The notes under the pieces: generated by a model
The model's input: only the letters and a program-made list of their open reading frames with translations
Told to the model about the DNA's origin: nothing
Databases searched by the model: none
Program-made: the position numbers and the translations under genes
Part shown: in pieces, positions 1 through 64,000 of the stretch
How the letters are laid out: each line of letters begins with the position of its first letter
Position numbering within the stretch: the stretch's first letter is position 1
From: Pontederia crassipes
Taxonomy: Eukaryota > Streptophyta > Magnoliopsida > Commelinales > Pontederiaceae
Direction of reading: 5' to 3'
DNA length: 64,000 nucleotides
NCBI GenBank assembly: GCA_030549335.1
Contig: CM060198.1
Coordinates: 50,962,995-51,026,994, forward strand

Positions 1-790
1 CAATCACCTTCCTCATCCACAATAAAAATAAAAATTACTTTAAATCATTTCACATCACTGAAATCAAACCTAAAGTGCATTTCCATTCGCTTACCAAGAA
101 TGATAGGAATCCGAAATCGACGAACCTAAAAGAAATTAACGATTAATTTTTATAAGGACTAAAATTTGATCCATTTCTCCTTCCTATGTGCACCTACCAA
201 AACGTGGTGATGAGCTCGATCGGAGCTCGCCGTCGAACTCGTAAGAAAAGTCGTCGGACATATCACCGGAAAACCTTCAATCTGGACTACCTTTACATAT
301 GATTGTGCCAAAAATCTTACAAAAGTTCAACCAATAATGAATGAATAGTCTCTTTAATCAATGGCCAACGCACCTTTGGAAGAATCGGCATGAATTGGAG
401 GTCGAACGGTGGCCAGTGGCGAAGTCCCTTTCTCGGTGTTGACCCTTCATTCTTCATTTCTAGTGCGCCGATCTTCGCCTAGCCCATGTCAAAATGCTTG
501 TGTCATCATCCTCTTTCCGTCGGTACCTCTCATTCGAAAAACGATGACCAAACGACAATAATGGGTCGCCGAAAGGGGAAGGCTGTTGTTGGTTGAGTGG
601 TCGTCGCGTGCGTGCGGTGGAAGGAGGAGGAGAGGAGAGGACTCTTCTCGCTCCACCTTTTTAGTCCACCATGGCATATTCTTTTCTTTTTTTTCTTGCA
701 AAAGACCATAATGTCGTAAACTTTTAAACTAATTCCCAACGCTGAAAAACCCGACCAAGGACCCAAATTGTCCAACGGGCCAAGACGGAT
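1..790 (-). other. Gene- or leader-like fragment of unknown origin (minus strand), repeated in each unit
   Basis: This stretch is less AT-rich than its surroundings. On the minus strand it shows splice-like borders: a 31-bp segment at 95-125 between an acceptor (CTTTTAG) and a donor (GTAAGC), and a further donor-like GTAGGTGCAC near 200. The minus-strand open frames at 489-775 are short and compositionally biased and I do not take them as genes. It may be a captured gene leader or the untranslated part of a retroelement. Counterparts start at 6624, 17590, 24207, 35171, 46147 and 57141. Confidence 0.3.
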
Positions 791-1050
791 TGGGCTGAAC
801 CGAATAGTTTGACCGGATAATATAAATTACTAAAAATAATAATGAGTTAAATAAATAAATTATTGAAAATATTGTTAACATATAATATCTTATTTAGAAA
901 AATAAAAAATATAATATAATGAAGTAATAAAATAATTCATATCAAATAATATAATAAAATAAGCATAGATTAAATCATCAATCAAATATTTTCTAAATAA
1001 GAAAATTTTTTTTAGGTAATTATAAATCAATAAAAATCATCGACGAAATT

Positions 1051-1072
1051 ATATATATATATATATATATAT
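1051..1072. repeat. AT microsatellite of the 5' flank (11 repeats in U1)
   Basis: Pure AT dinucleotide tract. Counterparts: 7673-7694 (11), 18640-18655 (8), 25256-25277 (11), 36221-36244 (12), 47196-47219 (12), 58188-58223 (18). It is length-variable between otherwise near-identical units. Confidence 0.9.
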
Positions 1073-1180
1073 GATTATAGAAGAAGTTGACATAATTTTA
1101 GGCATATATACATAATATACAATATGTCTAAAAAGTTTTAATAATTTTTTTATGTTTTAATTTTTTTACATTTTATGACT

Positions 1181-1196
1181 CGACCCGATCGGGTCG
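1181..1196. repeat. 16-bp perfect palindrome CGACCCGATCGGGTCG
   Basis: It lies in a GC-rich patch (1177-1265) inside AT-rich DNA; the patch ends ACTCGGTTTTACAACACTA. The reverse of that end resembles ends of hAT-type miniature elements, but no matching opposite end was found. It is present in each unit. Confidence 0.45.
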
Positions 1197-1568
1197 TCGA
1201 AATCCGCCGAGTCGGGATTGGGTTTGACACCATATGGGTGGATTTTGGACGACTCGGTTTTACAACACTATTAATTCCACCTTTTTCTTTCTTTTAAAAA
1301 GGTCATTACATCAGCGACTTGTTTACCATCGCAAGTAATGAAGAAGATGAAGCTCTTGAAAAATATTTTTTTGGTCGACCTGAATCTATGTAAGCTCTTC
1401 GGTGTTCGAGAATAACAACGTCCGATTAAGTATTTGGAGTCGAAAAGATAGAGCCGTAATATTATTACGGTGATGACTTCAATACTTGAACTCGAAACTA
1501 TTAACACCCGTCGTGGAATCAATTGAGCCAACCAACGTTTGGTTCTAGAAGAATCAAAATAAGTGATG

Positions 1569-1598
1569 ATGGGTACTGAAGAATACTGCAGTACCCAT
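1569..1598. repeat. Perfect hairpin, 10-bp arms and 10-base loop
   Basis: ATGGGTACTG and CAGTACCCAT are exact reverse complements around the loop AAGAATACTG. It is conserved without change in all seven units (8191-8220, 19152-19181, 25774-25803, 36741-36770, 47716-47745, 58720-58749), about 1.4 kb upstream of the TATA box. It could be the footprint of a small element or a cruciform; no function can be read from it. Confidence 0.6.
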
Positions 1599-2989
1599 GC
1601 ACGGCAGTAGACTAGATGGCTCGAACCAATTTGGTGTACATATCATGTTTGGCAAATGCTTGCATGCACGCAGCCCAGTATCATCAAATGAAGTACACAC
1701 GTGTATATCAACACATCAAAGGCTGGATCATCCGATATATCCAAAAGGAAAGAGAATGCACGTTGCATGGTTTAATTAATTAGAAGCACGTGCTCATGCA
1801 TTCATGCATCGTATCTAGTTGATTGGGTGCACATATGGCATATCGTTAATTAAATCGCAAATGTAACATATGTCTTTTGTGGATTTATTTCCACAGTTTA
1901 CTCCATCATTCATGCATTCTTGATGCTCTATTAATTTGTTCGCCGTCAGGTGTGTTCGACCGAAGACAAAGCTACTTCTTTCACAAAAAGAAAATAAACA
2001 ATACACTCAATAACTTTGACTTTTGAAAGTTTAGGAGGCGGCTCCACCATGACAGGTTTCTGATCCTGGCTAACTGCCGAGTCAAACACGCAAGGTGCCT
2101 CCTTTTGCATGGATCGAACTGTGTAAAACCGTTGATCGAATAATAGTTAAACCGTTGGGGGCTAATTTTCCAATATTCAAATTCGAATATGTTAGAATTT
2201 ATCTCCGCATTCTGAACCCCCGGTCATTAGCTAATTAATTTAGTTCGAGGGATCAGAAAGGTGGGAGCATAAAATTTACACGACAATAATGTGACAAAAT
2301 TGAGAAACACTTTGTTAACGTCCGCACAATCTTCTGAGTTTGAAATAATACAATGTACAAGCTAACTCGCAAAGATAAGAACAATCTTTCACCAAATTTC
2401 TGACATACGAAGAATTTTGTGATGAGCTAGAGCTATTACTCATATTTTGACTAATTCCATTCTATGAACAGCACTGTCACGCGCGGAAGGAATAGAATTC
2501 ACGTCTATAAATTTGTTTTTCTTCGGGGTGGTAGCAGCATTCTAGACTATATGTAAATGTGAGATGATAGAAGAAAAAACGTCAAACCCAGTTACCATTT
2601 TTGGAAGTGCAGTGTGTTTTCGATGGGCGCCCTAAAACAATTTTTACGTCCAGACATGAGCAGTACGATCAGATATCTGCGACATATGGAATAATCCTAG
2701 ATTACATACTGCGTGTGGAGTGTGGGCCCTTACGTTATTAGCAAGTTAGATAGATAGAGATAAGAGATGGGAGATCAGAGAGAGAGAGAGAGACGTACGG
2801 CCGCCACTTTAACGAGAGGACGCACATGTCTAGATTCACCGCGACATGCTAGCTAGATGCAAATGCACGCATGCATGCAACCTTACAGATGAACGGCATG
2901 GCATGCCTAACTGGATGTTCCTGTAAACTTCTCTTCCTCTCTTTCTCCCTCATCTCCAGGCAGCAAGCAACCTCCTCATCGTATTCGTT

Positions 2990-2998
2990 TATATATAG
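2990..2998 (+). promoter_or_regulatory. TATA box, gene copy 1
   Basis: TATATATAG lies 113 bp before the ATG, which predicts a start near 3020-3030 and a 5' leader of about 85 nt. Upstream are a pyrimidine-rich stretch (2932-2957), an RY/Sph element CATGCATG (2870-2877), a GA tract (2777-2793), and G-box-type CACGTG at 1698-1703 and 1787-1792. RY elements are known B3-factor sites of seed genes; their role here is inferred. Confidence 0.7.
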
Positions 2999-3110
2999 CT
3001 GCGGTTCCCTTGCACCCTAACAATCAGTATCACAGCTAGCTATTGCAATTACCAAAAGCTCACATTCTACTCCTAGTTTTAGCATTCGATCAAGTCATCA
3101 TCGCCTAGAA

Positions 3111-5319
3111 ATGGCCCTCAAGGTGGTCTTTCTAGTACTCCCTATTCTCACGCTCTTCATGAACGGCGCCTGCGGCTCCAGGCGCAACAGGGACATGGAA
3201 GGCTCTTCTGCAAACATAGATTGGCATCGCACCGCTGCTGCATATCCCAGCTACTTTGATCTTGATGGAGAACATGGACACACCAACAGGTTCCTGGCCC
3301 AGGTATATGGCTCTTCACACAGAGTGGTGGTTAATGTTGATGACTACGGTGCTAAAGGAGATGGAAGTAGTGATGATTCACAGGTATGGATGGAGTGATT
3401 ACTAAATTGGAAATGTTATGAATTATGGTCCTTCAAGGCATTAAACTCTCGCACACATATAACGGACAAGTTGAACCATTTTCTTATACCTCAATGCTTC
3501 CTGCAAATATTAGGCATTTGCAAAGGCGTGGAAGAATGCTTGCGCTTCATCTACTTCGGCTACTCTTCTTGTCCCGCAGAACAAGAACTATCTCCTTAAA
3601 CCAGTGGCATTTTCTGGACCATGCAAGTCTGACATTTTAGTTATGGTAAGACAATATATCTTTCACATATTCTATACAGGCCCGCAGCGTTCCTATTTCA
3701 GCCACAGCAGTTAATATATGTGTGTGACGTGAGCATGTCTATGCATGGATATTAAACAGATCAAAGGCACTCTTGAAGCATCCTCCAACCGCGGATATTG
3801 GAACAGCGTTAATTCCAGATATTGGATTCGCTTTGACAGCATCGATCACCTCACCGTTCAAGGGGGTGGAAACTTCAATGGAAATGGAAAGATATGGTGG
3901 CAAAATTCTTGCAAGACTGATGCATCGCTAGTAAGCATTTATATATCTATTCAACCTGATGCGCTTCTTGACGTATTGTGGCATTGAACTCGACTGATGA
4001 TATCTTATCTTCTGATTTCAGCCCTGCAAGGATGCTCCAACGGTATGTCAATCCGTAATGTCTCTATTTTCTTTCTTCTGGAACATTAATTCTTAAAGCT
4101 TCCTAGAAAATAAAGTAATGCGTTTCTTCTTTGTTCCGAGAAGGCCTTGCACTTCAATAAATGCACTAACTTGGTGGTGGAGAACCTGACAATACAAAAT
4201 AGCCAGCAAATTCATGTTTCATTCGACGGCTGCAACAATGTGGTGGCTTCGGCCCTCTCCATCAGCGCACCTGAAACGAGCCCGAACACTGACGGAATTC
4301 ACGTTACAAATACGCAGAACATACAGATAAACAATTGTGTCATCAAAACTGGTAACAATAGCTTTGCCCTAAGTAATTGAACAAGATCACATGTCACTAA
4401 ATATGGGCTTCACACTCATTAATTTATATCTGTCGTAAAAACAAAATGTTAAGGCGATGACTGCATATCGATTGTTAGCGGATCAAGAAATGTGAAGGCA
4501 ACAAATACTGTTTGTGGGCCAGGACATGGGATCAGGTAAATCGTGCTCCTTATGTTGTTTCGTGCACTTACTCTCCTTGTTATCGAATTAACAATGGCCA
4601 TGACTTAAACAGTATTGGGAGCCTGGGAGCCCACAACTCCGCAGACTACGTCTCCGATGTGGTTGTGGACACAGCACAACTTATTGGCACCACGAATGGA
4701 GTCCGAATTAAGACCTGGCAGGTGAAAATTTTTGAACCCTGTATCAGTTTTGCCATTTCTTTTATATCTACGCGTGATTTTGATCGCAAGAATACTGATA
4801 CTACTTGTAATTTGCCAATTTCATGTAGAGTCCAGTGCAGTCTCCTCATTAATTTGATGTTTCCTATTTCCTTGTTTTTTTTTCCTTGAGTAGGGAGGCA
4901 GTGGATATGCAAAGAACATTACATTCAGCAATATTTCCATGCGTAATGTTCAGAATCCTATAATAATCGATCAAAATTATTGTGACTCGAAAACACCGTG
5001 CCAACAACAGGTAAAGTACCCATTGCACTCCCTTGCAATGTTCGTGCAAAGATGGAAATAATTTTATTAATCACTTCATGCACTTATATTGTTGTAGAAA
5101 TCAGCCGTCGCAGTGAAAGATATATCATACGAGAAAATCACAGGAACAAGCGCGTCAGTATTGACACTCAAACTCGACTGCAGCACCAATGTGCCGTGTC
5201 AGGGGATCGTATTGAATAAAATCAATCTCGTTCAAGCAAATGGAGGTGCAACAAAAAGTTTATGCAAAAATGCATACTGGGAAAAGGTTGGGACCGTTGT
5301 CCCCCCTCTTTCTGGTTGA
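3111..5319 (+). CDS. Polygalacturonase, copy 1 (GH28, 9 exons, in S unit U1)
   Basis: Exons by GT-AG sites and unbroken frame: 3111-3383, 3514-3645, 3760-3930, 4022-4042, 4144-4351, 4454-4535, 4613-4721, 4894-5010, 5098-5319 (1335 nt, 444 aa). The product should hydrolyse alpha-1,4 galacturonan (homogalacturonan) in the cell wall. Residues 1-22 are a hydrophobic signal peptide (MALKVVFLVLPILTLF...). Residues 23-70 look like a prosequence. The beta-helix domain begins near VNVDDYGAKGDG (74-85). GH28 motifs: NTD 247-249, GDDC 269-272, CGPGHGIS 289-296, RIKTWQ 327-332, giving catalytic D249, D270, D271, H293 and substrate-binding R327, K329. N-glycosylation sequons lie at 213, 340 and 345. The ATG has A at -3 and G at +4. 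A nine-exon layout with a prosequence fits fruit/abscission-type plant polygalacturonases (family knowledge); endo versus exo action is inferred only. Copy-specific residues shared with copy 3: Y148, T394. Confidence 0.93.
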
Positions 5320-5486
5320 AGGCATGCGTGAAGGACTGACTATGAAATGCTAAACAATTATTGAGATATGTCTATACTTGATGTAATTACGCATGTCATA
5401 CAAGTATTCCAATTGCCATCTTGTAAAAAATTAGTGTGCATAAATTTGTAACAAAATTATATTTGTACATGTATGTTGAATTTATA

Positions 5487-5492
5487 AATAAA
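5487..5492 (+). terminator. Candidate poly(A) signal, gene copy 1
   Basis: AATAAA 168 bp after the stop, in a T/A-rich 3' flank with TTGTA and TGTATGTTG upstream, a fitting plant near-upstream element. The S deletion junction lies only 84 bp further on, so the S genes keep this signal. Confidence 0.5.
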
Positions 5493-5576
5493 ATAATTAT
5501 ATCATTATTTCGAAAAAAACTTCTACGTTGCTATCATCATGATCTCTTCATCTTTCTAATACAAGTGTGAAATACA

Positions 5577-6395
5577 AGTCTAGAAAGAGGAGAAGTGCAA
5601 GGGCAACAGCCAAGCGCCGCCGGAAACTCGATAGAGGATGCGCTTAAATTATGCTAGAGTTTTTGTTTTCTTTTTTTTCTATATTTTTATTCCAGATTTG
5701 ATGCTGTCATTCTCAAATTTATTTCTTCATTAGGGTCATCCTAATTGAACCCTATTTATGTATTAAATTCTTCGTGACATTAGTTTAATTTGAATATTTA
5801 ATAGCATTGCAATTTCATGTTTAATGCTTTCTTTTGATTCCGTAATTTGTGATTTGATTGCTATATGAGAAGAAGTGAATATTTTCATAATAGTTTCTAG
5901 GATTGATCTTATTTATTGCATGCCACAAATTAAAGAAATCAAAAGAGGCCTAATTTTTGTAGTTATTAAGGTGACTTGAGAAAGTCCTTAATATTAATAA
6001 AGATTTAATGCATCTTATGTTTAATTAGATAAGTTAAAAACCGAAAGGATTAATTCATTCTAATTGTTCTCAAGATACTAGTTAAAGCTTGAAACATTAG
6101 TTAATTAATTTTGGAAATTCACTTTATTATTGATTCAATTAATTCTAAGTTGAGAAAAATTCATTACATTTAGTGATGATAATTAGGTGCTCTAATCATC
6201 AAATTATTATTTCTCCAGGTGATCATTTCCTTTATTTTTATTATTTTCTACACCTGAAATCATACATTTTCTTAATCTCTCAATTAACAAAGTTAAAATA
6301 AAATTTAAGTTATTAACCGTCCTCATGGGAATGATAACTCTACTCATTCACTTTATTACTTGAGCGACTAGTGTACTTGCTAGCGTTTGCTATCA
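5577..6395 (+). mobile_element. 5'-truncated LTR remnant in U1
   Basis: Only the last 819 bp of the LTR are present. U3, the TATA box and roughly the first 25 bases after the expected transcription start are missing. The left edge is the junction 5576/5577, where the 3' flank of the gene joins the LTR. Without its promoter part it should not start transcription like the full LTRs. Confidence 0.65.
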
Positions 6396-9300
6396 ATTCT
6401 ACATGCACTCGGAATCTCCAATAAGCAACAAACTGTCGCCCTTTGATTAACAACCCCTACAAGTGAAATTTAAATCAAACTTTAAAATATTTTCTAATTA
6501 AACTCTTTACCACATCATAAAGATTATTTTAAGCTATCACATCATTCTCACCACCACAGCCATAGCAACCGCTCTCAAAATCAAATTGCAACCTCCCCCC
6601 GCGCCAAAATGTCGAACAATCTCCAATCACCTTCCTCATCCACAATAAAAATAAAAATTACTTTAAATCATTTCACATCACTGAAATCAAACCTAAAGTG
6701 CATTTCCATTCGCTTACCAAGAATGATAGGAATCCGAAATCGACGAACCTAAAAGAAATTAACGATTAATTTTTATAAGGACTAAAATTTGATCCATTTC
6801 TCCTTCCTATGTGCACCTACCAAAACGTGGTGATGAGCTCGATCGGAGCTCCCCGTCGAACTCGTAAGAAAAGTCGTCGGACATATCACCGGAAAACCTT
6901 CAATCTGGACTACCTTTACATATGATTGTGCCAAAAATCTTACAAAAGTTCAACCAATAATGAATGAATAGTCTCTTTAATCAATGGCCAACGCACCTTT
7001 GGAAGAATCGGCATGAATTGGAGGTCGAACGGTGGCCAGCGGCGAAGTCCCTTTCTCGGTGTTGACCCTTCATTCTTCATTTCTAGTGCGCCGATCTTCG
7101 CCTAGCCCATGTCAAAATGCTTGTGTCATCATCCTCTTTCCGTCGGTACCTCTCATTCGAAAAACGATGACCAAACGACAATAATGGGTCGCCGAAAGGG
7201 GAAGGCTGTTGTTGGTTGAGTGGTCGTCGCGTGCGTGCGGTGGAAGGAGGAGGAGAGGAGAGGACTCTTCTCGCTCCACCTTTTTAGTCCACCATGGCAT
7301 ATTCTTTTCTTTTTTTTCTTGCAAAAGACCATAATGTCGTAAACTTTTAAACTAATTCCCAACGCTGAAAAACCCGACCAAGGACCCAAATTGTCCAACG
7401 GGCCAAGACGGATTGGGCTGAACCGAATAGTTTGACCGGATAATATAAATTACTAAAAATAATAATGAGTTAAATAAATAAATTATTGAAAATATTGTTA
7501 ACATATAATATCTTATTTAGAAAAATAAAAAATATAATATAATGAAGTAATAAAATAATTCATATCAAATAATATAATAAAATAAGCATAGATTAAATCA
7601 TCAATCAAATATTTTCTAAATAAGAAAATATTTTTAGGTAATTATAAATCAATAAAAATCATCGACGAAATTATATATATATATATATATATATGATTAT
7701 AGAAGAAGTTGACATAATTTTAGGCATATATACATAATATACAATATGTCTAAAAAGTTTTAATAATTTTTTTATGTTTTAATTTTTTTACATTTTATGA
7801 CTCGACCCGATCGGGTCGTCGAAATCCGCCGAGTCGGGATTGGGTTTGACACCATATGGGTGGATTTTGGACGACTCGGTTTTACAACACTATTAATTCC
7901 ACCTTTTTCTTTCTTTTAAAAAGGTCATTACATCAGCGACTTGTTTACCATCGCAAGTAATGAAGAAGATGAAGCTCTTGAAAAATATTTTTTTGGTCGA
8001 CCTGAATCTATGTAAGCTCTTCGGTGTTCGAGAATAACAACGTCCGATTAAGTATTTGGAGTCGAAAAGATAGAGCCGTAATATTATTACGGTGATGACT
8101 TCAATACTTGAACTCGAAACTATTAACACCCGTCGTGGAATCAATTGAGCCAACCAACGTTTGGTTCTAGAAGAATCAAAATAAGTGGTGATGGGTACTG
8201 AAGAATACTGCAGTACCCATGCACGGCAGTAGACTAGATGGCTCGAACCAATTTGGTGTACATATCATGTTTGGCAAATGCTTGCATGCACGCAGCCCAG
8301 TATCATCAAATGAAGTACACACGTGTATATCAACACATCAAAGGCTGGATCATCCGATATATCCAAAAGGAAAGAGAATGCACGTTGCATGGTTTAATTA
8401 ATTAGAAGCACGTGCTCATGCATTCATGCATCGTATCTAGTTGATTGGGTGCACATATGGCATATCGTTAATTAAATCGCAAATGTAACATATGTCTTTT
8501 GTGGATTTATTTCCACAGTTTACTCCATCATTCATGCATTCTTGATACTCTATTAATTTGTTCGCCGTCAGGTGTGTTCGACCGAAGACAAAGCTACTTC
8601 TTTCACAAAAAGAAAATAAACAATACACTCAATAACTTTGACTTTTGAAAGTTTAGGAGGCGGCTCCACCATGACAGGTTTCTGATCCTGGCTAACTGCC
8701 GAGTCAAACACGCAAGGTGCCTCCTTTTGCATGGATCGAACTGTGTAAAACCGTTGATCGAATAATAGTTAAACCGTTGGGGGCTAATTTTCCAATATTC
8801 AAATTCGAATATGTTAGAATTTATCTCCGCATTCTGAACCCCCGGTCATTAGCTAATTAATTTAGTTCGAGGGATCAGAAAGGTGGGAGCATAAAATTTA
8901 CACGACAATAATGTGACAAAATTGAGAAACACTTTATTAACGTCCGCACAATCTTCTGAGTTTGAAATAATACAATGTACAAGCTAACTCGCAAAGATAA
9001 GAACAATCTTTCACCAAATTTCTGACATACGAAGAATTTTGTGATGAGCTAGAGCTATTACTCATATTTTGACTAATTCCATTCTATGAACAGCACTGTC
9101 ACGCGCGGAAGGAATAGAATTCACGTCTATAAATTTGTTTTTCTTCGGGGTGGTAGCAGCATTCTAGACTATATGTAAATGTGAGATGATAGAAGAAAAA
9201 ACGTCAAACCCAGTTACCATTTTTGGAAGTGCAGTGTGTTTTCGATGGGCGCCCTAAAACAATTTTTACGTCCAGACATGAGCAGTACGATCAGATATCT

Positions 9301-9611
9301 GCGACATATGGAATAATCCTAGATTACATACTGCGTGTGGAGTGTGGGCCCTTACGTTATTAGCAAGTTAGATAGATAGAGATAAGAGATGGGAGATCAG
9401 AGAGAGAGAGAGAGACGTACGGCCGCCACTTTAACGAGAGGACGCACATGTCTAGATTCACCGCGACATGCTAGCTAGATGCAAATGCACGCATGCATGC
9501 AACCTTACAGATGAACGGCATGGCATGCCTAACTGGATGTTCCTGTAAACTTCTCTTCCTCTCTTTCTCCCTCATCTCCAGGCAGCAAGCAACCTCCTCA
9601 TCGTATTCGTT

Positions 9612-9620
9612 TATATATAG
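9612..9620 (+). promoter_or_regulatory. TATA box, gene copy 2
   Basis: Same sequence and distance to the ATG as in copy 1. Confidence 0.7.
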
Positions 9621-9732
9621 CTGCGGTTCCCTTGCACCCTAACAATCAGTATCACAGCTAGCTATTGCAATTACCAAAAGCTCACATTCTACTCCTAGTT
9701 TTAGCATTCGATCAAGTCATCATCGCCTAGAA

Positions 9733-11942
9733 ATGGCCCTCAAGGTGGTCTTTCTAGTACTCCCTATTCTCACGCTCTTCATGAACGGCGCCTGCGGCTC
9801 CAGGCGCAACAGGGACATGGAAGGCTCTTCTGCAAACATAGATTGGCATCGCACCGCTGCTGCATATCCCAGCTACTTTGATCTTGATGGAGAACATGGA
9901 CACACCAACAGGTTCCTGGCCCAGGTATATGGCTCTTCACACAGAGTGGTGGTTAATGTTGATGACTACGGTGCTAAAGGAGATGGAAGTAGTGATGATT
10001 CACAGGTATGGATGGAGTGATTACTAAATTGGAAATGTTATGAATTATGGTCCTTCAAGGCATTAAACTCTCGCACACATATAACGGACAAGTTGAACCA
10101 TTTTCTTATACCTCAATGCTTCCTGCAAATATTAGGCATTTGCAAAGGCGTGGAAGAATGCTTGCGCTTCATCTACTTCGGCTACTCTTCTTGTCCCGCA
10201 GAACAAGAACTATCTCCTTAAACCAGTGGCATTTTCTGGACCATGCAAGTCTGACATTTTAGTTATGGTAAGACAATATATCTTTCACATATTCTATACA
10301 GGCCCGCAGCGTTCCTATTTCAGCCACAGCAGTTAATATATGTGTGTGACGTGAGCATGTCTATGCATGGATATTAAACAGATCAAAGGCACTCTTGAAG
10401 CATCCTCCAACCGCGGAGATTGGAACAGCGTTAATTCCAGATATTGGATTCGCTTTGACAGCATCGATCACCTCACCGTTCAAGGGGGTGGAAACTTCAA
10501 TGGAAATGGAAAGATATGGTGGCAAAATTCTTGCAAGACTGATGCATCGCTAGTAAGCATTTATATATCTATTCAACCTGATGCGCTTCTTGACGTATTG
10601 TGGCATTGAACTCGACTGATGATATCTTATCTTCTGATTTCAGCCCTGCAAGGATGCTCCAACGGTATGTCAATCCGTAATGTCTCTATTTTCTTTCTTC
10701 TGGAACATTAATTCTTAAAGCTTCCTAGAAAATAAAGTAATGCGTTTCTTCTTTGTTCCGAGAAGGCCTTGCACTTCAATAAATGCACTAACTTGGTGGT
10801 GGAGAACCTGACAATACAAAATAGCCAGCAAATTCATGTTTCATTCGACGGCTGCAACAATGTGGTGGCTTCGGCCCTCTCCATCAGCGCACCTGAAACG
10901 AGCCCGAACACTGACGGAATTCACGTTACAAATACGCAGAACATACAGATAAACAATTGTGTCATCAAAACTGGTAACAATAGCTTTGCCCTAAGTAATT
11001 GAACAAGATCACATGTCACTAAATATGGGCTTCACACTCATTAATTTATATCTGTCGTAAAAACAAAATGTTAAGGCGATGACTGCATATCGATTGTTAG
11101 CGGATCAAGAAATGTGAAGGCAACAAATACTGTTTGTGGGCCAGGACATGGGATCAGGTAAATCGTGCTCCTTATGTTGTTTCGTGCACTTACTCTCCTT
11201 GTTATCGAATTAACAATGGCCATGACTTAAACAGTATTGGGAGCCTGGGAGCCCACAACTCCGCAGACTACGTCTCCGATGTGGTTGTGGACACAGCACA
11301 ACTTATTGGCACCACGAATGGAGTCCGAATTAAGACCTGGCAGGTGAAAATTTTTGAACCCTGTATCAGTTTTGCCATTCCTTTTATATCTACGCGTGAT
11401 TTTGATCGCAAGAATACTGATACTACTTGTAATTTGCCAATTTCATGTAGAGTCCAGTGCAGTCTCCTCATTAATTTGATGTTTCCTATTTCCTTGTTTT
11501 TTTTTTCCTTGAGTAGGGAGGCAGTGGATATGCAAAGAACATTACATTCAGCAATATTTCCATGCGTAATGTTCAGAATCCTATAATAATCGATCAAAAT
11601 TATTGTGACTCGAAAACACCGTGCCAACAACAGGTAAAGTACCCATTGCACTCCCTTGCAATGTTCGTGCAAAGATGGAAATAATTTTATTAATCACTTC
11701 ATGCACTTATATTGTTGTAGAAATCAGCCGTCGCAGTGAAAGATATATCATACGAGAAAATCACAGGAACAAGCGCGTCAGTATTGGCACTCAAACTCGA
11801 CTGCAGCACCAATGTGCCGTGTCAGGGGATCGTATTGAATAAAATCAATCTCGTTCAAGCAAATGGAGGTGCAACAAAAAGTTTATGCAAAAATGCATAC
11901 TGGGAAAAGGTTGGGACCGTTGTCCCCCCTCTTTCTGGTTGA
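9733..11942 (+). CDS. Polygalacturonase, copy 2 (GH28, 9 exons, in L unit U2)
   Basis: Exons: 9733-10005, 10136-10267, 10382-10552, 10644-10664, 10766-10973, 11076-11157, 11235-11343, 11517-11633, 11721-11942. All donors and acceptors and the stop match copy 1, so it reads as an intact 444-aa secreted GH28 enzyme with the NTD, GDD, GHG and RIK motifs kept. It differs from copy 1 at two residues, D148 (Y in copy 1) and A394 (T in copy 1), and is the same as copy 4 at every variable position. The T-run in front of exon 8 is one base longer than in copy 1. No LTR with a TATA box lies between copy 1 and this gene, because unit U1 carries the truncated LTR. Confidence 0.93.
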
Positions 11943-12109
11943 AGGCATGCGTGAAGGACTGACTATGAAATGCTAAACAATTATTGAGATATGTCTATAC
12001 TTGATGTAATTACGCATGTCATACAAGTATTCCAATTGCCATCTTGTAAAAAATTAGTGTGCATAAATTTGTAACAAAATTATATTTGTACATGTATGTT
12101 GAATTTATA

Positions 12110-12115
12110 AATAAA
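12110..12115 (+). terminator. Candidate poly(A) signal, gene copy 2
   Basis: AATAAA at the same distance from the stop. The bases after it read TATGATT rather than TATCATT of copies 1 and 3. Confidence 0.5.
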
Positions 12116-13638
12116 ATAATTATATGATTATTTCGAAAAAAAACTTCTACGTTGCTATCATCATGATCTCTTCATCTTTCTAATACAAGTGTGAAATACA
12201 CATAACCCAATAAAAATATTATTAAACATAGAAAGGTGCTAAGTGTGGAAGAAACAAATGGTGGTACTATTTTCTTCACACAGATGGAGAGTAATCTTCA
12301 AGAATCGCCCTTGCTATATACGATATCATTTCCATTAAATTAGCTTAATAAGTAGGCTGCTAACGGCATTGCACTCTAAAATACTACTTAAGAATATGTT
12401 ATACGCACCAATTCCTTTAATTACATCCACTATAAGGGCAACGTGGTATGGATATCCAGAAAATGTTAAGTACATATAATTCAATAAAAAAATGAAATTT
12501 ATTAGATATCTTGGACATGTCTTACAGCATATCAAGTGTCCTAATGATAAAAACATTCTTTTTTTTTAATGTATTCTTAGAAAAATATCAGCCTGAGTCG
12601 ATTCATTATCCGACTCTCTTTTCTGAAATTAAAATAAATATACAAAAAATAAGAGAAAAACATTAGTGGATGTGGATACATAATCACCGGTGTGTAGACA
12701 ACTCCTTGATCGGATCATCAACTTGTCTTCACCTTTTCGCACTTGAATTTATATTCTTGAGTGGACAATTTCGATTATAACTCGTTACATATACATTCAC
12801 TTATCCGCTTGGACCTTTTTCCTATGTCCTTATTTATTTGCCATAAAGAATTGAATGCTTTTCACAGTTGTTTTGTGTGCTTTGCATCCCACCAATACTT
12901 AATTCTCACTTTTTTCAACTAAAGAATTAAGTTTTCTAAATTTAAAATTATATACAAATTTAAAATCTTAAATCACACCTTCTTCATGGCATGACGAATC
13001 TTTCCATATAAGCCTTGAAATACCTTAGTACGAATGACTACAACCAGCTTCAACTTAAAAAAGAAATAAATGACTATCTTATATTATTGGTATGCTTTAT
13101 ACTAACGTCTCGATGAAAAAGCATCAATAACAACTTCGAGAAATTGTGCCTCAACGTTAAGAATATCCTATGATGGAGTACTCTCTATGGAAGGAGCATC
13201 CAATACAGATGGTTCATCCACACTATGAATTTCATGACATCTAAAATTATGTGGTCTTTCACTTTCTGTTCTATGAGGGGCATTTTCTTTCCCCTCACAT
13301 TTTTTCTCTTACGAAAATGAAACATCTGTGTATATGAAGTACTTCTATAACAAAACTACTTAAATAAAAATAATATTTGCATCACAATGTAATATTTTTT
13401 AATAATAATATAAACTCACCTATGTCTTTTGTTGCATCTTCTAAACCGAATGATATAAACATAACTTAGAGCTAGTTCCTAATATTATGAGGCTCTCACG
13501 AAAACGAAACATTAATACTAAAACTTTCAATCAAAATTCTATACCTACAAATGCTATTATGAATGAAAAGGCACTCACAAGAACTCAAGAGACCGAATAT
13601 GAATAATATCCTTGTCTCCATGAAAATAATTGTAAATG

Positions 13639-13656
13639 ATATATATATATATATAT
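13639..13656. repeat. AT microsatellite of the L segment (9 repeats in U2)
   Basis: Counterparts: 31219-31236 (9), 42189-42216 (14), 53163-53210 (24). Confidence 0.9.
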
Positions 13657-14059
13657 ACACTTGTCCAATATGTCTATGAAAATTAGAGCAGTTATTTTTC
13701 TGCCTCCTTGGAAGGTAGCTGAAGGCCAGACGATTCAAAGACATCGTGTGGACTCTGATCAGTATAACCTCCATTAATATTCCCCTAAATGCACCAAAAC
13801 ATCAGGTGAATATTATGATCATATATAAATTTAACATTTTAACATAGAGTGATAATTCCAAATTTTGTCACACCCAGGTCACAAAGGTTGACTTGAGGCA
13901 TTCAACAAATAAAAAAAATTCTTCTACTTCTAGATGTGGTGTCTATTCTTTGCACTTTTGAAAAATTATAATATCACCATGCCCATTGCAACGACAATGT
14001 ACATCATATTCTGATATCTATAATCTACATTTTTTCTATGATGGTCAGATAGAAGCCTT

Positions 14060-14290
14060 CATTAGCTATGTTTGGTGGTGGTTCTTCCTCTCCAAATTTA
14101 GCCCAATATCAATAATGGATTTTTATACAAATGAACTTTGATGGGGCTTGTAATCTGAAATTTTGTACTTTCACATTTAAGACCTTGGCATCTAATAGTT
14201 TCTTCACATGAGTATTGTGTTGATTGAATTTAACAATTTGTATATGAATTCCTGTGTAAGTCCTATGCGATTGGAATTAGTTTGTCAATG
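14060..14290 (-). pseudogene. Decayed CACTA (En/Spm) Tnp2 N-terminal domain, U2
   Basis: Read on the minus strand with frameshifts and stops, it gives NSNRIGLTQEF near 14250-14285, then TIRCQGLKCESTKF and KVHLYKNP, then YWAKFGEEEPPPNI near 14070-14105. The order and spacing match the transposase-associated domain at the N-terminus of plant CACTA Tnp2 proteins (strand EF, zinc-like RCxxxKC, VHLY, W..GE). At least three frame changes mean it is dead. Further along the minus strand (about 12571-12625) STQADIF could be part of another transposase frame, which is much less sure. Confidence 0.55.
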
Positions 14291-14635
14291 TTCTGAGGAA
14301 AGGTAAATTTTTGCAATAATATATATTCTTTAATTACATCTTATAGCTGAAAAGCTATAAATATAATCAGATAATATACAATATAATTATTGGTATTAAC
14401 AAAAGAATAGAGAACATTTATAATATAAATCCCAAACATGTGAAATGAGCCTCTAACAAAATTTATAGGTCACAAAAAATTAAGTTTAAATTAAACATTA
14501 ATAATATAAAATATCATCAATTAAAATAATTCCACATTTATAAATTGCATAAATTAATAAAAAATTAACTATAAAATTTTTATCAATTAATTAACTATAA
14601 TAAATTAATAGTAATTTATTAAATAAATTTGAACG

Positions 14636-15440
14636 ATGGCAACTCACGAGAGGGTCGTTAAATGGCCAAATCTGACTATTTATGGGCCAAATCTCGCAGT
14701 TCGTGGCTGGATACGACCAATAAAGGGGGCATATGCGCACCCTCGCGAGAGCCTCATCACCGTTGTTGTAAAAAAGGGTGCGCCGCCATCACTAGAGTGG
14801 AGAGAAATGGGGGAAAAGAGTTATTGTCGAACCTCATTGCCGGAGGAGAAGAATTCATCGCCAGGGTTCAATTCATTAGGTTGCACGATGTCATTGGTAG
14901 AGTTCAGGGTCATGGGTGCCGCAGGTGATTGGAGATAGGGGTAACCGAAGTTGATCGCGTGAGCAACGCTATCGTTGGATCCGAAAACCATCAGTTTTTA
15001 GTTTTCTATATGACAACTTTGTGTTTTTAGTCCAAGATCTTATTCTTAGTTAGGTCTTTACACATCCAATAAAAAATTATAAAATTACATATTTTAGTCC
15101 ATAAACTTACACACTTTAGATCCTAGTGTGTGCATGTGCACGATCGCGTGTGCCTTATATTATAAAAGAATAAAGGATGATACTTGAAGCAATATTAAAG
15201 CTTTCTTTAAGGGAGAAAAATATTAAAGCGTACGTAAGAAAAGATGGAATTGTTGTTAAGAAAAAGGGCTGCTGGTCATATGACTCAAATGCATGTTTTG
15301 GCTCCCGATCACGCGAAGGCAAGGCTGAATTAAATGGATAGTAGAGCAATGAAGGAAGAGTGGCTCCCAGGAGAAGGTTGTCCAACAGATCCAACCAAGG
15401 CAGGGCAATGTTCGAGCGTGGGCTCTAGGGACAACAGAGC
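14636..15440. other. GC-richer island in the L segment without a recognised gene
   Basis: It stands out from the AT-rich L segment. Two overlapping frames of 88 and 100 codons on the + strand stay open in all four complete L units (also 32216-32518, 43196-43498, 54190-54492), but they overlap each other, match no family I know, and their conservation follows from the recent duplication. It is most likely a fragment of a larger lost element. Confidence 0.3.
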
Positions 15441-16041
15441 ATTTATTGTGATGACTAGAAGATTTTAAAAATTCATAGCATAAACATCACAAGTCATATT
15501 GTGGCACACATATGAGACATATTAATATGTATGAACAAGTATGAGAAAACTAATACGAATTATGTTCCACATCGAGTGGAACCATGTACAGTAATTCACA
15601 TCATTTGAGATAAGTTTTCTCATCTCGGATTTATCGAGTGCCAAACTACCGCCTCATCCGAATACAATCAATTATGTGTAAACCCAACCCATCTTATCCA
15701 TTACATCGATTTAGATCTTAATCATTATTGTAATTCTTATTACCATGATATTGTCAAAACAATCATCTTATCTTTTCTTAACATCAAAAGTAGATTATTA
15801 TACATCATCGTGATAACTTGATTAAAACTAATAGTTCTTTCATATAAAAATAGTTGATATAAATTAATTTAAGCTATCTTAACAACTACTCTATTAATTG
15901 AGTCATTAACATTATAAAAATGAGATCCGTAATTCACTATTAATAACAACTTAGTGTACTTATACAAGTCATATATGGGTTAGCTAAAATATTTATCGAG
16001 GAAAATGAAAGTCTTGTCGACTAGCTGCAGCCCAATGGAAT

Positions 16042-17360
16042 TGATGCACGAAAAATCATGCATTAGTTTAGGTCATTCGATTAGTATTTTAGAATGTTTT
16101 TATGTTTAGAAAAGTGGAGTTTTGATTTGTTTTCATATAATTTTCTTTAGATTTGATTTCTACCTAAGTCTGGAAATTATTCATGGCGGAATATGAAGAA
16201 ACGTCGAAATCAAGTAAGAAAAGGCCTAAAACAACTCAGAAGACTTTCACGGCCATGACAGTTCTTTTTATGGCCGTGACAGGAAGATATTGCACACTGT
16301 TACGACCGTCATAAGGACATTTTCTACATAAATTTGGCTAAGTATTTTTCAGCCTTGATAGCTTTTTATCACGGACGGGTGACAAAGCCTTTCACAGCTG
16401 TAACGGCGGTCGGTTAAGTCATTTTAAAGCCATTTTTATGCATTTTTGGATGGAATTTTGGTTTCTTTCTTTTGAAGACGAGAAAACCTATAAAAGGAGG
16501 CGGAAGAGGGTATTAGAAAGCATCTCTGGAGCATAGTTTTAAAGTCTAGAAAGAGGAGAAGTGCAAGGGCAACAGCCAAGCGCCGCCGGAAACTCGATAG
16601 AGGATGCGCTTAAATTATGCTAGAGTTTTTGTTTTCTTTTTTCCTATATTTTTATTCCAGATTTGATGCTGTCATTCTCAAATTTATTTCCTCATTAGGG
16701 TCATCCTAATTGAACCCTATTTATGTATTAAATTCTTTGTGACATTAGTTTAATTTGAATATTTAATAGCATTGCAATTTCATGTTTAATGCTTTCTTTT
16801 GATTCCGTAATTTGTGATTTGATTGCTATATGAGAAGAAGTGAATATTTTCATAATAGTTTCTAGGATTGATCTTATTTATTGCATGCCACAAATTAAAG
16901 AAATCAAAAGAGGCCTAATTTTTGTAGTTATTAAGGTGACTTGAGAAAGTCCTTAATATTAATAAAGATTTAATGCATCTTATGTTTAATTAGATAAGTT
17001 AAAAACCGAAAGGATTAATTCATTCTAATTGTTCTCAAGATACTAGTTAAAGCTTGAAACATTAGTTAATTAATTTTGGAAATTCACTTTATTATTGATT
17101 CAATTAATTCTAAGTTGAGAAAAATTCATTACATTTAGTGATGATAATTAGGTGCTCGAATCATCAAATTATTATTTCTTCAGGTGATCATTTCCTTTAT
17201 TTTTATTATTTTCTACACCTGAAATCATACATTTTCTTAATCTCTCAATTAACAAAGTTAAAATAAAATTTAAGTTATTAACCGTCCTCATGGGAATGAT
17301 AACTCTACTCATTCACTTTATTACTTGAGCGACTAGTGTACTTGCTAGCGTTTGCTATCA
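16042..17360 (+). mobile_element. Solo-LTR-like sequence (Ty3/gypsy, Tat/Athila-like) in U2
   Basis: The sequence begins TGATGCACG and ends GCTATCA, in the TG...CA form of LTRs. It has repeated CACGGCC/GGCCGTGAC motifs in its first half (16249-16310), as often seen in LTRs of plant Tat-type elements. A TATA box (CCTATAAAAGG, TATA at 16489) marks a U3/R boundary near 16518, and the end reads like a U5 (CTTGAGCGACTAGTGTACTT). I see no gag-pol, primer-binding site or polypurine tract, so it is a solo or fragmentary LTR. No 5-bp target duplication is evident at these ends (GGAAT versus ATTCT), so the exact borders are uncertain. Confidence 0.6.
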
Positions 17361-20300
17361 ATTCTACACGCACTCGGAATCTCCAATAAGCAACAAACTG
17401 TCGCCCTTTGATTAACAACCCCTACAAGTGAAATTTAAATCAAACTTTAAAATATTTTCTAATTAAACTCTTTACCACATCATAAAGATTATTTTAAGCT
17501 ATCACATCATTCTCACCACCACAGCCATAGCAACCGCTCTCAAAATCAAATTGCAACCTCCCCCCCGCGCCAAAATGTCGAACAATCTCCAATCACCTTC
17601 CTCATCCACAATAAAAATAAAAATTACTTTAAATCATTTCACATCACTGAAATCAAACCTAAAGTGCATTTCCATTCGCTTACCAAGAATGATAGGAATC
17701 CGAAATCGACGAACCTAAAAGAAATTAACGATTAATTTTTATAAGGACTAAAATTTGATCAATTTCTCCTTCCTATGTGCACCTACCAAAACGTGGTGAT
17801 GAGCTCGATCGGAGCTCGCCGTCGAACTCGTAAGAAAAGTCGTCGGACATATCACCGGAAAACCTTCAATCTGGACTACCTTTACATATGATTGTGCCAA
17901 AAATCTTACAAAAGTTCAACCAATAATGAATGAATAGTCTCTTTAATCAATGGCCAACGCACCTTTGGAAGAATCGGCATGAATTGGAGGTCGAACGGTG
18001 GCCAGCGGCGAAGTCCCTTTCTTGGTGTTGACCCTTCATTCTTCATTTCTAGTGCGCCGATCTTCGCCTAGCCCATGTCAAAATGCTTGTGTCATCATCC
18101 TCTTTCCGTCGGTACCTCTCATTCGAAAAACGATGACCAAACGACAATAATGGGTCGCCGAAAGGGGAAGGCTGTTGTTGGTTGAGTGGTCGTCGCGTGC
18201 GTGCGGTGGAAGGAGGAGGAGAGGAGAGGACTCTTCTCGCTCCACCTTTTTAGTCCACCATGGCATATTCTTTTCTTTTTTTTCTTGCAAAAGACCATAA
18301 TGTCGTAAACTTTTAAACTAATTCCCAACGCTGAAAAACCCGACCAAGGACCCAAATTGTCCAACGGGCCAAGACGGATTGGGCTGAACCGAATAGTTTG
18401 ACCGGATAATATAAATTACTAAAAATAATAATGAGTTAAATAAATAAATTATTGAAAATATTGTTAACATATAATATCTTATTTAGAAAAATAAAAAATA
18501 TAATATAATGAAGTAATAAAATAATTCATATCAAATAATATAATAAAATAAGCATAGATTAAATCATCAATCAAATATTTTCTAAATAAGAAAATTTTTT
18601 TTAGGTAATTATAAATCAATAAAAATCATCGACGAAATTATATATATATATATATGATTATAGAAGAAGTTGACATAATTTTAGGCATATATACATAATA
18701 TACAATATGTCTAAAAAGTTTTAATAATTTTTTTATGTTTTAATTTTTTTACATTTTATGACTCGACCCGATCGGGTCGTCGAAATCCGCCGAGTCGGGA
18801 TTGGGTTTGACACCATATGGGTGGATTTTGGACGACTCGGTTTTACAACACTATTAATTCCACCTTTTTCTTTCTTTTAAAAAGGTCATTACATCAGCGA
18901 CTTGTTTACCATCGCAAGTAATGAAGAAGATGAAGCTCTTGAAAAATATTTTTTTGGTCGACCTGAATCTATGTAAGCTCTTCGGTGTTCGAGAATAACA
19001 ACGTCCGATTAAGTATTTGGAGTCGAAAAGATAGAGCCGTAATATTATTACGGTGATGACTTCAATACTTGAACTCGAAACTATTAACACCCGTCGTGGA
19101 ATCAATTGAGCCAACCAACGTTTGGTTCTAGAAGAATCAAAATAAGTGATGATGGGTACTGAAGAATACTGCAGTACCCATGCACGGCAGTAGACTAGAT
19201 GGCTCGAACCAATTTGGTGTACATATCATGTTTGGCAAATGCTTGCATGCACGCAGCCCAGTATCATCAAATGAAGTACACACGTGTATATCAACACATC
19301 AAAGGCTGGATCATCCGATATATCCAAAAGGAAAGAGAATGCACGTTGCATGGTTTAATTAATTAGAAGCACGTGCTCATGCATTCATGCATCGTATCTA
19401 GTTGATTGGGTGCACATATGGCATATCGTTAATTAAATCGCAAATGTAACATATGTCTTTTGTGGATTTATTTCCACAGTTTACTCCATCATTCATGCAT
19501 TCTTGATGCTCTATTAATTTGTTCGCCGTCAGGTGTGTTCGACCGAAGACAAAGCTACTTCTTTCACAAAAAGAAAATAAACAATACACTCAATAACTTT
19601 GACTTTTGAAAGTTTAGGAGGCGGCTCCACCATGACAGGTTTCTGATCCTGGCTAACTGCCGAGTCAAACACGCAAGGTGCCTCCTTTTGCATGGATCGA
19701 ACTGTGTAAAACCGTTGATCGAATAATAGTTAAACCGTTGGGGGCTAATTTTCCAATATTCAAATTCGAATATGTTAGAATTTATCTCCGCATTCTGAAC
19801 CCCCGGTCATTAGCTAATTAATTTAGTTCGAGGGATCAGAAAGGTGGGAGCATAAAATTTACACGACAATAATGTGACAAAATTGAGAAACACTTTGTTA
19901 ACGTCCGCACAATCTTCTGAGTTTGAAATAATACAATGTACAAGCTAACTCGCAAAGATAAGAACAATCTTTCACCAAATTTCTGACATACGAAGAATTT
20001 TGTGATGAGCTAGAGCTATTACTCATATTTTGACTAATTCCATTCTATGAACAGCACTGTCACGCGCGGAAGGAATAGAATTCACGTCTATAAATTTGTT
20101 TTTCTTCGGGGTGGTAGCAGCATTCTAGACTATATGTAAATGTGAGATGATAGAAGAAAAAACGTCAAACCCAGTTACCATTTTTGGAAGTGCAGTGTGT
20201 TTTCGATGGGCGCCCTAAAACAATTTTTACGTCCAGACATGAGCAGTACGATCAGATATCTGCGACATATGGAATAATCCTAGATTACATACTGCGTGTG

Positions 20301-20572
20301 GAGTGTGGGCCCTTACGTTATTAGCAAGTTAGATAGATAGAGATAAGAGATGGGAGATCAGAGAGAGAGAGAGAGACGTACGGCCGCCACTTTAACGAGA
20401 GGACGCACATGTCTAGATTCACCGCGACATGCTAGCTAGATGCAAATGCACGCATGCATGCAACCTTACAGATGAACGGCATGGCATGCCTAACTGGATG
20501 TTCCTGTAAACTTCTCTTCCTCTCTTTCTCCCTCATCTCCAGGCAGCAAGCAACCTCCTCATCGTATTCGTT

Positions 20573-20581
20573 TATATATAG
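20573..20581 (+). promoter_or_regulatory. TATA box, gene copy 3
   Basis: Identical to copy 1. Confidence 0.7.
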
Positions 20582-20693
20582 CTGCGGTTCCCTTGCACCC
20601 TAACAATCAGTATCACAGCTAGCTATTGCAATTACCAAAAGCTCACATTCTACTCCTAGTTTTAGCATTCGATCAAGTCATCATCGCCTAGAA

Positions 20694-22902
20694 ATGGCCC
20701 TCAAGGTGGTCTTTCTAGTACTCCCTATTCTCACGCTCTTCATGAACGGCGCCTGCGGCTCCAGGCGCAACAGGGACATGGAAGGCTCTTCTGCAAACAT
20801 AGATTGGCATCGCACCGCTGCTGCATATCCCAGCTACTTTGATCTTGATGGAGAACATGGACACACCAACAGGTTCCTGGCCCAGGTATATGGCTCTTCA
20901 CACAGAGTGGTGGTTAATGTTGATGACTACGGTGCTAAAGGAGATGGAAGTAGTGATGATTCACAGGTATGGATGGAGTGATTACTAAATTGGAAATGTT
21001 ATGAATTATGGTCCTTCAAGGCATTAAACTCTCGCACACATATAACGGACAAGTTGAACCATTTTCTTATACCTCAATGCTTCCTGCAAATATTAGGCAT
21101 TTGCAAAGGCGTGGAAGAATGCTTGCGCTTCATCTACTTCGGCTACTCTTCTTGTCCCGCAGAACAAGAACTATCTCCTTAAACCAGTGGCATTTTCTGG
21201 ACCATGCAAGTCTGACATTTTAGTTATGGTAAGACAATATATCTTTCACATATTCTATACAGGCCCGCAGCGTTCCTATTTCAGCCACAGCAGTTAATAT
21301 ATGTGTGTGACGTGAGCATGTCTATGCATGGATATTAAACAGATCAAAGGCACTCTTGAAGCATCCTCCAACCGCGGATATTGGAACAGCGTTAATTCCA
21401 GATATTGGATTCGCTTTGACAGCATCGATCACCTCACCGTTCAAGGGGGTGGAAACTTCAATGGAAATGGAAAGATATGGTGGCAAAATTCTTGCAAGAC
21501 TGATGCATCGCTAGTAAGCATTTATATATCTATTCAACCTGATGCGCTTCTTGACGTATTGTGGCATTGAACTCGACTGATGATATCTTATCTTCTGATT
21601 TCAGCCCTGCAAGGATGCTCCAACGGTATGTCAATCCGTAATGTCTCTATTTTCTTTCTTCTGGAACATTAATTCTTAAAGCTTCCTAGAAAATAAAGTA
21701 ATGCGTTTCTTCTTTGTTCCGAGAAGGCCTTGCACTTCAATAAATGCACTAACTTGGTGGTGGAGAACCTGACAATACAAAATAGCCAGCAAATTCATGT
21801 TTCATTCGACGGCTGCAACAATGTGGTGGCTTCGGCCCTCTCCATCAGCGCACCTGAAACGAGCCCGAACACTGACGGAATTCACGTTACAAATACGCAG
21901 AACATACAGATAAACAATTGTGTCATCAAAACTGGTAACAATAGCTTTGCCCTAAGTAATTGAACAAGATCACATGTCACTAAATATGGGCTTCACACTC
22001 ATTAATTTATATCTGTCGTAAAAACAAAATGTTAAGGCGATGACTGCATATCGATTGTTAGCGGATCAAGAAATGTGAAGGCAACAAATACTGTTTGTGG
22101 GCCAGGACATGGGATCAGGTAAATCGTGCTCCTTATGTTGTTTCGTGCACTTACTCTCCTTGTTATCGAATTAACAATGGCCATGACTTAAACAGTATTG
22201 GGAGCCTGGGAGCCCACAACTCCGCAGACTACGTCTCCGATGTGGTTGTGGACACAGCACAACTTATTGGCACCACGAATGGAGTCCGAATTAAGACCTG
22301 GCAGGTGAAAATTTTTGAACCCTGTATCAGTTTTGCCATTTCTTTTATATCTACGCGTGATTTTGATCGCAAGAATACTGATACTACTTGTAATTTGCCA
22401 ATTTCATGTAGAGTCCAGTGCAGTCTCCTCATTAATTTGATGTTTCCTATTTCCTTGTTTTTTTTTCCTTGAGTAGGGAGGCAGTGGATATGCAAAGAAC
22501 ATTACATTCAGCAATATTTCCATGCGTAATGTTCAGAATCCTATAATAATCGATCAAAATTATTGTGACTCGAAAACACCGTGCCAACAACAGGTAAAGT
22601 ACCCATTGCACTCCCTTGCAATGTTCGTGCAAAGATGGAAATAATTTTATTAATCACTTCATGCACTTATATTGTTGTAGAAATCAGCCGTCGCAGTGAA
22701 AGATATATCATACGAGAAAATCACAGGAACAAGCGCGTCAGTATTGACACTCAAACTCGACTGCAGCACCAATGTGCCGTGTCAGGGGATCGTATTGAAT
22801 AAAATCAATCTCGTTCAAGCAAATGGAGGTGCAACAAAAAGTTTATGCAAAAATGCATACTGGGAAAAGGTTGGGACCGTTGTCCCCCCTCTTTCTGGTT
22901 GA
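20694..22902 (+). CDS. Polygalacturonase, copy 3 (GH28, 9 exons, in S unit U3)
   Basis: Exons: 20694-20966, 21097-21228, 21343-21513, 21605-21625, 21727-21934, 22037-22118, 22196-22304, 22477-22593, 22681-22902. I see no coding difference from copy 1: both have Y148 and T394, and both sit in short units with the same deletion junction downstream. This makes copies 1 and 3 products of one duplication of a larger block. Upstream, an LTR with its TATA box at 16489 lies about 4.2 kb before the ATG on the same strand, which copies 2 and 4 do not have. Confidence 0.93.
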
Positions 22903-23069
22903 AGGCATGCGTGAAGGACTGACTATGAAATGCTAAACAATTATTGAGATATGTCTATACTTGATGTAATTACGCATGTCATACAAGTATTCCAATTGCC
23001 ATCTTGTAAAAAATTAGTGTGCATAAATTTGTAACAAAATTATATTTGTACATGTATGTTGAATTTATA

Positions 23070-23075
23070 AATAAA
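23070..23075 (+). terminator. Candidate poly(A) signal, gene copy 3
   Basis: AATAAA, identical context to copy 1. Confidence 0.5.
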
Positions 23076-23159
23076 ATAATTATATCATTATTTCGAAAAA
23101 AACTTCTACGTTGCTATCATCATGATCTCTTCATCTTTCTAATACAAGTGTGAAATACA

Positions 23160-23978
23160 AGTCTAGAAAGAGGAGAAGTGCAAGGGCAACAGCCAAGCGC
23201 CGCCGGAAACTCGATAGAGGATGCGCTTAAATTATGCTAGAGTTTTTGTTTTCTTTTTTTTCTATATTTTTATTCCAGATTTGATGCTGTCATTCTCAAA
23301 TTTATTTCTTCATTAGGGTCATCCTAATTGAACCCTATTTATGTATTAAATTCTTCGTGACATTAGTTTAATTTGAATATTTAATAGCATTGCAATTTCA
23401 TGTTTAATGCTTTCTTTTGATTCCGTAATTTGTGATTTGATTGCTATATGAGAAGAAGTGAATATTTTCATAATAGTTTCTAGGATTGATCTTATTTATT
23501 GCATGCCACAAATTAAAGAAATCAAAAGAGGCCTAATTTTTGTAGTTATTAAGGTGACTTGAGAAAGTCCTTAATATTAATAAAGATTTAATGCATCTTA
23601 TGTTTAATTAGATAAGTTAAAAACCGAAAGGATTAATTCATTCTAATTGTTCTCAAGATACTAGTTAAAGCTTGAAACATTAGTTAATTAATTTTGGAAA
23701 TTCACTTTATTATTGATTCAATTAATTCTAAGTTGAGAAAAATTCATTACATTTAGTGATGATAATTAGGTGCTCTAATCATCAAATTATTATTTCTCCA
23801 GGTGATCATTTCCTTTATTTTTATTATTTTCTACACCTGAAATCATACATTTTCTTAATCTCTCAATTAACAAAGTTAAAATAAAATTTAAGTTATTAAC
23901 CGTCCTCATGGGAATGATAACTCTACTCATTCACTTTATTACTTGAGCGACTAGTGTACTTGCTAGCGTTTGCTATCA
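23160..23978 (+). mobile_element. 5'-truncated LTR remnant in U3
   Basis: The same 819-bp remnant with the same left junction (23159/23160) as in U1, so both descend from one deletion. Confidence 0.65.
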
Positions 23979-26900
23979 ATTCTACACGCACTCGGAATCT
24001 CCAATAAGCAACAAACTGTCGCCCTTTGATTAACAACCCCTACAAGTGAAATTTAAATCAAACTTTAAAATATTTTCTAATTAAACTCTTTACCACATCA
24101 TAAAGATTATTTTAAGCTATCACATCATTCTCACCACCACAGCCATAGCAACCGCTCTCAAAATCAAATTGCAACCTCCCCCCGCGCCAAAATGTCGAAC
24201 AATCTCCAATCACCTTCCTCATCCACAATAAAAATAAAAATTACTTTAAATCATTTCACATCACTGAAATCAAACCTAAAGTGCATTTCCATTCGCTTAC
24301 CAAGAATGATAGGAATCCGAAATCGACGAACCTAAAAGAAATTAACGATTAATTTTTATAAGGACTAAAATTTGATCCATTTCTCCTTCCTATGTGCACC
24401 TACCAAAACGTGGTGATGAGCTCGATCGGAGCTCCCCGTCGAACTCGTAAGAAAAGTCGTCGGACATATCACCGGAAAACCTTCAATCTGGACTACCTTT
24501 ACATATGATTGTGCCAAAAATCTTACAAAAGTTCAACCAATAATGAATGAATAGTCTCTTTAATCAATGGCCAACGCACCTTTGGAAGAATCGGCATGAA
24601 TTGGAGGTCGAACGGTGGCCAGCGGCGAAGTCCCTTTCTCGGTGTTGACCCTTCATTCTTCATTTCTAGTGCGCCGATCTTCGCCTAGCCCATGTCAAAA
24701 TGCTTGTGTCATCATCCTCTTTCCGTCGGTACCTCTCATTCGAAAAACGATGACCAAACGACAATAATGGGTCGCCGAAAGGGGAAGGCTGTTGTTGGTT
24801 GAGTGGTCGTCGCGTGCGTGCGGTGGAAGGAGGAGGAGAGGAGAGGACTCTTCTCGCTCCACCTTTTTAGTCCACCATGGCATATTCTTTTCTTTTTTTT
24901 CTTGCAAAAGACCATAATGTCGTAAACTTTTAAACTAATTCCCAACGCTGAAAAACCCGACCAAGGACCCAAATTGTCCAACGGGCCAAGACGGATTGGG
25001 CTGAACCGAATAGTTTGACCGGATAATATAAATTACTAAAAATAATAATGAGTTAAATAAATAAATTATTGAAAATATTGTTAACATATAATATCTTATT
25101 TAGAAAAATAAAAAATATAATATAATGAAGTAATAAAATAATTCATATCAAATAATATAATAAAATAAGCATAGATTAAATCATCAATCAAATATTTTCT
25201 AAATAAGAAAATATTTTTAGGTAATTATAAATCAATAAAAATCATCGACGAAATTATATATATATATATATATATATGATTATAGAAGAAGTTGACATAA
25301 TTTTAGGCATATATACATAATATACAATATGTCTAAAAAGTTTTAATAATTTTTTTATGTTTTAATTTTTTTACATTTTATGACTCGACCCGATCGGGTC
25401 GTCGAAATCCGCCGAGTCGGGATTGGGTTTGACACCATATGGGTGGATTTTGGACGACTCGGTTTTACAACACTATTAATTCCACCTTTTTCTTTCTTTT
25501 AAAAAGGTCATTACATCAGCGACTTGTTTACCATCGCAAGTAATGAAGAAGATGAAGCTCTTGAAAAATATTTTTTTGGTCGACCTGAATCTATGTAAGC
25601 TCTTCGGTGTTCGAGAATAACAACGTCCGATTAAATATTTGGAGTCGAAAAGATAGAGCCGTAATATTATTACGGTGATGACTTCAATACTTGAACTCGA
25701 AACTATTAACACCCGTCGTGGAATCAATTGAGCCAACCAACGTTTGGTTCTAGAAGAATCAAAATAAGTGGTGATGGGTACTGAAGAATACTGCAGTACC
25801 CATGCACGGCAGTAGACTAGATGGCTCGAACCAATTTGGTGTACATATCATGTTTGGCAAATGCTTGCATGCACGCAGCCCAGTATCATCAAATGAAGTA
25901 CACACGTGTATATCAACACATCAAAGGCTGGATCATCCGATATATCCAAAAGGAAAGAGAATGCACGTTGCATGGTTTAATTAATTAGAAGCACGTGCTC
26001 ATGCATTCATGCATCGTATCTAGTTGATTGGGTGCACATATGGCATATCGTTAATTAAATCGCAAATGTAACATATGTCTTTTGTGGATTTATTTCCACA
26101 GTTTACTCCATCATTCATGCATTCTTGATGCTCTATTAATTTGTTCGCCGTCAGGTGTGTTCGACCGAAGACAAAGCTACTTCTTTCACAAAAAGAAAAT
26201 AAACAATACACTCAATAACTTTGACTTTTGAAAGTTTAGGAGGCGGCTCCACCATGACAGGTTTCTGATCCTGGCTAACTGCCGAGTCAAACACGCAAGG
26301 TGCCTCCTTTTGCATGGATCGAACTGTGTAAAACCGTTGATCGAATAATAGTTAAACCGTTGGGGGCTAATTTTCCAATATTCAAATTCGAATATGTTAG
26401 AATTTATCTCCGCATTCTGAACCCCCGGTCATTAGCTAATTAATTTAGTTCGAGGGATCAGAAAGGTGGGAGCATAAAATTTACACGACAATAATGTGAC
26501 AAAATTGAGAAACACTTTATTAACGTCCGCACAATCTTCTGAGTTTGAAATAATACAATGTACAAGCTAACTCGCAAAGATAAGAACAATCTTTCACCAA
26601 ATTTCTGACATACGAAGAATTTTGTGATGAGCTAGAGCTATTACTCATATTTTGACTAATTCCATTCTATGAACAGCACTGTCACGCGCGGAAGGAATAG
26701 AATTCACGTCTATAAATTTGTTTTTCTTCGGGGTGGTAGCAGCATTCTAGACTATATGTAAATGTGAGATGATAGAAGAAAAAACGTCAAACCCAGTTAC
26801 CATTTTTGGAAGTGCAGTGTGTTTTCGATGGGCGCCCTAAAACAATTTTTACGTCCAGACATGAGCAGTACGATCAGATATCTGCGACATATGGAATAAT

Positions 26901-27192
26901 CCTAGATTACATACTGCGTGTGGAGTGTGGGCCCTTACGTTATTAGCAAGTTAGATAGATAGAGATAAGAGATGGGAGATCAGAGAGAGAGAGAGACGTA
27001 CGGCCGCCACTTTAACGAGAGGACGCACATGTCTAGATTCACCGCGACATGCTAGCTAGATGCAAATGCACGCATGCATGCAACCTTACAGATGAACGGC
27101 ATGGCATGCCTAACTGGATGTTCCTGTAAACTTCTCTTCCTCTCTTTCTCCCTCATCTCCAGGCAGCAAGCAACCTCCTCATCGTATTCGTT

Positions 27193-27201
27193 TATATATA
27201 G
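27193..27201 (+). promoter_or_regulatory. TATA box, gene copy 4
   Basis: Identical core. The upstream GA tract at 26982-26996 is 15 bp rather than 17 bp. Confidence 0.7.
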
Positions 27202-27313
27202 CTGCGGTTCCCTTGCACCCTAACAATCAGTATCACAGCTAGCTATTGCAATTACCAAAAGCTCACATTCTACTCCTAGTTTTAGCATTCGATCAAGTCA
27301 TCATCGCCTAGAA

Positions 27314-29523
27314 ATGGCCCTCAAGGTGGTCTTTCTAGTACTCCCTATTCTCACGCTCTTCATGAACGGCGCCTGCGGCTCCAGGCGCAACAGGGACATG
27401 GAAGGCTCTTCTGCAAACATAGATTGGCATCGCACCGCTGCTGCATATCCCAGCTACTTTGATCTTGATGGAGAACATGGACACACCAACAGGTTCCTGG
27501 CCCAGGTATATGGCTCTTCACACAGAGTGGTGGTTAATGTTGATGACTACGGTGCTAAAGGAGATGGAAGTAGTGATGATTCACAGGTATGGATGGAGTG
27601 ATTACTAAATTGGAAATGTTATGAATTATGGTCCTTCAAGGCATTAAACTCTCGCACACATATAACGGACAAGTTGAACCATTTTCTTATACCTCAATGC
27701 TTCCTGCAAATATTAGGCATTTGCAAAGGCGTGGAAGAATGCTTGCGCTTCATCTACTTCGGCTACTCTTCTTGTCCCGCAGAACAAGAACTATCTCCTT
27801 AAACCAGTGGCATTTTCTGGACCATGCAAGTCTGACATTTTAGTTATGGTAAGACAATATATCTTTCACATATTCTATACAGGCCCGCAGCGTTCCTATT
27901 TCAGCCACAGCAGTTAATATATGTGTGTGACGTGAGCATGTCTATGCATGGATATTAAACAGATCAAAGGCACTCTTGAAGCATCCTCCAACCGCGGAGA
28001 TTGGAACAGCGTTAATTCCAGATATTGGATTCGCTTTGACAGCATCGATCACCTCACCGTTCAAGGGGGTGGAAACTTCAATGGAAATGGAAAGATATGG
28101 TGGCAAAATTCTTGCAAGACTGATGCATCGCTAGTAAGCATTTATATATCTATTCAACCTGATGCGCTTCTTGACGTATTGTGGCATTGAACTCGACTGA
28201 TGATATCTTATCTTCTGATTTCAGCCCTGCAAGGATGCTCCAACGGTATGTCAATCCGTAATGTCTCTATTTTCTTTCTTCTGGAACATTAATTCTTAAA
28301 GCTTCCTAGAAAATAAAGTAATGCGTTTCTTCTTTGTTCCGAGAAGGCCTTGCACTTCAATAAATGCACTAACTTGGTGGTGGAGAACCTGACAATACAA
28401 AATAGCCAGCAAATTCATGTTTCATTCGACGGCTGCAACAATGTGGTGGCTTCGGCCCTCTCCATCAGCGCACCTGAAACGAGCCCGAACACTGACGGAA
28501 TTCACGTTACAAATACGCAGAACATACAGATAAACAATTGTGTCATCAAAACTGGTAACAATAGCTTTGCCCTAAGTAATTGAACAAGATCACATGTCAC
28601 TAAATATGGGCTTCACACTCATTAATTTATATCTGTCGTAAAAACAAAATGTTAAGGCGATGACTGCATATCGATTGTTAGCGGATCAAGAAATGTGAAG
28701 GCAACAAATACTGTTTGTGGGCCAGGACATGGGATCAGGTAAATCGTGCTCCTTATGTTGTTTCGTGCACTTACTCTCCTTGTTATCGAATTAACAATGG
28801 CCATGACTTAAACAGTATTGGGAGCCTGGGAGCCCACAACTCCGCAGACTACGTCTCCGATGTGGTTGTGGACACAGCACAACTTATTGGCACCACGAAT
28901 GGAGTCCGAATTAAGACCTGGCAGGTGAAAATTTTTGAACCCTGTATCAGTTTTGCCATTCCTTTTATATCTACGCGTGATTTTGATCGCAAGAATACTG
29001 ATACTACTTGTAATTTGCCAATTTCATGTAGAGTCCAGTGCAGTCTCCTCATTAATTTGATGTTTCCTATTTCCTTGTTTTTTTTTTCCTTGAGTAGGGA
29101 GGCAGTGGATATGCAAAGAACATTACATTCAGCAATATTTCCATGCGTAATGTTCAGAATCCTATAATAATCGATCAAAATTATTGTGACTCGAAAACAC
29201 CGTGCCAACAACAGGTAAAGTACCCATTGCACTCCCTTGCAATGTTCGTGCAAAGATGGAAATAATTTTATTAATCACTTCATGCACTTATATTGTTGTA
29301 GAAATCAGCCGTCGCAGTGAAAGATATATCATACGAGAAAATCACAGGAACAAGCGCGTCAGTATTGGCACTCAAACTCGACTGCAGCACCAATGTGCCG
29401 TGTCAGGGGATCGTATTGAATAAAATCAATCTCGTTCAAGCAAATGGAGGTGCAACAAAAAGTTTATGCAAAAATGCATACTGGGAAAAGGTTGGGACCG
29501 TTGTCCCCCCTCTTTCTGGTTGA
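27314..29523 (+). CDS. Polygalacturonase, copy 4 (GH28, 9 exons, in L unit U4)
   Basis: Exons: 27314-27586, 27717-27848, 27963-28133, 28225-28245, 28347-28554, 28657-28738, 28816-28924, 29098-29214, 29302-29523. The predicted protein matches copy 2 at all variable sites (D148, L393, A394, K412, L442). The splice sites, four GH28 motifs and stop are intact. The GA tract in its promoter (26982-26996) is 2 bp shorter than in the other copies, the only clear promoter length change seen near the TATA box. Confidence 0.93.
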
Positions 29524-29690
29524 AGGCATGCGTGAAGGACTGACTATGAAATGCTAAACAATTATTGAGATATGTCTATACTTGATGTAATTACGCATGT
29601 CATACAAGTATTCCAATTGCCATCTTGTAAAAAATTAGTGTGCATAAATTTGTAACAAAATTATATTTGTACATGTATGTTGAATTTATA

Positions 29691-29696
29691 AATAAA
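29691..29696 (+). terminator. Candidate poly(A) signal, gene copy 4
   Basis: AATAAA, identical context to copy 2. Confidence 0.5.
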
Positions 29697-29781
29697 ATAA
29701 TTATATGATTATTTCGAAAAAAAACTTCTACGTTGCTATCATCATGATCTCTTCATCTTTCTAATACAAGTGTGAAATACA

Positions 29782-32700
29782 CATAACCCAATAAAAATAT
29801 TATTAAACATAGAAAGGTGCTAAGTGTGGAAGAAACAAATGGTGGTACTATTTTCTTCACACAGATGGAGAGTAATCTTCAAGAATCGCCCTTGCTATAT
29901 ACGATATCATTTCCATTAAATTAGCTTAATAAGTAGGCTGCTAACGGCATTGCACTCTAAAATACTACTTAAGAATATGTTATACGCACCAATTCCTTTA
30001 ATTACATCCACTATAAGGGCAACGTGGTATGGATATCCAGAAAATGTTAAGTACATATAATTCAATAAAAAAATGAAATTTATTAGATATCTTGGACATG
30101 TCTTACAGCATATCAAGTGTCCTAATGATAAAAACATTCTTTTTTTTAATGTATTCTTAGAAAAATATCAGCCTGAGTCGATTCATTATCCGACTCTCTT
30201 TTCTGAAATTAAAATAAATATACAAAAAATAAGAGAAAAACATTAGTGGATGTGGATACATAATCACCGGTGTGTAGACAACTCCTTGATCGGATCATCA
30301 ACTTGTCTTCACCTTTTCGCACTTGAATTTATATTCTTGAGTGGACAATTTCGATTATAACTCGTTACATATACATTCACTTATCCGCTTGGACCTTTTT
30401 CCTATGTCCTTATTTATTTGCCATAAAGAATTGAATGCTTTTCACAGTTGTTTTGTGTGCTTTGCATCCCACCAATACTTAATTCTCACTTTTTTCAACT
30501 AAAGAATTAAGTTTTCTAAATTTAAAATTATATACAAATTTAAAATCTTAAATCACACCTTCTTCATGGCATGACGAATCTTTCCATATAAGCCTTGAAA
30601 TACCTTAGTACGAATGACTACAACCAGCTTCAACTTAAAAAAGAAATAAATGACTATCTTATATTATTGGTATGCTTTATACTAACGTCTCGATGAAAAA
30701 GCATCAATAACAACTTCGAGAAATTGTGCCTCAACGTTAAGAATATCCTATGATGGAGTACTCTCTATGGAAGGAGCATCCAATACAGATGGTTCATCCA
30801 CACTATGAATTTCATGACATCTAAAATTATGTGGTCTTTCACTTTCTGTTCTATGAGGGGCCTTTTCTTTCCCCTCACATTTTTTCTCTTACGAAAATGA
30901 AACATCTGTGTATATGAAGTACTTCTATAACAAAACTACTTAAATAAAAATAATATTTGCATCACAATGTAATATTTTTTAATAATAATATAAACTCACC
31001 TATGTCTTTTGTTGCATCTTCTAAACCGAATGATATAAACATAACTTAGAGCTAGTTCCTAATATTATGAGGCTCTCACGAAAACGAAACATTAATACTA
31101 AAACTTTCAATCAAAATTCTATACCTACAAATGCTATTATGAATGAAAAGGCACTCACAAGAACTCAAGAGACCGAATATGAATAATATCCTTGTCTCCA
31201 TGAAAATAATTGTAAATGATATATATATATATATATACACTTGTCCAATATGTCTATGAAAATTAGAGCAGTTATTTTTCTGCCTCCTTGGAAGGTAGCT
31301 GAAGGCCAGACGATTCAAAGACATCGTGTGGACTCTGATCAGTATAACCTCCATTAATATTCCCCTAAATGCACCAAAACATCAGGTGAATATTATGATC
31401 ATATATAAATTTAACATTTTAACATAGAGTGATAATTCCAAATTTTGTCACACCCAGGTCACAAAGGTTGACTTGAGGCATTCAACAAATAAAAAAAATT
31501 CTTCTACTTCTAGATGTGGTGTCTATTCTTTGCACTTTTGAAAAATTATAATATCACCATGCCCATTGCAACGACAATGTACATCATATTCTGATATCTA
31601 TAATCTACATTTTTTCTATGATGGTCAGATAGAAGCCTTCATTAGCTATGTTTGGTGGTGGTTCTTCCTCTCCAAATTTAGCCCAATATCAATAATGGAT
31701 TTTTATACAAATGAACTTTGATGGGGCTTGTAATCTGAAATTTTGTACTTTCACATTTAAGACCTTGGCATCTAATAGTTTCTTCACATGAGTATTGTGT
31801 TGATTGAATTTAACAATTTGTATATGAATTCCTGTGTAAGTCCTATGCGATTGGAATTAGTTTGTCAATGTTCTGAGGAAAGGTAAATTTTTGCAATAAT
31901 ATATATTCTTTAATTACATCTTATAGCTGAAAAGCTATAAATATAATCAGATAATATACAATATAATTATTGGTATTAACAAAAGAATAGAGAACATTTA
32001 TAATATAAATCCCAAACATGCGAAATGAGCCTCTAACAAAATTTATAGGTCACAAAAAATTAAGTTTAAATTAAACATTAATAATATAAAATATCATCAA
32101 TTCAAATAATTCCACATTTATAAATTGCATAAATTAATAAAAAATTAACTATAAAATTTTTATCAATTAATTAACTATAATAAATTAATAGTAATTTATT
32201 AAATAAATTTGAACGATGGCAACTCACGAGAGGGTCGTTAAATGGCCCAATCTGACTATTTATGGGCCAAATCTCGCAGTTCGTGGCTGGATACGACCAA
32301 TAAAGGGGGCATATGCGCACCCTCGCGAGAGCCCCATCACCGTTGTTGTAAAAAAGGGTGCGCCGCCATCACTAGAGTGGAGAGAAATGGGGGAAAAGAG
32401 TTATTGTCGAACCTCATTGCCGGAGGAGAAGAATTCATCGCCAGGGTTCAATTCATTAGGTTGCACGATGTCATTGGTAGAGTTCAGGGTCATGGGTGCC
32501 GCAGGTGATTGGAGATAGGGGTAACCGAAGTTGATCGCGTGAGCAACGCTATCGTTGGATCCGAAAACCATCAGTTTTTAGTTTTCTATATGACAACTTT
32601 GTGTTTTTAGTCCAAGATCTTATTCTTAGTTAGGTCTTTACACATCCAATAAAAAATTATAAAATTACATATTTTAGTCCATAAACTTACACACTTTAGA

Positions 32701-34122
32701 TCCTAGTGTGTGCATGTGCACGATCGCGTGTGCCTTATATTATAAAAGAATAAAGGATGATACTTGAAGCAATATTAAAGCTTTCTTTAAGGGAGAAAAA
32801 TATTAAAGCGTACGTAAGAAAAGATGGAATTGTTGTTAAGAAAAAGGGCTGCTGGTCATATGACTCAAATGCATGTTTTGGCTCCCGATCACGCGAAGGC
32901 AAGGCTGAATTAAATGGATAGTAGAGCAATGAAGGAAGAGTGGCTCCCAGGAGAAGGTTGTCCAACAGATCCAACCAAGGCAGGGCAATGTTCGAGCGTG
33001 GGCTCTAGGGACAACAGAGCATTTATTGTGATGACTAGAAGATTTTAAAAATTCATAGCATAAACATCACAAGTCATATTGTGGCACACATATGAGACAT
33101 ATTAATATGTATGAACAAGTATGAGAAAACTAATACGAATTATGTTCCACATCGAGTGGAACCATGTATAGTAATTCACATCATTTGAGATAAGTTTTCT
33201 CATCTCGGATTTATCGAGTGCCAAACTACCGCCTCATCCGAATACAATCAATTATGTGTAAACCCAACCCATCTTATCCATTACATCGATTTAGATCTTA
33301 ATCATTATTGTAATTCTTATTGCCATGATATTGTCAAAACAATCATCTTATCTTTTCTTAACATCAAAAGTAGATTATTATACATCATCGTGATAACTTG
33401 ATTAAAACTAATAGTTCTTTCATATAAAAATAGTTGATATAAATTAATTTAAGCTATCTTAACAACTACTCTATTAATTGAGTCATTAACATTATAAAAA
33501 TGAGATCCGTAATTCACTATTAATAACAACTTAGTGTACTTATACAAGTCATATATGGGTTAGCTAAAATATTTATCGAGGAAAATGAAAGTCTTGTCGA
33601 CTAGCTGCAGCCCAATGGAATTGATGCACGAAAAATCATGCATTAGTTTAGGTCATTCGATTAGTATTTTAGAATGTTTTTATGTTTAGAAAAGTGGAGT
33701 TTTGATTTGTTTTCATATAATTTTCTTTAGATTTGATTTCTACCTAAGTCTGGAAATTATTCATGGCGGAATATGAAGAAACGTCGAAATCAAGTAAGAA
33801 AAGGCCTAAAACAACTCAGAAGACTTTCACGGCCATGACAGTTCTTTTTATGGCCGTGACAGGAAGATATTGCACACTGTTACGACCGTCATAAGGACAT
33901 TTTCTACATAAATTTGGCTAAGTATTTTTCAGCCTTGATAGCTTTTTATCACGGACGGGTGACAAAGCCTTTCACAGCTGTAACGGCGGTCGGTTAAGTC
34001 ATTTTAAAGTCATTTTTATGCATTTTTGGATGGAATTTTGGTTTCTTTCTTTTGAAGACGAGAAAACCTATAAAAGGAGGCGGAAGAGGGTATTAGAAAG
34101 CATCTCTGGAGCATAGTTTTAA
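29782..34122. repeat. L-specific segment of U4
   Basis: Same content and the same ends as the segment in U2. Small differences include CCTTTTC for CATTTTC near 30860 and GCCCAA for GCCAAA near 32246. No gene seen. Confidence 0.85.
31640..31870 (-). pseudogene. Decayed CACTA Tnp2 domain, U4
   Basis: Array copy of the fragment at 14060-14290, with the same frame breaks. Confidence 0.55.
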
Positions 34123-34940
34123 AGTCTAGAAAGAGGAGAAGTGCAAGGGCAACAGCCAAGCGCCGCCGGAAACTCGATAGAGGATGCGCTTAAATTATGC
34201 TAGAGTTTTTGTTTTCTTTTTTCCTATATTTTTATTCCAGATTTGATGCTGTCATTCTCAAATTTATTTCCTCATTAGGGTCATCCTAATTGAACCCTAT
34301 TTATGTATTAAATTCTTCGTGACATTAGTTTAATTTGAATATTTAATAGCATTGCAATTTCATGTTTAATGCTTTCTTTTGATTCCGTAATTTGTGATTT
34401 GATTGCTATATGAGAAGAAGTGAATATTTTCATAATAGTTTCTAGGATTGATCTTATTTATTGCATGCCACAAATTAAAGAAATCAAAAGAGGCCTAATT
34501 TTTGTAGTTATTAAGGTGACTTGAGAAAGTCCTTAATATTAATAAAGATTTAATGCATCTTATGTTTAATTAGATAAGTTAAAAACCGAAAGGATTAATT
34601 CATTCTAATTGTTCTCAAGATACTAGTTAAAGCTTGAAACATTAGTTAATTAATTTTGGAAATTCACTTTATTATTGATTCAATTAATTCTAAGTTGAGA
34701 AAAATTCATTACATTTAGTGATGATAATTAGGTGCTCGAATCATCAAATTATTATTTCTTCAGGTGATCATTTCCTTTATTTTTATTATTTTCTACACCT
34801 GAAATCATACATTTTCTTAATCTCTCAATTAACAAAGTTAAAATAAAATTTAAGTTATTAACCGTCCTCATGGGAATGATAACTCTACTCATTCACTTTA
34901 TTACTTGAGCGACTAGTGTACTTGCTAGCGTTTGCTATCA
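33622..34940 (+). mobile_element. Solo-LTR-like sequence in U4
   Basis: Copy of the U2 LTR with its TATA box at 34069. It shares the U2-specific bases near 34737 and 34760. It lies about 4.2 kb upstream of gene copy 5, in the same orientation. Confidence 0.6.
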
Positions 34941-37900
34941 ATTCTACACGCACTCGGAATCTCCAATAAGCAACAAACTGTCGCCCTTTGATTAACAACC
35001 CCTACAAGTGAAATTTAAATCAAACTTTAAAATATTTTCTAATTAAACTCTTTACCACATCATAAAGATTATTTTAAGCTATCACATCATTCTCACCACC
35101 ACAGCCATAGCAACCGCTCTCAAAATCAAATTGCAACCTCCCCCCCCGCGCCAAAATGTCGAACAATCTCCAATCACCTTCCTCATCCACAATAAAAATA
35201 AAAATTACTTTAAATCATTTCACATCACTGAAATCAAACCTAAAGTGCATTTCCATTCGCTTACCAAGAATGATAGGAATCCGAAATCGACGAACCTAAA
35301 AGAAATTAACGATTAATTTTTATAAGGACTAAAATTTGATCCATTTCTCCTTCCTATGTGCACCTACCAAAACGTGGTGATGAGCTCGATCGGAGCTCGC
35401 CGTCGAACTCGTAAGAAAAGTCGTCGGACATATCACCGGAAAACCTTCAATCTGGACTACCTTTACATATGATTGTGCCAAAAATCTTACAAAAGTTCAA
35501 CCAATAATGAATGAATAGTCTCTTTAATCAATGGCCAACGCACCTTTGGAAGAATCGGCATGAATTGGAGGTCGAACGGTGGCCAGCGGCGAAGTCCCTT
35601 TCTCGGTGTTGACCCTTCATTCTTCATTTCTAGTGCGCCGATCTTCGCCTAGCCCATGTCAAAATGCTTGTGTCATCATCCTCTTTCCGTCGGTACCTCT
35701 CATTCGAAAAACGATGACCAAACGACAATAATGGGTCGCCGAAAGGGGAAGGCTGTTGTTGGTTGAGTGGTCGTCGCGTGCGTGCGGTGGAAGGAGGAGG
35801 AGAGGAGAGGACTCTTCTCGCTCCACCTTTTTAGTCCACCATGGCATATTCTTTTCTTTTTTTTCTTGCAAAAGACCATAATGTCGTAAACTTTTAAACT
35901 AATTCCCAACGCTGAAAAACCCGACCAAGGACCCAAATTGTCCAACGGGCCAAGACGGATTGGGCTGAACCGAATAGTTTGACCGGATAATATAAATTAC
36001 TAAAAATAATAATGAGTTAAATAAATAAATTATTGAAAATATTGTTAACATATAATATCTTATTTAGAAAAATAAAAAATATAATATAATGAAGTAATAA
36101 AATAATTCATATCAAATAATATAATAAAATAAGCATAGATTAAATCATCAATCAAATATTTTCTAAATAAGAAAATTTTTTTTAGGTAATTATAAATCAA
36201 TAAAAATCATCGACGAAATTATATATATATATATATATATATATGATTATAGAAGAAGTTGACATAATTTTAGGCATATATACATAATATACAATATGTC
36301 TAAAAAGTTTTAATAATTTTTTTATGTTTTAATTTTTTTACATTTTATGACTCGACCCGATCGGGTCGTCGAAATCCGCCGAGTCGGGATTGGGTTTGAC
36401 ACCATATGGGTGGATTTTGGACGACTCGGTTTTACAACACTATTAATTCCACCTTTTTCTTTCTTTTAAAAAGGTCATTACATCAGCGACTTGTTTACCA
36501 TCGCAAGTAATGAAGAAGATGAAGCTCTTGAAAAATATTTTTTTGGTCGACCTGAATCTATGTAAGCTCTTCGGTGTTCGAGAATAACAACGTCCGATTA
36601 AGTATTTGGAGTCGAAAAGATAGAGCCGTAATATTATTACGGTGATGACTTCAATACTTGAACTCGAAACTATTAACACCCGTCGTGGAATCAATTGAGC
36701 CAACCAACGTTTGGTTCTAGAAGAATCAAAATAAGTGGTGATGGGTACTGAAGAATACTGCAGTACCCATGCACGGCAGTAGACTAGATGGCTCGAACCA
36801 ATTTGGTGTACATATCATGTTTGGCAAATGCTTGCATGCACGCAGCCCAGTATCATCAAATGAAGTACACACGTGTATATCAACACATCAAAGGCTGGAT
36901 CATCCGATATATCCAAAAGGAAAGAGAATGCACGTTGCATGGTTTAATTAATTAGAAGCACGTGCTCATGCATTCATGCATCGTATCTAGTTGATTGGGT
37001 GCACATATGGCATATCGTTAATTAAATCGCAAATGTAACATATGTCTTTTGTGGATTTATTTCCACAGTTTACTCCATCATTCATGCATTCTTGATGCTC
37101 TATTAATTTGTTCGCCGTCAGGTGTGTTCGACCGAAGACAAAGCTACTTCTTTCACAAAAAGAAAATAAACAATACACTCAATAACTTTGACTTTTGAAA
37201 GTTTAGGAGGCGGCTCCACCATGACAGGTTTCTGATCCTGGCTAACTGCCGAGTCAAACACGCAAGGTGCCTCCTTTTGCATGGATCGAACTGTGTAAAA
37301 CCGTTGATCGAATAATAGTTAAACCGTTGGGGGCTAATTTTCCAATATTCAAATTCGAATATGTTAGAATTTATCTCCGCATTCTGAACCCCCGGTCATT
37401 AGCTAATTAATTTAGTTCGAGGGATCAGAAAGGTGGGAGCATAAAATTTACACGACAATAATGTGACAAAATTGAGAAACACTTTATTAACGTCCGCACA
37501 ATCTTCTGAGTTTGAAATAATACAATGTACAAGCTAACTCGCAAAGATAAGAACAATCTTTCACCAAATTTCTGACATACGAAGAATTTTGTGATGAGCT
37601 AGAGCTATTACTCATATTTTGACTAATTCCATTCTATGAACAGCACTGTCACGCGCGGAAGGAATAGAATTCACGTCTATAAATTTGTTTTTCTTCGGGG
37701 TGGTAGCAGCATTCTAGACTATATGTAAATGTGAGATGATAGAAGAAAAAACGTCAAACCCAGTTACCATTTTTGGAAGTGCAGTGTGTTTTCGATGGGC
37801 GCCCTAAAACAATTTTTACGTCCAGACATGAGCAGTACGATCAGATATCTGCGACATATGGAATAATCCTAGATTACATACTGCGTGTGGAGTGTGGGCC

Positions 37901-38161
37901 CTTACGTTATTAGCAAGTTAGATAGATAGAGATAAGAGATGGGAGATCAGAGAGAGAGAGAGAGACGTACGGCCGCCACTTTAACGAGAGGACGCACATG
38001 TCTAGATTCACCGCGACATGCTAGCTAGATGCAAATGCACGCATGCATGCAACCTTACAGATGAACGGTATGGCATGCCTAACTGGATGTTCCTGTAAAC
38101 TTCTCTTCCTCTCTTTCTCCCTCATCTCCAGGCAGCAAGCAACCTCCTCATCGTATTCGTT

Positions 38162-38170
38162 TATATATAG
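38162..38170 (+). promoter_or_regulatory. TATA box, gene copy 5
   Basis: Identical core. A private T at about 38069 changes ACGGCATGG to ACGGTATGG just upstream. Confidence 0.7.
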
Positions 38171-38282
38171 CTGCGGTTCCCTTGCACCCTAACAATCAGT
38201 ATCACAGCTAGCTATTGCAATTACCAAAAGCTCACATTCTACTCCTAGTTTTAGCATTCGATCAAGTCATCATCGCCTAGAA

Positions 38283-40492
38283 ATGGCCCTCAAGGTGGTC
38301 TTTCTAGTACTCCCTATTCTCACGCTCTTCATGAACGGCGCCTGCGGCTCCAGGCGCAACAGGGACATGGAAGGCTCTTCTGCAAACATAGATTGGCATC
38401 GCACCGCTGCTGCATATCCCAGCTACTTTGATCTTGATGGAGAACATGGACACACCAACAGGTTCCTGGCCCAGGTATATGGCTCTTCACACAGAGTGGT
38501 GGTTAATGTTGATGACTACGGTGCTAAAGGAGATGGAAGTAGTGATGATTCACAGGTATGGATGGAGTGATTACTAAATTGGAAATGTTATGAATTATGG
38601 TCCTTCAAGGCATTAAACTCTCGCACACATATAACGGACAAGTTGAACCATTTTCTTATACCTCAATGCTTCCTGCAAATATTAGGCATTTGCAAAGGCG
38701 TGGAAGAATGCTTGCGCTTCATCTACTTCGGCTACTCTTCTTGTCCCGCAGAACAAGAACTATCTCCTTAAACCAGTGGCATTTTCTGGACCATGCAAGT
38801 CTGACATTTTAGTTATGGTAAGACAATATATCTTTCACATATTCTATACAGGCCCGCAGCGTTCCTATTTCAGCCACAGCAGTTAATATATGTGTGTGAC
38901 GTGAGCATGTCTATGCATGGATATTAAACAGATCAAAGGCACTCTTGAAGCATCCTCCAACCGCGGAGATTGGAACAGCGTTAATTCCAGATATTGGATT
39001 CGCTTTGACAGCATCGATCACCTCACCGTTCAAGGGGGTGGAAACTTCAATGGAAATGGAAAGATATGGTGGCAAAATTCTTGCAAGACTGATGCATCGC
39101 TAGTAAGCATTTATATATCTATTCAACCTGATGCGCTTCTTGACGTATTGTGGCATTGAACTCGACTGATGATATCTTATCTTCTGATTTCAGCCCTGCA
39201 AGGATGCTCCAACGGTATGTCAATCCGTAATGTCTCTATTTTCTTTCTTCTGGAACATTAATTCTTAAAGCTTCCTAGAAAATAAAGTAATGCGTTTCTT
39301 CTTTGTTCCGAGAAGGCCTTGCACTTCAATAAATGCACTAACTTGGTGGTGGAGAACCTGACAATACAAAATAGCCAGCAAATTCATGTTTCATTCGACG
39401 GCTGCAACAATGTGGTGGCTTCGGCCCTCTCCATCAGCGCACCTGAAACGAGCCCGAACACTGACGGAATTCACGTTACAAATACGCAGAACATACAGAT
39501 AAACAATTGTGTCATCAAAACTGGTAACAATAGCTTTGCCCTAAGTAATTGAACAAGATCACATGTCACTAAATATGGGCTTCACACTCATTAATTTATA
39601 TCTGTCGTAAAAACAAAATGTTAAGGCGATGACTGCATATCGATTGTTAGCGGATCAAGAAATGTGAAGGCAACAAATACTGTTTGTGGGCCAGGACATG
39701 GGATCAGGTAAATCGTGCTCCTTATGTTGTTTCGTGCACTTACTCTCCTTGTTATCGAATTAACAATGGCCATGACTTAAACAGTATTGGGAGCCTGGGA
39801 GCCCACAACTCCGCAGACTACGTCTCCGATGTGGTTGTGGACACAGCACAACTTATTGGCACCACGAATGGAGTCCGAATTAAGACCTGGCAGGTGAAAA
39901 TTTTTGAACCCTGTATCAGTTTTGCCATTCCTTTTATATCTACGCGTGATTTTGATTGCAAGAATACTGATACTACTTGTAATTTGCCAATTTCATGTAG
40001 AGTCCAGTGCAGTCTCCTCATTAATTTGATGTTTCCTATTTCCTTGTTTTTTTTTTCCTTGAGTAGGGAGGCAGTGGATATGCAAAGAACATTACATTCA
40101 GCAATATTTCCATGCGTAATGTTCAGAATCCTATAATAATCGATCAAAATTATTGTGACTCGAAAACACCGTGCCAACAACAGGTAAAGTACCCGTTGCA
40201 CTCACTTGCAATGTTCGTGCAAAGATGGAAATAATTTTATTAATCACTTCATGCACTTATATTGTTGTAGAAATCAGCCGTCGTAGTGAAAGATATATCA
40301 TACGAGAAAATCACAGGAACAAGCGCGTCAGTAGTGGCACTCAAACTCGACTGCAGCACCAATGTGCCATGTCAGGGGATCGTATTGAATAACATCAATC
40401 TCGTTCAAGCAAATGGAGGTGCAACAAAAAGTTTATGCAAAAATGCATACTGGGAAAAGGTTGGGACCGTTGTCCCCCCTCCTTCTGGTTGA
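38283..40492 (+). CDS. Polygalacturonase, copy 5 (GH28, 9 exons, in L unit U5)
   Basis: Exons: 38283-38555, 38686-38817, 38932-39102, 39194-39214, 39316-39523, 39626-39707, 39785-39893, 40067-40183, 40271-40492. Intact. It belongs to a second protein subtype shared with copies 6 and 7: V393, A394, N412 and P442. It alone has V376 (A in the others), from GCA to GTA early in exon 9. N412 introduces NNIN in place of NKIN, which is not a glycosylation sequon. Intron 8 carries changes (40195, 40204) shared only with copies 6 and 7, so the subtype difference starts at least in intron 8. Confidence 0.92.
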
Positions 40493-40659
40493 AGGCATGC
40501 GTGAAGGACTGACTATGAAATGCTAAACAATTACTGAGATATGTCTATACTTGATGTAATTAAGCATGTCATACAAGTATTCCAATTGCCATCTTGTAAA
40601 AAATTAGTGTGCATAAATTTGTAACAAAATTATATTTGTACATGTATGTTGAATTTATA

Positions 40660-40665
40660 AATAAA
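40660..40665 (+). terminator. Candidate poly(A) signal, gene copy 5
   Basis: AATAAA. Between stop and signal there are two changes shared with copies 6 and 7 (TTACTGAG, TTAAGCATG). Confidence 0.5.
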
Positions 40666-40749
40666 ATAATTATATGATTATTTCGAAAAAAACTTCTACG
40701 TTGCTATCATCATGATCTCTTCATCTTTCTAATACAAGTGTGAAATACA

Positions 40750-42186
40750 CATAACCCAATAAAAATATTATTAAACATAGAAAGGTGCTAAGTGTGGAAG
40801 AAACAAATGGTGGTACTATTTTCTTCACACAGATGGAGAGTAATCTTCAAGAATCGCCCTTGCTATATACGATATCATTTCCATTAAATTAGCTTAATAA
40901 GTAGGCTGCTAACGGCATTGCACTCTAAAATACTACTTAAGAATATGTTATACACACCAATTCCTTTAATTACATCCACTATAAGGGCAACGTGGTATGG
41001 ATATCCAGAAAATGTTAAGTACATATAATTCAATAAAAAAATGAAATTTATTAGATATCTTGGACATGTCTTACAGCATATCAAGTGTCCTAATGATAAA
41101 AACATTCTTTTTTTTTTAATGTATTCTTAGAAAAATATCAGCCTGAGTCGATTCATTATCCGACTCTCTTTTCTGAAATTAAAATAAATATACAAAAAAT
41201 AAGAGAAAAACATTAGTGGATGTGGATACATAATCACCGGTGTGTAGACAACTCCTTGATCGGATCATCAACTTGTCTTCACGTTTTCGCACTTGAATTT
41301 ATATTCTTGAGTGGACAATTTCGATTATAACTCGTTACATATACATTCACTTATCCGCTTGGACCTTTTTCCTATGTCCTTATTTATTTGCCATAAAGAA
41401 TTGAATGCTTTTCACAGTTGTTTTGTGTGCTTTGCATCCCACCAATACTTAATTCTCACTTTTTTCAACTAAAGAATTAAGTTTTCTAAATTTAAAATTA
41501 TATACAAATTTAAAATCTTAAATCACACCTTCTTCATGGCATGACGAATCTTTCCATATAAGCCTTGAATTACCTTAGTACGAATGACTACAACCAGCTT
41601 CAACTTAAAAAAGAAATAAATGACTATCTTATATTATTAGTATGCTTTATACTAACGTCTCGATGAAAAAGCATCAATAACAACTTCGAGAAATTGTGCC
41701 TCAACGTTAAGAATATCCTATGATGGAGTACTCTCTATGGAAGGAGCATCCAATACAGATGGTTCATCCACACTATGAATTTCATGACATCTAAAATTAT
41801 GTGGTCTTTCACTTTCTGTTCTATGAGGGGCCTTTTCTTTCCCCTCACATTTTTTCTCTTACGAAAATGAAACATCTGTGTATATGAAGTACTTCTATAA
41901 CAAAACTACTTAAATAAAAATAATATTTGCATCACAATGTAATATTTTTTAATAATAATATAAACTCACCTATGTCTTTTGTTGCATCTTCTAAACCGAA
42001 TGATATAAACATAACTTAGAGCTAGTTCCTAATATTATGAGGCTCTCACGAAAACGAAACATTAATACTAAAACTTTCAATCAAAATTCTATACCTACAA
42101 ATGCTATTATGAATGAAAAGGCACTCACAAGAACTCAAGAGACCGAATATGAATAATATCCTTGTCTCCATGAAAATAATTGTAAA

Positions 42187-42220
<34 letters not shown>

Positions 42221-45102
42221 TTGTCCAATATGTCTATGAAAATTAGAGCAGTTATTTTTCTGCCTCCTTGGAAGGTAGCTGAAGGCCAGACGATTCAAAG
42301 ACATCGTGTGGACTCTGATCAGTATAACCTCCATTAATATTCCCCTAAATGCACCAAAACATCAGGTGAATATTATGATCATATATAAATTTAACATTTT
42401 AACATAGAGTGATAATTCCAAATTTTGTCACACCCAGGTCACAAAGGTTGACTTGAGGCATTCAACAAATAAAAAAAATTCTTCTACTTCTAGATGTGGT
42501 GTCTATTCTTTGCACTTTTGAAAAATTATAATATCACCATGCCCATTGCAACGACAATGTACATCATATTCTGATATCTATAATCTACATTTTTTCTATG
42601 ATGGTCAGATAGAAGCCTTCATTAGCTATGTTTGGTGGTGGTTCTTCCTCTCCAAATTTAGCCCAATATCAATAATGGATCTTTATACAAATGAACTTTG
42701 ATGGGGCTTGTAATCTGAAATTTTGTACTTTCACATTTAAGACCTTGGCATCTAATAGTTTCTTCACATGAGTATTGTGTTGATTGAATTTAACAATTTG
42801 TATATGAATTCCTGTGTAAGTCCTATGCGATTGGAATTAGTTTGTCAATGTTCTGAGGAAAGGTAAATTTTTGCAATAATATATATTCTTTAATTACATC
42901 TTATAGCTGAAAAGCTATAAATATAATCAGATAATATACAATATAATTATTGGTATTAACAAAAGAATAGAGAACATTTATAATATAAATCCCAAACATG
43001 CGAAATGAGCCTCTAACAAAATTTATAGGTCACAAAAAATTAAGTTTAAATTAAACATTAATAATATAAAATATCATCAATTCAAATAATTCCACATTTA
43101 TAAATTGCATAAATTAATAAAAAATTAACTATAAATTTTTTATCAATTAATTAACTATAATAAATTAATAGTAATTTATTAAATAAATTTGAACGATGGC
43201 AACTCACGAGAGGGCCGTTAAATGGCCAAATCTGACTATTTATGGGCCAAATCTCGCAGTTCGTGGCTGGATACGACCAATAAAGGGGGCATATGCGCAC
43301 CCTCGCGAGAGCCCCATCACCGTTGTTGTAAAAAAGGGTGCGCCGCCATCACTAGAGTGGAGAGAAATGGGGGAAAAGAGTTATTGTCGAACCTCATTGC
43401 CGGAGGAGAAGAATTCATCGCCAGGGTTCAATTCATTAGGTTGCACGATGTCATTGGTAGAGTTCAGGGTCATGGGTGCCGCAGGTGATTGGAGATAGGG
43501 GTAACCGAAGTTGATCGCGTGAGCAACGCTATCGTTGGATCCGAAAACCATCAGTTTTTAGTTTTCTATATGACAACTTTGTGTTTTTAGTCCAAGATCT
43601 TATTCTTAGTTAGGTCTTTACACATCCAATAAAAAATTATAAAATTACATATTTTAGTCCATAAACTTACACACTTTAGATCCTAGTGTGTGCATGTGCA
43701 CGATCGCGTGTGCCTTATATTATAAAAGAATAAAGGATGATACTTGAAGCAATATTAAAGATTTCTTTAAGGGAGAAAAATATTAAAGCGTACGTAAGAA
43801 AAGATGGAATTGTTGTTAAGAAAAAGGGCTGCTGGTCATATGACTCAAATGCATGTTTTGGCTCCCGGTCACGCGAAGGCAAGGCTGAATTAAATGGATA
43901 GTAGAGCAATGAAGGAAGAGTGGCTCCCAGGAGAAGGTTGTCCAACAGATCCAACCAAGGCAGGGCAATGTTCGAGCGTGGGCTCTAGGGACAACAGAGC
44001 ATTTATTGTGATGACTAGAAGATTTTAAAAATTCATAGCATAAACATCACAAGTCATATTGTGGCACACATATGAGACATATTAATATGTATGAACAAGT
44101 ATGAGAAAACTAATACGAATTATGTTCCACATCGAGTGGAACCATGTATAGTAATTCACATCATTTGAGATAAGTTTTCTCATCTCGGATTTATCGAGTG
44201 CCAAACTACCGCCTCATCCGAATACAATCAATTATGTGTAAACCCAACCCATCTTATCCATTACATCGATTTAGATCTTAATCATTATTGTAATTCTTAT
44301 TACCATGATATTGTCAAAACAATCATCTTATCTTTTCTTAACATCAAAAGTAGATTATTATACATCATCGTGATAACTTGATTAAAACTAATAGTTCTTT
44401 CATATAAAAATAGTTGATATAAATTAATTTAAGCTATCTTAACAACTACTCTATTAATTGAGTCATTAACATTATAAAAATGAGATCCGTAATTCACTAT
44501 TAATAACAACTTAGTGTACTTATACAAGTCATATATGGGTTAGCTAAAATATTTATCGAGGAAAATGAAAGTCTTGTCGACTAGCTGCAGCCCAATGGAA
44601 TTGATGCACGAAAAATCATGCATTAGTTTAGGTCATTCGATTAGTATTTTAGAATGTTTTTATGTTTAGAAAAGTGGAGTTTTGATTTGTTTTCATATAA
44701 TTTTCTTTAGATTTGATTTCTACCTAAGTCTGGAAATTATTCACGGCGGAATATGAAGAAACGTCGAAATCAAGTAAGAAAAGGCCTAAAACAACTCAGA
44801 AGACTTTCACGGCCATGACAGTTCTTTTTATGGCCGTGACAGGAAGATATTGCACACTGTTACGGCCGTCACAAGGACATTTCCTACAGAAATTTGGCTA
44901 AGTATTTTTCAGCCTTGATAGCTTTTTATCACGGACGGGTGACAAAGCCTTTCACAGCTGTAACGGTGGTCGGTTAAGTCATTTTAAAGCCATTTTTATG
45001 CATTTTTGGATGGAATTTTGGTTTCTTTCTTTTGAAGACGAGAAAACCTATAAAAGGAGGCGGAAGAGGGTATTAGAAAGCATCTCTGGAGCATAGTTTT
45101 GA
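40750..45102. repeat. L-specific segment of U5
   Basis: Same ends as in U2. It is about 11 bp longer, mostly from the AT tract at 42189-42216. It carries bases shared only with U6, such as CACGTTTTC at about 41281 and ATTAGTATG at 41637. Confidence 0.85.
42620..42850 (-). pseudogene. Decayed CACTA Tnp2 domain, U5
   Basis: Array copy of the same fragment. A C for T at about 42681 is shared with U6. Confidence 0.55.
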
Positions 45103-45919
45103 AGTCTAGAAAGAGGAGAAGTGCAAGGGCAATAGCCAAGCGCCGCCGGAAACTCGATAGAGGATGCGCTTAAATTATGTTGGAGTTTTTGTTTTCTTTT
45201 TCCTATATTTTTATTCCAGATTTGATGCTGTCATTCTCAAATTTATTTCTTCATTAGGGTCATCCTAATTGAACCCTATTTATGTATTAAATTCTTCGTG
45301 ACATTAGTTTAATTTGAATATTTAATAGCATTGCAATTTCATGTTTAATGCTTTCTTTTGATTCCGTAATTTGTGATTTGATTGCTATATGAGAAGAAGT
45401 GAATATTTTCATAATAGTTTCTAGGATTGATCTTATTTATTGCATGCCACAAATTAAAGAAATCAAAAGAGGCCTAATTTTTGTAGTTATTAAGGTGACT
45501 TGAGAAAGTCCTTAATATTAATAAAGATTTAATGCATCTTATGTTTAATTAGATAAGTTAAAAACCGAAAGGATTAATTCATTCTAATTGTTCTCAAGAT
45601 ACTAGTTAAAGCTTGAAACATTAGTTAATTAATTTTGGAAATTCACTTTATTATTGATTCAATTAATTCTAAGTTGAGAAAAATTCATTACATTTAGTGA
45701 TGATAATTAGGTGCTCTAATCATCAAATTATTATTTCTCCAGGTGATCATTTCCTTTATTTTTATTATTTTCTACACCTGAAATCATACATTTTCTTAAT
45801 CTCTCAATTAACAAAGTTAAAATAAAATTTAAGTTATTAACCGTCCTCATGGGAATGATAACTCTATTCATTCACTTTATTACTTGAGCGACTAGTGTAC
45901 TTGCTAGCGTTTGCTATCA
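44602..45919 (+). mobile_element. Solo-LTR-like sequence in U5
   Basis: Copy with the TATA box at 45049. It differs from the U2/U4 form at several U3 positions (ACGGCCGTCACAAGG near 44863, CCTACAGAA near 44882), which restore a more regular CGGCCGTCAC motif. Confidence 0.6.
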
Positions 45920-48900
45920 ATTCTACACGCACTCGGAATCTCCAATAAGCAACAAACTGTCGCCCTTTGATTAACAACCCCTACAAGTGAAATTTAAATC
46001 AAACTTTAAAATATTTTCTAATTAAACTCTTTACCACATCATAAAGATTATTTTAAGCTATCACATCATTCTCACCACCACAGCCATAGCAACTGCTCTC
46101 AAAATCAAATTGCACTCCCCCCCGCGCCAAAATGTCGAACAATCTCCAATCACCTTCCTCATCCACAATAAAAATAAAAATTACTTTAAATCATTTCACA
46201 TCACTGAAATCAAACCTAAAGTGCATTTCCATTCGCTTACCAAGAATGATAGGAATCCGAAATCGACGAACCTAAAAGAAATTAACGATTAATTTTTATA
46301 AGGACTAAAATTTGATCCATTTCTCCTTCCTATGTGCACCTACCAAAACGTGGTGATGAGCTCGATCGGAGCTCCCCGTCGAACTCGTAAGAAAAGTCGT
46401 CGGACAGATCACCGGAAAACCTTCAATCTGGACTACCTTTACATATGATTGTGCCAAAAATCTTACAAAAGTTCAACCAATAATGAATGAATAGTCTCTT
46501 TAATCAATGGCCAACGCACCTTTGGAAGAATCGGCATGAATTGGAGGTCGAACGGTGGCCAGCGGCGAAGTCCCTTTCTCGGTGTTGACCCTTCATTCTT
46601 CATTTCTAGTGCGCCGATCTTCGCCTAGCCCATGTCAAAATGCTTGTGTCATCATCCTCTTTCCGTCGGTACCTCTCATTCGAAAAACGATGACCAAACG
46701 ACAATAATGGGTCGCCGAAAGGGGAAGGCTGTTGTTGGTTGAGTGGTCGTCGCGTGCGTGCGGTGGAAGGAGGAGGAGAGGAGAGGACTCTTCTCGCTCC
46801 ACCTTTTTAGTCCACCATGGCATATTCTTTTCTTTTTTTTCTTGCAAAAGACCATAATGTCGTAAACTTTTAAACTAATTCCCAACGCTGAAAAACCCGA
46901 CCAAGGACCCAAATTGTCCAACGGGCCAAGACGGATTGGGCTGAACCGAATAGTTTGACCGGATAATATAAATTACTAAAAATAATAATGAGTTAAATAA
47001 ATAAATTATTGAAAATATTGTTAACATATAATATCTTATTTAGAAAAATAAAAAATATAATATAATGAAGTAATAAAATAATTCATATCAAATAATATAA
47101 TAAAATAAGCATAGATTAAATCATCAATCAAATATTTTCTAAATAAGAAAATATTTTTAGGTAATTATAAATCAATAAAAATCATCGACGAAATTATATA
47201 TATATATATATATATATATGATTATAGAAGAAGTTGACATAATTTTAGGCATATATACATAATATACAATATGTCTAAAAAGTTTTAATAATTTTTTTAT
47301 GTTTTAATTTTTTTACATTTTATGACTCGACCCGATCGGGTCGTCGAAATCCGCCGAGTCGGGATTGGGTTTGACACCATATGGGTGGATTTTGGACGAC
47401 TCGGTTTTACAACACTATTAATTCCACCTTTTTCTTTCTTTTAAAAAGGTCATTACATCAGCGACTTGTTTACCATCGCAAGTAATGAAGAAGATGAAGC
47501 TCTTGAAAAATATTTTTTTGGTCGACCTGAATCTATGTAAGCTCTTCGGTGTTCGAGAATAACAACGTCCGATTAAGTATTTGGAGTCGAAAAGATAGAG
47601 CCGTAATATTATTACGGTGATGACTTCAATACTTGAACTCGAAACTATTAACACCCGTCGTGGAATCAATTGAGCCAACCAACGTTTGGTTCTAGAAGAA
47701 TCAAAATAAGTGGTGATGGGTACTGAAGAATACTGCAGTACCCATGCACGGCAGTAGACTAGATGGCTCGAACCAATTTGGTGTACATATCATGTTTGGC
47801 AAATGCTTGCATGCACGCAGCCCAGTATCATCAAATGAAGTACACACGTGTATATCAACACATCAAAGGCTGGATCATCCGATATATCCAAAAGGAAAGA
47901 GAATGCACGTTGCATGGTTTAATTAATTAGAAGCACGTGCTCATGCATTCATGCATCGTATCTAGTTGATTGGGTGCACATATGGCATATCGTTAATTAA
48001 ATCGCAAATGTAACATATGTCTTTTGTGGATTTATTTCCACAGTTTACTCCATCATTCATGCATTCTTGATGCTCTATTAATTTGTTCGCCGTCAGGTGT
48101 GTTCGACCGAAGACAAAGCTACTTCTTTCACAAAAAGAAAATAAACAATACACTCAATAACTTTGACTTTTGAAAGTTTAGGAGGCGGCTCCACCATGAC
48201 AGGTTTCTGATCCTGGCTAACTGCCGAGTCAAACACGCAAGGTGCCTCCTTTTGCATGGATCGAACTGTGTAAAACCGTTGATCGAATAATAGTTAAACC
48301 GTTGGGGGCTAATTTTCCAATATTCAAATTCGAATATGTTAGAATTTATCTCCGCATTCTGAACCCCCGGTCATTAGCTAATTAATTTAGTTCGAGGGAT
48401 CAGAAAGGTGGGAGCATAAAATTTACACGACAATAATGTGACAAAATTGAGAAACACTTTATTAACGTCCGCACAATCTTCTGAGTTTGAAATAATACAA
48501 TGTACAAGCTAACTCGCAAAGATAAGAACAATCTTTCACCAAATTTCTGACATACGAAGAATTTTGTGATGAGCTAGAGCTATTACTCATATTTTGACTA
48601 ATTCCATTCTATGAACAGCACTGTCACGCGCGGAAGGAATAGAATTCACGTCTATAAATTTGTTTTTCTTCGGGGTGGTAGCAGCATTCTAGACTATATG
48701 TAAATGTGAGATGATAGAAGAAAAAACGTCAAACCCAGTTACCATTTTTGGAAGTGCAGTGTGTTTCGATGGGCGCCCTAAAACAATTTTTACGTCCAGA
48801 CATGAGCAGTACGATCAGATATCTGCGACATATGGAATAATCCTAGATTACATACTGCGTGTGGAGTGTGGGCCCTTACGTTATTAGCAAGTTAGATAGA

Positions 48901-49135
48901 TAGAGATAAGAGATGGGAGATCAGAGAGAGAGAGAGAGACGTACGGCCGCCACTTTAACGAGAGGACGCACATGTCTAGATTCACCGCGACATGCTAGCT
49001 AGATGCAAATGCACGCATGCATGCAACCTTACAGATGAACGGCATGGCATGCCTAACTGGATGTTCCTGTAAACTTCTCTTCCTCTCTTTCTCCCTCATC
49101 TCCAGGCAGCAAGCAACCTCCTCATCGTATTCGTT

Positions 49136-49144
49136 TATATATAG
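49136..49144 (+). promoter_or_regulatory. TATA box, gene copy 6
   Basis: Identical core and distance to the ATG. Confidence 0.7.
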
Positions 49145-49256
49145 CTGCGGTTCCCTTGCACCCTAACAATCAGTATCACAGCTAGCTATTGCAATTACCA
49201 AAAGCTCACATTCTACTCCTAGTTTTAGCATTCGATCAAGTCATCATCGCCTAGAA

Positions 49257-51466
49257 ATGGCCCTCAAGGTGGTCTTTCTAGTACTCCCTATTCTCACGCT
49301 CTTCATGAACGGCGCCTGCGGCTCCAGGCGCAACAGGGACATGGAAGGCTCTTCTGCAAACATAGATTGGCATCGCACCGCTGCTGCATATCCCAGCTAC
49401 TTTGATCTTGATGGAGAACATGGACACACCAACAGGTTCCTGGCCCAGGTATATGGCTCTTCACACAGAGTGGTGGTTAATGTTGATGACTACGGTGCTA
49501 AAGGAGATGGAAGTAGTGATGATTCACAGGTATGGATGGAGTGATTACTAAATTGGAAATGTTATGAATTATGGTCCTTCAAGGCATTAAACTCTCGCAC
49601 ACATATAACGGACAAGTTGAACCATTTTCTTATACCTCAATGCTTCCTGCAAATATTAGGCATTTGCAAAGGCGTGGAAGAATGCTTGCGCTTCATCTAC
49701 TTCGGCTACTCTTCTTGTCCCGCAGAACAAGAACTATCTCCTTAAACCAGTGGCATTTTCTGGACCATGCAAGTCTGACATTTTAGTTATGGTAAGACAA
49801 TATATCTTTCACATATTCTATACAGGCCCGCAGCGTTCCTATTTCAGCCACAGCAGTTAATATATGTGTGTGACGTGAGCATGTCTATGCATGGATATTA
49901 AACAGATCAAAGGCACTCTTGAAGCATCCTCCAACCGCGGAGATTGGAACAGCGTTAATTCCAGATATTGGATTCGCTTTGACAGCATCGATCACCTCAC
50001 CGTTCAAGGGGGTGGAAACTTCAATGGAAATGGAAAGATATGGTGGCAAAATTCTTGCAAGACTGATGCATCGCTAGTAAGCATTTATATATCTATTCAA
50101 CCTGATGCGCTTCTTGACGTATTGTGGCATTGAACTCGACTGATGATATCTTATCTTCTGATTTCAGCCCTGCAAGGATGCTCCAACGGTATGTCAATCC
50201 GTAATGTCTCTATTTTCTTTCTTCTGGAACATTAATTCTTAAAGCTTCCTAGAAAATAAAGTAATGCGTTTCTTCTTTGTTCCGAGAAGGCCTTGCACTT
50301 CAATAAATGCACTAACTTGGTGGTGGAGAACCTGACAATACAAAATAGCCAGCAAATTCATGTTTCATTCGACGGCTGCAACAATGTGGTGGCTTCGGCC
50401 CTCTCCATCAGCGCACCTGAAACGAGCCCGAACACTGACGGAATTCACGTTACAAATACGCAGAACATACAGATAAACAATTGTGTCATCAAAACTGGTA
50501 ACAATAGCTTTGCCCTAAGTAATTGAACAAGATCACATGTCACTAAATATGGGCTTCACACTCATTAATTTATATCTGTCGTAAAAACAAAATGTTAAGG
50601 CGATGACTGCATATCGATTGTTAGCGGATCAAGAAATGTGAAGGCAACAAATACTGTTTGTGGGCCAGGACATGGGATCAGGTAAATCGTGCTCCTTATG
50701 TTGTTTCGTGCACTTACTCTCCTTGTTATCGAATTAACAATTGCCATGACTTAAACAGTATTGGGAGCCTGGGAGCCCACAACTCCGCAGACTACGTCTC
50801 CGATGTGGTTGTGGACACAGCACAACTTATTGGCACCACGAATGGAGTCCGAATTAAGACCTGGCAGGTGAAAATTTTTGAACCCTGTATCAGTTTTGCC
50901 ATTTCTTTTATATCTACGCGTGATTTTGATCGCAAGAATACTGATACTACTTGTAATTTGCCAATTTCATGTAGAGTCCAGTGCAGTCTCCTCATTAATT
51001 TGATGTTTCCTATTTCCTTGTTTTTTTTTTCCTTGAGTAGGGAGGCAGTGGATATGCAAAGAACATTACATTCAGCAATATTTCCATGCGTAATGTTCAG
51101 AATCCTATAATAATCGATCAAAATTATTGTGACTCGAAAACACCGTGCCAACAACAGGTAAAGTACCCGTTGCACTCACTTGCAATGTTCGTGCAAAGAT
51201 GGAAATAATTTTATTAATCACTTCATGCACTTATATTGTTGTAGAAATCAGCCGTCGCAGTGAAAGATATATCATACGAGAAAATCACAGGAACAAGCGC
51301 GTCAGTAGTGGCACTCAAACTCGACTGCAGCACCAATGTGCCATGTCAGGGGATCGTATTGAATAACATCAATCTCGTTCAAGCAAATGGAGGTGCAACA
51401 AAAAGTTTATGCAAAAATGCATACTGGGAAAAGGTTGGGACCGTTGTCCCCCCTCCTTCTGGTTGA
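49257..51466 (+). CDS. Polygalacturonase, copy 6 (GH28, 9 exons, in L unit U6)
   Basis: Exons: 49257-49529, 49660-49791, 49906-50076, 50168-50188, 50290-50497, 50600-50681, 50759-50867, 51041-51157, 51245-51466. Intact 444-aa protein of the V393/A394/N412/P442 subtype, with A376. Intron 6 has a private base change near 50742 that leaves the splice sites alone. The promoter lacks one T near 48766 compared with the other copies, well upstream of the TATA box. An LTR with its TATA box at 45049 lies about 4.2 kb upstream on the same strand. Confidence 0.92.
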
Positions 51467-51633
51467 AGGCATGCGTGAAGGACTGACTATGAAATGCTAA
51501 ACAATTACTGAGATATGTCTATACTTGATGTAATTAAGCATGTCATACAAGTATTCCAATTGCCATCTTGTAAAAAATTAGTGTGCATAAATTTGTAACA
51601 AAATTATATTTGTACATGTATGTTGAATTTATA

Positions 51634-51639
51634 AATAAA
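51634..51639 (+). terminator. Candidate poly(A) signal, gene copy 6
   Basis: AATAAA, identical context to copy 5. Confidence 0.5.
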
Positions 51640-53160
51640 ATAATTATATGATTATTTCGAAAAAAACTTCTACGTTGCTATCATCATGATCTCTTCATCT
51701 TTCTAATACAAGTGTGAAATACACATAACCCAATAAAAATATTATTAAACATAGAAAGGTGCTAAGTGTGGAAGAAACAAATGGTGGTACTATTTTCTTC
51801 ACACAGATGGAGAGTAATCTTCAAGAATCGCCCTTGCTATATACGATATCATTTCCATTAAATTAGCTTAATAAGTAGGCTGCTAACGGCATTGCACTCT
51901 AAAATACTACTTAAGAATATGTTATACACACCAATTCCTTTAATTACATCCACTATAAGGGCAACGTGGTATGGATATCCAGAAAATGTTAAGTACATAT
52001 AATTCAATAAAAAAATGAAATTTATTAGATATCTTGGACATGTCTTACAGCATATCAAGTGTCCTAATGATAAAAACATTCTTTTTTTTTTAATGTATTC
52101 TTAGAAAAATATCAGCCTGAGTCGATTCATTATCCGACTCTCTTTTCTGAAATTAAAATAAATATACAAAAAATAAGAGAAAAACATTAGTGGATGTGGA
52201 TACATAATCACCGGTGTGTAGACAACTCCTTGATCGGATCATCAACTTGTCTTCACGTTTTCGCACTTGAATTTATATTCTTGAGTGGACAATTTCGATT
52301 ATAACTCGTTACATATACATTCACTTATCCGCTTGGACCTTTTTCCTATGTCCTTATTTATTTGCCATAAAGAATTGAATGCTTTTCACAGTTGTTTTGT
52401 GTGCTTTGCATCCCACCAATACTTAATTCTCACTTTTTTCAACTAAAGAATTAAGTTTTCTAAATTTAAAATTATATACAAATTTAAAATCTTAAATCAC
52501 ACCTTCTTCATGGCATGACGAATCTTTCCATATAAGCCTTGAATTACCTTAGTACGAATGACTACAACCAGCTTCAACTTAAAAAAGAAATAAATGACTA
52601 TCTTATATTATTAGTATGCTTTATACTAACGTCTCGATGAAAAAGCATCAATAACAACTTCGAGAAATTGTGCCTCAACGTTAAGAATATCCTATGATGG
52701 AGTACTCTCTATGGAAGGAGCATCCAATACAGATGGTTCATCCACACTATGAATTTCATGACATCTAAAATTATGTGGTCTTTCACTTTCTGTTCTATGA
52801 GGGGCCTTTTCTTTCCCCTCACATTTTTTCTCTTACGAAAATGAAACATCTGTGTATATGAAGTACTTCTATAACAAAACTACTTAAATAAAAATAATAT
52901 TTGCATCACAATGTAATATTTTTTAATAATAATATAAACTCACCTATGTCTTTTGTTGCATCTTCTAAACCGAATGATATAAACATAACTTAGAGCTAGT
53001 TCCTAATATTATGAGGCTCTCACGAAAACGAAACATTAATACTAAAACTTTCAATCAAAATTCTATACCTACAAATGCTATTATGAATGAAAAGGCACTC
53101 ACAAGAACTCAAGAGACCGAATATGAATAATATCCTTGTCTCCATGAAAATAATTGTAAA

Positions 53161-53162
<2 letters not shown>

Positions 53163-53210
<48 letters not shown>
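53163..53210. repeat. Expanded AT microsatellite in U6 L segment (24 repeats)
   Basis: 48 bp of pure AT against 18 bp in U2 and U4. It accounts for most of the extra length of U6. Confidence 0.9.
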
Positions 53211-53214
<4 letters not shown>

Positions 53215-53613
53215 TTGTCCAATATGTCTATGAAAATTAGAGCAGTTATTTTTCTGCCTCCTTGGAAGGTAGCTGAAGGCCAGACGATTCAAAGACATCG
53301 TGTGGACTCTGATCAGTATAACCTCCATTAATATTCCCCTAAATGCACCAAAACATCAGGTGAATATTATGATCATATATAAATTTAACATTTTAACATA
53401 GAGTGATAATTCCAAATTTTGTCACACCCAGGTCACAAAGGTTGACTTGAGGCATTCAACAAATAAAAAAAATTCTTCTACTTCTAGATGTGGTGTCTAT
53501 TCTTTGCACTTTTGAAAAATTATAATATCACCATGCCCATTGCAACGACAATGTACATCATATTCTGATATCTATAATCTACATTTTTTCTATGATGGTC
53601 AGATAGAAGCCTT

Positions 53614-53844
53614 CATTAGCTATGTTTGGTGGTGGTTCTTCCTCTCCAAATTTAGCCCAATATCAATAATGGATCTTTATACAAATGAACTTTGATGGGG
53701 CTTGTAATCTGAAATTTTGTACTTTCACATTTAAGACCTTGGCATCTAATAGTTTCTTCACATGAGTATTGTGTTGATTGAATTTAACAATTTGTATATG
53801 AATTCCTGTGTAAGTCCTATGCGATTGGAATTAGTTTGTCAATG
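53614..53844 (-). pseudogene. Decayed CACTA Tnp2 domain, U6
   Basis: Array copy of the same fragment, 39554 bp from the U2 copy. Confidence 0.55.
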
Positions 53845-55595
53845 TTCTGAGGAAAGGTAAATTTTTGCAATAATATATATTCTTTAATTACATCTTATAG
53901 CTGAAAAGCTATAAATATAATCAGATAATATACAATATAATTATTGGTATTAACAAAAGAATAGAGAACATTTATAATATAAATCCCAAACATGCGAAAT
54001 GAGCCTCTAACAAAATTTATAGGTCACAAAAAATTAAGTTTAAATTAAACATTAATAATATAAAATATCATCAATTCAAATAATTCCACATTTATAAATT
54101 GCATAAATTAATAAAAAATTAACTATAAATTTTTTATCAATTAATTAACTATAATAAATTAATAGTAATTTATTAAATAAATTTGAACGATGGCAACTCA
54201 CGAGAGGGCCGTTAAATGGCCAAATCTGACTATTTATGGGCCAAATCTCGCAGTTCGTGGCTGGATACGACCAATAAAGGGGGCATATGCGCACCCTCGC
54301 GAGAGCCCCATCACCGTTGTTGTAAAAAAGGGTGCGCCGCCATCACTAGAGTGGAGAGAAATGGGGGAAAAGAGTTATTGTCGAACCTCATTGCCGGAGG
54401 AGAAGAATTCATCGCCAGGGTTCAATTCATTAGGTTGCACGATGTCATTGGTAGAGTTCAGGGTCATGGGTGCCGCAGGTGATTGGAGATAGGGGTAACC
54501 GAAGTTGATCGCGTGAGCAACGCTATCGTTGGATCCGAAAACCATCAGTTTTTAGTTTTCTATATGACAACTTTGTGTTTTTAGTCCAAGATCTTATTCT
54601 TAGTTAGGTCTTTACACATCCAATAAAAAATTATAAAATTACATATTTTAGTCCATAAACTTACACACTTTAGATCCTAGTGTGTGCATGTGCACGATCG
54701 CGTGTGCCTTATATTATAAAAGAATAAAGGATGATACTTGAAGCAATATTAAAGATTTCTTTAAGGGAGAAAAATATTAAAGCGTACGTAAGAAAAGATG
54801 GAATTGTTGTTAAGAAAAAGGGCTGCTGGTCATATGACTCAAATGCATGTTTTGGCTCCCGGTCACGCGAAGGCAAGGCTGAATTAAATGGATAGTAGAG
54901 CAATGAAGGAAGAGTGGATCCCAGGAGAAGGTTGTCCAACAGATCCAACCAAGGCAGGGCAATGTTCGAGCGTGGGCTCTAGGGACAACAGAGCATTTAT
55001 TGTGATGACTAGAAGATTTTAAAAATTCATAGCATAAACATCACAAGTCATATTGTGGCACACATATGAGACATATTAATATGTATGAACAAGTATGAGA
55101 AAACTAATACGAATTATGTTCCACATCGAGTGGAACCATGTATAGTAATTCACATCATTTGAGATAAGTTTTCTCATCTCGGATTTATCGAGTGCCAAAC
55201 TACCGCCTCATCCGAATACAATCAATTATGTGTAAACCCAACCCATCTTATCCATTACATCGATTTAGATCTTAATCATTATTGTAATTCTTATTACCAT
55301 GATATTGTCAAAACAATCATCTTATCTTTTCTTAACATCAAAAGTAGATTATTATACATCATCATGATAACTTGATTAAAACTAATAGTTCTTTCATATA
55401 AAAATAGTTGATATAAATTAATTTAAGCTATCTTAACAACTACTCTATTAATTGAGTCATTAACATTATAAAAATGAGATCCGTAATTCACTATTAATAA
55501 CAACTTAGTGTACTTATACAAGTCATATATGGGTTAGCTAAAATATTTATCGAGGAAAATGAAAGTCTTATCGACTAGCTGCAGCCCAATGGAAT

Positions 55596-56913
55596 TGATG
55601 CACGAAAAATCATGCATTAGTTTAGGTCATTCGATTAGTATTTTAGAATGTTTTTATGTTTAGAAAAGTGGAGTTTTGATTTGTTTTCATATAATTTTCT
55701 TTAGATTTGATTTCTACCTAAGTCTGGAAATTATTCACGGCGGAATATGAAGAAACGTCGAAATCAAGTAAGAAAAGGCCTAAAACAACTCAGAAGACTT
55801 TCACGGCCATGACAGTTCTTTTTATGGCCGTGACAGGAAGATATTGCACACTGTTACGGCCGTCACAAGGACATTTCCTACAGAAATTTGGCTAAGTATT
55901 TTTCAGCCTTGATAGTTTTTTATCACGGACGGGTGACAAAGCCTTTCACAGCTGTAACGGTGGTCGGTTAAGTCATTTTAAAGCCATTTTTATGCATTTT
56001 TGGATGGAATTTTGGTTTCTTTCTTTTGAAGACGAGAAAACCTATAAAAGGAGGCGGAAGAGGGTATTAGAAAGCATCTCTGGAGCATAGTTTTGAAGTC
56101 TAGAAAGAGGAGAAGTGCAAGGGCAATAGCCAAGCGCCGCCGGAAACTCGATAGAGGATGCGCTTAAATTATGTTGGAGTTTTTGTTTTCTTTTTCCTAT
56201 ATTTTTATTCCAGATTTGATGCTGTCATTCTCAAATTTATTTCTTCATTAGGGTCATCCTAATTGAACCCTATTTATGTATTAAATTCTTCGTGACATTA
56301 GTTTAATTTGAATATTTAATAGCATTGCAATTTCATGTTTAATGCTTTCTTTTGATTCCGTAATTTGTGATTTGATTGCTATATGAGAAGAAGTGAATAT
56401 TTTCATAATAGTTTCTAGGATTGATCTTATTTATTGCATGCCACAAATTAAAGAAATCAAAAGAGGCCTAATTTTTGTAGTTATTAAGGTGACTTGAGAA
56501 AGTCCTTAATATTAATAAAGATTTAATGCATCTTATGTTTAATTAGATAAGTTAAAAACCGAAAGGATTAATTCATTCTAATTGTTCTCAAGATACTAGT
56601 TAAAGCTTGAAACATTAGTTAATTAATTTTGGAAATTCACTTTATTATTGATTCAATTAATTCTAAGTTGAGAAAAATTCATTACATTTAGTGATGATAA
56701 TTAGGTGCTCTAATCATCAAATTATTATTTCTCCAGGTGATCATTTCCTTTATTTTTATTATTTTCTACACCTGAAATCATACATTTTCTTAATCTCTCA
56801 ATTAACAAAGTTAAAATAAAATTTAAGTTATTAACCGTCCTCATGGGAATGATAACTCTATTCATTCACTTTATTACTTGAGCGACTAGTGTACTTGCTA
56901 GCGTTTGCTATCA
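55596..56913 (+). mobile_element. Solo-LTR-like sequence in U6
   Basis: Copy with the TATA box at 56043. It is nearly the same as the U5 LTR; a T for C at about 55916 (GATAGTTTTTTATC) is private. Confidence 0.6.
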
Positions 56914-58184
56914 ATTCTACACGCACTCGGAATCTCCAATAAGCAACAAACTGTCGCCCTTTGATTAACAACCCCTACAAGTGAAATTTAAATCAAACTT
57001 TAAAATATTTTCTAATTAAACTCTTTACCACATCATAAAGATTATTTTAAGCTATCACATCATTCTCACCACCACAGCCATAGCAACTGCTCTCAAAATC
57101 AAATTGCACTCCCCCCCGCGCCAAAATGTCGAACAATCTCCAATCACCTTCCTCATCCACAATAAAAATAAAAATTACTTTAAATCATTTCACATCACTG
57201 AAATCAAACCTAAAGTGCATTTCCATTCGCTTACCAAGAATGATAGGAATCCGAAATCGACGAACCTAAAAGAAATTAACGATTAATTTTTATAAGGACT
57301 AAAATTTGATCCATTTCTCCTTCCTATGTGCACCTACCAAAACGTGGTGATGAGCTCGATCGGAGCTCCCCGTCGAACTCGTAAGAAAAGTCGTCGGACA
57401 GATCACCGGAAAACCTTCAATCTGGACTACCTTTACATATGATTGTGCCAAAAATCTTACAAAAGTTCAACCAATAATGAATGAATAGTCTCTTTAATCA
57501 ATGGCCAACGCACCTTTGGAAGAATCGGCATGAATTGGAGGTCGAACGGTGGCCAGCGGCGAAGTCCCTTTCTCGGTGTTGACCCTTCATTCTTCATTTC
57601 TAGTGCGCCGATCTTCGCCTAGCCCATGTCAAAATGCTTGTGTCATCATCCTCTTTCCGTCGGTACCTCTCATTCGAAAAACGATGACCAAACGACAATA
57701 ATGGGTCGCCGAAAGGGGAAGGCTGTTGTTGGTTGAGTGGTCGTCGCGTGCGTGCGGTGGAAGGAGGAGGAGAGGAGAGGACTCTTCTCGCTCCACCTTT
57801 TTAGTCCACCATGGCATATTCTTTTCTTTTTTTTCTTGCAAAAGACCATAATGTCGTAAACTTTTAAACTAATTCCCAACGCTGAAAAACCCGACCAAGG
57901 ACCCAAATTGTCCAACGGGCCAAGACGGATTGGGCTGAACCGAATAGTTTGACCGGATAATATAAATTACTAAAAATAATAATGAGTTAAATAAATAAAT
58001 TATTGAAAATATTGTTAACATATAATATCTTATTTAGAAAAATAAAAAATATAATATAATGAAGTAATAAAATAATTCATATCAAATAATATAATAAAAT
58101 AAGCATAGATTAAATCATCAATCAAATATTTTCTAAATAAGAAAATATTTTTAGGTAATTGTAAATAAATAAAAATCATCGACG

Positions 58185-58187
<3 letters not shown>

Positions 58188-58223
<36 letters not shown>
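58188..58223. repeat. Expanded AT microsatellite in U7 (18 repeats)
   Basis: Longest form of the 5'-flank tract. The bases just before it also differ from the other units (GAAAATAT for GAAATTAT). Confidence 0.9.
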
Positions 58224-58226
<3 letters not shown>

Positions 58227-60140
58227 TATAGAAGAAGTTGACATAATTTTAAGCATATATACATAATATACAATATGTCTAAAAAGTTTTAATAATTTTT
58301 TTATGTTTTGATTTTTTTACATTTTATGACTCGACCCGATCGGGTCGTCGAAATCCGCCGAGTCGGGATTGGGTTTGACACCATATGGGTGGATTTTGGA
58401 CGACTCGGTTTTACAACACTATTAATTCCACCTTTTTCTTTCTTTTAAAAAGGTCATTACATCAGCGACTTGTTTACCATCGCAAGTAATGAAGAAGATG
58501 AAGCTCTTGAAAAATATTTTTTTGGTCGACCTGAATCTATGTAAGCTCTTCGGTGTTCGAGAATAACAACGTCCGATTAAGTATTTGGAGTCGAAAAGAT
58601 AGAGCCGTAATATTATTACGGTGATGACTTCAATACTTGAACTCGAAACTATTAACACCCGTCGTGGAATCAATTGAGCCAATCAACATTTGGTTCTAGA
58701 AGAATCAAAATAAGTGGTGATGGGTACTGAAGAATACTGCAGTACCCATGCACGGCAGTAGACTAGATGGCTCGAACCAATTTGGTGTACATATCATGTT
58801 TGGCAAATGCTTGCATGCACGCAGCCCAGTATCATCAAATGAAGTACACACGTGTATATCAACACATCAAAGGCTGGATCATCCGATATATCCAAAAGGA
58901 AAGAGAATGCACGTTGCATGGTTTAATTAATTAGAAGCACGTGCTCATGCATTCATGCATCGTATCTAGTTGATTGGGTGCACATATGGCATATCGTTAA
59001 TTAAATCGCAAATGTAACATATGTCTTTTGTGGATTTATTTCCACAGTTTACTCCATCATTCATGCATTCTTGATGCTCTATTAATTTGTTCGCCGTCAG
59101 GTGTGTTCGACCGAAGACAAAGCTACTTCTTTCACAAAAAGAAAATAAACAATACACTCAATAACTTTGACTTTTGAAAGTTTAGGAGGCGGCTCCACCA
59201 TGACAGGTTTCTGATCCTGGCTAACTGCCGAGTCAAACACGCAAGGTGCCTCCTTTTGCATGGATCGAACTGTGTAAAACCGTTGATCGAATAATAGTTA
59301 AACCGTTGGGGGCTAATTTTCCAATATTCAAATTCGAATATGTTAGAATTTATCTCCGCATTCTGAACCCCCGGTCATTAGCTAATTAATTTAGTTCGAG
59401 GGATCAGAAAGGTGGGAGCATAAAATTTACACGACAATAATGTGACAAAATTGAGAAACACTTTATTAACGTCCGCACAATCTTCTGAGTTTGAAATAAT
59501 ACAATGTACAAGCTAACTCGCAAAGATAAGAACAATCTTTCACCAAATTTCTGACATACGAAGAATTTTGTGATGAGCTAGAGCTATTACTCATATTTTG
59601 ACTAATTCCATTCTATGAACAGCACTGTCACGCGCGGAAGGAATAGAATTCACGTCTATAAATTTGTTTTTCTTCGGGGTGGTAGCAGCATTCTAGACTA
59701 TATGTAAATGTGAGATGATAGAAGAAAAAACGTCAAACCCAGTTACCATTTTTGGAAGTGCAGTGTGTTTTCGATGGGCGCCCTAAAACAATTTTTACGT
59801 CCAGACATGAGCAGTACGATCAGATATCTGCGACATATGGAATAATCCTAGATTACATACTGCGTGTGGAGTGTGGGCCCTTACGTTATTAGCAAGTTAG
59901 ATAGATAGAGATAAGAGATGGGAGATCAGAGAGAGAGAGAGAGACGTACGGCCGCCACTTTAACGAGAGGACGCACATGTCTAGATTCACCGCGACATGC
60001 TAGCTAGATGCAAATGCACGCATGCATGCAACCTTACAGATGAACGGCATGGCATGCCTAACTGGATGTTCCTGTAAACTTCTCTTCCTCTCTTTCTCCC
60101 TCATCTCCAGGCAGCAAGCAACCTCCTCATCGTATTCGTT

Positions 60141-60149
60141 TATATATAG
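60141..60149 (+). promoter_or_regulatory. TATA box, gene copy 7
   Basis: Identical core and distance to the ATG. Confidence 0.7.
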
Positions 60150-60261
60150 CTGCGGTTCCCTTGCACCCTAACAATCAGTATCACAGCTAGCTATTGCAAT
60201 TACCAAAAGCTCACATTCTACTCCTAGTTTTAGCATTCGATCAAGTCATCATCGCCTAGAA

Positions 60262-62470
60262 ATGGCCCTCAAGGTGGTCTTTCTAGTACTCCCTATTCTC
60301 ACGCTCTTCATGAACGGCGCCTGCGGCTCCAGGCGCAACAGGGACATGGAAGGCTCTTCTGCAAACATAGATTGGCATCGCACCGCTGCTGCATATCCCA
60401 GCTACTTTGATCTTGATGGAGAACATGGACACACCAACAGGTTCCTGGCCCAGGTATATGGCTCTTCACACAGAGTGGTGGTTAATGTTGATGACTACGG
60501 TGCTAAAGGAGATGGAAGTAGTGATGATTCACAGGTATGGATGGAGTGATTACTAAATTGGAAATGTTATGAATTATGGTCCTTCAAGGCATTAAACTCT
60601 CGCACACATATAACGGACAAGTTGAACCATTTTCTTATACCTCAATGCTTCCTGCAAATATTAGGCATTTGCAAAGGCGTGGAAGAATGCTTGCGCTTCA
60701 TCTACTTCGGCTACTCTTCTTGTCCCGCAGAACAAGAACTATCTCCTTAAACCAGTGGCATTTTCTGGACCATGCAAGTCTGACATTTTAGTTATGGTAA
60801 GACAATATATCTTTCACATATTCTATACAGGCCCGCAGCGTTCCTATTTCAGCCACAGCAGTTAATATATGTGTGTGACGTGAGCATGTCTATGCATGGA
60901 TATTAAACAGATCAAAGGCACTCTTGAAGCATCCTCCAACCGCGGAGATTGGAACAGCGTTAATTCCAGATATTGGATTCGCTTTGACAGCATCGATCAC
61001 CTCACCGTTCAAGGGGGTGGAAACTTCAATGGAAATGGAAAGATATGGTGGCAAAATTCTTGCAAGACTGATGCATCGCTAGTAAGCATTTATATATCTA
61101 TTCAACCTGATGCGCTTCTTGACGTATTGTGGCATTGAACTCGACTGATGATATCTTATCTTCTGATTTCAGCCCTGCAAGGATGCTCCAACGGTATGTC
61201 AATCCGTAATGTCTCTATTTTCTTTCTTCTGGAACATTAATTCTTAAAGCTTCCTAGAAAATAAAGTAATGCGTTTCTTCTTTGTTCCGAGAAGGCCTTG
61301 CACTTCAATAAATGCACTAACTTGGTGGTGGAGAACCTGACAATACAAAATAGCCAGCAAATTCATGTTTCATTCGACGGCTGCAACAATGTGGTGGCTT
61401 CGGCCCTCTCCATCAGCGCACCTGAAACGAGCCCGAACACTGACGGAATTCACGTTACAAATACGCAGAACATACAGATAAACAATTGTGTCATCAAAAC
61501 TGGTAACAATAGCTTTGCCCTAAGTAATTGAACAAGATCACATGTCACTAAATATGGGCTTCACACTCATTAATTTATATCTGTCGTAAAAACAAAATGT
61601 TAAGGCGATGACTGCATATCGATTGTTAGCGGATCAAGAAATGTGAAGGCAACAAATACTGTTTGTGGGCCAGGACATGGGATCAGGTAAATCGTGCTCC
61701 TTATGTTGTTTCGTGCACTTACTCTCCTTGTTATCGAATTAACAATGGCCATGACTTAAACAGTATTGGGAGCCTGGGAGCCCACAACTCCGCAGACTAC
61801 GTCTCCGATGTGGTTGTGGACACAGCACAACTTATTGGCACCACGAATGGAGTCCGAATTAAGACCTGGCAGGTGAAAATTTTTGAACCCTGTATCAGTT
61901 TTGCCATTTCTTTTATATCTACGCGTGATTTTGATCGCAAGAATACTGATACTACTTGTAATTTGCCAATTTCATGTAGAGTCCAGTGCAGTCTCCTCAT
62001 TAATTTGATGTTTCCTATTTCCTTGTTTTTTTTTCCTTGAGTAGGGAGGCAGTGGATATGCAAAGAACATTACATTCAGCAATATTTCCATGCGTAATGT
62101 TCAGAATCCTATAATAATCGATCAAAATTATTGTGACTCGAAAACACCGTGCCAACAACAGGTAAAGTACCCGTTGCACTCACTTGCAATGTTCGTGCAA
62201 AGATGGAAATAATTTTATTAATCACTTCATGCACTTATATTGTTGTAGAAATCAGCCGTCGCAGTGAAAGATATATCATACGAGAAAATCACAGGAACAA
62301 GCGCGTCAGTAGTGGCACTCAAACTCGACTGCAGCACCAATGTGCCATGTCAGGGGATCGTATTGAATAACATCAATCTCGTTCAAGCAAATGGAGGTGC
62401 AACAAAAAGTTTATGCAAAAATGCATACTGGGAAAAGGTTGGGACCGTTGTCCCCCCTCCTTCTGGTTGA
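60262..62470 (+). CDS. Polygalacturonase, copy 7 (GH28, 9 exons, in L-type unit U7)
   Basis: Exons: 60262-60534, 60665-60796, 60911-61081, 61173-61193, 61295-61502, 61605-61686, 61764-61872, 62045-62161, 62249-62470. Intact, with the same predicted protein as copy 6 (D148, A376, V393, A394, N412, P442). The T-run before exon 8 has the shorter length seen in copies 1 and 3 rather than the longer one in copies 2, 4, 5 and 6, and several 3' flank bases match copies 2 and 4 instead of 5 and 6. The gene is therefore a mosaic of array lineages. Confidence 0.92.
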
Positions 62471-62637
62471 AGGCATGCGTGAAGGACTGACTATGAAATG
62501 CTAAACAATTACTGAGATATGTCTATACTTGATGTAATTAAGCATGTCATACAAGTATTCCAATTGCCATCTTGTAAAAAATTAGTGTGCATAAATTTGT
62601 AACAAAATTATATTTGTACATGTATGTTGAATTTATA

Positions 62638-62643
62638 AATAAA
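62638..62643 (+). terminator. Candidate poly(A) signal, gene copy 7
   Basis: AATAAA, identical context to copy 5. Confidence 0.5.
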
Positions 62644-62727
62644 ATAATTATATGATTATTTCGAAAAAAACTTCTACGTTGCTATCATCATGATCTCTTC
62701 ATCTTTCTAATACAAGTGTGAAATACA

Positions 62728-64000
62728 CATAACCCAATAAAAATATTATTAAACATAGAAAGGTGCTAAGTATGGAAGAAACAAATGGTGGTACTATTTT
62801 CTTCACACAGATGGAGAGTAATCTTCAAGAATCGCCCTTGCTATATACGATATCATTTCCATTAAATTAGCTTAATAAGTAGGCTGCTAACGGCATTGCA
62901 CTCTAAAATACTACTTAAGAATATGTTATACGCACCAATTCCTTTAATTACATCCACTATAAGGGCAACGTGGTATGGATATCCAGAAAATGTTAAGTAC
63001 ATATAATTCAATAAAAAAATGAAATTTATTAGATATCTTGGACATGTCTTACAGCATATCAAGTGTCCTAATGATAAAAACATTCTTTTTTTTAATGTAT
63101 TCTTAGAAAAATATCAGCCTGAGTCGATTCATTATCCGACTCTCTTTTCTGAAATTAAAATAAATATACAAAAAATAAGAGAAAAACATTAGTGGATGTG
63201 GATACATAATCACCGGTGTGTAGACAACTCCTTGATCGGATCATCAACTTGTCTTCACCTTTTCGCACTTGAATTTATATTCTTGAGTGGACAATTTCGA
63301 TTATAACTCGTTACATATACATTCACTTATCCGCTTGGACCTTTTTCCTATGTCCTTATTTATTTGCCATAAAGAATTGAATGCTTTTCACAGTTGTTTT
63401 GTGTGCTTTGCATCCCACCAATACTTAATTCTCACTTTTTTCAACTAAAGAATTAAGTTTTCTAAATTTAAAATTATATACAAATTTAAAATCTTAAATC
63501 ACACCTTCTTCATGGCATGACGAATCTTTCCATATAAGCCTTGAATTACCTTAGTACGAATGACTACAACCAGCTTCAACTTAAAAAAGAAATAAATGAC
63601 TATCTTATATTATTGGTATGCTTTATACTAACGTCTCGATGAAAAAGCATCAATAACAACTTCGAGAAATTGTGCCTCAACGTTAAGAATATCCTATGAT
63701 GGAGTACTCTCTATGGAAGGAGCATCCAATACAGATGGTTCATCCACACTATGAATTTCATGACATCTAAAATTATGTGGTCTTTCACTTTCTGTTCTAT
63801 GAGGGGCCTTTTCTTTCCCCTCACATTTTTTCTCTTACGAAAATGAAACATCTGTGTATATGAAGTACTTCTATAACAAAACTACTTAAATAAAAATAAT
63901 ATTTGCATCACAATGTAATATTTTTTAATAATAATATAAACTCACCTATGTCTTTTGTTGCATCTTCTAAACCGAATGATATAAACATAACTTAGAGCTA
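62728..64000. repeat. L-specific segment of U7 (partial)
   Basis: Starts at the same point as in the other L units and runs off the window. It has a private A at about 62771 (AAGTATGG). In part it matches U2/U4 (CACCTTTTC, ATTGGTATG) and in part U5/U6 (TTGAATTACC). Confidence 0.83.

Follow-up and report, generated by a model that had tools for sequence, protein, structure and literature searches.

A GH28 polygalacturonase (PG) gene has been tandemly amplified on two chromosomes, C15 and C16, of a 1.13-Gb plant genome, and we consider it very likely that both inherited a tandem pair of this gene and then repeated different units of it, with exchange of sequence among the C16 units. The window, the whole 64,000-nucleotide stretch of DNA analysed here, lies in the middle of the C16 array, which continues past both window ends.

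Intact polygalacturonase genes in the window

Seven PG genes lie head to tail on the + strand, at 3111..5319 (copy 1), 9733..11942 (copy 2), 20694..22902 (copy 3), 27314..29523 (copy 4), 38283..40492 (copy 5), 49257..51466 (copy 6) and 60262..62470 (copy 7), corresponding to copies 6 to 12 of the C16 array, respectively. Each has nine exons, a 1335-nt coding sequence for 444 amino acids, GT-AG borders at 8/8 introns and one terminal stop; in copy 2, exons 1–5 are at 9733-10005, 10136-10267, 10382-10552, 10644-10664 and 10766-10973, and exons 6–9 at 11076-11157, 11235-11343, 11517-11633 and 11721-11942. Thus, the array of seven intact genes described in the first-pass annotation was borne out, all seven retaining every splice site, the four motifs and the stop. 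Its six variable residues were also recovered exactly (148, 376, 393, 394, 412 and 442; Y148/T394 in copies 1 and 3, V376 in copy 5), and comparison of all 15 C16 copies gave 11. The only silent change among the window copies is at codon 404, and the promoter-proximal 300 bp (9401..9700, + strand) are 100% identical across all seven.

The gene product matched Pfam PF00295 (Glyco_hydro_28) with E 1.6e-104 and 350 bits versus a curated cut-off of 22.9, indicating GH28 membership. It carries NTDG at 247, GDDC at 269, CGPGHG at 289 and RIK at 327, in which NTD, GDD, GHG and RIK are the catalytic motifs of GH28 polygalacturonases. In the PDB, where plant-type PGs are few, the best match was Arabidopsis ADPG2 (7b8b, E 6e-123, residues 72-441), scoring 414 bits versus 304 for the next chain. 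Judged by eye from its hydrophobic start, the protein is probably secreted. The Clade B PG motif is given as FGAKGDG in the accessible part of one source (PMC6102391), where the array gene reads YGAKGDG.

Two unit lengths and a deletion-derived short form

The spacings between successive window copies are 6622, 10961, 6620, 10969, 10974 and 11005, uneven because a 4.34-kb segment, referred to as X, follows copies 2, 4, 5, 6 and 7 but not copies 1 and 3. A uniform simple array was therefore rejected in favour of two unit lengths (6.62 and 10.97 kb). The complete long unit of 10,966 bp (5576..16541, + strand) served as the reference, unit coordinate 1 being window position 5576, and contains segment X of the X1 type at 12201..16541; the complete short unit of 6,617 bp (16542..23158, + strand) is without it. 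A solo LTR-like insertion of about 1.33 kb (16042..17375) begins with TG and has GGAAT on both sides, with three extra bases before the right-hand GGAAT. It occupies 13/13 long C16 spacers, and has dispersed relatives at 80–86% elsewhere in the genome.

At the short-unit junction (5576), the start of X is fused with a 1-nt overlap to a point within the LTR, removing 4.34 kb, and the second junction at 23159 is identical. This position within the LTR led us to reject an inserted transposon as the main account of segment X. Since long units have the LTR uninterrupted, the short form arose by deletion, and short units are long units that have lost X in this way. None of the four ORFs tested in segment X matched Pfam, and of 10 non-PG ORFs checked for a second gene in the unit, none exceeded the Pfam cut-off (two weak matches, E 0.037 and 0.054). 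An Rfam scan of the whole window gave 0 matches, and querying the PLSDB plasmids with the region of exon 1 returned nothing, as expected.

Copy census and exchange among C16 units

C16 carries at least 15 full copies at 98–100% plus one 5'-truncated copy, in agreement with the earlier expectation that the true number exceeds the seven in the window. At the syntenic site, C15 carries at least 22 copies at 92–94%, and beside each array stands one diverged copy per chromosome at 84–85%. These counts are lower bounds, with 40 of 63 candidates scored, and come from a single assembly. The C16 map is contiguous from the left flank through to the right flank; its left-edge copy matches at 94.5% over unit 3520-7310, and its right-edge copy is without unit 3890-5307. 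Mean gene divergence was 0.36% among the 14 interior C16 copies versus 0.67% among the 8 interior C15 copies read.

The 14 units of the C16 interior vary at 117/7749 spacer sites, 4/1000 sites of the upstream 1 kb, 9/874 intron sites and 8/1335 exon sites (Fisher tests: exon vs spacer p = 0.007, intron vs spacer p = 0.30, exon vs intron p = 0.32). Intergenic DNA, which had been described as similar to the same degree as coding DNA, is in fact about 2.5 times as variable as exons. Within the unit, variation is lowest in the promoter and 5' gene (8/2500 sites, unit 3001-5500). Blocks of two units are duplicated in two separate places, u06-u07/u08-u09 and u11-u12/u13-u14, with 0.06–0.10% divergence, and 206/861 pairs of ungapped informative sites failed the four-gamete test. 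Together with the differently built array on C15, these observations give good support to the proposal that the locus is prone to unequal exchange, and we infer that copy number turns over at so recombination-prone a locus. C16 units exchange sequence one or two units at a time, through unequal crossing over and/or conversion; this keeps the interior near-identical while edge copies diverge or decay.

Because C16 units exchange sequence, their identity dates the last homogenisation and not the birth of the array. The claim that the array grew very recently is thus not shown: exchange resets identity, and the ancestral duplication predates the divergence of C15 and C16. In general, 'recent' dates taken from identity mislead where units recombine.

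Near-identical blocks are also the classic failure mode of assembly, and u06-u07/u08-u09, at such low divergence, could include assembly duplication. However, that the array as a whole is a false duplication of one or few true copies is highly improbable, as many units can be told apart by point variants, lengths of TA runs and deletions, both edges pass into other sequence, the edge copies are diverged, and a second array with its own structure lies on another contig.

Probable separate amplification on C15 and C16

Genes on C15 and C16 differ with dS of about 0.08 and with divergence of about 7% for intron and 3% for exon sequence, and the contigs measure 49.3 and 64.7 Mb. The dS, intron divergence and contig sizes led us to reject ordinary alleles; homeologs or strongly diverged parental genomes are far likelier. 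In the gene tree, genes cluster by chromosome (C16 100/99; C15 94/92, with 3 of the 22 C15 genes included), and copies within an array are closer than those at the partner locus (0.36% inside the C16 interior versus the above intron and exon values).

Spacers, unlike genes, do not cluster by chromosome. The tree of X (unit 8174-9018) is split with 100/99 into one group of the C15 edge spacer and the C16 array, and another of two C15 interior spacers and a C16 right-flank fragment; constraining the C15 spacers together was rejected (AU p = 0.00045, for groups named after the divergences were seen). The right-flank fragment is called X2 because of this split, and its distance from C15 interior X (10.7–11.4%) is greater than that between X1 homeologs (7.2%). 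For a shorter stretch of X (unit 6630-7100), the tree was unresolved, and over that stretch the C16 right-edge copy is nearest to the C16 array (4.4%).

Our reading of C15 covered 9 of the 22 genes, the edge spacer, two spacers of 8.99-kb units (one whole) and a portion of one 10.3-kb unit. The 8.99-kb units of C15 carry an X2 spacer and for the most part alternate with 10.3-kb units. The C15 junction, joining unit 9018 to 1032 in one direct reading, differs from that of C16, and 13 C15 matches to X stop at X 2393-2396, the same junction point. The C15 edge spacer has an empty LTR site with a single GGAAT, seen in this spacer alone, since the 8.99-kb C15 unit that was read lacks the LTR site itself.

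The two arrays were very probably amplified separately, in parallel. The sequence supports an ancestral locus with gene-X1-gene-X2 in tandem and, in addition, a more distant sister gene. Once the chromosomes had diverged, C16 would have repeated gene plus X1, with the LTR inserted in its spacer, whereas C15 would have repeated the 8.99-kb X2-spacer units in their mostly alternating arrangement with 10.3-kb units. Alternatively, one array was already high-copy before the C15/C16 split and was homogenised separately on each side afterwards, as might be suggested by many copies at a syntenic site on both chromosomes and by an ancestral locus that already had at least two copies. We regard this as unlikely, since the units differ in spacer type, LTR, junction and length; these differences and the LTR-free X1 at the C15 edge would require wholesale replacement of the older array.

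Constraint and dosage

Homeolog dN/dS of 0.18–0.24 clearly indicates long-term constraint on the PG gene. Each copy in the array has its own upstream region, and higher copy number probably yields more enzyme. One tentative proposal is that both arrays were driven, and are maintained, by selection on the amount of enzyme or for a part in reproduction or defence, with parallel amplification as its signature. The constraint between homeologs, amplification of the same gene in two separately built arrays, intactness of all 15 full C16 genes and low variability of the promoter and 5' gene are consistent with this. On the other hand, 2 of the 9 C15 genes read are damaged, and the low-variability trough takes in introns and may be an effect of conversion or linkage. 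Stop-free frames would be expected at this divergence even without selection (P ~0.75, point changes only), and intact frames do not point to dosage selection. Furthermore, coding changes within the C16 array were 7 replacement to 1 silent, no stronger a sign of constraint than the neutral expectation of ~5.9:2.1, with only 8 changes, whereas fixed C16 differences from two C15 copies were 16 replacement to 22 silent (Fisher p = 0.047, counts being small). Such surplus replacement variation suggests relaxed constraint per copy. A fuller version, by analogy with maize Ga1, in which the locus amplified twice independently on both polyploid partners and extra pectin-cutting was favoured, for example where pollen competes or organs separate, is rather doubtful.

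Comparison with known systems

No description of paired PG arrays of this kind was found among the open-access matches listed, in their titles and the start of their abstracts. One gene amplified at partner loci in differing units offers a natural replicate for separating mutational bias from selection in array growth, and diagnostic spacer, LTR and exon variants allow expression and copy number to be assigned per array. ADPG2, an abscission/dehiscence polygalacturonase, has its catalytic motifs in common with the array gene; it is a single gene in Arabidopsis, whereas the array gene, its function predicted from sequence, is multi-copy. Concerted arrays of the rDNA type have a homogenised interior, diverged edges, block duplications and recombinant units, and the C16 array resembles them in all four; unlike them, it is protein-coding, with a single-gene unit and modest copy number.

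Tandem GH28 duplicates are also known from maize, where Clade D on chromosome 6 has 10 tandem PG genes and PG tandem pairs show Ka/Ks < 1 and Ks 0.017-0.608 (PMC8509529), and from peach, with PpendoPGM/PpendoPGF (PMC6102391); as far as the accessible parts of these sources go, those clusters are smaller and mostly more diverged than the C15 and C16 arrays, with their at least 22 and at least 15 copies and mean gene divergence of 0.67% and 0.36% among the interior copies compared. Maize Ga1 is likewise a tandem amplification of a pectin-modifying enzyme with many intact copies and pseudogenes, the accessible part of the source reporting 29 Ga1 copies, 18 with complete CDS, apparently in teosinte (PMC12205860). 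As described there, Ga1 belongs to the PME family and has a known reproductive role, whereas the GH28 arrays occupy two partner chromosomes in different units and are known from sequence alone.

Intact polygalacturonase copies on C16

The gene model was built by hand on the second of the seven polygalacturonase (PG) copies in the window, all on the plus strand, and moved to the others by alignment, giving 9 exons, a CDS of 1335 nt, 444 amino acids and one terminal stop. As the first-pass annotation had claimed, all seven copies are intact (7/7 with nine exons, GT-AG at 8/8 introns and one terminal stop), the four GH28 motifs NTDG, GDDC, CGPGHG and RIK are all in place, and exactly six residues differ (148, 376, 393, 394, 412 and 442), all outside these motifs, besides one silent codon. 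The protein matches Pfam Glyco_hydro_28 (1.6e-104), and its closest solved structure is ADPG2 (6e-123).

The assembly (1.13 Gb, 43 contigs) was searched at the DNA level with the PG gene, and 40 of 63 candidates were scored, so that all counts are lower bounds: at least 15 full-length copies (98–100%) and at least one 5′-truncated copy on the contig of the window (C16), at least 22 copies (92–94%) on a second contig (C15), and at least one diverged copy on each (84–85%). The true copy number on C16 is thus higher than the seven in the window, as had been supposed. C16 was examined without gaps over 50.85–51.10 Mb, a stretch that includes the window at C16:50962995-51026994. Its left-edge copy matches the 10,966-bp reference unit (unit position 1 = window 5576) at 94.5% over unit 3520–7310, with the gene part at 98%, and its right-edge copy (C16:51066888-51069154) is without unit 3890–5307, i.e. 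the proximal promoter and first exons. Downstream of the latter, part of the 4.34-kb spacer segment X matches the array at ~81–82%, and another X piece lies ~17 kb past it, at C16:51086583. In both diverged flanking copies, on C15 and C16, the reading frame is open and the introns are GT-AG. Several of the 20 longest ORFs listed from the C16 flanks (C16:50850001-50910800 and 51070000-51100000) resemble LTR-retrotransposon or transposase parts by eye, and no other ordinary genes were recognised among them. Elsewhere, rbcL-like plastid fragments with degraded-looking changes lie on small contigs (C20:2674020-2674946, C21:1339974-1340900).

Unit structure and exchange

The copy-to-copy distance in the window is either ~6.62 or ~10.97 kb, a point that the first-pass annotation missed: X follows window copies 2, 4, 5, 6 and 7, and short units are without it. 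The short-unit junction sits within a dispersed 1.33-kb repeat, found outside the array in at least 26 places at 80–86%, 24 of these 26 sharing nearly the same ends (40 of 3206 candidates scored). Since it starts with TG and has GGAAT on both sides (with 3 extra bases ahead of the right one), it looks like a solo LTR. It is present in 13/13 long C16 spacers. It runs unbroken through the long units, so the short units arose from them by deletion. Pure TA/AT runs occur at one unit site (window 36220-36244, 47195-47219 and 58188-58223; 12.5, 12.5 and 18 repeats) and at another (42189-42217 and 53163-53211; 14.5 and 24.5 repeats), and their unequal lengths could serve as copy markers.

The mean divergence of 14 interior C16 units was 0.35%, and the closest pairs (units 6/8, 7/9, 11/13 and 12/14, at 0.06–0.10%) point to two separate two-unit block duplications. 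In addition, ungapped informative sites formed 861 pairs, of which 206 showed all four combinations in the four-gamete test. Both results uphold the earlier suggestion of a locus prone to unequal exchange, and identity therefore tracks the time since homogenisation rather than the age of the array, so that very recent growth does not follow from it.

A second array on a partner chromosome

The C15 array (C15:8321353-8540135) carries its at least 22 copies in 8.99- and 10.3-kb units, mostly alternating (of 21 gene spacings, 8.98–8.99 kb ×11 and 10.31–10.37 kb ×8; the remaining two, at the array ends, are 10.19 and 24.6 kb). Sequence from its left flank is present in one partly examined 10.3-kb unit. 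Of the 22 genes, 9 were examined: six show no defect, in a seventh the first intron is GC-AG (not counted as damaged), an eighth has its frame stopped at codon 383, and the ninth has lost 1 nt near the end. The last two (C15:8345965-8348416 and C15:8365260-8367710) show that parts of the C15 array are decaying, whereas 15/15 full C16 copies are intact. The junction also differs from C16, running from unit 9018 to 1032 in one direct reading, and 13 C15 matches to X end at the same point (X 2393–2396). The LTR site is wholly absent from the one 8.99-kb unit examined in full, and the C15 edge spacer has an LTR-free site with a single GGAAT.

Between C15 and C16, dS of the PG genes was 0.077–0.096, introns differed by ~7% and the left flanks matched at ~89–91%; the two are partner loci of diverged chromosomes, and most likely homeologous. 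Over unit 8174–9018, the C15 edge-copy spacer and the C16 array spacers differ by 7.2%, and two C15 interior spacers examined are 11–13% from both. In the unrooted tree of this region, a well-supported split (100/99) joins these two with the X fragment of the C16 right flank, despite its distance of 10.5–11.4% from every other X sequence, and topologies with the C15 spacers forced together were rejected (AU p = 0.00045, groups chosen after the distances were seen). From the distances and the split, we infer that gene-X1-gene-X2, with X1 and X2 the spacer types repeated in C16 and C15, respectively, would already have stood at one locus before the two chromosomes split. Thereafter gene+X1 would have been repeated on C16, with the LTR in the spacer, and C15 would have gained units with its other junction. 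Unlike the spacers, genes group by chromosome (C16 100/99; C15 94/92, 3 of 22 C15 genes included), as expected from exchange inside each array. The X segment adjoining the gene (unit 6630–7100) gave no resolved tree; there the C16 right-edge copy lies nearest the C16 array (at 4.4%), a result that exchange would produce.

Constraint and dosage

For homeologous PG genes dN/dS was 0.18–0.24, and for the flanking pair 0.30; long-term constraint on the gene is clear. Variable sites in C16 numbered 8/1335 in exons, 9/874 in introns, 4/1000 in the upstream 1 kb and 117/7749 in the spacer (exon vs spacer p = 0.007; intron vs spacer p = 0.30; exon vs intron p = 0.32), contradicting the claim that intergenic DNA is as similar as coding DNA. 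Separately, variability is low over unit 3001–5500 (8/2500 sites; e.g. window 8576-11075), covering the promoter and the 5′ gene part including introns; exons 1–6 with introns have 3/1425 variable sites and exons 7–9 with introns 12/707. Either a conversion tract or selection may have caused this trough.

Replacement to silent variation in C16 was 7:1, against a neutral expectation of ~5.9:2.1. The same ratio for differences fixed between C16 and a pair of C15 copies was 16:22 (p = 0.047 against 7:1, few counts), and for the variation among 8 interior C15 genes examined it was 27:6. On our reading, constraint would be relaxed for single copies yet retained for the ensemble. The probability of no stop among the 8 C16 coding changes is ~0.75 (point changes only); intact frames are therefore what youth or homogenisation alone would yield, and the dosage selection suggested earlier is possible but unproved.

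Tandem PG genes are known from a cluster on maize chromosome 6 (PMC8509529) and the peach PpendoPG pair (PMC6102391), and at maize Ga1 a different pectin enzyme forms large tandem arrays (PMC12205860). Set against these systems, the arrays here stand out by their size and uniformity, and by having been built up separately on both partner chromosomes.
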